Shown here one piece after another: positions 1-64,000 of a stretch of 64,000 nt of DNA. Source of the DNA: Variovorax paradoxus (lineage in GTDB: Bacteria; Pseudomonadota; Gammaproteobacteria; Burkholderiales; Burkholderiaceae_C); the NCBI RefSeq assembly GCF_009498455.1, contig NZ_CP045644.1, positions 5,769,001 through 5,833,000 on the forward strand, read 5' to 3'. A program made the translations under genes and the position numbers. How positions within the stretch are numbered: the stretch's first letter is position 1; each line of letters opens with the position of its first letter. A model generated the notes under the pieces. It made no database searches and had not been told where the DNA came from. It saw only the letters and a list, made by a program, of their open reading frames with translations.

Positions 1-1
1 C

Positions 2-193
2 TCAGGGCGCGCACGTCAGCGCCGGCGTCGGCTGGCCGGGCTGCTCCGGTGTGGTGGTCGGGGGCGTGGTGCCGGTGGGTGGCAGCACCGGCAGACCGCC
101 GCCACCACCGCTTCCGCCGCCGCACGCGGCGAGGCTCAGGCACAGGAGAAAGCCCGCCGCAGCGAGGCCATACCGGGAAGAACGTTGGGTCAT
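2..193 (-). CDS. Small lipoprotein with Gly/Pro/Thr-rich tail, possibly truncated
   Basis: A 63-residue frame begins at ATG 193 with an AAGGA ribosome-binding site just upstream. Residues 1-24 form a lipoprotein signal peptide with lipobox LAAC (Cys24). A Gly run and a Pro/Thr-rich linker follow, then a TGA at the window edge. The linker is the kind that normally joins a lipobox to a folded domain, yet no domain follows. The gene may therefore be a frameshifted or truncated N-terminus whose remainder lies left of the window. Function unknown; outer-membrane or periplasmic anchoring is inferred from the lipobox. Confidence 0.45.
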   Translation of the reverse strand: MTQRSSRYGLAAAGFLLCLSLAACGGGSGGGGGLPVLPPTGTTPPTTTPEQPGQPTPALTCAP

Positions 194-338
194 GAAGGTG
201 TCCTTTTCTGGATCGAAGGGGCGTGGGAGGAAAAGCAAGGCGAAGCCGGGCCGTGCAGGCCTCGAAGGGCTTGCACCGGAACGGAAGAAACGGAATGAAC
301 TCGGGTGCCCGAACGGGCGGATAAGTGGGTGTCAGCGC

Positions 339-1337
339 TCAGGCATAGCGGCTGCGCAGCCGGGCTGCGACCCTGTCGAGCACGAGCACCGTGAGGAAGA
401 TCGCGATCAGGATCGTTCCGACGTGCGCGTAGTTGTACATGTCGTAGCGGCCCTTCAGCTCCTGGCCGATGCCGCCCGCGCCCACCAGCCCCACCACGGT
501 GGCCATGCGCACGTTGCGGTCGAGGATGTACAGCGTGTAGGCAATGAACTGCGGCATCACCTGCGGCAGCACCGCGAAGCGCATCACCTTCAACTTGTTG
601 GCGCCGATGGCACGCAGCGCCTCCTGCGGCTTGTCGTCGGCGGTCTCGATGTCTTCCGCGTAGAACTTGCCGAGGAAGCCCGCCGAGTGCAGTGCGAGCG
701 CGAGCACGCCGGCGATGGGGCCGAAGCCGTAGGCGAGCACCAGGAACAGCGCGCTCACCAGCTCGGGCACCGCGCGGAACATGCCGACCGCGCTGCGCGC
801 CAGTATGTAGACGGCGCGGTTCGGCGTGTAGTTCTTCGCACTGCACCAGGCCAGCGGCGCGCTCAGCACCATGGCCAGCAGCGTCGCCCAGATGGCGATC
901 TCGAAGGTCTCGAGCATCTTCACCGCCACATGCCAGAGGTAGCCGAAGGGCTCGACCAGCACCTCGCGCCGGTCGATCACCTCCTCCATCTGCAGCGTCT
1001 GCGGGTTGAGCTTGGGCTGCCGCGATTCCTCCATCTCGACATGCGAGAACCACGGCAGCCGCTCGCGGTCGAAGCCCTCGATGCGCGACACCTCGGTGCG
1101 CTCCGACACCTGCGGCGGAAACAGCGAGCGCGCGATGGTGCCCAGGCCCGACAGCACCTGCGACTGGTCGCGCAGGCCCACGGCCGCGAGCACGCCCTCG
1201 CCCGTGAGCGACAGCATGCGGCCCATCTCCACGCGCTGGCCGGCGAAGAAGCCGACCACCACCACGAACAGCAGCACGGCGAGGCTGCGGGCGCCGAAGG
1301 GGCGCGGCAGGTCCCAGGCGGATGCGGGCCGGCTCAT
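339..1337 (-). CDS. phnE: Phosphonate-type ABC transporter permease PhnE
   Basis: A 332-residue inner-membrane permease of the PhnE family, the channel subunit of a phosphonate or organophosphate importer. One hydrophobic segment lies near residues 15-33. A long periplasmic stretch follows, then the BPD transport domain (about 130-325) with the coupling-helix region near EALRAIGANKLKVMRF. Its ATG overlaps the phnC stop as ATGA, indicating translational coupling. Family and operon position agree; the real substrate (phosphonate, phosphite or phosphate ester) cannot be read from sequence. Confidence 0.9.
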   Translation of the reverse strand: MSRPASAWDLPRPFGARSLAVLLFVVVVGFFAGQRVEMGRMLSLTGEGVLAAVGLRDQSQVLSGLGTIARSLFPPQVSERTEVSRIEGFDRERLPWFSHVEMEESRQPKLNPQTLQMEEVIDRREVLVEPFGYLWHVAVKMLETFEIAIWATLLAMVLSAPLAWCSAKNYTPNRAVYILARSAVGMFRAVPELVSALFLVLAYGFGPIAGVLALALHSAGFLGKFYAEDIETADDKPQEALRAIGANKLKVMRFAVLPQVMPQFIAYTLYILDRNVRMATVVGLVGAGGIGQELKGRYDMYNYAHVGTILIAIFLTVLVLDRVAARLRSRYA

Positions 1338-2134
1338 GGCACCAGCTCCAGCGTGCCGGTGTGCAGCGGCAGCGGCGCTTCGGGCGCCGGCCGCACGGGT
1401 GCCGGCGTGCGGCCGTAGACCGCATCGAACACCTTCGGGTCGAAGGCTGCGGGTGCGCCGTCGAACACCACCGCGCCGTGGCGCAACGCGACGATGCGGT
1501 CGGCGAATTCACAGGCCAACTCGATCTGGTGCAGGCTGCACAGCACGGTGGTGCCGCGCTCGCGCGCCTGCGTGCGCAGCAGCGACAGCACGTCGTGGCT
1601 GGTCTGCGGATCGAGGCTGGCCACGGGCTCGTCGGCCAGCACCAGCGGCGGCTCGAGCATGAAGGCGCGCGCAATGCCCACGCGCTGCTGCTGGCCGCCC
1701 GAGAGTTCACTCACGCGGCGCAGCAGGTGCTGCTCCTGCAGGCCGACCGATTCGATCAGCGCGCAGGCCTTGGCGCGCTGCGCATCGGAGAACAAACCGA
1801 GCAGCGCGCGCCCCGTCGGCACCGCGGGCAGCGCGCCGGCCAGCACGTTGTCGGCCACGGTGGAACGCAGCACCAGGTTGAACTGCTGGTGGATCATGCC
1901 GATGCGCGGGCGGATGCGGGCCAGCGAACTCGCGGCAATCTGCACGCCCTCGACCTGCACCGAGCCCTGCGTGGGCTTGACCAGCCCGTTGGCCATGCGC
2001 AGCAGCGTCGACTTGCCCGCGCCCGAGGCGCCCAGCACCACGCAGAACTGCCCCGTCGGCACCTGCAGCGACACGCCGTCGAGCGCGCGCGTGCCGTCGG
2101 CGTAGTGCATGGCGACCGATTCGAAATTCAGCAT
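1334..2134 (-). CDS. phnC: Phosphonate-type ABC transporter ATPase PhnC
   Basis: A 266-residue ABC ATPase that powers uptake through PhnE. Walker A is GASGAGKST (about residue 35), the signature is SELSGGQQQRVGIARA and Walker B is PLVLADEPVASLD. I chose the ATG at 2134 because the domain starts at MLNFESV; the reading frame stays open upstream but there overlaps phnD. It lies 8 bp after the phnD stop and overlaps phnE by 4 bp, giving a phnD-phnC-phnE operon. Confidence 0.92.
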   Translation of the reverse strand: MLNFESVAMHYADGTRALDGVSLQVPTGQFCVVLGASGAGKSTLLRMANGLVKPTQGSVQVEGVQIAASSLARIRPRIGMIHQQFNLVLRSTVADNVLAGALPAVPTGRALLGLFSDAQRAKACALIESVGLQEQHLLRRVSELSGGQQQRVGIARAFMLEPPLVLADEPVASLDPQTSHDVLSLLRTQARERGTTVLCSLHQIELACEFADRIVALRHGAVVFDGAPAAFDPKVFDAVYGRTPAPVRPAPEAPLPLHTGTLELVP

Positions 2135-2142
2135 GGCGGCGC

Positions 2143-3078
2143 TCAACGCTCGGCGGACTTGGCGAGGATGCGGCCCTTGAGTTCGTCGGTCAGCAGGCCG
2201 AGCTTTTCGGCAGCCACGTTGAACTCGGCTTCGGAGAACTTGGTGTCGTAGCCGTCGATCTTGCCGCCGCCGTAGCCGCGGATCATGTCGGGCGTGACGC
2301 CGGGGGCTTTGTTCACGGTCTGGAACGCGTCCTTCAGCTTCGCCTTCAGCGGCTCGGGCAGTTTCGAGTTGAGCGCCAGCGGCGGGTACGGAATGGCCAT
2401 GCTGCGCGCCACCACCTTCACCGTCTTCGGATCGACCACGCCCTGCTTCACGGCCTTCTCGTAGGAGTCGAAAGAGAGCGAGGCCACGTCGACCTGGTCC
2501 TGCACCAGCGCAGCCAGGCTGCTCGCATGGCTGCCGGTCATGCGGATGGCGCCGAGGTCTTTCGCCGGGTCCATGCCGGCGTCGAGCAGCATCGCGACCT
2601 GGAAGGTAAAGCTCGAGGCCGAGTTGACGTCGCCGAAGGCCACGCGCTTGCCCTTGAGGTCCTTGACCGACGCGATGGGCGCGTTGGCCTTGGCGAACAT
2701 GCCGGCGTAGTACACCGAGGCGCCCTTCTCCACGCCCACGGCCAGCAGCTGCGCGCAGCCGCGCTTGTTCGCCTGCACATACGACACGGGGCCGAAGAAG
2801 GCGATGTCGGCCAGCTGGTTGCACATGCCCTCGACCACCGCGCCGTACGACTGGCCGACCTTGAGGTCGAAGTTCAGGCCGGTGCTGCGCGTGATGGCGT
2901 TGAACACCGGCGCGTAGTCGGCCTTGGTGCCCGACTCGGTGCCGCCGTCGGCCGGGATCAGCAGCACACGCAGCGGCCGCTCACGCGAGCCGTCGGCCAC
3001 CGATTGGGCCTGCGCGGCCAGCGGCAGCGCGGCGGTCAGCGAGAAGGCGGCAGCCGCAAGGGCCAGGAGCTTTTTCAT
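2143..3078 (-). CDS. phnD: Phosphonate/phosphate-ester binding protein PhnD
   Basis: A 311-residue periplasmic binding protein, first gene of the importer operon. A Sec signal peptide covers about residues 1-24 (LAAQAQ). The mature part carries PhnD/SsuA family features: an N-terminal RVLLIPADGG strand and the middle GSHASSLAALVQDQVDVASLSFDSY region where the ligand phosphate group is usually bound. It transcribes away from the HAD phosphatase gene. The dyad at 3166-3183 lies in its probable promoter. It may bind a phosphate ester that the HAD enzyme then hydrolyses; this is inference. Confidence 0.88.
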   Translation of the reverse strand: MKKLLALAAAAFSLTAALPLAAQAQSVADGSRERPLRVLLIPADGGTESGTKADYAPVFNAITRSTGLNFDLKVGQSYGAVVEGMCNQLADIAFFGPVSYVQANKRGCAQLLAVGVEKGASVYYAGMFAKANAPIASVKDLKGKRVAFGDVNSASSFTFQVAMLLDAGMDPAKDLGAIRMTGSHASSLAALVQDQVDVASLSFDSYEKAVKQGVVDPKTVKVVARSMAIPYPPLALNSKLPEPLKAKLKDAFQTVNKAPGVTPDMIRGYGGGKIDGYDTKFSEAEFNVAAEKLGLLTDELKGRILAKSAER

Positions 3079-3165
3079 GGTCGGTTCCTTCGTTTGGAAA
3101 GCGATGGGCGTGCGGTTGCAACGCCTCGATGAAGAGAACTTTAGGAGCCGCAGATGACAGGAAAA

Positions 3166-3183
3166 TGAAATAAGCTCATTTCA
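3166..3183. promoter_or_regulatory. Dyad operator candidate between phnD and HAD gene
   Basis: TGAAAT-N6-ATTTCA, with AGCT at the centre, is an 18-bp near-perfect palindrome in an AT-rich patch of an otherwise GC-rich region. It lies 87 bp upstream of the phnD start and 81 bp upstream of the HAD start. RpiR/MurR regulators usually bind AT-rich dyads of this size, and such a regulator is encoded next door (4071-4991). The pairing is inferred. Confidence 0.5.
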
Positions 3184-3264
3184 AAATACAAATATCACTG
3201 AGCAATATTCAATAGAATCCGCCGCCATGGCCGAGCCCCCGAACGGCCCCACCACCAGAGATTC

Positions 3265-4134
3265 ATGAGCACGCATCACACGACACCAGGGACCACGAAC
3301 GGAAGCGGCATCCATGCGCTGGCGCAGGCCCGCCACCTGCTGGTCGACCTCGACGGCACGCTGGTGCGCCAGCAGGAGGCGATCGACGGCGCGGCCCGTC
3401 TGCTCGCGCACTTTCACGACCGCTACGCCATCGTGTCCAACAACTCCACGCACACCGCGCAGGGCCTGTCGGTGCGGCTGCGCAAGCTGGGCCTGCGCGT
3501 GCCGCCCGAACGCATCGTGCTGGCCGGCGAACTCGCGGTGCGCCAGCTGGCGCAGCAGCATCCGCAGGCGCGCGTGCTGCTGGCCGCGAGCCCTGCCTTG
3601 CAGCGCTATGCGCGCGCGCAGGGCTGCCGGCTGGTGCCCGCCGACGCCGACTTTGTGCTGCTCGCGCTCGACATGCACTTCAGCCACGCGCGCCTGTCGG
3701 TCATCGCGAACGAACTGCGGCGCGGCGCGAAGCTGATGGTGACCAACGCCGACGCCACACACCCGGGCCCGCAGGGCCGCGTGGTGCCCGAGACCGGCGC
3801 ACTGCTCGCGGCCGTGGTTGCGGCCAGCGGCGTGCAGCCGTGGCGCGTGGTCGGCAAGCCCGCACCGCTGCTGTTCGAGGAAGGCCTGCGCTGCCTCGGT
3901 GCGAGCGCCGAGGGCACGGTGGTGGTCGGTGACAACCCACTGACCGACGGCGAAGGCGCCGCGCGGCTCGGCCTGGCCTGTGTGCTGGTGGGTGAATCGC
4001 CGGGTGCGGTGGCGCCCACGGTGGCGGGGCTGCTGGCGCCGCCCGTCTCAGAAGCAGTGGAACCCGCGCCTCAGTATCGCTTGACCGAGAGCACGTCGAA
4101 GGTCTGGCGCAGCGTGCGCACCGAGGTGTCGTAG
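3265..4134 (+). CDS. HAD-IIA family phosphatase (NagD/4-nitrophenylphosphatase-like)
   Basis: A 289-residue cytoplasmic HAD hydrolase. Motif I is VDLDGTL (nucleophile Asp28, acid/base Asp30), motif II is VSNNS, the Lys motif is VGKP and motif III is VVGDNPLTD. The IIA cap lies between motifs II and III. Such enzymes remove phosphate from small organic phosphates. Divergence from phnDCE and the shared dyad suggest it acts on the imported compound. Its 3' end overlaps the convergent rpiR-type gene by 64 bp, and the last 20 or so residues are not conserved-looking. Substrate unknown. Confidence 0.82.
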   Translation: MSTHHTTPGTTNGSGIHALAQARHLLVDLDGTLVRQQEAIDGAARLLAHFHDRYAIVSNNSTHTAQGLSVRLRKLGLRVPPERIVLAGELAVRQLAQQHPQARVLLAASPALQRYARAQGCRLVPADADFVLLALDMHFSHARLSVIANELRRGAKLMVTNADATHPGPQGRVVPETGALLAAVVAASGVQPWRVVGKPAPLLFEEGLRCLGASAEGTVVVGDNPLTDGEGAARLGLACVLVGESPGAVAPTVAGLLAPPVSEAVEPAPQYRLTESTSKVWRSVRTEVS

Positions 4135-4991
4135 TCCGAGAGCGCCAGGCAGGCGATCAGCACGTCGATGATCGCCAGCTGCGCCAGCCGGCTCGTCATC
4201 GCCTCGGTGCGGAAGTTGGTCTCGCGTGCCATGGTGAACAGCAGCACGTCGGCAAAGGCCTGGATCGGCGACTTGCCGAAGTTGGTGATGCACACCGTGG
4301 CCGCGCCCGCCTCCTTGGCGAGCCGCGTGGCCATCACGGTCTCGTGCGTGCTGCCCGAATGCGAAATGGTGAGCACCGCCGTCTTCGCATTGGTGAGCGA
4401 GGCGCTGATGGCCTGCACGTGCGAGTCGACCACCACCTTGGCATTCAGGCCGATGCGCAGCATGCGGTAGTGCGCGTCTTCGGCGATGGTGGCCGAGCTG
4501 CCGATGCCGTAGATCTCGATGCGCTCGGCCTTGCGAAACAGCCGCACCGCGCGCTCCATCGCCTTCGCGTCGAGCATCGACTGCGTGTCGTGCAACGTCT
4601 GCACGTTGCTCTGGAAGATCTTGCGGATGACGGCGTCGGCCTTGTCCTGCGGGTCGAGGTCTTCGTGGATGAAATCCACCGGCCGCACCAGTTCCTGCGC
4701 CAGCGCGATCTTGACCTGCTGGAAGCCCGTGGCGCCGAGGTTCTTGCACAGGCCGACGATGCTGCCTTCGCTCGAACCCGTGCGCTCGGCCACCTCGCTC
4801 ACCGACATGTGAACCACCTCACGCGGGTTCTTCACGATGAAGTCGGCGATGCGCTGGCCCACGGGGCCCAGCGACGACCACAGGGTCTCGATGCGCGCCA
4901 GCACCGCCGAGACCTGACCGTCGGGCACCTCGGGCAGCGGTGCGCCGTTGGCCTTGGTGCTGGCGGGTCGGGAGGTGCTGTTGCGCTTCAT
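4071..4991 (-). CDS. RpiR/MurR family transcriptional regulator (HTH + SIS)
   Basis: A 306-residue regulator. An N-terminal HTH_6 domain (about residues 25-100) contains MSVSEVAERTGSSEGSI. A SIS sugar-phosphate domain (about 130-260) has YGIGSS and ISHSGSTHETV. Family members sense phosphosugars or similar phosphates and bind palindromes. I chose ATG 4991, since the open frame upstream runs into the LysR gene. It starts 10 bp after the LysR stop, so the two may be co-transcribed. Likely controls phnDCE and the HAD gene. Confidence 0.85.
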   Translation of the reverse strand: MKRNSTSRPASTKANGAPLPEVPDGQVSAVLARIETLWSSLGPVGQRIADFIVKNPREVVHMSVSEVAERTGSSEGSIVGLCKNLGATGFQQVKIALAQELVRPVDFIHEDLDPQDKADAVIRKIFQSNVQTLHDTQSMLDAKAMERAVRLFRKAERIEIYGIGSSATIAEDAHYRMLRIGLNAKVVVDSHVQAISASLTNAKTAVLTISHSGSTHETVMATRLAKEAGAATVCITNFGKSPIQAFADVLLFTMARETNFRTEAMTSRLAQLAIIDVLIACLALSDYDTSVRTLRQTFDVLSVKRY

Positions 4992-5001
4992 GGCCACAAG
5001 C

Positions 5002-5967
5002 TTACCCGCGCCCGATGGCGCTTTTGTGCCGCGTGGCCGCCGGTGCCTGGCCCGCCAGCGCCGACGAAAAGAGCTGCGCCCCCTCACTGCGCAGCAAGGT
5101 CACAAGGCGCCGCGCCGCCGGCGACAGGTAGCCCTCCTTGCGGTACGTGACGCCCAGGTGGCGGCGCAGCGTGGTCTCCTTGAGCGGCACCTCGCGCAAC
5201 GTGCCTTCGCGCCCGGCCGCGCCGAGCGTGTGGCGCGACAGAAAGCTCAGCATGTCGGAGCGCGAGATGAGGCGCGGCAGCAGCGGGATCGAGTTCGCGT
5301 TGACCTGCACCGCGGGCAGCGGCAGCCCGCGCGACTGAAACGCGGCATCGAGCCACTGGCGGCTGGGAATGGGGTCGGCGGGCAGCACCCAGCGCCATTG
5401 CAGCAGCGACTTCATCGTGATCTTCGGCAGGTCGAACACCGGGTGCTGCGGGCTGGCGGCGACCACCACCACGTCCTCGACGATGGAGTGCGTGACAAAG
5501 GCCGGGTCGTGCTCGGGCATGAGGCCGATCAAGAGATCGATGGCGCCTTCGCGCAGCCGCTCGCGCAGCGCCATGCTGGGCGCGACCGTGATGTCGATGC
5601 GCGTGTCGCCGGCCTCGGCCAGCAGCAGGTTGCACACCTCGGGCAGCACGTGGTCGGCCGCGATGGGCCCGCTGCCGATGCGCACGTGGCCCGCGTTGCC
5701 CTTGGCGAAATCGCTCACCTCGCGCAGCGCCTCTTCGGTGGCGCCGCGCAGCAGCCGGGCGCGCGCCAACAGCACCTCGCCCACCGCCGTGAGCTGGATG
5801 CCCCGGCCCTTGCGCTCGAACAGCGCGCTGCCGAAGGCTTCCTCGAGCCGCTGCACCGCCTTGGTCAGCGCGGGCTGGGTGCGGCCCAGCTTGTCGGCGG
5901 CCTGGCCCAGGTGGCCGGTGTCGGCGACCACCTCGAAATATTTCAGGTCGCGCAGCTGGATGTCCAT
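5002..5967 (-). CDS. LysR family transcriptional regulator
   Basis: A 321-residue LysR-type regulator. The winged HTH (residues 1-60) contains LGQAADKLGRTQPALTKAVQRLEEAFG. A periplasmic-binding-like effector domain (about 90-300) follows. It is divergent from the hydroxyacid operon at 6072-9910, the classical LysR arrangement, so it probably controls that operon and itself. It may also drive the RpiR gene 10 bp downstream, which would link the two modules. Confidence 0.88.
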   Translation of the reverse strand: MDIQLRDLKYFEVVADTGHLGQAADKLGRTQPALTKAVQRLEEAFGSALFERKGRGIQLTAVGEVLLARARLLRGATEEALREVSDFAKGNAGHVRIGSGPIAADHVLPEVCNLLLAEAGDTRIDITVAPSMALRERLREGAIDLLIGLMPEHDPAFVTHSIVEDVVVVAASPQHPVFDLPKITMKSLLQWRWVLPADPIPSRQWLDAAFQSRGLPLPAVQVNANSIPLLPRLISRSDMLSFLSRHTLGAAGREGTLREVPLKETTLRRHLGVTYRKEGYLSPAARRLVTLLRSEGAQLFSSALAGQAPAATRHKSAIGRG

Positions 5968-5981
5968 TCATAGCTCCGAGG

Positions 5982-6006
5982 AATCGTTGAATGAACATTA
6001 TCGATT
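5982..6006. promoter_or_regulatory. LysR-type binding-site candidate in divergent promoter
   Basis: AATCG-N15-CGATT is an interrupted dyad centred in the short region between the LysR gene and the hydroxyacid dehydrogenase gene. Position and size match LysR recognition sites (T-N11-A type). No footprint or conservation data are available. Confidence 0.35.
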
Positions 6007-6071
6007 GGACGGAATGAATGGCGATTTCCACAATCCAGCCCATACCGACCCTCGAACGACCTTCTCTCTCC

Positions 6072-7073
6072 ATGAACCCCACCGTCCTGGTCACTGCGCC
6101 ACGGCTTGCCACCGCCGGCGCCGACCTTCTTGCCGAAGCCGGCGCCCGCGTCATCTACCTTGCGAACGCAGACAGCGTTGAAGAAGTCGAGCGCGTGATG
6201 GCGAGCAAGCCCATCGACGCCGTCATCTCGCGCACCGTGCAGCTGTCGGCCCGCGCCATCGCTTCGTGCCCCACGCTCAAAGTGATCTCCAAGCACGGCG
6301 TGGGCGTGAGCAACATCGACGTCGAGGCCGCCACCGCGCGCGGCATTCCGGTCTATGTCACGCCCGGCGCCAACGCACAGTCGGTCGCCGAAATGACGCT
6401 CGGCCTGATGCTCGCCGCCGCCCGCCGCATCGGCTGGATGGACCGCGAACTGCACGACGGCCGCTGGTCGCGCGCGCAGGACGGCGTGGAGTTGCACGGC
6501 AAGACGCTGGGCCTGGTCGGCTTCGGCCAGATCGGCCAGCGCGTGGCCCGGGTGGGCCTCGCGCTCGGCATGCAGGTGGCCGCGTTCGACCCGGCGCTCG
6601 GCAACGGCCCGAGCCCGGTGGCCGGTGTGCGGCTGCTGCCTTCGTTCGATGCGCTGCTGCCGCTGAGCGATGTGCTCAGCCTGCACGTGCCGCTCAACCG
6701 CCACACGCGCCAGATGCTCGGCGCCGCGCAGCTTGCGGCACTGCCGCGCGGCGCGATCGTCGTCAACACGGCGCGCGGCGAAGTGATCGACGAGCCCGCG
6801 CTCATCGCCGCGCTGCAAAGCGGCCAGCTGCACGCGGCCGGCCTCGACACCATGGCCGACGAACCCCTGCCCGCCGGCAGCCCGCTGGCCGCCCTGCCCA
6901 ACGTGGTGCTCACGCCGCATGTCGGCGGCTCCACGCCCGCGGCGCTCGCGGGCATGGCCAGCGGCGCCGCGCGCAACGTGCTGGGCTGGCTGCAAGGCCG
7001 CCCGGTCGATCCTTCGGCTTGCGTGAACCCGCAGGTCCTGTCTTCCCCCCTTCTGCACGGAACCACCGCATGA
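6072..7073 (+). CDS. D-2-hydroxyacid dehydrogenase (phosphoglycerate dehydrogenase-like)
   Basis: A 333-residue NAD-dependent dehydrogenase. The Rossmann motif is GLVGFGQIGQ (about residues 150-159). Catalytic Arg lies in NTARGEVIDE and His in TPHVGGST. It interconverts a 2-hydroxyacid and a 2-oxoacid in the cytoplasm. I prefer ATG 6072, where the conserved N-terminus starts (MNPTVLVTAPRL). An ATG at 6018 with a weak GGACGGA in front would add 18 residues. Its stop overlaps the next gene as ATGA. It lacks close resemblance to phosphite dehydrogenase PtxD despite the phn genes nearby. Confidence 0.85.
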   Translation: MNPTVLVTAPRLATAGADLLAEAGARVIYLANADSVEEVERVMASKPIDAVISRTVQLSARAIASCPTLKVISKHGVGVSNIDVEAATARGIPVYVTPGANAQSVAEMTLGLMLAAARRIGWMDRELHDGRWSRAQDGVELHGKTLGLVGFGQIGQRVARVGLALGMQVAAFDPALGNGPSPVAGVRLLPSFDALLPLSDVLSLHVPLNRHTRQMLGAAQLAALPRGAIVVNTARGEVIDEPALIAALQSGQLHAAGLDTMADEPLPAGSPLAALPNVVLTPHVGGSTPAALAGMASGAARNVLGWLQGRPVDPSACVNPQVLSSPLLHGTTA

Positions 7074-7762
7074 CCGCCCCGCTCTCCTGGCCGCCCGGCT
7101 ACCGCATCAACCCGCGCGCGCCCGGCCCCGACGCCGCCCTCGTCGACGCCTTCCGCACGCTGCCCGTCGCCGCCATCGGCGATGCGATGAGCCGCAACGT
7201 CGGCACCGTCGGCCTGCGCCAGTACCACGCGCGGCTCGACACCGTGCTGTGCGGCCCTGCCGTCACCGTGCGCGTGCGGCCCGGCGACAACCTGATGATC
7301 CACAAGGCGCTGATGATGGTCGCGCCGGGCGACGTGCTCGTGATCGACGGCGGCGGCGACGTCACGCAGGCGCTGGTCGGCGGCCTCATGCGCACGACCT
7401 GCATCGCGCGCCAGCTGGGAGGCCTCGTCATCGACGGCGCGGTGCGCGACCTGTGCGAGTGGGCCGAAGACGGCATGCCGATCTTCGCGCGCGGCCACAC
7501 GCACCGCGGCCCGAGCAAGGACGGCCCCGGCGAGGTGAACGTGCCGGTCTCGTGCGCGGGCCTGGTCGTGATGCCGGGCGACCTCGTGGTGGGCGACGCC
7601 GACGGCGTCATCGCCGTGCCGGCCGCCGAAGCGGCCGATGTGCTCGCCAAGACGCGGGCCCACCTGGCCCGCGAAGCCAAGATCCGCGAAACCAACCGCA
7701 CCGGCACCGCCGACCCCGAGCGCTTCGACGCCGTGCTGCGCGCCAAGGGCCTGCCGGTCTGA
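7070..7762 (+). CDS. RraA-like 4-hydroxy-4-methyl-2-oxoglutarate aldolase family protein
   Basis: A 230-residue protein of the RraA/HMG-aldolase family. The core shows PGDVLVIDGGGD, then GGLVIDGAVRDL, where the Arg and Asp bind substrate and divalent metal, and GDLVVGDADGVIAVP. Proteobacterial members next to hydroxyacid genes usually act as class II pyruvate aldolases or oxaloacetate decarboxylases, not as RNase E inhibitors. It is translationally coupled to the upstream dehydrogenase (ATGA). A role in splitting the oxoacid made by its neighbour is inferred. Confidence 0.82.
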   Translation: MTAPLSWPPGYRINPRAPGPDAALVDAFRTLPVAAIGDAMSRNVGTVGLRQYHARLDTVLCGPAVTVRVRPGDNLMIHKALMMVAPGDVLVIDGGGDVTQALVGGLMRTTCIARQLGGLVIDGAVRDLCEWAEDGMPIFARGHTHRGPSKDGPGEVNVPVSCAGLVVMPGDLVVGDADGVIAVPAAEAADVLAKTRAHLAREAKIRETNRTGTADPERFDAVLRAKGLPV

Positions 7763-7802
7763 GCGCGGCCACGAAAACACAAGAACCCCCAGGAGACAAG
7801 AC

Positions 7803-8780
7803 ATGAACCGTAGAGACTTTTTGCAGACCACCGCCTTCGCATCCCTCGCCCAAGCGGCGGGCATGGCCTACGCCCAAGGCGACTGGCCGCAGCGCCCCGT
7901 GAAGCTGATCGTCCCTTTCACGCCCGGCGGCGGCACCGACGCGACCTCGCGCCTGATTGCGGAGCGCCTCACTTCGCTCGAGCGCTGGACCGTCGTCGTC
8001 GACAACAAGCCCGGCGCGGCCGGCAACATCGGCCTCGATGCCGTGGCCAAGGCCACGCCCGACGGCTACACGATCGGCATGGGGCAGACCTCGAACCTCA
8101 CGATCAACCCCTGGCTCTATTCGAAGATGCCCTTCGAGGCGCTGAAAGATTTTTCGCCCATCGCCGAAGTGGCCTCGCAACCCGTCGTGCTCGCCGTGCG
8201 CGCCGACTCGCCGCTGCGCACGCTGGCCGACTTCATCAAGGCCGCGAAGGCGAAGCCGGGCGAGTTCAGCATCGCGCAGGCCGGCAACGGCACCGTGGGG
8301 CACCTGGCCGGCGAAATGCTGGCGCGCCGCGCGGGCATCAAGGTCATGCAGGTGCCCTACAAGGGCGCAGGCCCGGCCATGAACGACCTGATCAGCGGGC
8401 AGATCGCGCTGTACTTCGGCAGCAGCGTGTCGGTGATGTCGCAGCTGTCGAACGGCCGCGCCCGCGCGCTGGCTGTCACCTCGGCCAAGCGCCTGCCCGC
8501 GCTGCCGAACGTGCCCACCGTGGCCGAACAGGGTTTCGCGGGCTTCGAAGCCACGACCTGGGTCGGCCTCGTCGGGCCGGCAGGCCTGCCCACCGATGTG
8601 GTCAACCGCATCAACGCCGCGGTGGTGAAGACCGTGGCGCGCAAGGACGTGCAGGACAAGCTCGCGCAGGAAGGCAGCGTGCCCGCCAGCGGCACGCCGC
8701 AGCAGTTCGATGCCTACATCCGCGCCGAGCACGCCAAGTGGGGCGCGCTGATCCGCGAATCCGGCATCAAGCTGGACTGA
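7803..8780 (+). CDS. Bug/TctC-type tripartite tricarboxylate binding protein
   Basis: A 325-residue extracytoplasmic binding protein. The start has a Tat-like signal (MNRRDFLQTT, cleavage near AYAQ about residue 25). Bug signature regions follow: IVPFTPGGGTDATSR, NKPGAAGNIG and VPYKGAGPAMNDL. AGGAGA lies 7 bp upstream of the ATG. Bug proteins bind carboxylates such as dicarboxylates, hydroxyacids or aromatic acids. No TctA/TctB membrane genes are present, which is usual for orphan Bug genes of Burkholderiales. Likely captures the hydroxyacid used by this operon. Confidence 0.9.
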   Translation: MNRRDFLQTTAFASLAQAAGMAYAQGDWPQRPVKLIVPFTPGGGTDATSRLIAERLTSLERWTVVVDNKPGAAGNIGLDAVAKATPDGYTIGMGQTSNLTINPWLYSKMPFEALKDFSPIAEVASQPVVLAVRADSPLRTLADFIKAAKAKPGEFSIAQAGNGTVGHLAGEMLARRAGIKVMQVPYKGAGPAMNDLISGQIALYFGSSVSVMSQLSNGRARALAVTSAKRLPALPNVPTVAEQGFAGFEATTWVGLVGPAGLPTDVVNRINAAVVKTVARKDVQDKLAQEGSVPASGTPQQFDAYIRAEHAKWGALIRESGIKLD

Positions 8781-8785
8781 GCCGC

Positions 8786-9910
8786 ATGGACCCGATCGAC
8801 TGCGTCGTGATCGGCGCCGGCGTGGTGGGCCTGGCCATTGCGCGATCGCTCGCCCTGGCCGGGCGTGAGGTGGTGATCCTCGAGGCCGAACACGCCATCG
8901 GCACGCACACCAGCGCGCGCAATTCGGAGGTGATCCACGCGGGCATCTCGTATGCGCCCGGCTCGCTCAAGGGCCGGCTGTGCGTGGCGGGCAAGGCCGC
9001 GCTGTACGCCTACTGCGCCGAACGCGGCATCGGCCACCAACGCATCGGCAAGCTCATCGTGGCGGTGCAGGACGCGGAGCTGCCCGAACTCGACAAGTAC
9101 ATCGCGCTCGGCGCGGCCCACGGCGTGACCGACCTGCGCATCCTCGGCGCTGCCGAAGCGCGCGACATGGAGCCCGAAGTCGCCTGCGTCGGCGCGCTGC
9201 ACTCGCCCTCGACGGGCATCGTCGACAGCCATGCGCTGATGCTGTCGTACCTCGGCGACGCGGAACGTGCGGGTGCCTCGCTGGCGCTGCAAAGTCGCGT
9301 GCTGGCCGTGAAGCCTACGGTGGACGGCCTCGTGGTCGAGGTGGGCGGCGCGGAAGCAACCAGCGTGCTGTGCAACACGGTGGTAAACGCGGCGGGGTTG
9401 GGTGCGCAGCAGGTGGCCTCGCGGATCGACGGCATTCCGGCCGGGCTGGTGCCGCCGCTGTACTACGCGATCGGCCATTACTTCTCGCTCGCGCGCAAAT
9501 CGCCCTTCCGCCATCTCGTGTACCCGACCGGACGCGAAGGCGCCTTGCGCGCTCACGTGACGCTCGACCTCGGCGGCCAATGCAAGTTCGGGCCCGACCT
9601 GAGCTGGCGCGACGGCATCGACTACAGCTTCGACGCCTCGCGCGAGGCGGCCTTCTACCAGTCGGTGCGCCGCTATTACCCCGCTTTGCAGGACGGTGAG
9701 TTGCAGCCGGGCTACACCGGCATCCGCCCGCGGCTGGCGGGCCCGGGCTCGTCGATGCACAACACGGCGACGGATTTCGTGATTCAGACGCCGCGCGACC
9801 ACGGCATCGCGGGGCTGGTGAATCTGTTCGGCATCGAGTCGCCGGGGCTGACGGCGTCGCTCACGCTGGGCGAGCACGTTGCAGACCTGGTGGCGAAGAT
9901 GCAGGCATGA
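8786..9910 (+). CDS. FAD-dependent L-2-hydroxyacid oxidase (LhgO-like)
   Basis: A 374-residue FAD oxidoreductase of the DAO/LhgO family. The dinucleotide-binding motif is VVIGAGVVGLAIA (residues 7-19), followed by HTSARNSEVIHAGI, typical of L-2-hydroxyglutarate oxidases. The C-terminus has LFGIESPGLTASL. It oxidises an L-2-hydroxyacid to the 2-oxoacid, passing electrons to oxygen or quinone. It starts 5 bp after the Bug gene, so it belongs to the same operon. Together with the D-hydroxyacid dehydrogenase the operon could use both enantiomers; this is inference. Confidence 0.85.
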   Translation: MDPIDCVVIGAGVVGLAIARSLALAGREVVILEAEHAIGTHTSARNSEVIHAGISYAPGSLKGRLCVAGKAALYAYCAERGIGHQRIGKLIVAVQDAELPELDKYIALGAAHGVTDLRILGAAEARDMEPEVACVGALHSPSTGIVDSHALMLSYLGDAERAGASLALQSRVLAVKPTVDGLVVEVGGAEATSVLCNTVVNAAGLGAQQVASRIDGIPAGLVPPLYYAIGHYFSLARKSPFRHLVYPTGREGALRAHVTLDLGGQCKFGPDLSWRDGIDYSFDASREAAFYQSVRRYYPALQDGELQPGYTGIRPRLAGPGSSMHNTATDFVIQTPRDHGIAGLVNLFGIESPGLTASLTLGEHVADLVAKMQA

Positions 9911-9935
9911 AAAAACGGGCCCGAGGGCCCGTTCG
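9910..9935 (-). terminator. Intrinsic terminator of the DUF4148-like gene
   Basis: Stem CGGGCCC/GGGCCCG (9916-9922 and 9925-9931) with a 2-nt loop. On the minus strand it is followed by six T's (9910-9915). It lies 41 bp downstream of the minus-strand stop at 9972 and directly after the FAD oxidase stop, so it may serve both convergent genes. Confidence 0.85.
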
Positions 9936-9971
9936 TTCGTGTCAGCCCCCGAAGGGACTGTGGTCGCCCAA

Positions 9972-10322
9972 TTACAGGCCAGCCTGGCGCGTGAACGACA
10001 CGCTGGGCTTCTTGTAAGCAGCCGGCACTTCGTCGCGGTAGAACGCGCGGCGGTCGAGGCTGGCGAGCGGGTCGTGGGCCTTGGCGACGGCTTCAGCGCG
10101 GATCGTCGAACGGTCGGCGGTTGAGGTGAAGGTCTGTGCGCCGGCGCTGGCGGCATCGCTGTATTCGTTGCCGGCGCGGGCGGCGGCCACGGCTTGCGAC
10201 GCGACTTCCGAACGCGAGAGCGTCGAGTTCACGGTGTGCACGCCGTCATAGGTTTCAGCGTGGGCACCGGCAGCAGCCAGCAGCGAGAGGGCAACGGCGG
10301 CGAGGGTCTTCGAGGCATTCAT
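9972..10322 (-). CDS. Small exported DUF4148-like protein
   Basis: A 116-residue protein with a clear Sec signal peptide (about residues 1-22, cleavage after AHA) and a strong AAGGAG site before ATG 10322. The mature part is Ala-rich and charged, with repeats of the form T-R-S-E/A-V. Such proteins are abundant in Burkholderiales and carry the DUF4148 label; their function is unknown. It stands alone with its own terminator, so it is probably a monocistronic, possibly stress-responsive periplasmic protein. Confidence 0.72.
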   Translation of the reverse strand: MNASKTLAAVALSLLAAAGAHAETYDGVHTVNSTLSRSEVASQAVAAARAGNEYSDAASAGAQTFTSTADRSTIRAEAVAKAHDPLASLDRRAFYRDEVPAAYKKPSVSFTRQAGL

Positions 10323-10505
10323 TTCAATCTCCTTCAGGTGGTGTGTCGATGGGATGAAGTTTGAACCTGAAGCGCCCAAAAAAACGGCAGCAAAAGGAAT
10401 CGCGGCGTTCACGGGATTGAAACAATCACGCGTCGCCCGCGCATGCAATGCGACGGCCGGAACCCTGTCCTCCAGAGGGAACGCACGAGAAAGTTCTCGT
10501 CATGG

Positions 10506-10542
10506 GCATTCCTTGCATGCGCGTGGCGCATGCAAGGAATGC
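10506..10542. repeat. Perfect 17-bp inverted repeat downstream of fmdB
   Basis: The arm GCATTCCTTGCATGCGC (10506-10522) and its exact complement (10526-10542) flank a 3-nt loop. It begins 12 bp after the fmdB stop on the minus strand. It would form a very stable hairpin at the end of the urt-fmd transcript, but has no T-run. It could block 3' exonucleases or be a small palindromic element. A second hairpin (ACGAGAA-N2-TTCTCGT) lies just beyond, at about 10485-10500. Confidence 0.75.
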
Positions 10543-10553
10543 ACGCCGAAGCC

Positions 10554-10898
10554 TCAGTGCGAGATCATCCAGGGCCGCCGTGACGGGGCCGATTTCGCAC
10601 CGTTCGGCGCCGTCTGCGTGGCACCGCGGCGCGACGATCCCGAGCAGCAACCGCAGCCCGACGGATGCCGCAGCCGCGCATAGTCGCGCGAGCTCGACGG
10701 CTCGTGCCGCGCGCGTTCGTTGGTGGCCATCGCGTGGCGCGTGTCGGCGGCCATCAGCGCCAGGCGTGGCGCGGCGGTGAACACGCGCGGCGAGGCCGTG
10801 CCGCAGTCGGGGCATGCAGCGGGCTCGTCGCGCTGGCCCGAAGGCCGCAGCGATTCGAAGCCACCGCACTGCCCGCAGGCGTAGTCGTAGGTCGGCAT
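10554..10898 (-). CDS. fmdB: FmdB-family zinc-ribbon regulator
   Basis: A 114-residue protein that starts with the FmdB zinc ribbon: MPTYDYACGQC, with Cys8/Cys11 and CPDC (Cys29/Cys32). A low-complexity tail ends in a Cys/Ser/Arg-rich region. In Methylophilus, FmdB was described as a regulator of the formamidase and amide-uptake genes. It lies 19 bp after fmdA as the last gene of the operon. The tail after about residue 50 is not conserved-looking. Confidence 0.85.
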   Translation of the reverse strand: MPTYDYACGQCGGFESLRPSGQRDEPAACPDCGTASPRVFTAAPRLALMAADTRHAMATNERARHEPSSSRDYARLRHPSGCGCCSGSSRRGATQTAPNGAKSAPSRRPWMISH

Positions 10899-10917
10899 GC
10901 GTGGGGCCTTCTCTTCT

Positions 10918-12150
10918 TCAGCGCAGGTCGTGCGACAGCGGCATGTCGATGCTGCCGTCGATGAACTTCACCGGGCCCGAGGCGTTCGGGTTGATGTCGA
11001 AGTCGAAGATGCCCGTGGGCAGCCACAGCGTGGCGCACGAGTTGGGCACGTCGACCACGCCGCTGATGTGGCCCTGCACGGGCGCCGTGCCCAGAATCGA
11101 ATAGGCCTGCGCGCCCGAGTAGCCGAACTTCTTCAGGTACTCGATGGCGTTCAGGCAGGCCTGGCGGTAGGCCACGTTCACGTCGAGGTAGTGCTGCTTG
11201 CCGCTCTCGTCGACCGAAATGCCTTCGAAGATCAGGTAGTCGTTGTACTGCGGCGTGATCGGGCTGGGCTTGAAGATCGGGTTCTTGATGCCGTACTTGG
11301 CCATCCCGCCCTTGATGAGCGTGACCTTCATGTGCACCCAGCCGGCCATCTCGATGGCGCCGCAGAAGGTGATCTCGCCATCGCCCTGGCTGAAGTGCAG
11401 GTCGCCGACGCTGAGGCCCGCGCCATCGACGTACACGGGGAAGAACACCTTCGAGCCGCGCGACAGGTCCTTGATGTCGCAGTTGCCGCCGTGCTCGCGC
11501 GGCGGCACGGTGCGGGCGCCCTCTGCGGCTGCCTTGGCGCGTGCTTCGCCGGTCATCTTGCCCATGTGGGCGGTGCCGGCGAACGGCGGGTTCGCGAGGC
11601 CTGGCACGCGGTCCGGGTCGGTCGCGATGAGCTTGCCTTCGCGCTCGTTCCACATGTCGAGCATGGGCTTGTCGGGCAGGCAGCCAATGAGGCCGGGGTG
11701 GATCAGGCCCGCGAAGTTCACGCCCGGGATGTGGCGCGAGCTCGTGAACATGCCCTTGAAGTCCCAGATCGATTTCTGCGCTTCGGGAAAGTGATCGGTG
11801 AGAAAGCCGCCGCCGTTCTTCTTCGAGAAGAAGCCGTTGAAGCCCCACAGGCTGTCTTGCTTGGCGCCGATGTCGAGCAGGTCGACCACCAGCAGGTCAC
11901 CGGGCTCCGCGCCCTTCACGCCCACGGGACCCGAGAGGTAGTGCACCGTGCTCAGGTCGATGTCGCGCACATCGTCGGCGCTGTCGTTGTTCTTGATGAA
12001 GCCGCCGGTCCAGTCGAAGGTCTCGAGGATGAAGTCGTCACCCGGGTTGACCCAGCAGGCCATCGGAATGTCCGGGTGCCAGCGGTTGTGGATGTTCTCG
12101 TTCTCCGTGGGCGATTGGGTCAGGTCGACCTTGATCAGCGTGTCCGTCAT
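10918..12150 (-). CDS. fmdA: Formamidase FmdA
   Basis: A 410-residue FmdA/AmdA amidase, close to the usual length of about 407. It hydrolyses formamide (and weakly other short amides) to ammonia and formate in the cytoplasm. Typical stretches are RWHPDIPMACWVNPGD near the N-terminus, PPREHGGNCDIKDL and HFSQGDGEITFCGAIE. It lies directly after the urtE-like gene and before fmdB, so uptake, hydrolysis and regulation of short amides are encoded together. Confidence 0.93.
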   Translation of the reverse strand: MTDTLIKVDLTQSPTENENIHNRWHPDIPMACWVNPGDDFILETFDWTGGFIKNNDSADDVRDIDLSTVHYLSGPVGVKGAEPGDLLVVDLLDIGAKQDSLWGFNGFFSKKNGGGFLTDHFPEAQKSIWDFKGMFTSSRHIPGVNFAGLIHPGLIGCLPDKPMLDMWNEREGKLIATDPDRVPGLANPPFAGTAHMGKMTGEARAKAAAEGARTVPPREHGGNCDIKDLSRGSKVFFPVYVDGAGLSVGDLHFSQGDGEITFCGAIEMAGWVHMKVTLIKGGMAKYGIKNPIFKPSPITPQYNDYLIFEGISVDESGKQHYLDVNVAYRQACLNAIEYLKKFGYSGAQAYSILGTAPVQGHISGVVDVPNSCATLWLPTGIFDFDINPNASGPVKFIDGSIDMPLSHDLR

Positions 12151-12174
12151 GTGCAGTGGCTCCTGGGGTTGTGG

Positions 12175-12876
12175 TTAGACAGAGAGATAGGCTTTGATGT
12201 GTTCCACATCGGTCTTGTCGCGCGCGGTCTCGTGCACGAGCCGGCCGCCTTCGATCACGAAGAGCCGGTCGGCCACGTCCATCGCGAAGCTCAGCACCTG
12301 TTCGGACACGACGATGGTGATGCCGCGCAGCTTGCGGATCTCGTTGAGCGCCTTCGCGATGTCCTTGATGATCGAAGGCTGGATGCCTTCGGTGGGCTCA
12401 TCGAGCAGCAGCACCTTGGGGTCGGTGACGAGCGCGCGCGCAATGGCGAGCTGTTGTTGCTGGCCGCCCGAGAGGTTGCCGCCCTTGCGGCTCTTCATGT
12501 CCCACAGCACGGGGAACAGCGCGTAGATTTCTTCGGGGATGCGCCGGGTCTTCGAGTTCTCCAGACCGGTCTGGATGTTCTCTTCGACGGTCAGCGTCGG
12601 GAAAATCATCCGGCCCTGCGGCACATAGGCGATGCCCTTGGCCACGCGCCTGAAGCTCTCGTCGCGCGACACGTCCTGCCCCGCCACTTCGATGCGCCCG
12701 CTCTTCAGCGGCAGGATGCCCATGAGGCTCTTGAACAGCGTGGTCTTGCCCATGCCGTTGCGGCCCATGATGGCGATGGTTTCGTTCGCATGGCCTTCGA
12801 ACGAGAGGCCGTGCAAGGCCTCGCTCTGGCCGTAGGCAACGTGCAGGTCTTCGACCTTCAGCATGATGGTGCTCAT
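12175..12876 (-). CDS. urtE: Urea/short-chain amide ABC transporter ATPase UrtE
   Basis: A 233-residue LivF-type ABC ATPase. Walker A is GRNGMGKTT, the signature is LSGGQQQQLAIARAL and Walker B is LLLDEPTEGIQPS, the last being typical of UrtE. It pairs with UrtD to energise the UrtBC permeases. The gap to urtD is 3 bp. Because formamidase follows directly, the importer may carry formamide or acetamide as well as urea, as described for FmdDEF of Methylophilus. Confidence 0.92.
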   Translation of the reverse strand: MSTIMLKVEDLHVAYGQSEALHGLSFEGHANETIAIMGRNGMGKTTLFKSLMGILPLKSGRIEVAGQDVSRDESFRRVAKGIAYVPQGRMIFPTLTVEENIQTGLENSKTRRIPEEIYALFPVLWDMKSRKGGNLSGGQQQQLAIARALVTDPKVLLLDEPTEGIQPSIIKDIAKALNEIRKLRGITIVVSEQVLSFAMDVADRLFVIEGGRLVHETARDKTDVEHIKAYLSV

Positions 12877-12879
12877 GGT

Positions 12880-13623
<744 letters not shown>

Positions 13624-13645
13624 GGGGTGGGGGCTCCGGTTTCGA

Positions 13646-14842
13646 TCAGGCGCGCTGGCGGCCGATGCCGTCGGGCAAGGCGGGTTCGGCCTGCGGCGTG
13701 GCGACAGGGGAAGGGGCCGACACGGCGGCGGTCGGCGGCTTCACCGCGGCGTCGCGCAGGGCCTGGCGACGCGAGGCCCACCACGGCTTGATCGTGTCTT
13801 CCCACAGGCCCGCCAGGCCCATCGGGAAGGCCATGGTCACGCCGATGAAGAGCGCGGCCATCAGGAAGAGCCACAGGTCGGGAAAGCTTTCGGAGAACAG
13901 CGTCTTGCCCGCATTGACCAGCAGCGCGCCGTACACCGCGCCCACCAGGCTCATGCGGCCGCCGACGGCGCAGAAGATCACCATCTCGATCGAGGGCACG
14001 ATGCCCACGAAGCTCGGCGACATGAAGCCCACCTGCAGCGCGAACATCGCGCCGCCGATGCCCGAGAGCCCGGCCGCCAGGCAGAAGGTGAAGACCTTGA
14101 AGTTCGACACGTCGTAGCCCGAGAAGCGCACGCGGTCTTCCTTGTCGCGCATCGCCAGCAGCAGCGTGCCCAGCTTGCTGGTCTGCACCCAGCGGCACAG
14201 CAGGATGCTCAGCACCAGCAGGCCCACGCAGACGTAGTAGAGGATGTACTTGGCGCTGTCGGTGCGAGTGTCCCAGCCGAGCATCGTCTTCAGGTCGGTC
14301 ATGCCGTTCACGCCGCCCGTGTAGCCCTGCTGGCCGATGATGAGCACGGTGCAGATCAGCGCCACCGCCTGCGTGATGATCGCGAAGTACACGCCGCCTA
14401 CGCGGCGCTTGAACATCGCGAAGCTCACGAGCCAGGCCAGCGCCATCGGCGCGAGCACCACCAGCGCCAGGCTCAGCGGCAGGCTCTTGAACGGCAGCCA
14501 CAGCGCGGGCAGCTCGGTGATCTGGTTCCAGTCCATGAAGTCCGGGATGCCGGGCGTCGACTGGATCTTGGTGGTGATGGGGTCGGAGGCTTCGAGCTTG
14601 AGGAACATCGCCATCGCATAGCCGCCGATGCCGAAGAACACGCCCTGCCCCAGGCTCAGCACGCCGCCGTAGCCCCACACCATGACGAGGCCCACGGCCA
14701 CGAAAGCGTAGGTGAGGTACTTGCCCACGAGGTTGAGGCGGAAGATGTCGAGCGACAGCGGCAGCACCACCGCGAGCAGCAGCACCAGCAGCAGGAGGCT
14801 GCCGAGCTGGTAGCGCTGGATCGAGGCCTTGATGAAATTCAT
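13646..14842 (-). CDS. urtC: Urea/short-chain amide ABC transporter permease UrtC
   Basis: A 398-residue LivM-type permease with about ten hydrophobic segments and the conserved YGGVLSLGQGVFFGIGGYAM loop. The last 35 residues form an Ala/Pro-rich cytoplasmic tail. I chose ATG 14842, with GGAG 8 bp in front; an in-frame TTG at 14857 would add five residues. Works with UrtB as the membrane channel. Confidence 0.92.
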   Translation of the reverse strand: MNFIKASIQRYQLGSLLLLVLLLAVVLPLSLDIFRLNLVGKYLTYAFVAVGLVMVWGYGGVLSLGQGVFFGIGGYAMAMFLKLEASDPITTKIQSTPGIPDFMDWNQITELPALWLPFKSLPLSLALVVLAPMALAWLVSFAMFKRRVGGVYFAIITQAVALICTVLIIGQQGYTGGVNGMTDLKTMLGWDTRTDSAKYILYYVCVGLLVLSILLCRWVQTSKLGTLLLAMRDKEDRVRFSGYDVSNFKVFTFCLAAGLSGIGGAMFALQVGFMSPSFVGIVPSIEMVIFCAVGGRMSLVGAVYGALLVNAGKTLFSESFPDLWLFLMAALFIGVTMAFPMGLAGLWEDTIKPWWASRRQALRDAAVKPPTAAVSAPSPVATPQAEPALPDGIGRQRA

Positions 14843-14873
14843 CGGAACGTTCTCCAAGAAGAAATCGGGTTCA

Positions 14874-15788
14874 TCAACGACGCACCTTGAGCGCGAACAA
14901 CCCTTGCGGCCGCATCATCAGGATCAGCACGATCAGCGACAGCGTCAGCACTTTCGCCATCGAGCCGGTCATGAAGAACTCCGAGATCGACTGCGTCTGC
15001 GCAATGCCGAAGGCCGAGACCACGGTGCCCAGCAAGCTGGCCGCGCCGCCGAAGGTGACGACCAGGAAGGCGTCGACGATGTACAGCGAGCCCGAGGTCG
15101 GCCCGGTCGAGCCGATGGTGGTGAAGGCCGCGCCCGCCACGCCGGCAATGCCGCAGCCGATGGCGAAGGTGAGGCGGTCGGTCTTCTGGGTGTCGATGCC
15201 GGTGGCGTTGGCCATCGTGCGGTTGGCCACGGTGGCGCGCACCCGCAGGCCCCAGCGGCTCTTGTGCAAGGCGATGAGCACACCGCCCGTGGCCAGCGCG
15301 GTGAGCGCCAGCACGAAGAGGCCGTTGATCGGAATGTCGAGGCCTTCATGCGGCGTCCACGAACCCATGAGCCACTCGGGCAGCGTGGGGCTCACTTCCT
15401 TCGGGCCGATGAAGGTGCGAAAAATCTGCTGCAGGCCCAGGCTCACGCCCCAGGTGGCGAGCAGCGTATCGAGCGGTCGCTTGTACAGATGGCGGATCAG
15501 CGCCCATTCCACGAGCCAGCCCGCGATGAAGGCGAACACGAAGGCCAGCCCGATGGCGATCGGGAAGTAGTACGGCATGAACGAGGGCGCCAGGCGCTCG
15601 GTCACCTGCGCGGCCAGGAAGATCGAGTAGGCGCCGATGGTCATGAACTCGCCATGCGCCATGTTGATCACGCCCATCTGCCCGAAGATGATCGCGAGCC
15701 CGAGGCCCATGAGCAGCAGCACCGCGAAGAGGCTCAGCCCCGCGAAGCCCTGCATCAGGCCGATGTTCATCATGTCCGACAAAGTCAT
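14874..15788 (-). CDS. urtB: Urea/short-chain amide ABC transporter permease UrtB
   Basis: A 304-residue LivH-type permease with the conserved GLGLAIIFGQMGVINMAHGEFM motif early and TFGGAASLLGTVV late. It is the short form of UrtB and lacks the long N-terminal periplasmic extension found in many proteobacterial homologues, which is more like FmdE-type permeases. ATG 15788 is preferred to an open frame reaching 15830 because that would run through the intercistronic hairpin. Confidence 0.9.
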   Translation of the reverse strand: MTLSDMMNIGLMQGFAGLSLFAVLLLMGLGLAIIFGQMGVINMAHGEFMTIGAYSIFLAAQVTERLAPSFMPYYFPIAIGLAFVFAFIAGWLVEWALIRHLYKRPLDTLLATWGVSLGLQQIFRTFIGPKEVSPTLPEWLMGSWTPHEGLDIPINGLFVLALTALATGGVLIALHKSRWGLRVRATVANRTMANATGIDTQKTDRLTFAIGCGIAGVAGAAFTTIGSTGPTSGSLYIVDAFLVVTFGGAASLLGTVVSAFGIAQTQSISEFFMTGSMAKVLTLSLIVLILMMRPQGLFALKVRR

Positions 15789-15817
15789 GGCGGAAGTTCC
15801 GGAGAGTTGGATTTGCT

Positions 15818-15841
15818 CCCTCTCCCGCACGCGGGAGAGGG
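15818..15841. repeat. Intercistronic hairpin between urtA and urtB
   Basis: CCCTCTCCCGC and its exact complement (15818-15828 and 15831-15841) are separated by 2 nt, then followed by TTGGGGTGAGGG. I recall this sequence as a widespread intergenic palindrome of beta- and gamma-proteobacteria. It sits 25 bp after the urtA stop. It could stabilise the urtA message and so raise binding-protein levels above those of the permeases. Confidence 0.75.
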
Positions 15842-15865
15842 TTGGGGTGAGGGCCTACGGCCGGT

Positions 15866-17134
15866 TTACTGGTAGCCCTTCGGGAACGGATCAGGCTTGA
15901 TCAGTTCAGCCGATTCGGCAACGACCTTGAAGCTGCCATCCAGCTGCCCCTGCCCGATGCGCGCCTTGCTCCACAAATGGTGGTTCGCATCCAGCTTCAC
16001 GTAGCCTTCGGGCGCCGTCTTCAGCTCGATGCCCGGCGAACCGGCCACGACCTTGTCGATGTCGAAGCTGCCCGCCTTCTCCACCGCGGCCTTCCACAGC
16101 CACGGGCCGAGGTAGCCCGCCTGCGTCACGTCGCCGATGACCGCATCCTTGCCGTACTTGGCCTTGAAGGCGGCCACGAACTTCTTGTTGTTCTCGTTGT
16201 CGAGCGACTGGAAGTACTTCATCGACGAGTAGAAGCCCGCGAAGTTCTCTCCGCCCACGCCGGTCATTTCGTCTTCGGTCACGGCCAGCGTCAGCAGGAA
16301 CTGCTTGTCGCCGGTGATGCCCGCGGCCTTGAGCTGCTTGTAGAAGGCCACGTTGGAGCCGCCCACCACCGCCGCGAAGATGCAGTCGGGCTTGGCGACC
16401 TTGATCTTGTTGATCAGCGAGTTGAAGTTGGTGTGGCCCAGCGGGTAGTACTCCTCGCCCTTGACCGACCCCTTCTGGAAATTCTCGATGTGCTTGCGCG
16501 CGATCTTCATGGAGGTACGCGGCCAGATGTAATCGGAGCCGACCAGGAAGAAGGTCTTGGCCTTCTTCTCCTTCGCGCCCCAGTCCAGGCCCCAGATGAT
16601 CTGCTGCGTGGCCTCTTGCCCCGTGTAGATCACGTTCTTGCTCTGCTCCAGGCCTTCGTAGAAGGTCGGGTAGTACAAGAGGCCGTTCTCTTTCTCGAAC
16701 ACCGGCAGCACGGCCTTGCGCGAGGCGCTGGTCCAGCAGCCGAACACGGCGGCGACCTTGTCGTTGACCAGCAGCTTCTTCGACTTCTCGGCGAAGGTCG
16801 GCCAGTCGGAGGCGCCGTCTTCCTTGATGACCTTGATCTTGCGACCGAGGATGCCGCCCATCGCGTTGATCTGGTCAATGGCCAGTTGCTCGGCCTGGAT
16901 GGAGCCGGTCTCCGAGATGGCCATGGTGCCGGTGGACGAATGCAGCTGGCCCACCGTGACTTCGGTGTCGGTCACCGCGAGCTTGGTGGTGTTGACCTTG
17001 GCCGTGGGGAACTGCCCCTGGCCGAAGCTCAGGCCGCTCAGGCCCATCACGGGCAGCGCGGCGGCGCCCTGCAGCAGACGGCGGCGGCGCAGTGCCATGG
17101 CATCGAGAGAGGAAGGGTCGGAATCACGCGACAT
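15866..17134 (-). CDS. urtA: Urea/short-chain amide binding protein UrtA
   Basis: A 422-residue type-I periplasmic binding protein of the UrtA/FmdD family. The N-terminus is a Tat-type signal (RRRRLLQGAAALP, cleavage near FGQG about residue 38). The mature protein has VGQLHSSTGTMAISETG and FGCWTSASRKAVLPVFE, hallmarks of UrtA. I chose ATG 17134, which has CTGGAG upstream. First gene of the urt-fmd operon and divergent from the permease-kinase gene, which is likely its sensor. Confidence 0.93.
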   Translation of the reverse strand: MSRDSDPSSLDAMALRRRRLLQGAAALPVMGLSGLSFGQGQFPTAKVNTTKLAVTDTEVTVGQLHSSTGTMAISETGSIQAEQLAIDQINAMGGILGRKIKVIKEDGASDWPTFAEKSKKLLVNDKVAAVFGCWTSASRKAVLPVFEKENGLLYYPTFYEGLEQSKNVIYTGQEATQQIIWGLDWGAKEKKAKTFFLVGSDYIWPRTSMKIARKHIENFQKGSVKGEEYYPLGHTNFNSLINKIKVAKPDCIFAAVVGGSNVAFYKQLKAAGITGDKQFLLTLAVTEDEMTGVGGENFAGFYSSMKYFQSLDNENNKKFVAAFKAKYGKDAVIGDVTQAGYLGPWLWKAAVEKAGSFDIDKVVAGSPGIELKTAPEGYVKLDANHHLWSKARIGQGQLDGSFKVVAESAELIKPDPFPKGYQ

Positions 17135-17206
17135 CAGGAACTCCAGGCAGGTTGAAAGAAAGAAGGGAGAGCCGCGCACCATCGCAGTGCATCGGACGGT
17201 GCCGCT

Positions 17207-17224
17207 AGCACCATGGCTGGTACT
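17207..17224. promoter_or_regulatory. Dyad in urtA/permease-kinase divergent promoter
   Basis: AGCACC-N6-GGTACT (one mismatch) overlaps a second dyad, GGTGC-N5-GCACC, at 17199-17213. NtrC sites read GCACC-N5-GGTGC, so this is close but not a match. The 250 bp between urtA (17134) and the kinase start (17384) must hold the controls of both units. Assignment to NtrC or to the LuxR-type regulator is not possible from sequence. Confidence 0.3.
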
Positions 17225-17383
17225 TTAGAAATCACTTGCCTCTGCGCGAATACGTCATTCAACGTAGCGGCGGTGCCCCGCTCCACCCGCAGACTCCCGA
17301 GCCAGACAACGCAGGAGACAGCAGGGAGCGCTTCTTGCTGTACCTGTCGCATGCCACCGTTGCCGCCGCCGCGAGAACCCGCC

Positions 17384-20300
17384 ATGACATCCGTCTCCGG
17401 ACAGAAGATCTTTCGCATTCGCCGCGACTACAACGCCTGGGTCGCGAACGAAACGCTGGAGGACTACGCGCTGCGCTACACGCCGCGCAGCTTTCGCAAG
17501 TGGTCGGAGTTCCGCGTGGCCAACGCGGCCTTCGGCGCCACCTCGTTCCTGGCACTGGAAGCCATCGGCGGCGCGATCGCGCTGAGCTATGGCTTTTCGA
17601 ATGCGCTGTGGGCGATCCTGGTGGTGGGGCTCATCACCTTCCTCACGGGCCTGCCGATCTCGTACTACGCGGCGCGGCATGGCGTCGACATGGACCTGCT
17701 CACGCGCGGCGCAGGCTTCGGCTACCTGGGCTCCACGCTCACCTCGCTGATCTACGCGAGCTTCACCTTCATCTTCTTCGCGCTCGAAGCCGCCATCCTC
17801 GCGCTGGCGCTGCAGATGTACCTGGACTGGCCGCTGTGGCTGCTCTACCTGGTGTCGTCGATCGTGATCATCCCGCTGGTGGCGCGCGGCATCACGCTCA
17901 TTTCGGGCCTGCAGCTGTGGACGCAGCCGATCTGGATCGTGCTGTTCGTCTGCCCTTTCATCGCTGTGATGGTGAAGAAGCCCGAGCTGTACGCCGACTT
18001 CACCGGCCTCGTGGGTCGCACCTCGGACAGCAGCGGCTTCGATCCGCTGATGTTCGGCGCGGCCGCCACGGTGGCGTTCTCGCTCGTGGTGCAGATCGGC
18101 GAGCAGGTCGACTACCTGCGCTTTCTGCCCGAGAAGACCGCCGCCAACCGCGGGCGCTGGTGGGCCGCGGTGCTGATCGCCGGGCCGGGCTGGATCGTGC
18201 CGGGCATGCTGAAGATGATGGGCGGCGCGTTCCTGGCCTTCCTCGCGCTGCAGCACGAGATTCCGGCCAACCATGCGATCGAACCCACGCAGATGTACCT
18301 CACGGGCTTTTCGTACGTGCTGCGCGACCCGGCCTGGGTGCTGGGCATCACGGTGCTGTTCGTCGTCGTGTCGCAGATGAAGATCAACCTGACCAACGCC
18401 TATGCGGGCTCGCTGGCGTGGTCGAACTTCTTCGCGCGGCTCACGCACAGCCATCCGGGGCGCGTGGTGTGGCTGGTGTTCAACGTGGCCATCGCAATCT
18501 TGCTGATGGCGCTGGGCGTGTTCGCCGCGCTGGAGCACGTGCTGGGCTTCTACAGCAACATCGCCATCGCCTGGGTCGGCGCGCTGGTGGCCGACCTGGT
18601 CATCAACAAGCCGCTGGGCTGGAGCCCGAAGACCATCGAGTTCAAGCGCGCGCACCTGTACGACATCAACCCCGTGGGCCTGGTCGCGATGCTGGTGGCG
18701 GCGGCGCTGGCAATGCTGGCCTACTCGGGCGCACTCGGCCAGTGGGCGCGGGCCTTCTCGCCCTTCATCGCACTGGCCACGGCCATGGCCGTGTCGCCGC
18801 TGCTGGCGTGGAAGACACGCGGGCGCTACTACTTGGCGCGCACCGACATCGACCGCTGGACGCCGGGCCAGAGCGTGAAGTGCTCGGTGTGCGACAACAG
18901 CTTCGAGTCGGAAGACATGGCGCACTGCCCGGCCTACAGCGCACCGATCTGCTCGCTGTGCTGCACGCTTGAATCGCGCTGCCACGACCGCTGCAAGACC
19001 GACTCGCGCGCGGCCGAACAGATGAGCGGCTGGCTACAGGCGCTGCTGCCGCCTGCGCTGTCGGCACGGCTCAACTTTCGCGTCGCGCACTACCTGCTGG
19101 TCGCCACCTCGCTGATCGCGCTGCTCGCCACGGTGGTGGGCGTGGTCTACGCGCAGGAGGCCATTGCCGGCACCATCGATTCGGCGATGGCGACGGCATT
19201 CCTGAAAGTGTTCGCGCTGCTCTCGGTGATCGCCGCCGTGGCCGCGTGGTGGGTGGTGCTGGGCAGCGAGAGCCGGCAGATGGCGCAGGAAGAATCGAAC
19301 CGCCACAACAACCTGCTCGCGCTCGAAATCGAAGCACATCGCCGCACCGACGCCGCACTACAGACCGCCAAGGAAGCCGCCGAGGCCGCGAACCAGGCCA
19401 AGACGCGCTACGTGGCGGGCATGACGCACGAGCTGCGCACGCCGCTCAACAGCATCCTGGGCTACTCGCAGATTCTGCTCAAGGGCGGCGACGCGGCCCT
19501 GCCGCCGCGCGAGGCGGTGCAGACCATCCACCGCAGCGGCGAGCACATGCTGGGCCTCATCGACGGCCTGCTCGACCTGGCGCGCATCGAGGCCGGGCGG
19601 CTGCAGCTGGAGCCCTCGCCGCTGGCGCTGCCGGCCTTTCTCGACCAGGTGGTGCAGATGGTGCGGCCACAGGCCGAGGCCAAGGGCCTGGCGTTCGTCT
19701 ACACGCATGCGGGCCGGCTTCCGCCGTGGGTGCATGCCGACGTGAAGTGGCTGCGGCAGATTCTCATCAACCTGCTGACCAACGCCGTGCGCTTCACCGA
19801 CAGCGGCACCGTCACGCTGCATGTGGACGCGCGACGCGAGGTGCTGCGTTTCGACGTGGTCGACACCGGCATCGGCGTGGCGCCGCAAGACCGCCAGCGC
19901 ATCTTCCTGCCCTTCGAGCGCGGCGCCGCGGGCCGACGGCGCGGCGAGCCGGGCACGGGGCTGGGCCTGACGATCACCGGGCTGCTCACCTCGCTCATGG
20001 GCGGCGAGCTCAAGCTGGCGTCGACCTCGTCGGCGGGCAGCACCTTCAGCGTGCGCGTGTACCTGCGCGAGGTTTCTGATCCCGGCCCGCAGGTGGGCTC
20101 GCGCGAGCCGGTGTCGGGCTACCTGGGCGAGCGCCGCACGCTGCTGGTGGTGGACGACCAGCCGGTGCAGCGCCAGATGCTCGCCGGCATGCTCGCGCCG
20201 CTGGGCTTCACGGTGCGCGAGGCGGCCAGCGGCACCGAGTGCCTGGACAGCCTGCGCGAAGAGCTGCCCTCGGCCATCCTGCTCGACCTGACGATGGACG

Positions 20301-20776
20301 ACATGGACGGCTGGCAGACCGCGCGCTCGGTGCGGGCCTCGGGTTTCGCCGAGCTGCCGATCATCATCGTCTCGGCCAACATGTTCGAGAACCAGCCCGA
20401 CCGGCTGCGCGCCGCGGGCTGCCAGGCTTTCGTGGGCAAGCCGGTGATCGAGTCGGAACTCATCGCCACACTGGAACGGCACCTGGGCCTCGAATGGCTG
20501 GCGATCGGCGACGCCCTGCCGCCTGCCGACCCCGACGCGACGCCGCAGCGCCCGCCGCTGCTCGCACTCACCGAAGACGACCGCGCCGACCTGATGCGCC
20601 TGGTGCAGATGGGCCATGTGCGCGGCCTGCACACCGCGCTCGACCGGCTGGCTGCGGCCTCGCCCGACGCGGCGGCCACCTGCACCTGGCTGCGCGGCAT
20701 GGTCACGCGCTTTGAACTCGACACGCTCCGCAACGCACTGGCAGAAGATGCAGACACCACCCTCGCCTCCTCTTGA
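17384..20776 (+). CDS. NCS1 permease-hybrid histidine kinase fusion
   Basis: A 1130-residue membrane sensor. Residues about 25-490 form a complete NCS1-type transporter (nucleobase/hydantoin/ureide symporter family) of roughly 12 helices, with the N-terminal signature NETLEDYALRYTPRSFRKW. A Cys-rich zinc-ribbon-like segment follows (Cys500, Cys503, on to about 535), then two further membrane helices (about 560-625). The kinase has its H-box at His682 (MTHELRTPLN), an N-box NLLTNAVRF and a G-box GTGLGLTI. The receiver domain has phospho-Asp968 (LLDLTMDD). A 60-residue helical tail may be a degenerate HPt. I chose ATG 17384, where family homology starts. It is divergent from urtA and followed 4 bp later by a response regulator. 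Confidence 0.9.
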   Translation: MTSVSGQKIFRIRRDYNAWVANETLEDYALRYTPRSFRKWSEFRVANAAFGATSFLALEAIGGAIALSYGFSNALWAILVVGLITFLTGLPISYYAARHGVDMDLLTRGAGFGYLGSTLTSLIYASFTFIFFALEAAILALALQMYLDWPLWLLYLVSSIVIIPLVARGITLISGLQLWTQPIWIVLFVCPFIAVMVKKPELYADFTGLVGRTSDSSGFDPLMFGAAATVAFSLVVQIGEQVDYLRFLPEKTAANRGRWWAAVLIAGPGWIVPGMLKMMGGAFLAFLALQHEIPANHAIEPTQMYLTGFSYVLRDPAWVLGITVLFVVVSQMKINLTNAYAGSLAWSNFFARLTHSHPGRVVWLVFNVAIAILLMALGVFAALEHVLGFYSNIAIAWVGALVADLVINKPLGWSPKTIEFKRAHLYDINPVGLVAMLVAAALAMLAYSGALGQWARAFSPFIALATAMAVSPLLAWKTRGRYYLARTDIDRWTPGQSVKCSVCDNSFESEDMAHCPAYSAPICSLCCTLESRCHDRCKTDSRAAEQMSGWLQALLPPALSARLNFRVAHYLLVATSLIALLATVVGVVYAQEAIAGTIDSAMATAFLKVFALLSVIAAVAAWWVVLGSESRQMAQEESNRHNNLLALEIEAHRRTDAALQTAKEAAEAANQAKTRYVAGMTHELRTPLNSILGYSQILLKGGDAALPPREAVQTIHRSGEHMLGLIDGLLDLARIEAGRLQLEPSPLALPAFLDQVVQMVRPQAEAKGLAFVYTHAGRLPPWVHADVKWLRQILINLLTNAVRFTDSGTVTLHVDARREVLRFDVVDTGIGVAPQDRQRIFLPFERGAAGRRRGEPGTGLGLTITGLLTSLMGGELKLASTSSAGSTFSVRVYLREVSDPGPQVGSREPVSGYLGERRTLLVVDDQPVQRQMLAGMLAPLGFTVREAASGTECLDSLREELPSAILLDLTMDDMDGWQTARSVRASGFAELPIIIVSANMFENQPDRLRAAGCQAFVGKPVIESELIATLERHLGLEWLAIGDALPPADPDATPQRPPLLALTEDDRADLMRLVQMGHVRGLHTALDRLAAASPDAAATCTWLRGMVTRFELDTLRNALAEDADTTLASS

Positions 20777-20780
20777 ATCG

Positions 20781-21647
20781 ATGTCCGAACGCCCCGTCGT
20801 GCTGGTGGTCGACGACGCCCCCAGCAGCCTCGGCATGCTGTGCGACACGCTCGAGGCCAGCGGCTACACCGTGCTGGTGGCGGCCGACGGCGAGTCCGCC
20901 CTGCAACGGCTCGAGCTGGTGGTGCCCGACGCGATATTGCTCGACGGCCTCATGCCCGGTCTCTCGGGCTTCGAGACCTGCCGGCGCATCAAGGCCAACG
21001 CGGCGCTCGCGCACATCCCCGTGCTGTTCATGACCGGCCTCTCGGAAACCGCGCATGTCGTCGAAGGCTTCGAGTGCGGCGGCGTCGACTACGTGGTGAA
21101 GCCGATCCGCGCACAGGAGGTGCTGGCCCGCCTGCACACCCACACGCGCAACGCCCGCATCACGCGCATGGCGCGCGACGCGGTCGATGTGGCGGGCATG
21201 GGCGTGGTGTTCGTCGACACGCGCGGGCGCATCGCCTGGCGCTCGCCGCAGGCCGCGCTGTGGCTGCATGCGCTCGAAGACCCGGTGGCACCGGGCCGGC
21301 TGCCTGCATCGGTAGAGCCCGCGCTGGCGCCCGGCGCATCGATCGCCATCGGCACCGCCACGGCCATGCGCCTGTCGGTGCGCAACCTGGGTGCGGCGGC
21401 GCTCGGCGAGACCATGCTGCTGTTCGCCATCCAGCGCGAAGGCCCGGCCGCGCGCCTGGCCGACGCAGCCCTCACGCCGCGCGAAACCGAAGTGCTGTCG
21501 TGGCTCGCCAAGGGCAAGACCAACCGCGACATCGGCGAGATCCTGGGCACCAGCCCGCGCACGGTGAACAAGCACCTGGAGCACATCTTCGAGAAGCTGG
21601 GCGTGGAAACGCGGGCGGCGGCGGCGGCGCTGGCGAGCGGTATGTAA
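20781..21647 (+). CDS. LuxR/NarL-type response regulator
   Basis: A 288-residue response regulator. The receiver domain (residues 1-125) has acidic Asp11/Asp12, phospho-acceptor Asp55 (LLDGLMPG) and Lys in VVKPI. A PAS-like linker (about 135-225) follows, then a LuxR-type HTH (about 232-285, LTPRETEVLSWLAKGKTNRD). It starts 4 bp after the permease-kinase gene and is its obvious partner. Probable targets are the divergent urt-fmd promoter and its own. Confidence 0.9.
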   Translation: MSERPVVLVVDDAPSSLGMLCDTLEASGYTVLVAADGESALQRLELVVPDAILLDGLMPGLSGFETCRRIKANAALAHIPVLFMTGLSETAHVVEGFECGGVDYVVKPIRAQEVLARLHTHTRNARITRMARDAVDVAGMGVVFVDTRGRIAWRSPQAALWLHALEDPVAPGRLPASVEPALAPGASIAIGTATAMRLSVRNLGAAALGETMLLFAIQREGPAARLADAALTPRETEVLSWLAKGKTNRDIGEILGTSPRTVNKHLEHIFEKLGVETRAAAAALASGM

Positions 21648-21737
21648 CCTCCATGGGGTAACCGCCCCAACGGCGCCGGGCTATCGCCCTCTAAAGCCCC
21701 GGTTGCGCTCAGAATGGGCATGCCACCGGAGACAGAG

Positions 21738-22508
21738 ATGCTTTCAAGCCTGCTGGCCTTCCCGCCCCGCGAAAGCGCCTACAAGCGCAAGTTTTTGAAC
21801 AACACGGACGAAAACCTCTTCATGGGGTCGTTCGAGAGCTTCGCGGCGGCCGAAGCCGGCGCGCCGCCCAGCAAGGCCGTCGGCTATGCCAATGCCGACG
21901 CGGGCGAGCTCTACAGCCCGCAGATCTATTTCTACGACTATCCCGGCCTCTTCTGGCTGGGCCGCTCCATCGATGCGGGCCTGACGCGCGTGTTCGACCT
22001 GGGCGGGCACGTCGGCATCAAGTACTACGCCTTCCGCCGCGTGCTGACCTATCCCGACACCCTGCGCTGGACGGTGTGCGACGTGCCCGGCGTGGTCGAG
22101 AGCGGCCGCGCAATGGCCGTCAAGCGCGAAGCGACCGGCCAACTGAGCTTCACCACCGACTACCGCGATGCGAGCGGCTGCGACGTGCTGTATGTCTCGG
22201 GCAGCCTGCAGTACCTGCCGACACGCATGGACGCGATTCTTTCCTCGCTCGCCGTGAAGCCCCGGCGCATCGTCATGAACACCACGGCCGTGCACCCCGA
22301 GCGCACGATCTACACGCTCAACAGCATCGGCGTGGCCGTGTGCGCCTACCGCATCCAGCACCACGACGAGCTGCTGGCCGACCTGGCACGCTCCGGCTAC
22401 CGCAAGCGGGACGTGTGGCGCAACGAGGGCAAGCCGATCGAGGTGCCCTTCGTCGACGGTGGGGACAAGCCCTACTACGCGGGCTGCTGCTTTGACCTGA
22501 TCGTTTGA
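21738..22508 (+). CDS. TIGR04325-type putative methyltransferase
   Basis: A 256-residue protein with a methyltransferase-like fold. VFDLGGHVGIKYY is the cofactor-binding loop, and VLYVSGSLQYL a later strand. It resembles the TIGR04325 (LIC12133-like) family, usually found with surface polysaccharide genes. I chose ATG 21738, which has GGAGAC at proper distance; ATGs at 21714 and 21720 lie further upstream. No partner genes are adjacent, so substrate and role are unknown. Confidence 0.7.
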   Translation: MLSSLLAFPPRESAYKRKFLNNTDENLFMGSFESFAAAEAGAPPSKAVGYANADAGELYSPQIYFYDYPGLFWLGRSIDAGLTRVFDLGGHVGIKYYAFRRVLTYPDTLRWTVCDVPGVVESGRAMAVKREATGQLSFTTDYRDASGCDVLYVSGSLQYLPTRMDAILSSLAVKPRRIVMNTTAVHPERTIYTLNSIGVAVCAYRIQHHDELLADLARSGYRKRDVWRNEGKPIEVPFVDGGDKPYYAGCCFDLIV

Positions 22509-22554
22509 TTCGCCCCCATCGGCTTGTCGCGGGGGTGAGCCCAGGCGGCCCTTG

Positions 22555-22995
22555 TCAGACGGCGAACAGCGAATCCAGATCCGCAAAAGACTTCAGCTCG
22601 ATGGCGTTGCCCGACGGGTCGAGAAAGAACATCGTCGCCTGTTCGCCGGGCTCGCCCTTGAACCGGATGTAGGGCTCGATCACGAACTTCGTCTGGCGCG
22701 CGATGAGCTTGTCGGCCATCGCCTGCCACAGGTCCATCGGCAGCACGGCGCCGAAGTGGCGCACGGGCACGTCGTGGCCGTCCACGGCGCTGTGCGACTT
22801 GTGGCCGCATTCGTCGGGCGCCAGGTGCGCAACGATCTGGTGGCCATGGAAGTTGAAGTCGACCCACTCGGCCGAACTGCGGCCTTCCGGACATTCGAGC
22901 AACTCGCCGTAGAAGGCGCGTGCCTCGGCGATGTCGCGAACGGGAAAGGCCAGGTGGAACGGGATGCGTGCAGTGGGCGTATTCATGGGGTTCAT
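22555..22995 (-). CDS. VOC (glyoxalase/dioxygenase superfamily) protein
   Basis: A 146-residue single-module VOC protein. It begins [21 protein letters not shown] and ends [15 protein letters not shown], with metal-ligand candidates His14 and the Glu of NAIELK. Such proteins are glyoxalases, fosfomycin-type transferases or of unknown function. It is divergent from the LysR gene at 23096 and is the likely target of that regulator. Confidence 0.8.
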
Positions 22996-23044
22996 CGTTC
23001 AAGGAGTTCAGGGTGAACGAACTCTAAGCAGCGAGCCACATAAC

Positions 23045-23062
23045 CGAAAACGATATATTTCG
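23045..23062. promoter_or_regulatory. Dyad between VOC gene and divergent LysR gene
   Basis: CGAAA-N8-TTTCG with an AT-rich centre lies in the 100-bp divergent region, 34 bp upstream of the LysR start. The position is right for a LysR-type binding site controlling both genes. Weak evidence beyond symmetry and location. Confidence 0.35.
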
Positions 23063-23095
23063 ACGCTGAGCACCACCAATTTCGATGAATAAAAA

Positions 23096-24016
23096 ATGAT
23101 CACCGAGCTTCGAACCTTCATCGCCGTGTGCCGCCACGGCACCTTCGCCGCAGCGGGAGAGCGCATCGGCCTCACGCAATCGGCCGTCAGCAGCCAGATC
23201 AAGCGGCTCGAGGAATCGCTGGGCTTCCCGCTCTTCGATCGCACGGGCCGCTCCGCCACCTTGAATGCAGCGGGCGAGACGACGCTGGGACGGGCGGAAG
23301 AAATCTGCGCGCTCTACGCCGGGCTCGGCGAGCTGCCCGACGACGCGGCGAGCATCGGGCTGCTGCGCATCGGCGCCATTGCGTCCGCGCAGCCGACGCT
23401 GGTGGCGCGGGCGCTCGAGAAACTGCGCGCCGGCTTTCCCCTGCTGCGCGTGCACATCTCGCCCGGCGTGTCGATGCGCCTCATGGACGACCTGGACGCC
23501 GGCAGCATCGATGCGGCCGTGATCATCCGGCCGCCCTTCGGCATTCTTCCGGAGCTCACGTGGCAGACCCTGGTGCGCGAGCCCTATGTGCTCATTGCGC
23601 CGGCCGACGTGCCCGGCAGGAACTGGCGCACGCTGCTGCGCGAACAGCCGTTCCTGCGCTACGACCGCGCGTCGTTCGGCGGGCGCATGGTCGAAAGATT
23701 TCTCCAGCGCGAAGGCCTTGTGGTCAGCGATGCCATCGAGGTCGACGAAATCTCCGGGCTCATTCACCTGGCCTCGAAAGGCCTGGGCGTTGCGCTCGTG
23801 CCGTGGGTCGAGGCCCACCTTCCGCTGCCGCCGGGCGTGCGCATGCTGTCGCTGGGCGAGTCCACGTTCCATCGCGAAGTCGGGCTGCTGCAGCGCAAGC
23901 CGCGGGCCAGCCCGCCCCTCGTGGCGCAGTTTGCGCAGTGCCTGCGCGAAGCGGCCGAACCGGCGAAGGCAGGCCGAAAGAAAGTCTTGACGACCTCCAA
24001 AAAGATATTAAAGTGA
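23096..24016 (+). CDS. LysR family transcriptional regulator
   Basis: A 306-residue LysR-type regulator. The N-terminal winged HTH has FAAAGERIGLTQSAVSSQIKRLEESLGFPLF (the Q-S-A-V-S recognition helix). The effector domain covers about residues 90-290. Its last codons overlap the palindrome at 24010-24025 that precedes the SPFH gene. Regulation of the divergent VOC gene is the simplest expectation. Confidence 0.88.
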   Translation: MITELRTFIAVCRHGTFAAAGERIGLTQSAVSSQIKRLEESLGFPLFDRTGRSATLNAAGETTLGRAEEICALYAGLGELPDDAASIGLLRIGAIASAQPTLVARALEKLRAGFPLLRVHISPGVSMRLMDDLDAGSIDAAVIIRPPFGILPELTWQTLVREPYVLIAPADVPGRNWRTLLREQPFLRYDRASFGGRMVERFLQREGLVVSDAIEVDEISGLIHLASKGLGVALVPWVEAHLPLPPGVRMLSLGESTFHREVGLLQRKPRASPPLVAQFAQCLREAAEPAKAGRKKVLTTSKKILK

Positions 24017-24025
24017 TATCACTTT
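24010..24025. promoter_or_regulatory. Perfect 16-bp palindrome before the SPFH-RHH operon
   Basis: AAAGTGATATCACTTT is perfectly self-complementary and overlaps the LysR stop codon. It ends 15 bp before the SPFH start, directly upstream of its AGGAGG site. A partial copy (GATATTAAAGT) lies just upstream. Size and symmetry fit an operator for a dimeric repressor. The operon itself encodes a ribbon-helix-helix protein (24984-25187), so autoregulation is plausible. Confidence 0.6.
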
Positions 24026-24040
24026 CAACAGGAGGCCTTC

Positions 24041-24937
24041 ATGCACGAGCAGACCCCGTCCATCCCCCGCCCGGTTCGCAGGGAGCGGCCCTACCGGTCC
24101 GTCAACGGATACGGCATCGTCGCCGTGGCGCTGCTGATCCTTGCGGTCGGCGCCTGGGTTCTCGTGCAGCGGATGCTGCCGCTGCCCCTGAGCATCTTGC
24201 TGATCGTCGTCGGCGTCGCGCTGCTGCCGGGGCTGTACATGCTCAAGCCCAACGAGGGCATCATCCTCACGCTCTTCGGTAAGTACCAGGGCACCGACCG
24301 CGCCGAGGGCTTGCGCTGGACCAACCCGTTCCAGTCGGGCCAGAAGATCTCGCTGCGCGCGCGCAACCTCAACACGCCGCCGCTGAAGGTGAACGACAAG
24401 CGCGGCAACCCGGTGGAGATCGGCGCGGCCGTGGTCTGGCGCGTGCACGACACGGCGCAGGCCGTGTTCGAGATCGACGACTACAACAAGTTCGTCGCCA
24501 TCCAGTCCGAAGCCGCGATTCGCCACCTGGCCACGGTCTACGCGTACGACAGCGGCGACGACCTGCAAAGCGACGAGGTCACGCTGCGCGCCGGCCTCGA
24601 CGTGGTGGCCGATGCGCTCAAGGCCGAACTGAACCAGCGCTTTTCCAGCGCCGGCGTCGAGGTGCTCGATGCCAAGCTCACCCACCTCGCCTACGCGCCG
24701 GAAATTGCCCAGGTGATGCTGCGGCGCCAGCAGGCGGTGGCCATCGTGAGCGCGCGGCACCAGATCGTGGCGGGCGCGGTCGGCATGGTCGAAGCGGCAC
24801 TCAAGGGGCTGTCGGAGCGCAACCTCGTCGTGCTCGACGACGAGCGCAAGGCCTCGATGGTGTCGAACCTGCTGGTGGTACTGTGCTCGGACCGCGAAAC
24901 CCAGCCCGTGGTCAACACGGGCACGCTCTACACCTGA
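24041..24937 (+). CDS. SPFH/Band-7 membrane protein
   Basis: A 298-residue protein. Residues 1-25 are charged, two hydrophobic segments follow (about 26-44 and 47-66), and an SPFH/Band-7 domain covers about 68-260 ([44 protein letters not shown]). SPFH proteins organise membrane microdomains or hold proteases. A strong AGGAGG site precedes ATG 24041. It forms a two-gene unit with the small ribbon-helix-helix protein 46 bp downstream, a pairing I recall from other proteobacteria. Confidence 0.85.
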
Positions 24938-24983
24938 TGCATCCACGGCACCGCCCTGCTGCCGCCGCTACGTTTTTCCTCTG

Positions 24984-25187
24984 ATGGCCAGTCCCGGTAA
25001 GAAGTCCTATCCGCTGCGCATCGATCCGGCCCTGTGGGCCGAGATCGAGCGGCTGGCGGCGCAGGAGCTGCGCAGCGCGAACGCGCAGGTCGAGTTCCTG
25101 CTGCGCGAAGGGCTTGCGAAGCGGGGGCGCCTGCCAGCGGTGGATGCGCCCGCCAAGGACGGGGCTCCGCCCAAGCCACCGCGCTAG
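24984..25187 (+). CDS. Arc/MetJ-type ribbon-helix-helix DNA-binding protein
   Basis: A 67-residue protein. KKSYPLRIDPALWAEIERLAAQELRSANAQVEFLLREGL is the classical Arc fold: a beta strand with alternating residues followed by two helices. The Pro/Lys-rich tail is probably disordered. Annotation pipelines often call such proteins toxin-antitoxin antitoxins, but the partner here is an SPFH protein, not a toxin. Likely a repressor of its own operon through the palindrome at 24010-24025. Confidence 0.8.
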   Translation: MASPGKKSYPLRIDPALWAEIERLAAQELRSANAQVEFLLREGLAKRGRLPAVDAPAKDGAPPKPPR

Positions 25188-25279
25188 GCTGGTAGTAACC
25201 CCGAATTTTCTGAGGGCCGATTGACAGCCTCGGCCTCTACGATGAAACGGCACCCTTCCTTCATCAGGAGACACACGCC

Positions 25280-26092
25280 GTGACCACTTTCGCCTCCCGT
25301 TCCGCCCTGACCCGCCGCGCCGCCCTGGCGCTGGCCGCTTCCTTCGCCCTCGCCGGTTGCGTCAGCACGCCACCCGCCGCCACCGGCGACATCCACGTCA
25401 TGACCTCCGGCGGCTTCACCGCCGCCTACAACGAGCTGCGCCCCGGCTTCGAGCGCAGCAGCGGCCGCAGCGTGAAGACGGCCTACGGCGCGTCGATGGG
25501 CAACGCCAGCGATTCGATTCCCAGCCGCCTCGGGCGCAACGAGCCGGCCGACGTCGTGATCCTCGCGCGCCCCGCGCTCGATGCGCTGGTGGCGCAGGGC
25601 AAGGTCGTGGCGGGCAGCCAGGTCGACCTCGTGCGTTCGTCGATCGGCTTCGCGGTGCGCAAGGGCGCGCCCAAGCCGGACATCAGCACCGTGGACGCGC
25701 TCAAGCGCACGCTGATCGCCGCGCCGTCGATTGCCTACTCGGCGAGCGCGAGCGGCACCTACTACGAGACCGAGCTGCTCAAGAAGCTCGGCATCGAAGA
25801 CCAGGTGAAGCCCAAGAGCAAGCGCATCCTCAGCGAGCGCGTGGGCACGGTGGTGGCGCGCGGCGATGCGGCCCTCGGCCTGCAGCAGGTGAGCGAGCTG
25901 CTGCCCATCGAAGGCATCGACTACATCGGCCCGCTGCCCGCCGAGGTGCAGCGCGTGACGGTGTTCTCGGCCGGCGTTGCCACGGCGTCCAAGCAGCCCG
26001 ACGCGGCGCGCCAACTCATCCGCTACCTCAATGCACCGGCCGCGGCGCCCACCATCGCGAAGACGGGGCTGGAGCCGCTCTCCGCGCGCTGA
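25280..26092 (+). CDS. Molybdate-type ABC binding lipoprotein (ModA-like)
   Basis: A 270-residue type-II binding protein of the ModA/extracellular-binding family. It starts with GTG, preceded by CAGGAG. The signal peptide ends in lipobox LAGC (Cys27). The mature part reads IHVMTSGGFTAAYNEL, NEPADVVILARPALDALV and GTVVARGDAALGLQQVSELLP, all ModA-like. No permease or ATPase gene is adjacent, so it is an orphan. The ligand may be an organic compound rather than molybdate. Confidence 0.82.
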   Translation: MTTFASRSALTRRAALALAASFALAGCVSTPPAATGDIHVMTSGGFTAAYNELRPGFERSSGRSVKTAYGASMGNASDSIPSRLGRNEPADVVILARPALDALVAQGKVVAGSQVDLVRSSIGFAVRKGAPKPDISTVDALKRTLIAAPSIAYSASASGTYYETELLKKLGIEDQVKPKSKRILSERVGTVVARGDAALGLQQVSELLPIEGIDYIGPLPAEVQRVTVFSAGVATASKQPDAARQLIRYLNAPAAAPTIAKTGLEPLSAR

Positions 26093-26111
26093 ACGCCGCG
26101 CGCCGGTCGCC

Positions 26112-27113
26112 TCACTTCATCTTGATGACGACCTTGCCCTTGGCCCGCCCCGTCTCGAGGTAAGCGAGCGCGTCGTTGGTCGCGTCGAACGCGAAGACCC
26201 GGTCGATGACCGGGCGTATCGCGCCGGCATCGATGAGCGAGGCGATCTCGCGCAACTGCGCTCCGCTGGCGCGCATGAAGAGAAACGAATAGCGCAGGCC
26301 GAGACGGCGCGCGCTGTTCCTGGCCTTGGCACTGAGCAGGCGCACGACGAGCTTCACGAACCACGGCGCCTTGATGCCACTGGCAAACGCGGGATCCGGC
26401 GGTCCTGAGATCGAGACGAGCGTGCCGCCGCGCCGCAGCACGCGCAGCGACTTGTGCAACGCGGCCGCGTCCTGGCTGTGCAGGACCACGTCGACGCCCT
26501 GCAGCACTTTTTCGAAGTCGTCTTGTCTGTAGTCGATGACGGTGTCGGCCCCCAGGCCCTTCACGAGCGCGGTGTTGGCGGCGCTCGTGGTGGTGGCGAC
26601 GGTGGCGCCGAGCTGCCGCGCCAGCTGAATGGCAAACGTGCCCACGCCGCCCGAGCCCGCCTGGATGAAGACCTTCTGCCCCGCCTTCAGGTTCGCCCTT
26701 TCGACGAGCGCCTGCCATGCCGTCAGGCCCACCATCGGCATGCTCGCCGCCTCTTCCATGCTCAGCGTTGCAGGCTTGATCGCCACGGAGGCCTCGGCCA
26801 CCGCCACGTACTCCGCGAAGGTGCCGATGCGAAAGTCGTCCGCCCGCGCATAGACCTCGTCACCCGCCTTGAAGCGCTGCACGCGCGGCCCGACCCTGAC
26901 CACGACACCGGCGACGTCGTGGCCCAGCACCAGCGGCAAGCGGTACGGCAGGATGAGCTTGAACTCGCCGTCCCTGATCTTGGCGTCGAGCAGGTTCACG
27001 CCGGCGGCGTGGACCTCGACCAGGACCTCGTCGTCGCGCAGCTCGGGCGCGGGCACATCGGCCAGGCGCAGTGCACCCTTCTTGCCGTAGCGGTCGAGGA
27101 CAAATGCTTTCAT
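26112..27113 (-). CDS. NADP-dependent quinone oxidoreductase/zinc-less ADH family
   Basis: A 333-residue medium-chain dehydrogenase/reductase. The GroES-like N-terminal domain has LGHDVAGVVVRVGP, and the nucleotide-binding motif is AGSGGVGTFAIQLA (about residues 152-165). The zinc ligands of true alcohol dehydrogenases are absent, which points to the quinone-oxidoreductase group that reduces enones or quinones. It lies 118 bp after the TetR gene on the same strand with a dyad in between, so it is probably that regulator's target. Confidence 0.85.
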   Translation of the reverse strand: MKAFVLDRYGKKGALRLADVPAPELRDDEVLVEVHAAGVNLLDAKIRDGEFKLILPYRLPLVLGHDVAGVVVRVGPRVQRFKAGDEVYARADDFRIGTFAEYVAVAEASVAIKPATLSMEEAASMPMVGLTAWQALVERANLKAGQKVFIQAGSGGVGTFAIQLARQLGATVATTTSAANTALVKGLGADTVIDYRQDDFEKVLQGVDVVLHSQDAAALHKSLRVLRRGGTLVSISGPPDPAFASGIKAPWFVKLVVRLLSAKARNSARRLGLRYSFLFMRASGAQLREIASLIDAGAIRPVIDRVFAFDATNDALAYLETGRAKGKVVIKMK

Positions 27114-27179
27114 GGCGTTTTCTTTCGGGATTGGGCGATCAGTTGTGGCGCCGGAAACAGAAAATCATCGATTCAGATG

Positions 27180-27190
27180 ATGACCGTCAT
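27180..27190. promoter_or_regulatory. TetR operator candidate upstream of oxidoreductase
   Basis: ATGAC-C-GTCAT is an 11-bp odd-centred palindrome, 67 bp upstream of the oxidoreductase start. An AT-rich stretch on its far side could hold a promoter. A second, different dyad, ATGAT-N4-ATCAT (27824-27837), lies at the TetR start. Confidence 0.4.
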
Positions 27191-27231
27191 ACATAAAAAC
27201 GAGCGAATGGGGCGGTGTTCGATCAGGCGCG

Positions 27232-27825
27232 TCAGGCGCCGGCGGGCAGCAGCTTGTCGAGCGCGGCTTCGCGCAGGCGCGCCGACAGCGCCGGCTCGTC
27301 GACGGCGCGCGCCAGCACCAGCGCGCCGACCATGGTCGCCAGGGTCACGAGCGCTTGCTCGTGCACCTCGGGCTGGCCCCAGCCGGGCGACTGGCGGGCG
27401 ATCAGGTCGACCATCGCCTTGATATGCCGGGTCGTGGTGCGGCGCACTTCGGGGGTTTGACGGGGCGTTTCGGAACCGAGCGCCGCCAGCGGGCAGCCGG
27501 TGTCCATGCCGTCCTGGTGCTGCTGCGAGAGGTAGCCGCGCAACATGCGCTCCAGCGTTTTTTCGGGCGGCGCGGCGGCCACGACATCCGCGGCCGCGGC
27601 GGCTGATTCGGCGCAGGCCCGGCTCGCAGCCTCGGCCAGCATGGCCTCGCGCGAAGCAAAGTGGGCATAGAAGGCGCCATGCGTCAGGCCGGCCTCTTTC
27701 ATGATGTCGGCCACGCCGGTGCCGTCGTAGCCGTCGCGACGGATCGCCCGGGCGGCCGCGGCCACAATGCGCTCGTGCGAGGCTTCCTTGGCTGCGTTGC
27801 GGGCATTGATTTTCTCATTTCGCAT
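27232..27825 (-). CDS. TetR/AcrR family transcriptional repressor
   Basis: A 197-residue TetR-type regulator. The HTH covers about residues 15-60 (ERIVAAAARAIRRDGYDGTGVADIMKEAGLTHGAFYAHF). A helical ligand domain follows, with CPLAALGSE typical of the C-terminal TetR_C_33-like group that often controls oxidoreductases reacting with electrophiles. I chose ATG 27825; in-frame ATGs at 27834 and 27837 are alternatives. Divergent from the binding-protein gene at 27924. Confidence 0.85.
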   Translation of the reverse strand: MRNEKINARNAAKEASHERIVAAAARAIRRDGYDGTGVADIMKEAGLTHGAFYAHFASREAMLAEAASRACAESAAAAADVVAAAPPEKTLERMLRGYLSQQHQDGMDTGCPLAALGSETPRQTPEVRRTTTRHIKAMVDLIARQSPGWGQPEVHEQALVTLATMVGALVLARAVDEPALSARLREAALDKLLPAGA

Positions 27826-27923
27826 GATTTGCATCATATCAACATTGCGCGCGAGGCATGCGGGCGGGTTGCCGCTCTTAAACTGCACGCTCCTGCCTTC
27901 CCCACCCCTGACGAACGGACGCC

Positions 27924-28661
27924 ATGACTCACCCGACGCCCTCTTCCGCCCTCGTGAACGCCTTCGCTCCCACCGGCACGCTGCGCGCCTCGATCAACCT
28001 CGGCAACCCGATCCTCGCCAACAAGGACACCACCACGGGCGAGCCTGTCGGCGTGTCGATCGACCTGGCCCGCGAGTTCGCGCGGCGGCTTGGCGTGGGC
28101 ATCGAGCTGGTGGTGTTCGAGAAGGCCGCAGCTTCGGTGGACGCGGTGAAGAACGAGAAGGCCGACATCGGTTTCTTCGCGGTCGACCCTGCGCGCAGCG
28201 AAGGGCTGCGCTTCACGGCGCCCTATGTGCTGATCGAAGGCAGCTACCTCGTGGCTGAATCCTCTGCGCTGACCGACAACGCGCAGGTCGATGCGAAGGG
28301 CCACCGCATCTCGGTCGGCTCGGGGAGCGCTTACGACCTGTTCCTCACGCGCGAGATCAAGCAGGCCGAGATCGTGCGGCTGCAAGGTGCTGGGCCTGCT
28401 CTCGCTGCCTTGCGGGCGGGCGCGGTCGAGGTGGCGGCGGGCATCCGCCAGCTGCTCGAAGGCGAAGCGGCCCGCGCACCGGGCGTGCGTGTGCTGCCGG
28501 GGCGCTTCATGGTGATCCAGCAGGCGATGGGGACGCCGGCCAGTCGCGGGGCTGAGGCGCAGGCGCTGCTTTCCTCCTTCGTCGAGGAGATGAAGGCTTC
28601 TGGTTTTGTGGCCGATGCATTGAAGCGCCATCGCATCGAGGGCGCGATCGTTGCGCCGTAA
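27924..28661 (+). CDS. SBP_bac_3-type binding protein lacking a signal peptide
   Basis: A 245-residue protein of the amino-acid-type binding protein family (bacterial extracellular solute-binding family 3). The start is GTLRASINLGNPILAN, followed by GEPVGVSIDLAREFARRLG and IGFFAVDPARSEGLRFTAPY. There is no signal peptide: residues 1-18 are polar, and an in-frame TGA at 27909-27911 rules out an N-terminal extension. The protein is therefore either cytoplasmic or has lost its signal. No permease is adjacent. Role unknown. Confidence 0.75.
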   Translation: MTHPTPSSALVNAFAPTGTLRASINLGNPILANKDTTTGEPVGVSIDLAREFARRLGVGIELVVFEKAAASVDAVKNEKADIGFFAVDPARSEGLRFTAPYVLIEGSYLVAESSALTDNAQVDAKGHRISVGSGSAYDLFLTREIKQAEIVRLQGAGPALAALRAGAVEVAAGIRQLLEGEAARAPGVRVLPGRFMVIQQAMGTPASRGAEAQALLSSFVEEMKASGFVADALKRHRIEGAIVAP

Positions 28662-28673
28662 CTGAACGCTGCT

Positions 28674-28933
28674 GTTCAGGGCGCGTGCACAGGCCACCGG
28701 GTACTTCCCTCCGCGAATGTCCCCCGGGGCTGCGCCCCTCCTCCTTTATTTCGCTGCGGGAAGCACCCAGTGTCCTGTGCCCGCTGGGCGCTGTCGTGGT
28801 GCTGGCTGATCAACCACCGCTCTGAATCCGCTCACGTCGATGAGGTGCCTTGCGCAGCGAAATCAAGGAGGAGCCGAAGGCGGGGGACATTCGCGGAGCA
28901 AGGTACCGCGTCGGCGGGAGCGACGCCCTGAAC
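28674..28933. repeat. Long imperfect inverted repeat between convergent genes
   Basis: Two arms of about 90 bp (28674-28767 and 28844-28933) are complementary with small differences and flank a spacer of about 76 bp. Shared blocks include GTTCAGGGCG at the outer ends, CCGCGAATGTCCCC in the middle and TTTCGCTGCG at the inner ends. It fills the whole space between two convergent stop codons (28661 and 28935). It may act as a bidirectional terminator or be a non-autonomous intergenic element. Confidence 0.8.
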
Positions 28934-28934
28934 A

Positions 28935-29342
28935 TCAAAGCTTGTGCGCCTCCACAGGCCCCTGCGAATAGAACAGGAAGTAGCCCGTCTGCGTCTTGAA
29001 GCCGTTCTTCTGCCATCCGGGCGGCACCTTGAAGATGCCGAGCTGGTCGCTCGAGATGCCGACGAAAGACGTGTTTTCCGTGTCGGTGGTGATGCGGCTC
29101 CAGCGCTCGCGCGTCACCGGCTGCATCTGCATCTTGGGCTCGCTCCATTCGGGCGTGCGCACCTTGTCGCGCATGATGAAGCGGTCGCCGTCGCGCTCGA
29201 TCTTGACGACCTCCTTGAGCACGCCGTTGCGTTCGACGGCGTAGACGCCGACCAGTTCGGTCTCGGGTCCGCCGCGTGCGCCGCAGGCCGAGAGCAGCGC
29301 CGCGCAGGCCACTGCCAGCAAAGAATTCAGAAGTGTTTTCAT
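28935..29342 (-). CDS. Hypothetical lipoprotein
   Basis: A 135-residue lipoprotein with signal peptide and lipobox LSAC (Cys20). The mature part is a small beta-rich domain (VGVYAVERNGVLKEVVKIERDGDRFIMRDK). No family recognised. It ends 2 bp from the inverted-repeat element. ATG 29342 is chosen because the signal peptide starts there. Periplasmic membrane anchoring is inferred. Confidence 0.7.
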   Translation of the reverse strand: MKTLLNSLLAVACAALLSACGARGGPETELVGVYAVERNGVLKEVVKIERDGDRFIMRDKVRTPEWSEPKMQMQPVTRERWSRITTDTENTSFVGISSDQLGIFKVPPGWQKNGFKTQTGYFLFYSQGPVEAHKL

Positions 29343-29434
29343 GGGATTCGGATGAGGTGACGCATGCACCGCCAGGCAGGCCCGGCGGCACATGCGGGGT
29401 TCACGAAAGAAGGCTCAGTTCAACTCAGCCCCAC

Positions 29435-31669
29435 TCAGCGCTTCTGGTTCTCACGCAGCGGCAGCTTGCCCTGGAAGCGCAGTGCGTGCGGGTACTCTTC
29501 CTTGCCGCCCGCGTCCGCCGCCGCCATCTTCTGCTGGCTCAGCTGTGTCTTGGCGAGCAGCGGCGCCGGCAGGTTGAGCACGCCCTTGATCTGGTCGTAC
29601 TGCGCCTGCGTGATGCGCCCCACGCCCAGCAGGCGGAAGGCATCGCGCTCGATGTTCAGCAGCAAGGGCTTGTTGCCCGCGAAGTTCTGCACCTTGGCCA
29701 GCAGGTTGCTCCACGACGGCGCGCTGTAGTTGCTCACGTAGTAGTCCTGCCCCGTCGGTCCGGCGAGCACGGCGGTGCAGCCCGGCAGTTCGACCTGCGT
29801 GGCGTTGTTCGACATCACGAAGGTCTCGCGCTTTTCCATCGCGTCGCCGTACGCCAGCGTGACGGGAATGGTCCACGTCGAGGCCGGGAACTGGTTCTGG
29901 TTGGGGAACGACTCCTGCGTGATGTTGACGTAGGTGCGGTCGCCGGCGCACTGCGCATCGACCGTGAGCAGCGGCACGCCGGTCTGGCGGATGAGGCTGT
30001 CGCCGATGTCGCTGACCTTCTTGTTGGTGGCCTTTTCCAATGAGGTCCACAAGCGCGTGGGCGTGACGTTGCCATACGCATAGTCCTTCAGGTAGATCTG
30101 CAGGCCCTTCTGCATCGCCTCTTCGCCGATGTAGTTCTGGATCGTCTCCAGCACGTGGCTGCCCTTGTTGTAGACGAAGATCGACGGACTGATGAAGCCG
30201 AACGAGCCTGCGTCGTTCAGGTTGCGCTGCACCGGCACCGCCGTGTTCTTCAGGTCGGCCACGATCACGTTGTGCTTGTCGAGCACGTAGTCGGAGAAGC
30301 TGTAGTACTCGGGGTGGAACTTGATGGTGGTGCGCCGTTCGAACCAGCGCGCAAACGACTCGTTGAGCCACACGTTGTCCCACCAGTCGAGCGTGACCAG
30401 GTCACCGAACCACTGGTGCGCCACCTCGTGCGTGACCACGGTCACCGAGTACAGCGTGGGCTTGTCGCCGGGCTTGGTGAGCACCGCGTCGGCAAACTCG
30501 AAGATCGCGCCCCAGTTCTCCATGCCGCCGAAGCCGGTGTTGGGCTTGTTGTCGTAGCTGTCGTTGGCGGCCACGGTGTCGAACTTCTTGAAGGGCAGCG
30601 AGATGCCGGTGTACTTGTAGTAGTAGTCCATCGAGACCTTGGTCCACTCCATGGCGAACTTGGCCCAGTCGGAGCGGCCCGGCGGCGTGAACCAGCGCAG
30701 CGCCATGTCGGTGCCGTCGAGCGGGTTCTTGAAGGTGTCGGCCAGGATGTCGAACTTGCCGCCGCCGAAGAAGGCCAGGTACATCGGCATCGAGGGCGTC
30801 TTCTCGAAGGCCACGCGCTGGTAGCCGTCGGGCAGTTTCACGGCCTCGGTCTGCGCGCCGTTCGACACGGTTTTCCAGTCGCCCGGCACCTCGGCCGAGA
30901 TCTCGAAGGTGTGGCGAAAGGCCGGCTCGTCCCAGCCCGGGAACCACTGGCGCGCGAAGTTGGTTTCGCCCTGCGTCACGATGGCGTCGCTGCTCACGCC
31001 CTCGGGTGTCGAGAGGCCCACCTTGAAGATGCCCGACGCGGCCGAGCACAGCGGGTTCTTCGCGAGCACTTCCGGCGTGCAGTACTCGGCATCGGAGAAC
31101 TGGATCTTGCCGTCCCACTCCATGTGCAGCAGGTACTTGCCCTTGGCGATCTGGCCGTCGTTCAGGCGCAGCTGCACGAAGTCGCCGCGCGTCTGCGGCG
31201 TGGGAATCAGCGGGATCGCCTCGCCCGGCTTGGACACCTTGCGCAGCGTGGTGCGTCCGCGCGCAAAGTTGAGGTCGTGCGCGGCGACGACGATGGCGTC
31301 GACCGGCTGGAGCACGTCGATCTCCACGTCGGCGCGGCCCACGAAGGTCTTGAGCGCTGCATCGGGGCGGAACCACAGCTTGTAGTTGACGGGCCAGACC
31401 GTGTCGGGAAGCTCCATCGGCCGCGCCGAACGATCGACCGCGGCCACTGCCGAGTCGGGTGCGGCGGGCACGCCGTCGTCGGGTGTCTTCTTGGTGGTGT
31501 CGCCGCTGTCGGCCGCGGGTGCCGTGGCCACCGACGGCGCGTTCAGGCCGGAGCCGCCGAACGATGCGCCGCCGCCGCTGTCTCCGCCGCCGCCGCAGGC
31601 CGTCAGCGCGGCAAGGGTCACGGCCGTGAGGGCCAGACGATGAACGACAGGTGTATTCAGTGTTTTCAT
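29435..31669 (-). CDS. M1 family aminopeptidase, lipoprotein form
   Basis: A 744-residue zinc aminopeptidase. The N-terminus is a lipoprotein signal (lipobox LTAC, Cys25) with a Gly/Ser-rich linker to about residue 70. Catalytic motifs are GGMENWG (the GxMEN exopeptidase motif) and HEVAHQWFGDLV followed by NESFARW (HExxH-x18-E). It shortens peptides from the N-terminus at the cell envelope. Length is normal for the catalytic core with a short C-terminal domain; the large ERAP-type C-terminal domain is shorter than usual. Stands alone. Confidence 0.92.
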   Translation of the reverse strand: MKTLNTPVVHRLALTAVTLAALTACGGGGDSGGGASFGGSGLNAPSVATAPAADSGDTTKKTPDDGVPAAPDSAVAAVDRSARPMELPDTVWPVNYKLWFRPDAALKTFVGRADVEIDVLQPVDAIVVAAHDLNFARGRTTLRKVSKPGEAIPLIPTPQTRGDFVQLRLNDGQIAKGKYLLHMEWDGKIQFSDAEYCTPEVLAKNPLCSAASGIFKVGLSTPEGVSSDAIVTQGETNFARQWFPGWDEPAFRHTFEISAEVPGDWKTVSNGAQTEAVKLPDGYQRVAFEKTPSMPMYLAFFGGGKFDILADTFKNPLDGTDMALRWFTPPGRSDWAKFAMEWTKVSMDYYYKYTGISLPFKKFDTVAANDSYDNKPNTGFGGMENWGAIFEFADAVLTKPGDKPTLYSVTVVTHEVAHQWFGDLVTLDWWDNVWLNESFARWFERRTTIKFHPEYYSFSDYVLDKHNVIVADLKNTAVPVQRNLNDAGSFGFISPSIFVYNKGSHVLETIQNYIGEEAMQKGLQIYLKDYAYGNVTPTRLWTSLEKATNKKVSDIGDSLIRQTGVPLLTVDAQCAGDRTYVNITQESFPNQNQFPASTWTIPVTLAYGDAMEKRETFVMSNNATQVELPGCTAVLAGPTGQDYYVSNYSAPSWSNLLAKVQNFAGNKPLLLNIERDAFRLLGVGRITQAQYDQIKGVLNLPAPLLAKTQLSQQKMAAADAGGKEEYPHALRFQGKLPLRENQKR

Positions 31670-31962
31670 GATCGCCTCTGGGTACGCTTGGTAAGGAACA
31701 TGCGCCGCACCGCAGGCACCGGCGGATAGCCGGTGATGCACGTGACGCGCGCGGGATGAGTGGAACGACGGGTCAGCAAGAAATGCGGGCAGCACAACGC
31801 CCTCCCGGCGAACAGACAGTTCGTCAGGAACGCAGGCTCAGACCGGACCGCACCGCGCGTGTTGCGGTGGTCCCAGAATGCGCGGGGCGAGCGGCGCCAT
31901 TCCCGTCAGGACGCGGGGTGTGGGGGGAGCGTTTGAACGCGGTGGGGTGTCGCGGGCCGGGC

Positions 31963-32079
31963 TCAGTGCCCGTGCATCGACACGATGCGTTCACCCGTCA
32001 GGTGAACGGCCGGGGCCATGGCGAAAGCGATGGCGACGGCAAGACTGGCTGCGGCTCTTGTGGTTGATTTCACGCGCAT
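31963..32079 (-). CDS. Doubtful 38-residue secreted or membrane peptide
   Basis: A short frame beginning MRVKSTTRAAASLAVAIAF looks like a signal peptide or single membrane helix, with a polar HLTGERIVSMHGH end. A GAGGGA stretch directly precedes the ATG, closer than ideal. Coding is uncertain; conservation across related genomes would decide. Confidence 0.3.
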   Translation of the reverse strand: MRVKSTTRAAASLAVAIAFAMAPAVHLTGERIVSMHGH

Positions 32080-32189
32080 TCCCTCGTCCGTTGAAGTGCT
32101 CGCAGTTGTAGCTGATCGATGCAATGAGCTCAACGATTCGCGGAACTTTTCTCTCTCCAATTGTTCGCGCGCGATAGGCCGAATGGCGT

Positions 32190-32212
32190 CATGGCACGCA
32201 GCGCGTGCCATG
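32190..32212. repeat. Perfect 10-bp inverted repeat
   Basis: CATGGCACGC and its exact complement are separated by 3 nt. It lies about 110 bp upstream of the small ORF at 32079 on the minus strand and about 110 bp beyond the last gene of the catabolic operon. No T-run follows on either strand. It may be an operator or an RNA hairpin. Confidence 0.5.
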
Positions 32213-32324
32213 CGATACGAAGATGGTTCTGCGACCGAAACACCTGCTCACGCAGATGACGAAAACACGGGCCGTTCACTGTGACGAAGCGGCCACAGTA
32301 CGAAGGTTCCAGCCGCGGCGAAGG

Positions 32325-33641
32325 CTACGAAAGCTGTGAACCAGAGACTGCAGCGGTGCGTTGCGCGCGCTCGCGCCACCACAGCAGAAAGCCGCACGCG
32401 AACACCACCACCTGCGTGCCGATGAGCAGCGCAAAGCCCGCGAAGAAACCCGCCGCCGACGAGGCCGCTGTCACCGTGGTGTGTGCTGCACCGCCGCTGT
32501 GCGACACCGCGGCGATCACGCCGCCCATGAGCGCCGGCATGAAGCCCGCCACGAGGCTGCCCACGCCGTTGGTCACGCCGAACGCGCTGGCCGTGTGCTC
32601 GGCACGCGAGCAATGCTGCACGGTGCTTGGAATGGCCGGGCTCTGCAGGCCCCAGAAGAAGTTGGCGGCCACGAGGCAGGTCGCGGCCATGTACGGGTCG
32701 CGCGCGTTGATGGCCAGCAGCACCGACAGTGCCACGCCCGCGCTCGCGCCCATGAAGATGAAGGGCACGCGGTCGCGCCCGAGCTTGTCGATGAGCACGC
32801 CGCCCGTGAACACGGCGAGCACCGTCGCGTACTGCGGCAGCGAGGCGATCCAGCCCATCTCGCGCAGCGAGAAGCCGCGCGCTTCGCGCAGGTAGGTCGG
32901 CAGCCAGTTGCTGCTGCCCCAGAGGTAGGCCAGCGCCGCCGACGTCAGCAGCGTGATGAGAAACAGGTGCCGCGTGTGCAGCGCGCCCTTCACGATGCCC
33001 GCCACGCGCGCCATCGCATCGCCGAGCGACGAAGGCTTGATGCCGTCGCCGTGCCCCGGCGGCATGCGCACGAAGGCCAGCACCAGTGGAATGCCCAGCA
33101 CGATGTTGAGCACGCCGAGCACATGGAACGAGCTGTCCCAATCGAACTGCGTGAGCAGGTAGCCCACCAGCGGATAACCCACCGCCAGCCCCAGCCCCGT
33201 GCCCATGTTCACCAGCGCGTTGGGCTTGCCGTTCTCGTCGCTCTTGAAGTGCGCCTTGATGTACGACGAGGCCAGCGAAAACAGCGGCCCCTCCGACACA
33301 CCGAGCAGCACGCGCGAGGCCAGCAGCAGGCCGTAGCTGTTGAACATCGGCGAGGCCCAGGTCACCACGCCCCACAGGATGAGGCCGTAGATCAGGCTGC
33401 GCCGCACGCCGAACAGCGCCGAGCAGAACGGCGTGAGCACGAAGGCCGAGATGCCGTAGCCGAGCATGAAGGCCGTGGCCAGGAGGCCCTGGCTCACGCG
33501 GTCGGAGGGGTCGAGCCCGACGTGCTTCAGAAAGTCCGCATCGGTGATCAGCACCGCGATGTTGATGCGGTCGACGTAAGAGATCGCCACGATCACGAAC
33601 AGCGTGATGACGCCGTACCAACGGAAGTTCTTGCTCTGCAT
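32325..33641 (-). CDS. MFS transporter of the anion:cation symporter family
   Basis: A 438-residue, 12-helix major facilitator protein. The first helix region (FVIVAISYVDRINIAVLI) and GVRRSLIYGLILWGVVTW in loop 2-3 are typical of the ACS family, which carries organic and aromatic acids. It is the last gene of the 17-gene unit, 47 bp after the porin. Likely inner-membrane uptake of the substrate of the pathway, which would complement the Bug proteins. Confidence 0.88.
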   Translation of the reverse strand: MQSKNFRWYGVITLFVIVAISYVDRINIAVLITDADFLKHVGLDPSDRVSQGLLATAFMLGYGISAFVLTPFCSALFGVRRSLIYGLILWGVVTWASPMFNSYGLLLASRVLLGVSEGPLFSLASSYIKAHFKSDENGKPNALVNMGTGLGLAVGYPLVGYLLTQFDWDSSFHVLGVLNIVLGIPLVLAFVRMPPGHGDGIKPSSLGDAMARVAGIVKGALHTRHLFLITLLTSAALAYLWGSSNWLPTYLREARGFSLREMGWIASLPQYATVLAVFTGGVLIDKLGRDRVPFIFMGASAGVALSVLLAINARDPYMAATCLVAANFFWGLQSPAIPSTVQHCSRAEHTASAFGVTNGVGSLVAGFMPALMGGVIAAVSHSGGAAHTTVTAASSAAGFFAGFALLIGTQVVVFACGFLLWWRERAQRTAAVSGSQLS

Positions 33642-33688
33642 GACCGGGGCTCTCTCTTGCTTGGGGGATGCGCGTCGTGTGGCCGCGC

Positions 33689-34795
33689 CTAGAACATGTG
33701 GCGCATGCCGAACTCGACGCCGCTGGAGGCGCGGTTGGGCCGCGTGATGGCGCCGGCCAAAGCCTGCGTTGCGCCGTTCTTGTTGCTGATGCGGGCAATG
33801 GTTCCGTACACCGCCGTGCGCTTCGAAAGGTTGTGCACGTAGCCCAGCGCCAGCTTCGACGTCGTGGGCTCGCGCACCGCGTTGAGCGGCTCCAGCTTGT
33901 AGCGCGCGTACGAGGCCTTGATTTCGCCCGGACCGATGGGCAGCTGGAAGCCGACCAGCACGCCCTTGGCGTCGGTGCTGCCCTTCGATTCCTTGTACAG
34001 CTCGCTCGTGAGCTTGAGGTTCATGAGCGAGGGGCCGAAGGTGTAGGCCGCGCCGAGGTTGGTCACGCGCAGGTCGCCGCTCACGTAGCGCGTGCGGCCG
34101 GTGGCAATGGCCACGTTGAGGCCGCCGCTCTGGTAGCCGAAGCGTGCGCCCGTGTGCTGGCCGTCGCGCTTGTTCGACACCTGCGTGCCGGGCAGCACCG
34201 AGGTCGAATCGTTCTCGCCCATCGCGTACATCACTTGGCCGTAGAAGCCGCCGAGATTGGCCGGCAGGAAGTAGCCGATGCTGTTCGACGCGCGCGTGCC
34301 GGTGGGCGCCACGAGGCCGCCCAGGCCCGAGAAGTAGATCTGGTTGGCGCCGATGCCGCCGCCGGTGCCGAAGGGATCGAAGATCGCGGTGTTCCAGAAG
34401 GCGGGCACGTAGTCGCGGCCCAGGCGCACTTCACCGAAGGGCCCAGCCAGGCTCACGGTCGAGCGGCGGTTGAAGCTCATCACGCCGGGCGTGCCGTTGC
34501 CGCTGGCCTGGTTGTTCGAGTTCGACGGAAAGCCCGTACCGCTGTCGTTCTGCAGGCCCATCTCGAGCCAGAAGCTGGCCGAGAGTCCGCCGCCGAGGTC
34601 TTCGGTGCCGCGGAAACCGAGGCGGCTGAACATGTTGCCGCTGTTGCCCAGCTGCGTCTTGTGGGCCGATCCGTCGCCGCTGCCGCGCGTGTAGATCACG
34701 GAGGCATCGACCACGCCGAACAGCGTGACGGAAGATTGGGCCAGCGCTCCGCCAGCCGCGGTGGCCGCAGCCATCGCGATCAAGTACTTTTTCAT
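33689..34795 (-). CDS. Gram-negative outer-membrane porin
   Basis: A 368-residue OmpC/Omp32-type 16-strand porin of the Burkholderiales. It has a signal peptide (residues 1-19, ending ALA), the first strand SSVTLFGVVDASVIY, the family motif FRGTEDLGGGLSASFWLE and the C-terminal Phe needed for outer-membrane insertion. Its position between oxygenase reductase and MFS gene suggests a substrate-specific entry pore. Gaps are 55 and 47 bp. Confidence 0.93.
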   Translation of the reverse strand: MKKYLIAMAAATAAGGALAQSSVTLFGVVDASVIYTRGSGDGSAHKTQLGNSGNMFSRLGFRGTEDLGGGLSASFWLEMGLQNDSGTGFPSNSNNQASGNGTPGVMSFNRRSTVSLAGPFGEVRLGRDYVPAFWNTAIFDPFGTGGGIGANQIYFSGLGGLVAPTGTRASNSIGYFLPANLGGFYGQVMYAMGENDSTSVLPGTQVSNKRDGQHTGARFGYQSGGLNVAIATGRTRYVSGDLRVTNLGAAYTFGPSLMNLKLTSELYKESKGSTDAKGVLVGFQLPIGPGEIKASYARYKLEPLNAVREPTTSKLALGYVHNLSKRTAVYGTIARISNKNGATQALAGAITRPNRASSGVEFGMRHMF

Positions 34796-34850
34796 TGAAT
34801 GTCTCGGTTGGTTTTTCTCTCGGCCGTCTTTTGGGTTGTGGCCTTGTTGC

Positions 34851-35819
34851 TCAGATATCCAGCACCAGCCGCTCGCCCTTGCAGCGAGAGACGCAGATCA
34901 TCATGGTCTTGTTGGACGCACGTTCGATCTTGGTGAGGATGCCGTCGTGGTGATCGACTTCGCCCTCGAGCACCGCTGTTTCGCAGGCGCCGCAGACGCC
35001 TTCCTTGCAGCTGTGGTCGGGGTTGAGGCCAGCGTCGATCAGGCTGTCGAGAATCGATTTGCCCGGGGGCACCTCGACACTCTTGCCGCTCTTGGCGCAC
35101 TGCACCACGCAGGTCTGTGTGGCGCTGGGCGCCTCCACATGCACGGCGGCGAAGCGCTCGATGTGTGCGTTGGCGTAGCCCAGTTGCTCGCAGCTCTTTT
35201 CAAAGGCGTCGAGCATCGGCGTGGGGCCGCAGCAGTAGTAATGGCTGGTGGCGCCCTTGCCGGCCAGCAGCGATGCGAGGTCGGGCGGAGCACCCTTCTC
35301 GTCGTCGAAGTGCCAGGTGAGCTGCACCGATTTTTCGGCGGCCAGCGCCTCGATGGCATCGCAGAAGGCGGCCTCCTTGCGGGTGCGTGCGCAGTAGACG
35401 ATTTCGACCGGTTTGCCGATGGCAATGAGCCGCTGCAGCATGCACCAGATGGGCGTCACGCCGATGCCGCCGGCCACGAGCACCGAGCGTTCGGCGCCCT
35501 CTTCCAGCTTGAAGTTGTTGCGCGGCGCCGAGATCGGCAGCGTCATGCCCACGCGCAATTGCTGGTGCACGTAGCGCGAGCCGCCGCGGCTCTTGCGGTC
35601 GTTGAGCACGCCCACCACGTAGCGCTGGCGGTCGCTCGAGGGGTTGCACAGCGAGTAGCTGCGCACCAGCCCGTTGGGCAGGTGCAGGTCGATGTGGGAG
35701 CCGGCCTCGAAGGCGGGAAAGTCCACCGTCGGCGTGGCCGGCCGGAACTCGACGCTGACGATGCCGTCGGCCTCGTAGCGCATGGTGTGCACGAGGGCGT
35801 TCAGCGTGGGAGAAGACAT
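34851..35819 (-). CDS. VanB/PDR-type oxygenase reductase (FMN, NADH, 2Fe-2S)
   Basis: A 322-residue phthalate-dioxygenase-reductase-type protein. The flavin domain has RSYSLCNP (residues 53-60), the NAD domain VAGGIGVTPIWCM and CCGPTPML, and the C-terminal plant-type ferredoxin has ligands Cys271, Cys276, Cys279 and Cys309. It passes electrons from NADH to the Rieske oxygenase encoded just upstream (23 bp). I chose ATG 35819; the open frame beyond it overlaps the oxygenase gene. Confidence 0.92.
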   Translation of the reverse strand: MSSPTLNALVHTMRYEADGIVSVEFRPATPTVDFPAFEAGSHIDLHLPNGLVRSYSLCNPSSDRQRYVVGVLNDRKSRGGSRYVHQQLRVGMTLPISAPRNNFKLEEGAERSVLVAGGIGVTPIWCMLQRLIAIGKPVEIVYCARTRKEAAFCDAIEALAAEKSVQLTWHFDDEKGAPPDLASLLAGKGATSHYYCCGPTPMLDAFEKSCEQLGYANAHIERFAAVHVEAPSATQTCVVQCAKSGKSVEVPPGKSILDSLIDAGLNPDHSCKEGVCGACETAVLEGEVDHHDGILTKIERASNKTMMICVSRCKGERLVLDI

Positions 35820-35842
35820 GGCGATGCTCGCTTGCTTGCAGT

Positions 35843-36886
35843 TCAGGCCGTGGCGGCCTCGGCTTCGGCCAGCTGCGCTTGGGCCAGGTTGCGCATGTGC
35901 CGGCGCAGGCGGACGATGCCCAGGTCGTGCTGGTACAGGTTCTCGTGCTGGTTGGCGTCGGCTTCCATCTCTTCGAGCATCACGCGGTCTTGCTCCAGCA
36001 CGTGCCAGTGGCGCGCCTCGAGGCGGTTCTTGTACAAGAAGCGCCAGGTGTCGCGCTCCCAGCCCGGCGACAGCTTGCGTGCGCGCCAGAAGAAGGTGGC
36101 CGTCATGCCGTTGGCCATCGGCGAGAAGGCGCCGATGATGATGAAGTTGCCGCCGGGGCCGCCGGTCTTCGGGTACGGAATCTCCAGGCGCATCCAGTGG
36201 ATGCCGGTGTCGGCCCACTCGGTCCAGTCGAAGTTGACGTTGCGCTGGCCTTCCTTCTCGAACACGAAGCCGATGTCGGTCGGGCGAACGCCGAACTTGG
36301 CGCTCGAGTCGCCCTCGGCCATCGAGTGCGACTGCTTGTGCAGGTACGTGCCGTGCATCGGGTCCATCACGTTGTCCAGCACGTAGCGGTAGTCGCCCTT
36401 CCACTCGGTGTAGCACAGGAAGTTGGAATACTCCGCTTCATCGGTCAGCTGCTCGGGCAGCACCAGCGGCGGCGGCACGTCGACCGGCTCTTTCGAGTTG
36501 TAGAGGAACACGGCGCCCGCGCGCTCCTGCACATGGAAGTGGCGCGTGGCGCGCGAGCCTTCGAGCTTGCAGCCCGGGCTGCCGGGCACGCGCGTGACCA
36601 CGCCGTCGTGGCGAACTTCAACGCCGTGGTACGGGCACGAGAGGCGGTCGCCCAGGATCACGCCCTGCGACAGCGGCGCGCCGCGGTGCGGGCAGCGGTC
36701 TTCCAGTGCGTGCAGCACGCCTTCGCCGTCGCGCCACAGCGCGATCTTGCGGCCGAGGCGGCGCAGGGAGATGGGGTTCTCCTTGATGAAGTGCGAAGGG
36801 CAGATCGGGTACCAGAGGTCTTTCAGGCCGATCTCCAACAGATGGTCGACCGGGTCAGCGGGAACGGGATGGATGGCGATGGTCAT
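35843..36886 (-). CDS. Rieske aromatic oxygenase, VanA/phthalate-type
   Basis: A 347-residue oxygenase. Rieske ligands are Cys65-x-His67 and Cys84-x2-His87 (CPHRGAPL, CPYHG). The mononuclear iron site has Asp175, His178 and His183 (DPMHGTYLH). The size and single-subunit type with a VanB-like reductase match O-demethylases and phthalate-type or salicylate-type ring hydroxylases. It opens the attack on the unknown substrate together with the FAD monooxygenase. The substrate cannot be read from sequence. Confidence 0.92.
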   Translation of the reverse strand: MTIAIHPVPADPVDHLLEIGLKDLWYPICPSHFIKENPISLRRLGRKIALWRDGEGVLHALEDRCPHRGAPLSQGVILGDRLSCPYHGVEVRHDGVVTRVPGSPGCKLEGSRATRHFHVQERAGAVFLYNSKEPVDVPPPLVLPEQLTDEAEYSNFLCYTEWKGDYRYVLDNVMDPMHGTYLHKQSHSMAEGDSSAKFGVRPTDIGFVFEKEGQRNVNFDWTEWADTGIHWMRLEIPYPKTGGPGGNFIIIGAFSPMANGMTATFFWRARKLSPGWERDTWRFLYKNRLEARHWHVLEQDRVMLEEMEADANQHENLYQHDLGIVRLRRHMRNLAQAQLAEAEAATA

Positions 36887-36898
36887 GATGGGTTCTCC

Positions 36899-37120
36899 TC
36901 AGGCGGCCAGCGTGGCCATTTCCTTGCGGTACAGCGCCTCGGTCCATGCGAGGCCGCCCGGCGTGGCCAGGCCGCTGTCGTTCAGGCGCTGCACGAGGCC
37001 CGGCAGGTCATGGATGCCGTCGCCATAGGCGCGTTCGATCACGTCGCCCAGCAGGTCTTCGTAGGTGGTCGCGGGGCGCTGGCGCGCCTGGTGCGGTTGG
37101 AGATAGCGGTCTTGTTGCAT
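36899..37120 (-). CDS. Small recombinase-like HTH protein of oxygenase clusters
   Basis: A 73-residue protein (MQQDRYLQPHQAR..., then EDLLGDVIERAYGDGIHDLPGLVQRLN and GLAWTEALYRKEMATL). Two helical blocks resemble the helix-turn-helix of resolvase-type recombinases, but no catalytic part exists. I recall such mini-proteins beside Rieske oxygenase genes in other proteobacteria. It lies 12 bp from the oxygenase and 31 bp from the FAD monooxygenase. It may be an assembly or regulatory partner; function unknown. Confidence 0.7.
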   Translation of the reverse strand: MQQDRYLQPHQARQRPATTYEDLLGDVIERAYGDGIHDLPGLVQRLNDSGLATPGGLAWTEALYRKEMATLAA

Positions 37121-37151
37121 CGTGAGCCTCCGTAGGGCGAGGAGAAAAATT

Positions 37152-38333
37152 TCAGGCGGTGGCAGCAGCAGAGGCAGCGACGGCACCCTGCGCCGGCACG
37201 CCCAGCGGCACGGCCCAGGCGTCGTAGGCGTACACCCAGTCGGCGTTGCCGCCTTCGCGCAGCCAGTTGTTGCCGCGCGAGCCAAGCTGCACCTGGCTGG
37301 CGCGCTCGATGCGGGCGGTCTGGTAGCCCTGCAGCGCGGCGGGAATGTCGGCCATGGCCACGCCGTCGAGGTGGCGCGACAGCACCACGGCGTCTTCGAT
37401 CGCCATGCCGGCGCCCTGCGCCATGAAGGGCAGCATCGGGTGCGCGGCATCACCCAGCAGCGCCATGCGGCCCTGCGCCCAGGCGGGCATGGGATCGCGC
37501 TCGTACAGCGCGGTCTTCAGCACGGTGTCGCAGGCATCGAGCAGCGCGCGCGCCTCGGGATGGTAGGCCACGTACTGCTCGCGCAGCTCGTCGACGCTGC
37601 CCGGCGCGGTCCACGACTCGAGGTGCCAGGTGTCCTGCGGCGTGGTGGCGAAGATAAAGATGTCCTTGCCGCGGTTCAGCGGGAAGGTGACGATCTGGCT
37701 TTGCGGGTTCGGGCCCCACCACTTGGTGAAGGCGCCCAGGTTGGGCACGCCGGCCACGCGCTCGGCGGGCACCACGGCGCGGTAGGCGACGATGCCGGTG
37801 AAGCGCGGGCTCTCGGCGCCGAACATCGCGGTGCGCACGCCCGAGTGGATGCCGTCGGCACCAATGAGCACGCCCACGCGGGCGCTGGTGCCGTCGCTGA
37901 ACGACAGGGTCACGCCCTGGTCGTCGGCTGCGATGGTCTCGGCGCGCTTGCCGAGCGCCACGCGTTCGGCGGGGAACATGTCGGCCAGCGCGGCCAGCAG
38001 GTCGGCGCGGTGGATGGTGAGCTGCGGCGCGCCGTAGCGCTGTTCGGCCGAGTCGGCCATTTCGAGGCGCGAGGTTTCTTCGCCGCTGTCGTAGGTGCGG
38101 CTGATGCGGTGCGACGGGCGCGCCGCTGTTACGCGGGCGGCGTCGCCCACGCCCAGGCCGTCGAGTGCGCGCACGGCGTTCGGCGTGAGGTTGATGTCGG
38201 CGCCAACGCGGGCGAACTGCCTGGCCTGTTCGAACACGACCACGTCGTGCCCGGCACGGCGCAGTGCAATGGCGGTGACCAGGCCGCCGATGCCGGCACC
38301 GACGATGCCGATGGTGGATTCGCTTGTGTGCAT
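37152..38333 (-). CDS. FAD-dependent aromatic hydroxylase (salicylate/3-hydroxybenzoate-type)
   Basis: A 393-residue group A flavoprotein monooxygenase. FAD motif is GIVGAGIGGLVTAIAL (residues 9-24), the DG motif is GADGIHSGVR and the GD motif is GDAAHPMLPFMAQGAG. It uses NAD(P)H and oxygen to hydroxylate a phenolic ring. With the Rieske enzyme it would give a diol for the VOC dioxygenase. I chose ATG 38333 at the start of the homology; the gap to the Bug gene is 28 bp. C-terminal tail is Ala-rich. Confidence 0.88.
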   Translation of the reverse strand: MHTSESTIGIVGAGIGGLVTAIALRRAGHDVVVFEQARQFARVGADINLTPNAVRALDGLGVGDAARVTAARPSHRISRTYDSGEETSRLEMADSAEQRYGAPQLTIHRADLLAALADMFPAERVALGKRAETIAADDQGVTLSFSDGTSARVGVLIGADGIHSGVRTAMFGAESPRFTGIVAYRAVVPAERVAGVPNLGAFTKWWGPNPQSQIVTFPLNRGKDIFIFATTPQDTWHLESWTAPGSVDELREQYVAYHPEARALLDACDTVLKTALYERDPMPAWAQGRMALLGDAAHPMLPFMAQGAGMAIEDAVVLSRHLDGVAMADIPAALQGYQTARIERASQVQLGSRGNNWLREGGNADWVYAYDAWAVPLGVPAQGAVAASAAATA

Positions 38334-38361
38334 GCTGTCTCTCTTTGTTCTTGCGTGCGGC

Positions 38362-39348
38362 TTACTCGGCCACGATGTTGCGGGCCTTGATGATCCGGGC
38401 CCAGACGGCCGTCTCATCGCGGATGTGGGTGGCGAACTCGGCGGGCTTCATGGCCGCGTCGGTCATGCCTTGCGCCTTCAGGCGTTCGCGCACATCGGGC
38501 TGTGCCAGCATCTCGGCCGCGTCTTTTGCGAGTTGCTCGACGACGGCGGGCGGCGTGCCCTTGGGGGCCAGCAGGCCGTACCACGAGGTCACGGCCACGC
38601 CCTGGATGCCCTGCTCCGCCAGCGTGGGAATGTCGGGTGCGGCGGGGCTGCGCTTGGCCTCGGTCACGCCCAGCGCGATGAGCTTGCCGTTCTTGATGAA
38701 GGGCATGGTCGCGGGCAGGTTGCTGAACATCAGCGGCACCGAGCCGCCGAGCACGTCGTTGAGCGCGGGCGCCGTGCCCTTGTAGGGCACGTGCAGCAGG
38801 TCGATGCCGGCCTGCTGCTTGAACAGCTCGCCCGCCAGGTGCAGGCCGCTGCCCACGCCGGGCGAGGCGTACGACAGCGTGTTGGGCTTGGCCTTGGCCA
38901 TGGCCACCAGCTCCTTCGCGCTCTTGATGCCCGAGGCCGGCGCGGCCACCAGCACGTTGGGCGCCTTGGCGAGCATGGTGACGGGCACGAAGTCTTTTTC
39001 GATGTTGAACGGAAAGTTCGGCATCAGCGTCGGGTTGATCGTGAGGTTGCCGGCCGGCACCACGAGCAGCGTGTGGCCGTCGCCCTTGGCGCGCTTGACC
39101 TTGTCGATGCCGATGTTGCCGGCCGCGCCGACAAGGTTCTCGACCACGGCCGCCTGGCCGTAGCGCTTGGCCAGGCCGTCGGACAGCACGCGGGCCAGCG
39201 TGTCGACCGGGCCGCCGGGCGGGAACGGCGAGACGATGGTGAAGCGGTCGCTCGACAGCTGCTTGTGCGCGTCGCTCTGTGCGTGCGCGGGCAAGGCGAT
39301 GGCCAGTGCGGCGGCCGCCATCAGGGAGAAAGAAAGACGTCGTTGCAT
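38362..39348 (-). CDS. Bug/TctC-type binding protein (downstream copy of the catabolic cluster)
   Basis: A 328-residue binding protein. It has a signal peptide (about residues 1-24, ending AHAQ), then IVSPFPPGGPVDTLAR, GAAGNIGID and VPYKGTAPALNDVLGG, the Bug signatures. It differs clearly from the copy at 48403-49386, so the cluster codes for two binding proteins, perhaps for two substrates or isomers. Gap to the VOC gene is 14 bp. Confidence 0.9.
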   Translation of the reverse strand: MQRRLSFSLMAAAALAIALPAHAQSDAHKQLSSDRFTIVSPFPPGGPVDTLARVLSDGLAKRYGQAAVVENLVGAAGNIGIDKVKRAKGDGHTLLVVPAGNLTINPTLMPNFPFNIEKDFVPVTMLAKAPNVLVAAPASGIKSAKELVAMAKAKPNTLSYASPGVGSGLHLAGELFKQQAGIDLLHVPYKGTAPALNDVLGGSVPLMFSNLPATMPFIKNGKLIALGVTEAKRSPAAPDIPTLAEQGIQGVAVTSWYGLLAPKGTPPAVVEQLAKDAAEMLAQPDVRERLKAQGMTDAAMKPAEFATHIRDETAVWARIIKARNIVAE

Positions 39349-39362
39349 GAGGTTCACCGGGT

Positions 39363-40334
39363 TCACTTCTTCTCGGTCAGGAAAGCACCTTTCGGGCCTT
39401 CGGCGTTCTTCTGGCGGCGCGTGTGGCCGTCCAGGCCGCCATCGACGGCCCATTCGGCGAACACGGTCGGACCGGGTTCGAACTCGCGCGGCTGCCAGTC
39501 GGCGGTGAGCTGGTCTTCGTCGGCGTAGTACTCGATGAGGCCGCCGGCCGGATTCTTGAAGTACCAGAAGTACGCGGACGACACCGGGTGACGGCCCGGG
39601 CCGAGTTGCGTGTCCCAGCCGCAGCGCGAGAAATGCAGGCCGCCTCCGAACACCTCGTGGATGTCGCGCACGGTAAAGGCCACGTGGTTGAGCCCGCGCT
39701 TGCCCGAAGGAATCTGCAGCAGGAACAGGTCGTGGTGACCGCCCTCGGGCGCACAGCGCATGAAGGCGCCACGGTTCGGATAGCCGTCGGACGACACAAA
39801 ACCGAAGCGCTGCGCATAGAACGCGCTCGTCGCTTTCACGTCGCTCACGAAGAACACGACGTGGCCGACCTCGATCGGCGTGGCGCGTTCGTAGATCGGT
39901 GCGGCCTGGTTCACGCGCGGCTTGGCGTTCCAGGTGTTCATGGCGCCGCAGTCGACTTCGACCGCGCGCTTGCGGCTCACCTGCAGGCGCACGGCCAGGC
40001 CGTTGGGGTCGGTGCAGCCGATGCGGCGCGCGCCGTCGACCGTGATGTCGATGAAGGCCGGGTCTTGCGCGATGGCGGCGGCGTAGCGGTCCAGGTCCGC
40101 GTCGCTTTCCACGCCCCACACCACTTCACGCAATGTCGGGCCCTCTTCCATCGCGGGCGGCAGGTTCGCGTTGTCCAACGCCGCGACGACCACCTTGCAG
40201 CCGTTGAGGCACTCGAAGACGAGTTCGTCGGCGGCTTCGGACGTGAGTGACAGGCCCCAGTCCTGGAAGAACTGGCGGCAGGCGGGCAGGTCGTCTGCGC
40301 CGTAGGTGATCTGGTCGATGCCAAGTACGCTCAT
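39363..40334 (-). CDS. Two-module VOC enzyme, extradiol dioxygenase-like
   Basis: A 323-residue protein with two VOC modules (about 1-120 and 150-290). Metal ligands His158, His217 and Glu268 lie in the C-terminal module (EVGHVVFF, GLNHVAF, GLIEYY), the arrangement of type I extradiol dioxygenases such as BphC. Likely cleaves a catechol-type ring with Fe(II) and oxygen. The C-terminal tail is longer than usual and charged. Sits between aldehyde dehydrogenase and Bug gene. Confidence 0.85.
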   Translation of the reverse strand: MSVLGIDQITYGADDLPACRQFFQDWGLSLTSEAADELVFECLNGCKVVVAALDNANLPPAMEEGPTLREVVWGVESDADLDRYAAAIAQDPAFIDITVDGARRIGCTDPNGLAVRLQVSRKRAVEVDCGAMNTWNAKPRVNQAAPIYERATPIEVGHVVFFVSDVKATSAFYAQRFGFVSSDGYPNRGAFMRCAPEGGHHDLFLLQIPSGKRGLNHVAFTVRDIHEVFGGGLHFSRCGWDTQLGPGRHPVSSAYFWYFKNPAGGLIEYYADEDQLTADWQPREFEPGPTVFAEWAVDGGLDGHTRRQKNAEGPKGAFLTEKK

Positions 40335-40347
40335 CGTGCGTTCCTCT

Positions 40348-41823
40348 TCAGTTCGCCCACGGGAGCGGTTGTTCGTTCGTGCCCCAGTACATGCTCTTCT
40401 GCTCCATGTACTGGAAGATGCCTTCGCGGCCCTTCTCGCGGCCCAGGCCGCTGTCGCGCCAGCCGCCGAACGGCGTGGACACCGAGAACTGCTTGTAGGT
40501 GTTGACCCAGACCGTGCCGGCCTGCACCGCGCGGCCCAGCTTCCAGGCGCGCTTGAAGTCGCGGCTCCACACGCCGGCGGCCAGCGCGTAGATGCTGTCG
40601 TTGGCCTGCGCGATCAGTTCTTCTTCGGTGTCGAAAGGCATCGCGACCAGCACCGGGCCGAAGATTTCTTCCTGGCTGATGCGCGCGTTGTTGGTCAGGC
40701 CTTCGAGGATGGTGGGCTGGTAGAAGTAGCCCTTGTCGTAGTCCGCGCCGTGCGGGCGCACGCCGCCCGTACGGATGCGGCCGCCTTCGGACACGCCCAG
40801 GTCCACATAGCGCTCGATGCCTTCGCGGTGCTTGGCCGTGATGAGCGGCCCCATCTGCGTGCGCTCCGAGGCCGGGTCGCCCACGCGCAGTGCATTGGCG
40901 CCTTCGGCCAGCCGCGTGAGGAACTCGTCGTAGATGCTGCGTGCCACGAACAGGCGCGAGCCCGCGATGCACGACTCGCCCGACGAACTGAAGATGCCGT
41001 AGAGCACGCCGTTCACCGCATGGTCGAGGTCGGCATCGTCGAGCACCATGGTCGGCGACTTGCCGCCGAGCTCGAGCGACACCGGCATCATCTTGTCGGC
41101 CGCGATGTGGGCGATGTGCTTGCCGGTGGTGGTGCCGCCGGTGAACGACACGCGCTTGACCAGCGGGTGCTTGGTGATCGCGTCGCCGATCACCGAGCCC
41201 TTGCCCGGCAGCACGCTCACGATGCCCTTGGGCACGCCGGCCGCTTCACAGATGCGCGCCAGTTCCAGCGCCATGAGCGGCGTGACTTCGGCGGGCTTCA
41301 CGACCACCGCGTTGCCGGCCGCCAGCGCAGGCGCCAGCTTCTGGGCTTCGCTCGCGATGGGCGAGTTCCACGGCGTGATGGCCGCGACCACGCCCATGGG
41401 CTCGTGCACGCTCATCGTGACGAAGGCACCGCGCGAGGGGGTGATGGTTTCTTCGAGCGTCTCGAGCGCGGCGGCGAAGAACTGGAAGGTGGCCGCAGCG
41501 CTGGCCACGAGGTTGCGCGTTTCGCTGATCGGCTTGCCGTTGTCCAGGCGCTGCTTCTGCGCGAGCGACTCGCCCTCTTCGCGGATGAGCTGCGCCACGC
41601 GGTGCAGCACGGCGGCGCGCTCGTGCGGCAGGCGCTGGGCCCAGCCGCTGGTGCGAAAGGCGTGGTCGGCACGCGTGATGGCTTCTTCGACGTCGGCCAG
41701 GCTCGCGGCCTTCAGGCGCGCAATGGGCTCGCCGGTGGCCGGGTAGAGGCTTTCGTAGACGTCGCCGCCGCCCAGGCGCCATTCGCCGGCGATGCAGATC
41801 GGAAGGAGTTCGGTGGAGATCAT
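40348..41823 (-). CDS. NAD(P)-dependent aldehyde dehydrogenase
   Basis: A 491-residue ALDH superfamily enzyme. The oxyanion Asn153 lies in TPWNSP, the general base Glu251 in LELGGKSP and nucleophile Cys285 in SGESCIAGSR. It oxidises an aldehyde (perhaps a ring-cleavage or decarboxylation product) to the acid. Tightly spaced with aspartate dehydrogenase (16 bp) and VOC gene (13 bp). I recall the order ALDH-AspDH-decarboxylase-SDR-IclR-hydrolase-cupin-SDR from Pseudomonas aeruginosa; needs checking. Confidence 0.92.
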   Translation of the reverse strand: MISTELLPICIAGEWRLGGGDVYESLYPATGEPIARLKAASLADVEEAITRADHAFRTSGWAQRLPHERAAVLHRVAQLIREEGESLAQKQRLDNGKPISETRNLVASAAATFQFFAAALETLEETITPSRGAFVTMSVHEPMGVVAAITPWNSPIASEAQKLAPALAAGNAVVVKPAEVTPLMALELARICEAAGVPKGIVSVLPGKGSVIGDAITKHPLVKRVSFTGGTTTGKHIAHIAADKMMPVSLELGGKSPTMVLDDADLDHAVNGVLYGIFSSSGESCIAGSRLFVARSIYDEFLTRLAEGANALRVGDPASERTQMGPLITAKHREGIERYVDLGVSEGGRIRTGGVRPHGADYDKGYFYQPTILEGLTNNARISQEEIFGPVLVAMPFDTEEELIAQANDSIYALAAGVWSRDFKRAWKLGRAVQAGTVWVNTYKQFSVSTPFGGWRDSGLGREKGREGIFQYMEQKSMYWGTNEQPLPWAN

Positions 41824-41839
41824 GGGATGACTCGAAAGG

Positions 41840-42640
41840 TCAGATGGCCAGGGGCGCGACGCGGTTGCGCAGCGCGCGCACGGCGCTGTACACGGTCAGG
41901 GCCGAGGTCTTGGGGTTGGCCGCGAGCGGCTTGTTGCGCATGGTCAGCGTGAAGCTGCCGAAGGCGCCTTCGGCTTCGACGGTGTGCACGTTCTCGGTGG
42001 TGCCCGGGTCGGCAATGAGGCGCACCAGCGTCTGATCGAGGCCCAGGCCCGCGAGCGAGACGGTGGCCGCCACGTTGGCGTTCTTCGGATAGAGCAAGGC
42101 CGCTTCGCGCGCGCTGCCTTCGAAGATGATGGTTTCGTGGGCCAGCGTGTCGAGGTTGCGGCCCTGCTCGGCCGGCGTGCCCTTCCAGGCCTGCGGCGGC
42201 TTGCGGCCCGTGTAGCGCACGCTGCTCAAGCCGCCGATGCGGGCCGCGGCGAGCGCATCGATGCCGCCGATGGCGCCGGGAATCAGCTGCACCTGCGTGT
42301 GGCCGGCGACGGCGGCGGCTTCGAGCTTCTCGGCGAAGCCCGTGGCCGACAGCGCGCCGACCGATGCCACCACGCAGGGCGTGCCGCGTGCCAGCGCGGG
42401 CAGCACGTGCTGCTCGATGGCGGCATGGCCGGCGGTCTCGACCACGAGGTCGATGCCGGTGGCGGGCACGGCGCTGCCCACTTGCGCGTCGGGTGCGACC
42501 TTCTGCGCGGCGGCAACGCCTTCGAACGGCACGACGATGGCCACCACCTTCAGGGCGGGATCGCCGCGCAGCAGTTCGAGCACCGAGGTGCCGATGGCTC
42601 CGCAGCCGACGAGTGCAATGCGCGTGATGGCAGTGGTCAT
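41840..42640 (-). CDS. nadX: L-aspartate dehydrogenase
   Basis: A 266-residue enzyme of the NadX/AspDH family. The Rossmann motif is ALVGCGAIGTS (about residues 9-19). LIPGAIGGIDAL and the C-terminal MRNKPLAANPKTSALTVYSAVRAL are typical. It interconverts L-aspartate and iminoaspartate/oxaloacetate plus ammonia with NAD(P). Here it lies inside a catabolic operon, not with nad genes, so a role in amino-group release from a pathway intermediate, or on an aspartate-like product, is more likely than NAD synthesis. Start ATG 42640. Confidence 0.85.
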   Translation of the reverse strand: MTTAITRIALVGCGAIGTSVLELLRGDPALKVVAIVVPFEGVAAAQKVAPDAQVGSAVPATGIDLVVETAGHAAIEQHVLPALARGTPCVVASVGALSATGFAEKLEAAAVAGHTQVQLIPGAIGGIDALAAARIGGLSSVRYTGRKPPQAWKGTPAEQGRNLDTLAHETIIFEGSAREAALLYPKNANVAATVSLAGLGLDQTLVRLIADPGTTENVHTVEAEGAFGSFTLTMRNKPLAANPKTSALTVYSAVRALRNRVAPLAI

Positions 42641-42660
42641 GCGTGGGGTTCCGCGTTCGC

Positions 42661-44358
42661 TCACTGGGCCGCGCCGAGCGCGGGAATCTGCGTGACCGTG
42701 TTGGTCGGCGGGCCGGCGAAGGTCGTCTTGAAACCGCCGATCGACAGCATGTCGATTTCCAGCAAGAACGGGCCGTTGGCGGCGAGCGCCTTGTCCAGGT
42801 GGGCCGGCAGGTCGGCCAGGTCCTTCACGCGGGCATGCGGCAGCGCGATCGACTGGCACAGCAGGTCGTAGTCGGGCGTGTGCAGCTCGGCGTAGCACTG
42901 GCGGCCGCCGTACTGCGCGTCCTGGATGTTCTTGATGACGCCGTAGCTCTTGTCGTTCATGAGCACGATGACCATGGGCGCCTTCTCCTGCACCATGCAG
43001 GCCAGCTCGCCCAGGTTCAGGATGAAGCCGCCGTCGCCGGCCAGGCAGAAGGTCTTGCGACCCGAGCCCGTCACCGCCGCGCCGATGGCCGCGCCAATGG
43101 CCATGGGCATGCCCTGGCCGATGCCGCCGCCCGTGGCGTGCACGCCGGCACTGGGTTCGAACACGCGCAACTCGCGGTTGCCCCAGGTGCTGTTCGACAC
43201 CGTGACGTCGCGCACCCAGTTGAATTGGCGCCCGGCCACCGACTGCAGCTGGCGCACGAGTTCGGCATACGGGCCGAGGCCGTCGCGCAGCGTGGCCACG
43301 GCCTGGTCGTGCGCGGCGCGCAGGTCGACCAGCAGCTGCGGGTCGGCCCTGTACTTCGCGGCTTCGAGGCGATCGGCCAGGCCATCGAGGGCCAGCGCGG
43401 AATCGCCGCAGACAAAAACTTCGGACGCGTAGCAGCGGCCTTCGGCAGCGGCATCGGCGTCGATGCGGTACAGCGTGCGCGGCAGCTTCAGTTCGTACTT
43501 GAGCGTCTCGTTGCCGCGCAGGCGCGAACCGACCACGAGCATCGCGTCGCAGGTCTGATAGAAGGCCTCGACGGGCTTCTGGATGTTGTACGCGCCGAGC
43601 GAGCCGGCGTCGTCTTCTGGCACCGTGCCGCGACCTTGCGTGGTCGTGACCACGCCGAAGCCCAGCTTCTGCAGGCGCTGGATGGCCGAGCGGGCATGGC
43701 GGGCACCGCCACCGACCCACAGCAGCGGGCGCTTGGCCGTGGCCAGGCGCGCGGCCAGTGCATCGAGGCCGGCGGCCGAAGGCACGGGGCGCTCGATGGG
43801 CAGCGGCGACAGGTCGGCCGGCATGGTCGTGAGCGCCGACTGGATGTCGATCGGAATTTCCACGCTGACCGGGCCGGTCGGCGCCGTCATCGCGAGCTGC
43901 ACCGCGCGCTTGAGCGTGCCGAGCACCGTCTCGACGCTGCGCACGCGCAGCGCGGCCTTCGACACGGCCTTGAGCATGGTGAGCTGGTCGGGCGCTTCGT
44001 GGATGTACGACATGCCCTTGTCCAGGTACGGCGTCTCGATCTGGCCCGTGATGTGCAAGAGCGGCGCGCCGGCGGTCAGTGCCTCGACCATGCTGCCCGC
44101 GATGTTGCCCGCGGCCGGGCCGGTGCTGGTGATGCACACGCCCAGGCTGGCGGTGGAGCGCGCATAGGCGTCGGCCATGTTGCCCGCGCCGGCCTCGCCG
44201 CGCGCCGAGATGAAGCGCACCGTGCCGCGCTGCGCGAAGGCATCGAGGATCGGCATGTTGTGGATCGAGATGACGCCGAAGGCTGCCTTGACGCCGCACT
44301 GCTCGAGAAAGGCGGCGACGACGGCGCCGACCGTGACGGTGTTGTTGGGGTTATGCAT
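42661..44358 (-). CDS. Thiamine diphosphate-dependent decarboxylase/synthase-like enzyme
   Basis: A 565-residue ThDP enzyme of the acetolactate synthase/benzoylformate decarboxylase group. The N-terminal PYR domain has catalytic Glu55 (ISARGEAGAGNMADAYAR). The central domain resembles the FAD-binding domain. The C-terminal PP domain has GDGGFILNLGEL and MNDKSYG, the metal and diphosphate site, near residues 440-470. Probable reaction is decarboxylation or carboligation of a 2-oxoacid. ATG 44358 overlaps the SDR stop by 8 bp. Confidence 0.88.
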   Translation of the reverse strand: MHNPNNTVTVGAVVAAFLEQCGVKAAFGVISIHNMPILDAFAQRGTVRFISARGEAGAGNMADAYARSTASLGVCITSTGPAAGNIAGSMVEALTAGAPLLHITGQIETPYLDKGMSYIHEAPDQLTMLKAVSKAALRVRSVETVLGTLKRAVQLAMTAPTGPVSVEIPIDIQSALTTMPADLSPLPIERPVPSAAGLDALAARLATAKRPLLWVGGGARHARSAIQRLQKLGFGVVTTTQGRGTVPEDDAGSLGAYNIQKPVEAFYQTCDAMLVVGSRLRGNETLKYELKLPRTLYRIDADAAAEGRCYASEVFVCGDSALALDGLADRLEAAKYRADPQLLVDLRAAHDQAVATLRDGLGPYAELVRQLQSVAGRQFNWVRDVTVSNSTWGNRELRVFEPSAGVHATGGGIGQGMPMAIGAAIGAAVTGSGRKTFCLAGDGGFILNLGELACMVQEKAPMVIVLMNDKSYGVIKNIQDAQYGGRQCYAELHTPDYDLLCQSIALPHARVKDLADLPAHLDKALAANGPFLLEIDMLSIGGFKTTFAGPPTNTVTQIPALGAAQ

Positions 44359-45190
44359 GGCGGGAATGGCCTCCGGAAATATCGATGTGGCTGCCGGTCG
44401 TGTACGACGCGAGCGGTGAAGCAAGGAAAAGGATCGCGCGCGCGGCTTCGGTCGGAAGCCCCAGGCGACCCAGCGGAATGTGTTTGGTGGTGGCGAGCTG
44501 GCGGCTCCAGGCGGCCCAGTCCTGCGACTTGTCTTCGCGCGCGTCGAAGCGGCGGCGCCACTGGCCCGACTCGACGAGGCCGATCAGGATGCCGTTGACG
44601 CGCACGCCCTGCGGCGCGAACTCGGTGGCCATGGAACGCACGAGGTTCAGCAAGCCTGCGCGCGCGGCCGACGTAGCGACCATGTGCGGCTCGGGCTGAC
44701 GCGCGAGCAGCGAGTTGGCGCAGACGATGGCGGCATCGCCCAGCACGGCGCGCTGCGCCGCGAGCTGCGGCAGGAAGGCGCGCGTCGGGTGGATGACCGA
44801 GAAGAACTTCAGGTGCAGCTCTTCCATCCAGGCCGCGTCGTCGGTGTCGGCGAACGTGGACACACGCCCCTGCCCTGCGTTGTTGACCAGCATCGAGGCC
44901 GGGCCGAGCGCGGCCTCGCTGGCAGCGGCGAAGGCGCGCACCGAGGCGGCGTCGCGCACGTCGCAGGTCTGTGCGAACAGCTTCGCATCCGGGTACGTGG
45001 CGCGCAGGCCGGCCACGGCGGCATCGAGCCGTTCGGCGTTGCGGCCACACAGCGCCACGGCGGCGCCGCAGCCGAGCAGCAGCTCGACCGTGGCCAGGCC
45101 GATGCCCGACGACCCGCCCGTGACCACGGCCACGCGGCCGGCCAGTGCGTCGGCGGCGAAGAAGGAGGAAGAAGGGGCGGAGGTCGTCAT
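44351..45190 (-). CDS. SDR-fold protein with altered catalytic residues
   Basis: A 279-residue short-chain dehydrogenase-fold protein. The cofactor motif TGGSSGIG (residues 24-31) and NNAG (103-106) are intact. At the catalytic spacing, Ser160 is present but the expected Tyr is Thr173 and the expected Lys is Arg177. It may use other chemistry or be non-catalytic. I chose ATG 45190; an in-frame TTG at 45196 is the alternative. It overlaps the ThDP gene by 8 bp. Confidence 0.85.
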   Translation of the reverse strand: MTTSAPSSSFFAADALAGRVAVVTGGSSGIGLATVELLLGCGAAVALCGRNAERLDAAVAGLRATYPDAKLFAQTCDVRDAASVRAFAAASEAALGPASMLVNNAGQGRVSTFADTDDAAWMEELHLKFFSVIHPTRAFLPQLAAQRAVLGDAAIVCANSLLARQPEPHMVATSAARAGLLNLVRSMATEFAPQGVRVNGILIGLVESGQWRRRFDAREDKSQDWAAWSRQLATTKHIPLGRLGLPTEAARAILFLASPLASYTTGSHIDISGGHSRHA

Positions 45191-45205
45191 GATCAAAAAA
45201 GCGTG

Positions 45206-46045
45206 TCAGGCGCTGCGCAGCGGAACCACCTTGGCGGTGCTGTTGCGTGCGGGCGAGTAATTGAGCAGGCCCGAGATCTCGTCGGCCGTGCCGCGCACGC
45301 GCAGCACCATCTCGTCCATGCGGTTCTCGTCGATGTGGCCCGAGGTGATGGTGGCGCCCAGCGCCGCCACGATGTGGCCGCTGTGGTCGCGCACCGGCGC
45401 GGCGATGGTCGAGATGTTCGATTCGAAGAAGCCCTCGCCCAGCACATAGCCGCGCTGGCGGTCGGCCTGCACCATGTCGAACAGTTCGTTCACGGTCTTG
45501 GGCGTGCTCGGCGAGAAGGTCTCGAGCTTGTCTTCGGGGTACAGCGCGCGCAGCTGCGGCAAGGTGAGGTCTTCCAGCAGGATGCGGCCCAGCACCGTGG
45601 CGTGGGCCGGCAGGCGCGTGCCCACCGTGACCGAGCTGGCGAACGGCGTGGCCGGCGCCACCTTGGCGACGTAGACGATCGAGCGGCCGTCGCGCACCAC
45701 GAGGTTGCAGGGCGTGCGCAGTTCGTCGCACAGGCGGTTGAGCAGCGGCGTGCCCAGTTGCGTGAGCTCCAGCGAGGCCAGGTATTCGAAGCCCAGGCGC
45801 AGCACGGCCAGGCCCAGGCGGTAGTCGCGTCCGCCCTCGGCGCGCTCGAGGAAACCCATGTTCTCCAGCGTGGTGAGCAGGCGAAAGACGGTCGAGCGCG
45901 GCAGGTCGAAGCGGCGCGCCAGCTCGGGCGCGGAGAGCGTGCGGCTCTCGCGGCTGAACTCGCACAGCACGCGCAGGCCGCGCTCCAGCGCGGGCACGTT
46001 GTAGCGGTCTGCGCCCTCTTCCATCACTTCGTTGTCGGTGGCCAT
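45206..46045 (-). CDS. IclR family transcriptional regulator
   Basis: A 279-residue IclR-type regulator. The winged HTH (about residues 15-75) has ALERGLRVLCEF and LARRFDLPRSTVFRLLTTLENMGFL. The effector domain has GLAVLRLGFEYLA, VARVA-like strands and GYVLGEGFFESNISTIAAPVRD. It is encoded inside the operon it probably controls. The perfect dyad at 49410-49429 is the best candidate binding site. IclR members of aromatic pathways may be activators or repressors. Confidence 0.92.
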   Translation of the reverse strand: MATDNEVMEEGADRYNVPALERGLRVLCEFSRESRTLSAPELARRFDLPRSTVFRLLTTLENMGFLERAEGGRDYRLGLAVLRLGFEYLASLELTQLGTPLLNRLCDELRTPCNLVVRDGRSIVYVAKVAPATPFASSVTVGTRLPAHATVLGRILLEDLTLPQLRALYPEDKLETFSPSTPKTVNELFDMVQADRQRGYVLGEGFFESNISTIAAPVRDHSGHIVAALGATITSGHIDENRMDEMVLRVRGTADEISGLLNYSPARNSTAKVVPLRSA

Positions 46046-46081
46046 CTGGGAATTCCTCTCGGTTCTCTTGTTCGTGTCGGG

Positions 46082-46951
46082 TCAGCCGGCGAGCGATTCG
46101 CGCAGCAAGGCGGCGACGGCCTGCGGTTGTTCCACATAGCCGGCGTGACCCGCATCGTCCACCAATTCGAGGGGCACGCCGCAGCGGCGCGCAACCTCTT
46201 CGCAGGCGGCCGGCGGCGTGACGACGTCGAGCGCACCGCAGGCCACGCGCACGGGCATCGGCGGCGGCAGGTCGGCCAGCAGGTCGGCGTTGCACAGCAG
46301 CTCGACGGCCTGGCGGTAGCCGTGGTCGTTCAGGCGCGCCATGTTCCAGCGCACCCACTGGCGGGCGTGCTCGCTGGCACCGTCGGAGACGAGCCGGCCC
46401 GCGCGCTTGGCGGCCATGCCGGCAATGCCGAGGTCGTCGAGCGTGGCCAGGCGTTCGGCGCGCACCTTGGCGCGGGCGTCGATGCGCTCGGGGGCGCCAT
46501 AGCCGATGGCGGGGCTCACAAGCACGAGGCGGCGGATGCGCGCACTGGCACTCGACTCGTTGCGCGCAGCCGATGCAGCGGTGATGGCGCCCAGTGAATG
46601 GCCGACGAGCACGCAGGAGCGGATCGAGAGCGCGTCGAGCATTTCTTCAAGACGCGCGGCGTAGTCGGCAGCGGTCGGCGTGGCCGAGGCCAGCGGCGTC
46701 GAGCGGCCATAGCCCGGTGCGTCCCACGCAATGAGGCAGGCCTGCGGCGCCAGCAGCGCCGCGGTGTCGAGCCACGAGGCCGCGCCCGAGCCGATGCCGT
46801 GCAGGCACACGATCACCGGGCCCTGTCCGCATTCGCGCACCGACACCACCGCGCCGTTGCCGACCGCGACGTCGCGGGCCGGAAAGCGTGCGTCGAGCCG
46901 CGCCAGCTCGAAAGCCGGCAGGGTCTGCGCGGGGATGTCGATGGTGCCCAT
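46082..46951 (-). CDS. Alpha/beta hydrolase (ring-cleavage hydrolase-like)
   Basis: A 289-residue alpha/beta hydrolase. The oxyanion region is CLHGIGSGAASW, nucleophile Ser119 lies in VGHSLGA, the acid in CGALDVVTPP (near residue 236) and the base in DDAGHAGYVEQP (near 265). MhpC/BphD-type enzymes of this size cleave C-C bonds of extradiol products, which fits the VOC enzyme in this operon. Esterase or lactonase activity is equally possible. ATG 46951 chosen at the start of homology. Confidence 0.85.
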   Translation of the reverse strand: MGTIDIPAQTLPAFELARLDARFPARDVAVGNGAVVSVRECGQGPVIVCLHGIGSGAASWLDTAALLAPQACLIAWDAPGYGRSTPLASATPTAADYAARLEEMLDALSIRSCVLVGHSLGAITAASAARNESSASARIRRLVLVSPAIGYGAPERIDARAKVRAERLATLDDLGIAGMAAKRAGRLVSDGASEHARQWVRWNMARLNDHGYRQAVELLCNADLLADLPPPMPVRVACGALDVVTPPAACEEVARRCGVPLELVDDAGHAGYVEQPQAVAALLRESLAG

Positions 46952-46974
46952 GGCCTGTTCGCTCGTTCGCTCGC

Positions 46975-47538
46975 TCAGCGCTTGATCTTGGCCAGCGGAT
47001 GGTCGGCCGGGTACGTCGGCTTGATCGGCTTCTGTGCGCCGAGCATCACGCACATCAGCGCGTCTTCGTCGCCGATGTTGATCTCTTCGCGGTACACGCC
47101 CGGCGGCACCGAGATCAGGTCGCGGTCGGTCATGATGGTTTCGAAGCGCTCGCCGTCTTTTTCGATGACGACCTTGAGCTTGCCGCGGATGAGGAAGAAC
47201 ACTTCTTCCACGTCGGTGTGCAGGTGCGGCGGGCCTTCGTGGCCGGCCGGGATCACCATGGTCGAGAAGGTGAAGTGCTCCGAAGGCACGGTGTTGGTGT
47301 CGGCCGCGACACCGGTGCCGCCGGTGCCCACGTAGCGCATCTGCGCGCGGCGGAACTTGGGATCGAAGTCGGCCTGGAACTTCAGCGCGTCCCAGTCGTA
47401 GGTGCGGGTTTCGTAGCGCGCGATGCGGGTGTTCATCCACTCGGCCAGGCTGGAACCTTCAGGCTGCACCAGCGTGCTGCCGACATCGCCAGCGGCGGTG
47501 TTGCTGTTGATCTTTTGCTGTTCGGACAAATCGCTCAT
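46975..47538 (-). CDS. Cupin-domain protein
   Basis: A 187-residue cupin. The conserved barrel (about residues 70-170) has metal-ligand pattern GHEGPPHLHTDVEEVFFLIRGKLKV (His-x-His-x4-Glu) and PPGVYREE. AAGGAG precedes ATG 47538. Cupins of this size in aromatic operons may be dioxygenases, decarboxylases or isomerases. No closer family could be named. Confidence 0.8.
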   Translation of the reverse strand: MSDLSEQQKINSNTAAGDVGSTLVQPEGSSLAEWMNTRIARYETRTYDWDALKFQADFDPKFRRAQMRYVGTGGTGVAADTNTVPSEHFTFSTMVIPAGHEGPPHLHTDVEEVFFLIRGKLKVVIEKDGERFETIMTDRDLISVPPGVYREEINIGDEDALMCVMLGAQKPIKPTYPADHPLAKIKR

Positions 47539-47567
47539 GGGTGTACTCCTTGGTCGGGAAAATTCGT

Positions 47568-48383
47568 TCAGTGCATCGCGAAGCCGCCGTTCACGGCGAG
47601 CAGCTGGCCGGTGACGAAGCGCGCCAGGCCGGACAGCAGGAACACGGTGGCGCCGCAGACGTCGGCCGCCTGCTGCTCGCGCGGGATGGCGCGGCCTTCG
47701 AGGTATTTCTGGTGGCGCGCCATCGGCACGTACTCGGTGGCTTCGACCAGTGTGAGGCCCGGTGCCACGGCGTTGACGGTGATGTTGTCGCCGCCCCATT
47801 CGCGCGCCAGCGAGCGCGTCATGGAAATGACCGCGCCCTTGCTCGACGCGTAGGCCAGCAGGTTGGGCGCGCCCCACAGCGCCGTGTCCGACGCGAGGTT
47901 GACGATGGCGCCACGGCCGCTGGCCGCCAGCGCGGGGCGGCAGGCGCGGCCCATGAGCCAGCTGCCGCGCACGTTGACGTTCATCACGCGGTCCCACATG
48001 TCGATCTCGAGCTGGTGCGCGTCGCGCCCGCCCGAGTTGGTGATGGCGGCGTTGTTGACGAGGCCGTCGAGGCCGCCGAGCAGGCGTACCGCCTCGGCGG
48101 CGCCCGCCTCGATGGAGGCCGGTTCCGACAGGTCGATCGCCAGCGCGTGCGCCGTGCGGCCGGCATCGCGCAGCGCCTTGGCTTCGGTTTCGGCCAGCTC
48201 GCCGAGGATGTCGGCCAGCACCACGCTCGCACCCGCCGCGGCCACGCACTGCGCGAACGCCAGGCCCAGGCCGCGCGCACCACCGGTCACGAGCACGCGG
48301 CGGCCGGCCAGCAGGTTGGCGGGCATCTCGGCCAGCAGCGACTGCAGGCTGGAGGGATCGGCGATGGCTTTGAGGTCGGTCAT
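47568..48383 (-). CDS. SDR family dehydrogenase with intact active site
   Basis: A 271-residue short-chain dehydrogenase. Cofactor motif TGGARGLG (residues 33-40), NNAA (110-113), and the full catalytic set Ser165, Tyr178 and Lys182 (YASSK). The Asp after the second strand (LADIL) suggests NAD(H). It probably oxidises a hydroxyl group in the pathway, for example a cis-diol from the Rieske step. Second gene of the operon, 19 bp after the Bug gene. Confidence 0.9.
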   Translation of the reverse strand: MTDLKAIADPSSLQSLLAEMPANLLAGRRVLVTGGARGLGLAFAQCVAAAGASVVLADILGELAETEAKALRDAGRTAHALAIDLSEPASIEAGAAEAVRLLGGLDGLVNNAAITNSGGRDAHQLEIDMWDRVMNVNVRGSWLMGRACRPALAASGRGAIVNLASDTALWGAPNLLAYASSKGAVISMTRSLAREWGGDNITVNAVAPGLTLVEATEYVPMARHQKYLEGRAIPREQQAADVCGATVFLLSGLARFVTGQLLAVNGGFAMH

Positions 48384-48402
48384 GGCGGGCTTCTGGTTAA
48401 GT

Positions 48403-49386
48403 TCAGTCGGCCTGGATGCCGAGTTCCTTGATGACCTTGCCGAAGCGCGCGAAGTCGGCGGCGTTGGTCTTGGCGAGCACGTCGGCGTCGCCGCCCACGG
48501 GCGTGGTGCCCAGCACGGCCATGCGCGACACGATGTCGGGCATCTTCAGGATCTCGTTGAAGTGGCCGTTGAGCGTCTTCACGACTTCGGGCGGCAGGTT
48601 GCGCGGGCCCCACAGGCCGTTCCAGGCGGTCAGCTCCACGTCCTTGTAGCCCAGCTCGGCGAAGGTCGGCACCTTGGGTGCGAGCGGCGAGCGTTCTTTC
48701 GAGGCCACGGCCAGCGGAACCATCTTGCCGTTGGGCATGTACGGCGCCACGGGGCCGAGCGTGATGAAGGTCACCGGCACGTGGCCGCCGAGCACGTCGT
48801 TGACGGCGGGCGCCACGCCCTTGTACGGCACGTGCGCCAGGCTGGTGCCCGAGGCGCGGGCGAACATCTCGCCCAGGATGTGCATCGGCGAACCGCTGCC
48901 CGGGCTGGCGTAGCTCAGCGACTTGCCGCCCTTGGCCGCGGCCACCGCGTCCTTCAGGCCGGTGTAGCCCTTGGCGCCGCTGGCGACGAGGAAGAGCGGC
49001 AGGCTGCCGGTCTGCACGATCGGCGTGAAGCCGTTGAGCACGTCGTAGCCCGAGGCGCTGCCGGTCTTGAGCACCAGCTGCGCGATCGAGAAGGTGCTGG
49101 GCGCGAGCAGCAGCGTGTAGCCGTCGGGCGCGGCCTTCGACACATAGGCGCTGCCGATGATGCCGCTGGCACCGGGGCGGTTGTCGACCACCACGGGCTG
49201 GCCGACGCGGGCCGAGAGCTTCTCGGCGTACAGGCGCGCCAGGGCGTCGGTGTCGCCACCCGCCGGATAGGCAACGACCAGCGTGATCGGCTTGCTGGGG
49301 TAGGTGTCTGCCCAGGCGAGTCCGGAAGCGCAAGCGGCGGCCAGGGAGACGGCAGCGGCGATGGCGAGGCGGCGAGTGTGTGTCAT
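48403..49386 (-). CDS. Bug/TctC-type binding protein (promoter-proximal gene of the cluster)
   Basis: A 327-residue binding protein. It has a signal peptide (about residues 1-26, ending LAWA), then VVAYPAGGDTDALAR, NRPGASGIIG and VPYKGVAPAVNDVLGG. It is the first gene of the 17-gene unit, so the promoter and operator lie just upstream at 49390-49500. Probably captures the aromatic or carboxylate substrate in the periplasm. Confidence 0.9.
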   Translation of the reverse strand: MTHTRRLAIAAAVSLAAACASGLAWADTYPSKPITLVVAYPAGGDTDALARLYAEKLSARVGQPVVVDNRPGASGIIGSAYVSKAAPDGYTLLLAPSTFSIAQLVLKTGSASGYDVLNGFTPIVQTGSLPLFLVASGAKGYTGLKDAVAAAKGGKSLSYASPGSGSPMHILGEMFARASGTSLAHVPYKGVAPAVNDVLGGHVPVTFITLGPVAPYMPNGKMVPLAVASKERSPLAPKVPTFAELGYKDVELTAWNGLWGPRNLPPEVVKTLNGHFNEILKMPDIVSRMAVLGTTPVGGDADVLAKTNAADFARFGKVIKELGIQAD

Positions 49387-49409
49387 CGGGGGTCCGTGGA
49401 ATCGGTTGT

Positions 49410-49429
49410 TTGTTTCACTAAAGAAACAA
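49410..49429. promoter_or_regulatory. Perfect dyad operator at the catabolic operon promoter
   Basis: TTGTTTC-N6-GAAACAA is a perfect 20-bp interrupted palindrome, 24 bp upstream of the first gene. On the minus strand a possible promoter is TTCCAT (-35) and TTTAGT (-10) with 17-bp spacing, the -10 falling inside the dyad. That would suit repression. The IclR protein encoded at 45206-46045 is the likely ligand. Confidence 0.6.
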
Positions 49430-49476
49430 CGATTTATTAATGGAACACCGCGAGAATACCGAGGAAGACAACTTCA

Positions 49477-49499
49477 TGACTAGGTAAAAACCCTAGTCA
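49477..49499. promoter_or_regulatory. Second perfect inverted repeat upstream of the operon
   Basis: TGACTAGG-N7-CCTAGTCA is perfect, 91 bp upstream of the first gene. The 7-nt spacer is AT-rich. It might be an activator site (for IclR or another regulator) or a hairpin. It lies between the operon promoter and the convergent-side dadA terminator. Confidence 0.5.
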
Positions 49500-49527
49500 G
49501 CGTGCAACCGGGCGTGTACGCCCCATG

Positions 49528-49556
49528 AAAAAGGGCGGCCGTTTCGGGCCGCCCTT
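49528..49556 (-). terminator. Intrinsic terminator of the alaS-dadA unit
   Basis: Stem GGCCGCCC/GGGCGGCC around GTTTCG-type loop (49533-49540 and 49547-49554), extended by AA/TT pairs. On the minus strand it is followed by a run of five T's. It lies 22 bp past the dadA stop and insulates the next operon. Confidence 0.85.
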
Positions 49557-49578
49557 CGAGGGTGGGAGCAGGGTTTGG

Positions 49579-50838
49579 CTACCCGCCGTAGCGCGCCACG
49601 GTCAGGCCTTCCATGTCGATTTCGGGCGTCCTGCCCCCGATCAGGTCGGCCATCACGCGGCCCGTGCCGGCCGCCATGGTCCAGCCGAGCGTGCCGTGGC
49701 CGGTGCTCAGCAGCAGGTTGGGCACGCGGGTGGCGCCGATCACCGGCGTGCCGTCGGGCGTCATGGGGCGCAGGCCGGTCCAGAAGGACGCGTCGCGCAC
49801 CGGGCCGCCGCGCGGGAACAGGTCGGTCACGACGTGTTCGAGCGTGTCGCGCCGCCGCGCATCGAGCGCGAGGTCGAAGCCCGAGAGCTGCGCCGTGCCG
49901 CCCACGCGGATGCGATCGCCCAGGCGCGTGACGGCGACCTTGAAGGTCTCGTCCATCACGGTCGATTCGGGCGCGCCGCTCGCGTCGGTGATGGGCACGG
50001 TGATCGAGAAGCCCTTGACCGGGTACACCGGCAGGCCGATGCCCAGCGGCCGCACCAGCGCGGGCGAGTAGCTGCCGAGCGCGACGACGTAGCAGTCGGC
50101 AGTGAAATGGCCTTGGTCGGTGCGTACCCCAGTCACGCCCTTCCCCGCTTCGTGTTCGAGGGCGTCGATGGTCACGCCGAACCGGAACTGCACGCCCTCG
50201 GCTTCGGCCAGCTTGGCGAGCGCCTGCGTGAACTTGAAGCAGTCGCCGGTCTCGTCGCCCGGCAGGCGCAGGCCGCCGACGAACTTGTCTTTCACGGCGC
50301 CGAGCGCGGGCTCATGCACAACGCAGCCGTCGCGATCGAGCACCTGGTAGGGCACGCCGGACGCCTTGAGCACCTCGACGTCTTTCGCGGTGCCGTCGAG
50401 CTGCGCCTGCGTGCGAAAGAGCTGCAGCGTGCCCTGCATGCGTTCGTCGTAGCGGATGCCGGTGTCGGCGCGCAGCGTCTTCAGGCAGTCGCGGCTGTAT
50501 TCGGCGAGCCGCACCATGCGGCCCTTGTTGAGTTCGTAGCGCGCCTGCGTGCAGTTGCGCAGCATCGACAAGCCCCAGCGCCACATCGCCGGATCGAGCA
50601 TCGGCTTGATGACCAGCGGGCTGTGCTGCATGAGCATCCACTTGATCGCCTTGACCGGCACGCCGGGCCCGGCCCACGGCGCCGAGTAGCCGGGCGACAC
50701 TTCGCCCGCATTGCCGAAGCTGGTTTCGAGCGCGGGCGCCGGCTGGCGCTCCAGCACCGTCACCGTGTGCCCGGCGCGCGCCAGGTAGTACGCCACCGAG
50801 GTGCCGATGACACCGCTGCCGAGAATCAGGACCTGCAT
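49579..50838 (-). CDS. dadA: D-amino acid dehydrogenase
   Basis: A 419-residue FAD enzyme of the DadA family. FAD motif is [18 protein letters not shown] (residues 3-20). [22 protein letters not shown] is the DadA hallmark, and [15 protein letters not shown] with [15 protein letters not shown] ends the protein. It deaminates D-amino acids (chiefly D-Ala) to 2-oxoacids at the membrane. It lies downstream of alaS and a ketopantoate-reductase-like gene on the same strand. Confidence 0.9.
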
Positions 50839-50892
50839 GACAACCCCTCCCTCTTGAAAGCCGCCATGGGCCTGAGGGTACAGGGCCGGCGG

Positions 50893-51909
50893 TCAAAGAC
50901 CCAGTGCGTCCTGCAATTGGCGCGCCGTCCAGCGCTTCGGGCTTTGCGGCCAGGCCTCGAGCAGCGCGACCATGCGCGCGTTGCGCGGCGCGCTCAGGCC
51001 GTGCTCCTGCGCGAGTCGCACCACCTCGCCGCTGAGCGCGTCGATCTCGGTGCGACGGCCCAAGGCCAGGTCGTCGGCCATGCTGGAACGCGCCTTGGCG
51101 TCGATGCGCAGCATGCGCGCCGCGACGATGCGAAACAGCCAGTCGGGCAGCCGCAGCAGACCCGGCAGTCGCCGCGCAGGCACCGCCGCCACCTGCGCGG
51201 GCACGATGCCACCCGTGCGCAACACGTCCAGCGTTTCGTCGATGAGCGCCGCGAAGCAGCAGCGGTAGCCGCGCTGCATGAGCTCGTCGCGCAGCGGCAG
51301 GCCCGACAGCGCGTTGACCGGGTTGTTGAGGTTGAGCAGCAGCTTGCCCCACTGCACGGGCAGCAGGTCGGCATGCAGGTCGAGCGGCACGCCGGCGCGT
51401 TCGAACACGGGCAGCCAGTCGCGCAGCGCAGGATCGTCTTCCGCGGCCAGACGGCCGGGCGTGCCGCGGTGGAAGGCGCCGTCGTCGATCTCGGCCACGT
51501 TGTACGGCACCATGCCGGCGCGGATGTTCAGCGACGGGCCGGCCTGCCCCGCGGCAGCGCAGTTCGAGATGCCGTTCTGCAGCGAGACGACCGTGGTGCC
51601 GGCGGGCAAGGCAAAGGCCAGCTCGCGCGCCGCCTCGGCCGTGGCGCCGCTCTTCACGCACAGCAGCACCAGCGCGGGCCGTGCGCCCACCGGCACCTGC
51701 TCGCACAGGCGCAACGTGGGCGCCGCCAGTTTGTGCCGGGCGCCGTCGAGGTCGGTGAGCGTGAGGCCGTGGCGCGCGAGCTTGTCGAGCACGCGCGGAC
51801 GGCCGACGAAGGTGACGGGCACGCCCGCCGCCGCAAGGCTGCCGCCGATGAAACAGCCGATGGTGCCCGCCCCCATCACGAGCACTTCACCGGGGATCGC
51901 GTCGGACAT
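50893..51909 (-). CDS. Ketopantoate reductase family protein
   Basis: A 338-residue protein of the PanE/ApbA family. NADP motif is VLVMGAGTIGCFIGGSLA (about residues 9-26). The catalytic Lys lies in WGKLLLNLNNPVNAL, followed by SSMADDLALGRRTEIDALSGEV, where the family has S-M-x-x-D and E-x-D. It may be the panE enzyme of pantothenate synthesis or a paralogue reducing another 2-oxoacid. The alaS-dadA context gives no clear answer. Confidence 0.82.
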   Translation of the reverse strand: MSDAIPGEVLVMGAGTIGCFIGGSLAAAGVPVTFVGRPRVLDKLARHGLTLTDLDGARHKLAAPTLRLCEQVPVGARPALVLLCVKSGATAEAARELAFALPAGTTVVSLQNGISNCAAAGQAGPSLNIRAGMVPYNVAEIDDGAFHRGTPGRLAAEDDPALRDWLPVFERAGVPLDLHADLLPVQWGKLLLNLNNPVNALSGLPLRDELMQRGYRCCFAALIDETLDVLRTGGIVPAQVAAVPARRLPGLLRLPDWLFRIVAARMLRIDAKARSSMADDLALGRRTEIDALSGEVVRLAQEHGLSAPRNARMVALLEAWPQSPKRWTARQLQDALGL

Positions 51910-51941
51910 GAAGTGCTGTGTGGGTAGTGAGCGAAAGGGTC

Positions 51942-54566
<2,625 letters not shown>

Positions 54567-54667
54567 CTTTGGATTTCGTCTGCCGTCAGGGCGGCCTGGC
54601 GATGGCGACCCTGCGTCGAAACCACTGCGTTGAACCGGCCTAACTGCTTGATTTGCTTGAACAATCG

Positions 54668-54673
54668 ATTATA
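54668..54673 (-). promoter_or_regulatory. -10 element of the alaS promoter
   Basis: On the minus strand the sequence reads CCTATAATCG, with a consensus TATAAT, 102 bp upstream of the alaS ATG. No good -35 is visible at 17 bp, so a start driven by the -10, or an activator, is possible. The 5' leader would be about 95 nt. Confidence 0.45.
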
Positions 54674-54827
54674 GGTTTGCGCATGGTGCCCGGGCCCGCC
54701 CCGGGCCTTGCGCGCACGCGATCCGGAAGCCGGGGCTAATATGGACGGCTGAAGCGGCGCGCGCCCTCCCCGGCTGCAGCCTGTTTCTTCCCTGTTTTCA
54801 TCGGCAACCATGAATCAAGGAGCACGC

Positions 54828-55652
54828 ATGGCGGGTCAGGCCTCAGCACCTCACTGGAAGATCGAAGACCTCGATTTCTCCCGAATCGCACGCGAACAGG
54901 TGCGCACGGACGAAAACCTCTTCTACCTGGTGGCGTCGGCCTCCTTCATCGAGAGCGGCTCCGACCTGTACACCCAGAACCTGGTCGATTTCTTTCGCGG
55001 CGATGACGAGGTCACCGGGTGGCTGTCGAACCACTGGGAGCAGGAAGAGCTGCAGCACGGCCGGGCCCTGCGCGCCTATGTGCGGCACGTGTGGCCCGAG
55101 TTCGACTGGGACACGGCCTACCGCGGCTTCCTGGCCGAGTACGCGACCTACTGCAAGGTCGAGCTGCTCGCTCCGACCCGCGCCCTTGAACTGACCGCCC
55201 GCTGCGTGGTCGAGACCGGCACCGCCACCTATTACCGGGCCATGGCCCGCAGCACCACCGAGCCGGTGCTGCGCGACCTGGCCACGCGCATCGCGACCGA
55301 CGAGGTCAACCACTACAAGCACTTCTACCGGTTCTTCCGCCGCTACCGCGCACAGGAGCGGCTGAACCGCTTGCGCGTGATGGGCACCATCGGCCGGCGC
55401 ACCCTGGAACTGAAAAGCGAGGACGCCGACTGCGCCATCCGCCACGCGGTGAAGGCCCGCGCCCCGCACCGGGCGGGCGACGTGGCCTATGTGCAGCAGC
55501 TCAGCGCCCGCATGAACCGCACCATCCGCACCCACCTGAGCCCCGGCACCGCGCTCAAGATGCTGATGCGCCCGCTGGAGCTGCCGGCCCGCGTGCAGAC
55601 GGTGATCCAGTACCCGATCCGGCAGTTCATGGAGCACGTTTTTCTGCGCTGA
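54828..55652 (+). CDS. Ferritin-like di-iron protein
   Basis: A 274-residue helical protein of the ferritin-like superfamily. EQEELQHG (residues 71-78) and later TDEVNHYKHF (Glu159, His162) supply an E-x2-H pair in each half of a four-helix bundle, joined by ELTARCVVETGTATYYRAMA. This resembles acyl-desaturase or AurF-like oxygenases more than storage ferritin. I chose ATG 54828, with AAGGAG 6 bp in front; ATG 54810 lacks one. Divergent from alaS. Substrate unknown. Confidence 0.75.
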   Translation: MAGQASAPHWKIEDLDFSRIAREQVRTDENLFYLVASASFIESGSDLYTQNLVDFFRGDDEVTGWLSNHWEQEELQHGRALRAYVRHVWPEFDWDTAYRGFLAEYATYCKVELLAPTRALELTARCVVETGTATYYRAMARSTTEPVLRDLATRIATDEVNHYKHFYRFFRRYRAQERLNRLRVMGTIGRRTLELKSEDADCAIRHAVKARAPHRAGDVAYVQQLSARMNRTIRTHLSPGTALKMLMRPLELPARVQTVIQYPIRQFMEHVFLR

Positions 55653-55670
55653 AGGGCAGAAAACAGGCAA

Positions 55671-55693
55671 AAAAAACCCAGCACGATGCTGGG
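55671..55693 (-). terminator. Intrinsic terminator for a minus-strand transcript
   Basis: Stem CCCAGCA/TGCTGGG with a 3-nt loop. On the minus strand it is followed by at least eight T's. It lies 18 bp after the ferritin-like gene, which is on the plus strand. No minus-strand protein gene ends here, so it may end an unseen RNA or work in both directions. Confidence 0.7.
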
Positions 55694-56010
55694 CTGAATC
55701 TCTGGATTGCTGTCACGCACAGAGAACCCGCACTGGAAGCGAGTCCGCAAAATTTAGGGCCAGCGCTGCCGCCGGGTTGTCAGACAACACCGACAGTTCT
55801 GCACGATCGTGCCGGCCACCGGCATCCCCGCAAGTTCGAAAAACTGCCAAATTCTTCACACTTTTTAACTTGTCCTACGGTTACGACATTTTTCAGCTGA
55901 CACGCCGGGCGCCCGTCCTCACCGAGGATGCACCTGCTGTCACGCAACAGGGCCGCAAAAGAAGAGCTCTCTGTTTGCCTTAGAGCGCGCCCCTTCGGGG
56001 GCCTCTCGAG
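55694..56010. other. Gene-less stretch flanked by two opposed terminators
   Basis: No convincing protein gene. The stretch is AT-richer around 55850-55900 (TTCACA, TTTTTAAC). It holds an exact 12-bp direct repeat, TGCTGTCACGCA, at 55708-55719 and 55935-55946. The hairpin CGCCCC-TTCG-GGGGC lies near 55988-56002. With terminators on both sides facing opposite ways, a small RNA on either strand is possible. I recognise no known RNA family. Confidence 0.4.
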
Positions 56011-56036
56011 ATACCCGCTCCGGCGGGTATTTTTTT
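56011..56036 (+). terminator. Strong intrinsic terminator
   Basis: Stem ATACCCGC/GCGGGTAT (56011-56018 and 56023-56030) with TCCG loop, then seven T's. It is one of the best terminators in the window, yet no plus-strand protein gene precedes it directly. The ferritin-like gene ends 358 bp earlier, so it probably ends a small RNA or a long 3' UTR. Between it and the next gene (56374) I see only an AT-rich dyad, GAGAAA-N4-TTTCTC (56201-56216). Confidence 0.85.
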
Positions 56037-56373
56037 GCCTGCCGCAGGGCCGCCATCGCGCTACCACATCGAAGTGACGGGTTTTCCCAATCCGATGGGG
56101 ACAATGTTGTGGAAAACCTTGTGTGCAGCGTTCAAGACCGTTGCCTGGCGGGGCCTGCAACACGGTGCCTGCGAAAGAGGCAGCGAAGGTAAAAAACCCG
56201 GAGAAATATTTTTCTCGGCGTTTTCGCCACAGTTTCGGCGCCGGATCAGAACGCGCCGGGCACCGCGCCCAGCCCGGACATCCGGTGGTCGAGTCCACCT
56301 GAAGAGCGCGGCGTCGCGGCGTCGCAGCGTGCCGCGTGCGTTAGGCTTCGCGATCCATTCCACCCTTCATCCC

Positions 56374-56817
56374 ATGCACATCGAAGAGCGCGTCCACATC
56401 GCCGTCCCGCCCGGGGTTATCGACACCATCTGGAGCGAGGTCGACCGATGGCACCTGTGGGACCCTGACACCAAGCAAGCCCGGCTCGACGGGCCCTTTG
56501 CGGTGGGCACAAAAGGCCGGCTCGTTCCACAGAAGGGCATGGGCGTTCCGATGGTGGTCACCGAGCGCGCCGAGGGCCGGTCGTTCACCGCACAGGGCTA
56601 CATCCCCCTGTTCCGCATGCACTTCAGGCACACGGTGTCTGCGGCAGATGGCGGCTCGGACGTCGTGCACCGCGTGTGGTTCACCGGCGCCCTTGCCTTC
56701 CTGTTCGGGCCCGGCGTTGCCAAGCAGGTTCGGGCGGGGCTTCCCCGGACCATGCAGTCGCTGAAAGCCTATGCCGAGCAACGCCACAACACGTCGGGAC
56801 CTGGCGATCGTCCATAA
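56374..56817 (+). CDS. SRPBCC/polyketide cyclase-like protein
   Basis: A 147-residue START/SRPBCC-fold protein. The N-terminal EERVHIAVPPGVIDTIWSEVDRWHLWDPD and the later VPMVVTERAEGRSFTAQGYIPLFRMHFRHTVSA are typical of the family's hydrophobic ligand pocket. ATG 56374 begins the homology. No catalytic residues can be assigned. Possibly co-transcribed with the transglutaminase-like gene 28 bp downstream. Confidence 0.78.
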   Translation: MHIEERVHIAVPPGVIDTIWSEVDRWHLWDPDTKQARLDGPFAVGTKGRLVPQKGMGVPMVVTERAEGRSFTAQGYIPLFRMHFRHTVSAADGGSDVVHRVWFTGALAFLFGPGVAKQVRAGLPRTMQSLKAYAEQRHNTSGPGDRP

Positions 56818-56845
56818 AGTGCGCATCAAGGCGCATCATGGGCCG

Positions 56846-57652
56846 ATGCACATCCACCTCGGCTTTGAGATCGCGTACCAGTTTCCCCGGCCGACGCCGA
56901 TGATCCTGGCCCTCAGCATTCACTACTCGCGCGCCTCGGACCTCGTGCGCCCGGACCATCTGCTCACGCAGCCGGCTGTTCCCACCACCGCCTACCGCGA
57001 CCTGTTCGGGAACTGGTGCACGCGCCTGGTCGCGCCCGCCGGCCGCTTCGTGCTGAGCACCGACACCGTGGTCCGCGACAGCGGCGCAACCGACGTCGTC
57101 GTGCCCTCCGCGCCGCAGGTGCCGGTGGAGTACCTGCCCGAATCCACCCTGCTCTATCTGCTGGGCAGCCGTTACTGCGAAACCGACCTGCTGTCCGATT
57201 TCGCCTGGCAGCGCTTCGGCCACGGCCCGACCGGCTGGGGCCGCGTCCAGGCGGTGTGCGACTTCGTGCACCAGCACATCGAGTTCGGCTACCAGCACGC
57301 CCGGCGCACCCGTTCGGCGTTCGAAGCCTTCAAGGAAGGGCAAGGCGTGTGCCGCGACTATGCGCACCTGGCCATCACGCTGTGCCGCTGCCTGAACATT
57401 CCGGCCCGTTATTGCAGCGGCTACCTCGGCGATGTCGGCACCCCGCCGCCGCACGGCACGATGGATTTCGCGGGCTGGTTCGAGGCCTTCCTGGGCGACC
57501 GCTGGTACACCTTCGATGCACGCAACAACGTGCCCCGCATCGGCCGCGTGCTGATCGCGCAGGGGCGCGACGCCAGCGACGTCGCGTTGTCCAGCACCTT
57601 CGGGCCGAACGAGCTGGACGGGTTCAGGGTGTGGTGCGACGCGGTGCAGTGA
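56846..57652 (+). CDS. Transglutaminase-like protein
   Basis: A 268-residue transglutaminase/protease-like protein. The N-terminal beta domain (MHIHLGFEIAYQFPRPTPMILAL) precedes a papain-type core with catalytic Cys in GQGVCRDYAHLAITLCR and RYCSGYLGDVG. The usual His position of the core (before the Trp of WFEAFLGDRWYTFDAR) is Ala-Gly here, so the catalytic His is not evident. I chose ATG 56846; the open frame upstream overlaps the SRPBCC gene. Function unknown. Confidence 0.8.
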   Translation: MHIHLGFEIAYQFPRPTPMILALSIHYSRASDLVRPDHLLTQPAVPTTAYRDLFGNWCTRLVAPAGRFVLSTDTVVRDSGATDVVVPSAPQVPVEYLPESTLLYLLGSRYCETDLLSDFAWQRFGHGPTGWGRVQAVCDFVHQHIEFGYQHARRTRSAFEAFKEGQGVCRDYAHLAITLCRCLNIPARYCSGYLGDVGTPPPHGTMDFAGWFEAFLGDRWYTFDARNNVPRIGRVLIAQGRDASDVALSSTFGPNELDGFRVWCDAVQ

Positions 57653-57657
57653 ACGGA

Positions 57658-57833
57658 TCAGTCCACCGCGTCGACGAACGACAGCCCCGGCAGCACCGCA
57701 CCGGCTTCACCTCGCCCCCAATCCAGGTCGCCAGGCGCTCCTGCGCCTGCGCGGCCTCCACGACCACGTCGAGCCTTGCGATGAAGCGGATGCGGCCGAT
57801 CAGGGCGACGTCCCCCCATGGAACGCCGCCCAC
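57658..57833 (-). pseudogene. Frameshifted coding remnant at the 3' end of treY
   Basis: Past the treY stop, the minus strand stays coding-like (high third-position GC) in another frame: DVALIGRIRFIARLDVVVEA and on to ERLATWIGG. It then shifts to a further frame ending GAVLPGLSFVDAVD and TGA at 57658. Both shifts fall at G runs (six G at 57812-57817, five G at 57715-57719). One extra G in each would fuse everything to treY. So this is a sequencing/assembly error or a real decayed C-terminal extension. Confidence 0.45.
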
Positions 57834-60800
57834 GGCATCGATCGCAATGCCTCGGCCAGCTCGATGCGCCCGTGTCCGATCGACAGCGACTCGCCCGTCA
57901 GCAGGTTCTCGACTACGCCGTCGCGGACGCCGTCGGGCAGGCGCAGCGTGGTGCCGTTCCAGGCCTGCGCCTCGGGCAGCGCCGGCAGCGCGTCCTCACC
58001 GTCGGGACTGCGGCGCGACAGCGTGGCGAACAGGCGCCCCGTGACGATCACGAGCATCTGCCCTTCATGCCGGCGCGCAAAGGCCACGACATGCCGTGCC
58101 AGCGGCCCTTCGACCTGCAGCGGCTCGTAGCTGCCCTCGCGAAACAGCAGCGGCTGCGCGCGCCGCAACGACAGCAGGCGCCAGATGAACCACAGCTTGG
58201 CGCGGCCGTCGTGCGGTGACAGGGCCAACGCACGCACCTGCGCCGCCAGGTCGCCCTGCCCCGCCATCGCCTGCAGCGCCGCCAACCGCTCCTGGCGCAG
58301 CGCGTAGTCCACCGGCCGCCGGTTGTCCGGATCGACCAGGCTCAGTTCGATGAGTTCGCTGCCCTGGTAGAGGTCGGGCACGCCGGGCGAACCGTATTTC
58401 AGCAAGGTGAGCGTGAGCCCGTTCCAGGCGCCGAACCACGCCAGCGTGTCGGCCAGCCGCTGGATGTCGGCCAGGCAGCCGTTCGTGGCCGGCTCGGCCA
58501 GCAGCGCACGCACGAAACCTTCGAGGCCGGCCTCGTAGTCGGCATCGGGCTGCGACCAGCGCGTGCGCAGCTTGGCTTCGCGCGCGGCCTTTTGCATGTA
58601 CTGCCAGATGCGGTCGCTGAAGCCCGGCGCGGTGCCGGCATCGAGGCCGCCCACCGGCAAGGTGCCCAGCAGCGTCTGGTAGAGCAGGTACTCGTCGGTG
58701 CGCGATGGCGCTTCGCCGCTGGCCAGCCTGCTTCGCGCGCTGCGGCACAGGCCGTGCCAGCGCGCGAGCGCCTGCATCCATTCCTCGGGCATCTCGGACA
58801 GCACGTCGATGCGATGGCGCACCTCTTCCGAGCGCTTGTTGTCGTGCGTCGAGGTCGCGAGCATCGTGTGCGGCCAGCGCCGCGCGCGGTCGGCGCTCGC
58901 CGCATGGAAGGCCTCGACCTCGATGCCTAAGCGGTCGGGCTCGCCGCCCACCTCGTTGAGCGCGCTGAGCGGAAAGTAGCGGTAGAACGCCGTGTCCTCC
59001 ACGCCCTTGGCCGCCACCGGCGCGCTGAACTGCTGGAAGCGCACCGCGAAGCGCCGCACCTGTTCGCCCAGCGCGGCCGGGGCCGAGGCGACGGCCTCGC
59101 CGCGCAGCGCGCTGCGCACGAAGTCGAACACCGAGCGGTCGGCATCGCCGCTGTGCTGCATCGCCTGGTTCACGGCCTCGTTCACGGCCTCGTCGATGAA
59201 GCGCGCGTCCTGCGCCGAGGGGCCGTCGACGATGTAGGTCCGGTAGACCGGCATGCACGCGCCGACCTCGGCCAGCGCACGGCGCAGCGCATTGAGCGTG
59301 TAGTCGCGCGTGCGGCGGTCGGCCCGCGCGATGCGCAACAGCTCGGTGGAGAGCACGTTGAGTTCCGACGACAGCGCGTTGCGCATCACCTCGCGCCGCC
59401 CCGCGCGGCACACCGCGGCGAAGTCGTCGGTCTCGCCGGTGAAGCGTTGCCACGCATGCACCACGGCGGCCTCGGCCGTGGTGTCGACGAGCACGCCGTT
59501 GGCCACGTTCGCGAAGCGGTAGCCGGTGGTGCCGTGTACGTGCCAGCTGTCGGGTACCTCTTCGTGCGCGCCGGCGATCTTCTCGGCCACCACGTACAGC
59601 GGGCGCGCGGGGCGGCCGTCGGCATCGTGCGTGGGCAGCACCAGCCCGGCGCGGCGCGCATAGCCTTCCTGCAGCTTGCGGAAGTAGGCCGCCGGGTCGT
59701 ACAGCCCATCGGGGTGATCGATGCGCAGGCCGTCCACCACACCGGCCGCCGCGAGGTCGAGCGCGAACGACTGCGTGGCCTCGAACACCTCGTCGCGCTC
59801 CATGCGCACGGCCGCCAGGTCGTTGATGTCGAAGAAGCGGCGGTAGTTGATTTCGTCCGCCGCCACGCGCCAGTGCGCGAGCCGGTAGGCCTGCGCCTCG
59901 ATGAGCCGGTGCAGCGCATCGCGCGCCTCGGGCTGGGCCAGGTTCAGTTCGGCCACCGACGCCGCCAACGCCTGCGCGACGGCCGGATGGCGCTGCGCCA
60001 GCCGCGCGAGCCGGTCCTTGAGCAGTTCCTTGTCGCGCACACGTTCGGCCTGGGCCTGGGGATAATCCGTGTCGCGCGGCGGCAGGTGCCCGAACGCGGT
60101 CGACAGGCTCGCCAGGCGGGCGCACGCCGCCGCATCGCCCAGCCGTGCGAGCGCACGCTCGAGCACGAAGGGATAGCTCTCGGGCGCCAGCGGAAAGCGG
60201 TGCTCGTAGTAGCGCACGGCCAGGCTGCCGGTGTCGGCCTCGAAACGCAGCACCAGTTCGCCGTTGTCCAGCGCCTCGCCGTAGTGCACGCCCAGCACGG
60301 GCAGCAGCACCTTGCCGGTCAGCTCGACGTTGAGCGGCTGCCAGTCGATGTCGAAGTACGGTGCGAACAGCGAGGCCGGACCGTTCTCCAGCACGTCCAT
60401 CCACCACGCGTTGTCGGCGCCGAACACGCCCATGTGGTTGGGCACCATGTCCAGCAGCTGGCCGAGGCCGTGGGCCTTCAGCGCCTCGACGAAGCGCGCA
60501 AAGCCTTCCTCGCCGCCGAGCTCGGGGTTGACCTGCGCATGCGCGACCACGTCGTAGCCGTGCATGCTGCCCGCGCGGGCGCGCTGGATCGGCGAGCAGT
60601 ACACGTGGCTCACGCCGAGCTGCGCGAGGTACGGCAGCACGCGGATCGCGTCGTCGAAGCCGAAGCCCTTGTGGAACTGCAACCGGTAGGTGGCGCGCGG
60701 CACCCGGGTCTGCAGGCCGGGCGATTCGCCACCGGCTTCGGCCTTGCGCGGCCGCGCCGCCCGCAAGGCCTCGCCCAGTGCACGCATGCGCTCGCCGCCG

Positions 60801-62935
60801 ACGAGGGCCGTGATTGGCTCGGGCAGCTTGCGCCGCCAGTTCGGGTGCGTGTCGACGGTGCCGGGCAGGTTGGCCTGCGCGACCACGCCGGCCACGTCCT
60901 CGAGCTGCACCATCATCAGCGCCGACGGCGTGGCCGCGAGAAAGGCGTGCGCCGCTTCCACGAGCCGCGCCGACGGCAGCGCGCCGCCCGCGGCCTGCGC
61001 CACCTCCTCGCGCGACAGCAGGCCCGCCTGCTGCAGGGCCTGCATCAAAGCGATGCGCTCCTGCGCGCGGTCCATGAGCTGTTGGTCGAACACCGCGGGG
61101 TCGGGAAACAGGTCGAGCGCGAGGCGTTCGCGCAGGTCGGCGGCGGTCCACCAGCCGGCGAAGGTCGCGAGGTCGTGCGTGCCGATCGCGACCAGCGCGG
61201 CGGCCGGGTAGGCCTCGGGCGGCTTGAAGCGGCCGACGTCGTGCTGCTTCTCGAAATACAGCAGGCGGTACGAGAGCACGTCGGCCTGCGCGAGCGCTTC
61301 GCGCACCGCGTCCTCGACCGTGCCGAGGTCTTCGCCCACGACCATGCAGCGGTTGCGGTGGCTTTCGATGGCCACGATGGCGAGCATCTCGTCGAGCGGA
61401 TAGGACACGTACGCGCCCTCTCGCGCACTCGCGCCGCGCGGAATCCAGAACAGCCGCATCAGCCCCATCACGTGGTCGATGCGCAGCGCGCCCGCCCCGC
61501 GCATGGCAGCGCGCAGCGTCTCGATGAAGAAGCGATGCCCCTCGGCGCGCAGCCGGTCGGGGCGCAGCGGCGGCAGTCCCCAGCCTTGGCCGGCGGGGTT
61601 GAACTCGTCGGGCGGCGCGCCCACGCTGGCGCCCGGTGCGAACACCTGCTGCGCGCCCCAGGCGTCGGAGCCGGCGCGTTCCACCGACACCGCGAGGTCC
61701 ATGTACAGGCCGATGCCCATGCCGAGCGCATCGCACCGCGCCGCCACGCGCGCCAGCTGCCGCGACGCCACCCACTGCAGGTACTGGTGGAACTGCACGC
61801 GCGGCGCATGCGCCACGGCAAACGCGGTCACCTCGGCGGAGTCGGGGTCGCGGTAGGCGGCGGGCCAGTCATGCCAGTCCCATGCGCCGCCTTCCCGTGC
61901 GAGGAAATGGGCCTGCAGCGTCTCGAACAGCGCGTGCTGGCGCAGCGCTTCGCCGCGCTCCGCGACGAAGGCCAGGAACGCACGGCCCGTCTCGCTGGGT
62001 GCGCCGTCCACCGGCAGGTGCCGTGCGCAGAAATGTTGGAAGAGCAGCGCGAGCACCTCGAACTTCGCCGCAGCCACGCCGGCGTGGTCGACCAGCGGGC
62101 TCGCGCGCAACGCGGCAAGCCGCGCCTGGAAGTCGGGCGACTGCACGCGCTCGCGCGCCACTTCGCAGGCCTCGAAACCCTCGACCGCCTCCACGTCGAT
62201 GCACAGCACGTTGAGCTGCTGGCGCGACGACGGGCTGTACGGGCTCGCGTGCAGCGGCGTGCTCGCGAACAGCGCGTGCAGCGGGTTGAGGCCGATCACG
62301 TCGGCCCCCTGCGCCGCCATGCGCACCGCCAGCTCCTCGAGATCGCCGAAGTCGCCGATGCCCCAGTTGCGCGGCGAGCGCAGGCTGTACAGCTGCACGG
62401 CCGGGCCCCACACGCGTCCGCCGTCGCGCACCGCGGGCGGCCGGTAGCAGCGGCCCGGCGAAGCCAGCACGCGGGTTTCGCCGGGCAGCCCTTCGATGCG
62501 CAGGCCGTGGTAGCCGGCTTCGAGCGCCATCGGTATCTGCAGCGTGCGCTGGCACCAGGCGATGCCGTCGATGTCGGTGCGATCCGTCTCGGCAAAGCCG
62601 TGGGCATCGGCCTCGCCTTCCACCTCGCGGCCGTGCTCGTCCGCAAGCTGCCAGCGCAGCCGGTTCATCGATGCCGGCATGCGCAGCGGCACCGACCACG
62701 CCGTGCTGCCGGCCTGCACGACCTGCACCGGCGGCAGCGCCTGCGCCCAACGCGCGCGATGCGCGGCGGCCAATGCAGGGCCCGCATCGGCCGTGCTGTC
62801 GAGCCGCACGCCGAACTCGGCCAGCAGCGCGATCAGGCTGGCGGTGGAGGCTTCGCGCCGGACGCCGAAGGCGTCGAAGTAGCCGGTCGCGATGCCGAAA
62901 TGCGCGCAGAGCTGGCGGAAAGCGTCATCCACCAT
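57800..62935 (-). CDS. treY: Fused 4-alpha-glucanotransferase/malto-oligosyltrehalose synthase
   Basis: A 1711-residue bifunctional enzyme. Residues 1 to about 735 are a GH77 amylomaltase (MalQ): nucleophile Asp487 in LRIDHVMG, acid Glu in VVGEDLGTV, and GTHDLATFAGWW. After a short linker, residues about 745-1711 are a GH13 TreY: RLQFHKGFGFDDA, GYDVVAHAQVNPELGG, nucleophile Asp1073 in GLRIDHPDGL and ATSTHDNKRSEEVRHR. MalQ remodels glucans, and TreY converts the reducing end to a trehalosyl group. The start overlaps treZ by 11 bp. The 3' end may be frameshifted. Confidence 0.92.
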   Translation of the reverse strand: MVDDAFRQLCAHFGIATGYFDAFGVRREASTASLIALLAEFGVRLDSTADAGPALAAAHRARWAQALPPVQVVQAGSTAWSVPLRMPASMNRLRWQLADEHGREVEGEADAHGFAETDRTDIDGIAWCQRTLQIPMALEAGYHGLRIEGLPGETRVLASPGRCYRPPAVRDGGRVWGPAVQLYSLRSPRNWGIGDFGDLEELAVRMAAQGADVIGLNPLHALFASTPLHASPYSPSSRQQLNVLCIDVEAVEGFEACEVARERVQSPDFQARLAALRASPLVDHAGVAAAKFEVLALLFQHFCARHLPVDGAPSETGRAFLAFVAERGEALRQHALFETLQAHFLAREGGAWDWHDWPAAYRDPDSAEVTAFAVAHAPRVQFHQYLQWVASRQLARVAARCDALGMGIGLYMDLAVSVERAGSDAWGAQQVFAPGASVGAPPDEFNPAGQGWGLPPLRPDRLRAEGHRFFIETLRAAMRGAGALRIDHVMGLMRLFWIPRGASAREGAYVSYPLDEMLAIVAIESHRNRCMVVGEDLGTVEDAVREALAQADVLSYRLLYFEKQHDVGRFKPPEAYPAAALVAIGTHDLATFAGWWTAADLRERLALDLFPDPAVFDQQLMDRAQERIALMQALQQAGLLSREEVAQAAGGALPSARLVEAAHAFLAATPSALMMVQLEDVAGVVAQANLPGTVDTHPNWRRKLPEPITALVGGERMRALGEALRAARPRKAEAGGESPGLQTRVPRATYRLQFHKGFGFDDAIRVLPYLAQLGVSHVYCSPIQRARAGSMHGYDVVAHAQVNPELGGEEGFARFVEALKAHGLGQLLDMVPNHMGVFGADNAWWMDVLENGPASLFAPYFDIDWQPLNVELTGKVLLPVLGVHYGEALDNGELVLRFEADTGSLAVRYYEHRFPLAPESYPFVLERALARLGDAAACARLASLSTAFGHLPPRDTDYPQAQAERVRDKELLKDRLARLAQRHPAVAQALAASVAELNLAQPEARDALHRLIEAQAYRLAHWRVAADEINYRRFFDINDLAAVRMERDEVFEATQSFALDLAAAGVVDGLRIDHPDGLYDPAAYFRKLQEGYARRAGLVLPTHDADGRPARPLYVVAEKIAGAHEEVPDSWHVHGTTGYRFANVANGVLVDTTAEAAVVHAWQRFTGETDDFAAVCRAGRREVMRNALSSELNVLSTELLRIARADRRTRDYTLNALRRALAEVGACMPVYRTYIVDGPSAQDARFIDEAVNEAVNQAMQHSGDADRSVFDFVRSALRGEAVASAPAALGEQVRRFAVRFQQFSAPVAAKGVEDTAFYRYFPLSALNEVGGEPDRLGIEVEAFHAASADRARRWPHTMLATSTHDNKRSEEVRHRIDVLSEMPEEWMQALARWHGLCRSARSRLASGEAPSRTDEYLLYQTLLGTLPVGGLDAGTAPGFSDRIWQYMQKAAREAKLRTRWSQPDADYEAGLEGFVRALLAEPATNGCLADIQRLADTLAWFGAWNGLTLTLLKYGSPGVPDLYQGSELIELSLVDPDNRRPVDYALRQERLAALQAMAGQGDLAAQVRALALSPHDGRAKLWFIWRLLSLRRAQPLLFREGSYEPLQVEGPLARHVVAFARRHEGQMLVIVTGRLFATLSRRSPDGEDALPALPEAQAWNGTTLRLPDGVRDGVVENLLTGESLSIGHGRIELAEALRSMPWAAFHGGTSP

Positions 62936-64000
62936 GCAGCGCTTCCAGCGTCACGTGCACCGCGCCGCGCCCCAGGCTCAGCGTGCTGTCGCCGCGCGTC
63001 ACGCCGTCGCTGTGGACCACCTCGCCGGGCAGCTCGGCGAGCAGCGCCACGGGCTGGGTTCCGAAGTGCGCCAGCAGATAAAGCCGTGCCCCGCCCAGGT
63101 CCCATTGCACCTGCAGCGTGCCGTTCTCGCAGCGCCAGGTGCCCGCGCCCGCCATGCCGCCGAGCCGGGGCACGATGAATCGATGGCGCAGCGCCAGCAG
63201 TTGCTGCACCTCGCACAGCCGCGCAAAGTGCGCGCGCGCGCCACGCTCGCGCCAGCGCAGCTTCGACGCTGCGAAGGTCGCCTCGGCATTCGGATCGGGA
63301 ATGCGGGCGCGGGCGGCTTCGTCCGCGAACGCGGCGAAGCCGCCGAACTCCGCGCGCCGGCCTTCGGACACGGCGCTCGCCAGGTCCGGTCCGAAATCGC
63401 AGAAGTACTGGAACGGCGTGGAGGCCGCGAACTCGTCGCCCATGAACAGCATCGGCACGTGCGGCGACAACAGCAGGCAGGCCATGGCCGCGCGCACCAG
63501 CACCGGATCGCCCAGCGCATGGATGCGCTCGCCGAAGGCGCGGTTGCCGACCTGGTCGTGCGTCTGCAGGAACGACACGAAGGCCGTCGACGGCAGCCGC
63601 GTGCTCGGCTCGCCGCGCGCCTCGCCCTGGCGGAAGGCGGACGGTTGCCCCTGGTAGATGAAGCCCTCGGCCAGCGCCTGCGCCAGCCGGCGCACCGGGT
63701 CGTCGGCATAGTCGGCGTAGTAGCCGTCGCCTTCGCCGGTGACCAGCACATGCACCGCGTGGTGCAGGTCGTCGTTCCACTGCGCCGTGCCGGCCACGGG
63801 CCGGCCGCGGCCGTCGCGCAGCAGCATCGAGGCCTGGTTGGCGTCGTTCTCCAGCACCAGGTGCACGTGGCGCTCGCGGGCCGGGCCGTTGTTCAGCGCC
63901 TCGCGGATCTCATGCACGATGTGCGGCCGCGTCTCGTCGTGAATGGCATGCACCGCGTCCATGCGCAGGCCGTCGAAGCGGAACTCTTCCATCCAGTAGA
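62925..64000 (-). CDS. treZ: Malto-oligosyltrehalose trehalohydrolase, C-terminal part
   Basis: The last 358 codons of a TreZ (GH13) that continues past the window edge. The first residues, FRFDGLRMDAVHAIHDE, contain the nucleophile Asp, and HLVLENDANQAS the acid Glu. FLQTHDQVGNRAFGERI supplies the transition-state Asp, and PMLFMGDEFAASTPFQYFCDF follows. A C-terminal beta domain ends at the stop. TreZ releases trehalose from the product of TreY. Its 3' end overlaps the malQ-treY start, indicating coupled translation. Confidence 0.95.
   Translation of the reverse strand, partial: YWMEEFRFDGLRMDAVHAIHDETRPHIVHEIREALNNGPARERHVHLVLENDANQASMLLRDGRGRPVAGTAQWNDDLHHAVHVLVTGEGDGYYADYADDPVRRLAQALAEGFIYQGQPSAFRQGEARGEPSTRLPSTAFVSFLQTHDQVGNRAFGERIHALGDPVLVRAAMACLLLSPHVPMLFMGDEFAASTPFQYFCDFGPDLASAVSEGRRAEFGGFAAFADEAARARIPDPNAEATFAASKLRWRERGARAHFARLCEVQQLLALRHRFIVPRLGGMAGAGTWRCENGTLQVQWDLGGARLYLLAHFGTQPVALLAELPGEVVHSDGVTRGDSTLSLGRGAVHVTLEALHGG

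Follow-up and report, generated by a model that had tools for sequence, protein, structure and literature searches.

The window, 64,000 nucleotides of the Variovorax paradoxus contig NZ_CP045644.1, contains between positions 32325 and 49386 a block of 17 minus-strand open reading frames (Table 1), all of which start with ATG, close with a stop codon and are free of internal stops. The spacing between consecutive genes ranges from -8 to 55 bp, in agreement with the first-pass annotation, which had described 17 adjacent minus-strand genes with gaps of at most 55 bp. Its family assignments (two TctC proteins, two SDRs, Cupin_2, alpha/beta hydrolase, IclR, ThDP enzyme, Asp_DH_C, Aldedh, glyoxalase/extradiol, FAD_binding_3, Rieske plus VanA_C, Fer2/NAD reductase, Porin_4 and MFS_1) proved correct, although its list named 16 of the 17 genes and passed over the 73-aa HTH_62 protein. 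A search against Rfam gave no match; one promoter-like site was found against 1.0 expected, and 12 terminator-like sites against 10.0 expected.

Table 1. Genes of the 17-gene block and the candidate operator, with proposed functions
Feature	Position	Strand	Evidence
Bug1, TctC-type periplasmic binding protein, accessory	48403..49386	-	PF03401 3.1e-59; 43/62 long loci
SDR1, canonical short-chain dehydrogenase, proposed cis-7,8-dihydrodiol dehydrogenase	47568..48383	-	PF13561; AYxxSK conserved, n=82
Cupin, proposed substrate the dihydroxypicolinate ring or the product of its opening	46975..47538	-	PF07883 2.3e-11
Alpha/beta hydrolase, proposed to hydrolyse an amide or C-C bond in the opened ring	46082..46951	-	Abhydrolase_6
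IclR-family regulator (PcaR/PobR-like)	45206..46045	-	IclR_C 9.7e-35; TIGR02431 1e-50, under cut-off
SDR2, SDR-like without YxxxK catalytic pair, proposed side-chain C=C reductase	44351..45190	-	NF005468 above cut-off
ThDP-dependent enzyme, proposed 2-oxo-acid decarboxylase	42661..44358	-	TPP_enzyme N/M/C; NF005470 above cut-off
L-aspartate dehydrogenase (NadX family), proposed iminosuccinate reduction or aspartate oxidation	41840..42640	-	Asp_DH_C 3.1e-34; NF009827 above cut-off
Aldehyde dehydrogenase (ALDH), proposed formyl side-chain oxidation	40348..41823	-	Aldedh 1.1e-169
Type I extradiol dioxygenase (VOC), proposed 7,8-dihydroxykynurenate 8,8a-dioxygenase	39363..40334	-	PF00903 2.3e-13
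Bug2, TctC-type periplasmic binding protein, accessory	38362..39348	-	PF03401 7.6e-73; 48/62 long loci
FAD aromatic hydroxylase, 6-hydroxynicotinate-3-monooxygenase-like, optional	37152..38333	-	PDB 5eow E=1.4e-81; 34/62 long loci
73-aa HTH_62 protein, possible Rieske oxygenase partner	36899..37120	-	PF20552 1.8e-29
Rieske oxygenase alpha subunit, proposed kynurenate 7,8-dioxygenase	35843..36886	-	Rieske 2.6e-20, VanA_C 3.4e-10
Reductase (FAD/NAD + 2Fe-2S) serving the Rieske oxygenase	34851..35819	-	Fer2, NAD_binding_1
Porin, accessory	33689..34795	-	Porin_4 2.4e-68
MFS transporter, accessory	32325..33641	-	MFS_1 2.9e-49
Putative IclR operator GTTTC-N6-GAAAC	49412..49427	.	25 bp upstream of first gene

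We found relatives of the block through its ThDP protein (206 loci, 80 named loci kept; several end at contig edges). Among the 62 loci longer than 21 kb, here called long loci, the cupin, hydrolase, IclR, SDR2, aspartate dehydrogenase, ALDH and VOC genes occur in all 62, SDR1 and the Rieske gene in 61 each, and the trio of Rieske, SDR1 and VOC, judged by families and motifs, in 61. The unit is conserved. Since the core set is nearly constant across the 80 named loci as well (ALDH and SDR2 in 80, IclR in 79, VOC and SDR1 in 78, aspartate dehydrogenase in 77, cupin and hydrolase in 76, Rieske in 72), we do not regard the association as a product of chance. The porin, Bug2, Bug1, FAD hydroxylase and MFS genes, with 55, 48, 43, 34 and 33 occurrences in the long loci, are accessory. 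The transporters differ among loci, being Bug proteins, MFS, porin or a system that by eye resembles a nitrate/taurine-type ABC importer. A RidA-like gene is present at 21 of 100 loci. Rearranged versions of the cluster occur in Klebsiella, Acinetobacter, Caballeronia and Novosphingobium, and the gene set is found in both soil and human-associated genera. The P. aeruginosa genes PA3504-PA3507 and PA3510 presumably form a related cluster; a literature search with these tags gave no paper. A class-wide search returned 1 of 274, namely the window's own genome.

Upstream of the first gene lies the only match to GTTTC-N6-GAAAC in the window, with 0 expected in shuffles. The exact palindrome recurs in 28 of the 80 loci L032-L111, 25 of the sites standing 12-104 bp before Bug1 or SDR1 and the remaining three (Ralstonia) just after the reductase gene; the other 52 loci have no exact copy. 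We propose that the IclR protein would act by binding this single palindromic operator. The kynA/aminotransferase loci L142-L149 and L159 gave no exact copy, and neither did Caballeronia L127 and L162, Novosphingobium L131 and B. arboris L161. Two exact copies lie inside genes, in the porin gene of L130 and the ThDP gene of L164.

The motifs CPHRGA, YHG and DNVmDPMHG..LH are conserved in the Rieske protein (n=83). In Klebsiella, Acinetobacter and Caballeronia the Rieske gene has genes for a ferredoxin and a ferredoxin reductase in its company and an SDR1 homologue directly 3' of it. From such sequence and context evidence we read the enzyme as a probable ring dioxygenase with SDR1 as its partner dihydrodiol dehydrogenase. 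The same neighbours led us to reject vanillate demethylation of the VanAB type, which the VanA_C domain had prompted. In 86 of 93 cases, some genomes being counted twice, the HTH_62 gene immediately precedes the Rieske gene. In the VOC protein, which bears a distant likeness to HpaD/catechol-2,3-dioxygenase, the GHVV, NHVAF and EYY regions are conserved in 90 sequences, and these residues we take to be the 2-His-1-Glu metal ligands of the C-terminal domain of a type I extradiol dioxygenase. SDR2 has only distant SDR counterparts (27-31%) in the diverged subfamily; in SDR2 itself PEPHMVATSAARAG is conserved (n=86), and ATSAARAG, kept at 97% or more in 86 sequences, replaces Tyr-x-x-x-Lys, which places the protein outside the classical SDRs. 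The cupin retains 64-73% identity in four distant loci, and distant PDB matches of the alpha/beta hydrolase include alpha-(N-acetylaminomethylene)succinate hydrolase (3kxp), RutD and BphD-type hydrolases. The FAD hydroxylase was rejected as an obligatory step on the strength of its tblastn count in the long loci; since it is optional among relatives, it probably acts outside the main reaction sequence. From the reaction series suggested by the first-pass annotation we retain hydroxylation and cleavage of the ring, hydrolysis, decarboxylation and release of nitrogen, with the flavin hydroxylation reduced to an option.

The aspartate dehydrogenase assignment is firm by score (PF01958, 117.5 bits against a cut-off of 27; NF009827, 413.6 against 226), with PDB matches to 1h2h, 1j5p and 2dc1. 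NadX of Thermotoga and Archaeoglobus, with which it shares family and a conserved C-terminal region, acts in NAD biosynthesis, whereas the enzyme here stands in a putative catabolic operon and is proposed to work at its nitrogen-releasing end; the operon's gene list holds no other NAD-synthesis gene. A rival reading is that the block is a conventional catechol or protocatechuate meta-cleavage operon joined by an unrelated aspartate dehydrogenase for NAD synthesis. Rieske, extradiol, ALDH and hydrolase families are common to meta-cleavage operons, and operons such as bph, mhp and hpa share with the present block Rieske or flavin hydroxylation, an SDR, a type I extradiol dioxygenase, an alpha/beta hydrolase and an ALDH; however, their hydratase and aldolase are missing here, and a ThDP enzyme, a cupin and aspartate dehydrogenase are found instead. 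Catechol meta cleavage was rejected on the absence of the 2-oxopent-4-enoate hydratase and 4-hydroxy-2-oxovalerate aldolase families from the Pfam results of the 17 proteins. Aspartate dehydrogenase and cupin, moreover, accompany the ThDP gene throughout the long loci and recur in the Klebsiella, Acinetobacter and Novosphingobium versions, and we consider such a composite operon highly improbable.

Three kinds of linkage to kynurenine genes were observed. In two genomes of one genus (G447 and G590), to which direct kynA-kynB adjacency is confined, only 2 and 1 bp, respectively, separate the Rieske reductase gene from kynA, which is convergent with it and adjoined by kynB; both kyn proteins score above their NCBIfam cut-offs. 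The G590 contig spans VOC to reductase, its ThDP gene being on a separate contig, and the kynU of G447 lies elsewhere on the same contig (C1:3396503). Second, with cluster presence scored by the ThDP protein alone, the cluster occurs in 9 of 11 family genomes that have tryptophan dioxygenase (TDO-positive) but lack kynureninase (kynU), against 24 of 252 that have both (p=1.2e-7, Fisher, kinship ignored); counting weak kynU matches as absent gives 9 of 14 against 24 of 249 (p=3.4e-6, Fisher, kinship ignored). The combination of kynU absence and cluster spans seven genera. Both are absent in G374 and G429, and also in G482, G546 and G614 if weak kynU matches are discounted. TDO and cluster alone are weakly associated (33 of 38 cluster-positive against 230 of 361 cluster-negative genomes, p=0.004).

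Third, kynA has an aromatic aminotransferase gene as its neighbour in 7 of 12 cluster-positive but 0 of 65 cluster-negative genomes (p=3.3e-7, Fisher, kinship ignored), a count covering the 77 genomes for which coordinates of both genes were listed. In G448 and G591 the aminotransferase gene takes the usual position of kynU, between kynB and kynA; in G317 and G378 it neighbours kynB-kynA, and in G355 it neighbours kynA. The linkage spans five genera, and two of the seven genomes (G490, G560) keep kynU. On pNK84 of Caballeronia NK8 an aminotransferase homologue accompanies a second Rieske/ThDP/VOC set. The protein belongs to a broad family and is by position a candidate kynurenine aminotransferase. 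Nine control loci from kynU-positive genomes, three of them cluster-positive (G000, G501, G357), have no aminotransferase. As 24 of the 33 cluster-positive, TDO-positive genomes keep kynU, and three control loci come from cluster-positive genomes, the cluster need not replace it. In the window's own genome a kynB-kynU-kynA locus lies about 2.7 Mb away on the contig, unlinked to the cluster and with no aminotransferase.

An alternative is that the substrate is an unrelated, plant-derived nitrogen-containing aromatic acid, the kynurenine linkage being coincidental or due to shared regulation. The variation of transporters between loci would suit it, as would a scan of the 100 loci L032-L131, which found kynA, kynB or kynU in the flank of none and the aminotransferase in one; however, adjacency in one genus, kynU absence in seven and aminotransferase linkage in five agree with one another, and we regard such a substrate as improbable.

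Because kynA-kynB adjacency, kynureninase loss and the linked aminotransferase point the same way, we hypothesize, with a probability of roughly three in four, that the operon serves to take up kynurenate (4-hydroxyquinoline-2-carboxylate) and to degrade it completely, by the route called the quinoline branch of tryptophan catabolism. The substrate and every reaction are read from genes and their contexts; the nitrogen-containing aromatic compound foreseen in the first-pass annotation would thereby be narrowed to kynurenate. The Rieske oxygenase and its reductase would form the 7,8-dihydrodiol, which SDR1 would oxidise to 7,8-dihydroxykynurenate. The VOC enzyme would then cleave the carbocycle between C8 and C8a to give 4,6-dihydroxypicolinate with a 3-carboxy-3-oxopropenyl side chain, whose double bond may be reduced by SDR2. 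The ThDP enzyme would decarboxylate the 2-oxo acid, and ALDH would convert the aldehyde to a carboxyethyl side chain. Cupin and alpha/beta hydrolase would open the pyridine ring and cut the carbon chain, giving glutarate and aminofumarate/iminosuccinate. Finally aspartate dehydrogenase, in some relatives with RidA, would reduce iminosuccinate to aspartate, or oxidise aspartate to oxaloacetate with release of ammonia; its presence fits departure of the ring nitrogen as iminosuccinate or aspartate.

The main substrate might instead be a compound closely related to kynurenate (xanthurenate, quinaldate or some other hydroxyquinoline carboxylate), with the shared core handling the ring and xanthurenate from 3-hydroxykynurenine supplying the kyn link. 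The optional FAD hydroxylase, given its likeness to 6-hydroxynicotinate 3-monooxygenase, could hydroxylate xanthurenate, and the second Rieske/ThDP/VOC set on pNK84 of Caballeronia NK8 is joined to a xanthine-dehydrogenase-family molybdopterin hydroxylase. But that hydroxylase is seen at one locus only, xanthurenate would have no need of a Rieske oxygenase and SDR1, and the aminotransferase and kynU loss fit kynurenate most simply; we judge this reading unlikely.

The kynurenate pathway was reportedly worked out biochemically around 1960 in Pseudomonas extracts, and Delftia (Pseudomonas) acidovorans is tied to the quinoline branch. To our knowledge, kynurenate dioxygenase, its dihydrodiol dehydrogenase and 7,8-dihydroxykynurenate dioxygenase are orphan enzymes without genes. 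The classical pathway shares with our scheme the order of reactions: dioxygenation of the ring, dehydrogenation of the dihydrodiol, extradiol cleavage, decarboxylation of the side chain, oxidation of the aldehyde and a nitrogen-bearing product. The old reports are said to give glutamate, alanine and acetate as end products, whereas we propose glutarate and aspartate; that work had no genes, while here we propose a conserved gene set with a terminal aspartate dehydrogenase. The existence of the quinoline branch is stated in a passage of PMC4938989. The lum genes for riboflavin/lumichrome, as presented in PMC12746152, likewise serve an N-heterocycle route with a Rieske dioxygenase, ThDP-dependent decarboxylase, extradiol dioxygenase, hydrolases and a cupin, and also a xanthine-oxidase-like enzyme, but substrate and gene set differ, the route ends in pyruvate and acetoacetate, and the word 'aspartate' is absent from the paper's main text. 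The kynR-kynU-permease-kynB cluster of Acinetobacter baumannii also consumes kynurenine-pathway metabolites, yet belongs to the kynureninase/anthranilate branch, and the passages on it in PMC9162365 describe no Rieske, extradiol or aspartate dehydrogenase gene.

Taken as one reading, to which we give slightly less than even odds, the operon would hold all the genes by which bacteria mineralise kynurenate, a set conserved across beta-, gamma- and alphaproteobacteria, Klebsiella and Acinetobacter among them, and its enzymes would be ones so far known only by activity; ring nitrogen would pass as iminosuccinate to aspartate via aspartate dehydrogenase, the SDR without catalytic Tyr/Lys would be the side-chain reductase, and the HTH_62 protein would be needed as Rieske partner. 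In the open-access literature we found no paper that assigns or names these genes as an operon. If the kynurenate hypothesis is true, a tryptophan-catabolic branch known in that literature by chemistry and not by sequence would acquire its genes, and the presence of aspartate dehydrogenase within an aromatic operon would be explained. It would also suggest a role for genes such as A1S_0956-0958 of A. baumannii, listed in the mucin section of PMC5757984. Kynurenic acid being described as a bioactive tryptophan product (PMC11354673), the gene set would serve as a genomic marker of kynurenate consumption.

Within the 7.29 Mb genome, a single contig, all seventeen genes of the operon are intact, with intergenic distances of -8 to 55 bp in an ORF check. 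The first-pass annotation had claimed an operon-like block of seventeen genes on one strand, and this is borne out by the intact genes, the short gaps and the conservation of the set: the operon is real and conserved. Its list of protein families was confirmed with Pfam and NCBIfam, few NCBIfam matches lying above the cut-off: aspartate dehydrogenase (NF009827, NF009828), the ThDP enzyme (NF005470) and SDR2, the second of two SDRs (NF005468).

The classical route begins with dihydroxylation of kynurenate at C7/C8 and a dehydrogenation; the ring is then cut between C8 and C8a, and the product, a 4,6-dihydroxypicolinate with a 2-oxo-acid side chain, is decarboxylated and oxidised. Five enzymes are needed for this sequence, and the operon has a candidate for each of them: ring dioxygenase, dihydrodiol dehydrogenase, extradiol dioxygenase, 2-oxo-acid decarboxylase and aldehyde dehydrogenase. 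Hydrolysis of the remaining ring followed by a retro-Claisen cleavage would release aminofumarate, whose tautomer iminosuccinate serves as the aspartate dehydrogenase substrate in the reductive direction; such a product would explain the one enzyme that the first-pass annotation could not place. Xanthurenate might, as a guess, enter at 7,8-dihydroxykynurenate through the FAD hydroxylase. We stress that these reactions are assigned from protein family and gene order. We hypothesize that kynurenate, the best-supported substrate, is the compound degraded (probability roughly 0.77).

The closest PDB match of the FAD enzyme is 6-hydroxynicotinate 3-monooxygenase (5eow). Distant likeness links the VOC protein to type I extradiol enzymes and the Rieske subunit to DdmC/CarAa-type oxygenases; the hydrolase is distantly matched by, among others, RutD and 3kxp, an alpha-(N-acetylaminomethylene)succinate hydrolase, and the cupin is only weakly similar to quercetinase QueD. 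In SDR2 the YxxxK catalytic pair is replaced by T/R, yet the PEPHMVATSAARAG stretch of the protein is conserved (n = 86 sequences), so that it is predicted to be an unorthodox SDR. The 'recombinase-like' HTH_62 protein seems to be a partner of the oxygenase and not a recombinase: in 86 of 93 cases (duplicates included) its gene immediately precedes the Rieske gene, and Klebsiella, Acinetobacter and Novosphingobium, which are among the exceptions, likewise encode a small protein there. Near or next to HTH_62, at least 12 loci encode a protein of about 110 residues (MLLTIVMKHH...) for which we found no NCBIfam match.

Among named relatives, Variovorax proteins come closest to the ThDP protein (98% for both V. 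boronicumulans NBRC 103145 and Variovorax sp. Root473), which makes this genus the very likely source of the genome. At E ≤ 1e-80 the ThDP protein was detected in one class genome out of 274 and in 38 of the 399 family genomes. In named genomes it matched 206 places, of which 80 were kept; genes were counted in the 62 of these loci longer than 21 kb, the ThDP gene being present by selection. VOC, ALDH, hydrolase, cupin, SDR2, AspDH and IclR are each found in 62/62, SDR1 and Rieske in 61, reductase in 60 and HTH_62 in 58, followed by porin (55), Bug2 (48), Bug1 (43), FAD (34) and MFS (33). L074 lacks SDR1, Rieske, reductase and HTH_62, L107 lacks the reductase, and three Ralstonia loci lack HTH_62. 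C. testosteroni, C. terrae and D. acidovorans carry the set in two halves, one with cupin, hydrolase, IclR and AspDH, the other with SDR1, IclR, SDR2, ThDP, ALDH, VOC, HTH_62, Rieske and reductase; L087, L080 and other Comamonas/Delftia loci carry an MTA/SAH nucleosidase-like gene (by eye; group u9) between the halves. A diverged subfamily has only distant SDRs where SDR2 would be. RidA-like genes were counted in 21 of 100 loci; in at least 13 of these the gene sits between Rieske and reductase.

Rearranged versions were observed in Klebsiella aerogenes, K. pneumoniae, Acinetobacter baumannii, Caballeronia and Novosphingobium. The Acinetobacter order is ferredoxin, small protein, Rieske, SDR, VOC, ferredoxin reductase, MFS, cupin, hydrolase, SDR, AspDH, ALDH, ThDP, to which Klebsiella adds an IclR gene. 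Cupin, ALDH, SDRs, VOC, Rieske, ThDP and AspDH share 42-73% identity with the window proteins, the hydrolases 37-50%. The reductases of one Caballeronia locus (L127) and of Acinetobacter (L129) are HcaD/AndAa-like and the ferredoxins AndAb-like, by likeness the make-up of ring dioxygenases. In both Klebsiella records read, the cluster is flanked by speB and the tkt region, and it may therefore be an ordinary chromosomal feature there. Plasmid pNK84 of Caballeronia NK8 carries a second Rieske/ThDP/VOC set, then a xanthine-dehydrogenase-family molybdopterin hydroxylase and, beside it, an aminotransferase homologue matched in two abutting frames. The mucin section of PMC5757984 lists A1S_0956-0958 as L-aspartate dehydrogenase, betaine-aldehyde dehydrogenase and acetolactate synthase large subunit, giving them values of 2.2-2.4; AspDH, ALDH and ThDP follow one another in this order in L129 too.

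Positions of features in the window and in the loci read
Record	Position	Strand	Feature
Window	32325-49386	minus	seventeen-gene operon
Window	36899-37120	minus	HTH_62 protein
Window	44351-45190	minus	SDR2
Window	49412-49427		GTTTC-N6-GAAAC
Window	49579-54566	minus	dadA-like, panE-like and alaS-like genes (by eye), upstream of operon
L128 (Klebsiella)	8700-21414		cluster
L164 (Klebsiella)	11700-24415		cluster
L130 (pNK84)	25965-27150		aminotransferase homologue
L053	16010-16363		protein of about 110 residues
L133 (G447)	755-1651		DapA-family aldolase-like gene (below cut-off)
L147	8441-9316		hydrolase gene before kynA
L148	10648-11526		hydrolase gene before kynA

The palindrome GTTTC-N6-GAAAC occurs once in the window (0 expected). 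Exact copies were found in 28 of the 80 named loci (L032-L111; 1.62 Mb), one site each, and not in the other 52; 25 are located 12-104 bp ahead of Bug1 or SDR1, and the three Ralstonia sites follow the reductase gene at a distance of 70-80 bp. Exact sites also precede cluster genes in Klebsiella, Acinetobacter and three other genomes (G447, G448, G465). This recurrence argues for a putative target of the internal IclR protein, in part of the family at least. The promoter scan was uninformative (1 match, 1.0 expected) and terminator-like sites were near chance (12 against 10.0). By eye, the dadA-like gene ending at 49579 is followed by a GC-rich inverted repeat and a T run, unflagged by the automated terminator scan. 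Homologues of the three upstream genes recur next to the cluster in many Variovorax loci.

In two genomes of one genus the cluster also adjoins kynurenine genes. In G447 it runs from SDR1 to reductase with an extra MFS, a porin and a DapA-like gene, and a convergent kynA begins 2 bp past it, followed by kynB. The junction recurs in G590, a second species of this genus, where the contig carries VOC to reductase; in both genomes, kynA and kynB match tryptophan 2,3-dioxygenase and arylformamidase (NCBIfam, above cut-off). A third genome of the genus, G525, has kynB-kynU-kynA (L157) and is negative for the cluster's ThDP protein. DapA-family hydratase-aldolases act on aryl-CH=CH-CO-COOH, which is the side chain predicted for the kynurenate route.

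Of the 399 family genomes, 263 have tryptophan dioxygenase (PF03301) and 262 have kynureninase (TIGR01814), the latter above cut-off in 249. Among dioxygenase-positive genomes, the cluster occurs in 9 of 11 without a kynureninase match versus 24 of 252 with one (p = 1.2e-7), or in 9 of 14 versus 24 of 249 if weak matches count as absent (p = 3.4e-6), p-values that are guides only, as related genomes were treated as independent and draft genomes used. The nine represent seven genera. In genus g293, G448 and G591 have the cluster without a kynU match, and G344, G526 and G649 have kynU without the cluster; G448 gave no kynU in the family-wide TIGR01814 search and a weak match (6e-17) in another. 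In G351 and G454, which have neither TIGR03035 kynB nor a kynU match, a hydrolase gene, hormone-sensitive-lipase-like in L147, precedes kynA and is perhaps an alternative formamidase.

A RidA-like gene and an aromatic aminotransferase (NF006719, above cut-off) lie between kynB and kynA in G448 and G591 and adjoin kynB-kynA in G317 and G378. Among the 77 family genomes with coordinates listed for both genes, the aminotransferase lies within 8 kb of tryptophan dioxygenase in seven (G317, G355, G378, G448, G490, G560, G591), all cluster-positive; this proximity is absent from five other cluster-positive and all 65 cluster-negative genomes (p = 3.3e-7). G490 and G560 keep kynU, G560 having an aminotransferase-kynA-RidA unit near kynB-kynU. 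Nine control loci (L150-L158) come from kynU-positive genomes, of which G000, G501 and G357 also have the cluster; all nine read kynB-kynU-kynA, with one extra gene in two, and no aminotransferase was found in any of them.

Our search of open-access full texts found no paper on this operon; subscription journals were mostly outside its scope, so novelty is not proven. A passage in PMC4938989 has Pseudomonas degrading kynurenine via anthranilate or via a 'quinolinine pathway' to kynurenic acid, PMC11354673 cites a study from 1961 of how Pseudomonas extracts degrade kynurenic acid, and part of PMC9162365 describes kynU/kynB of A. baumannii. In the family studied here, kynU is kept in 24 of the 33 cluster-positive genomes with tryptophan dioxygenase, the window's genome among them, and the two branches therefore often coexist.
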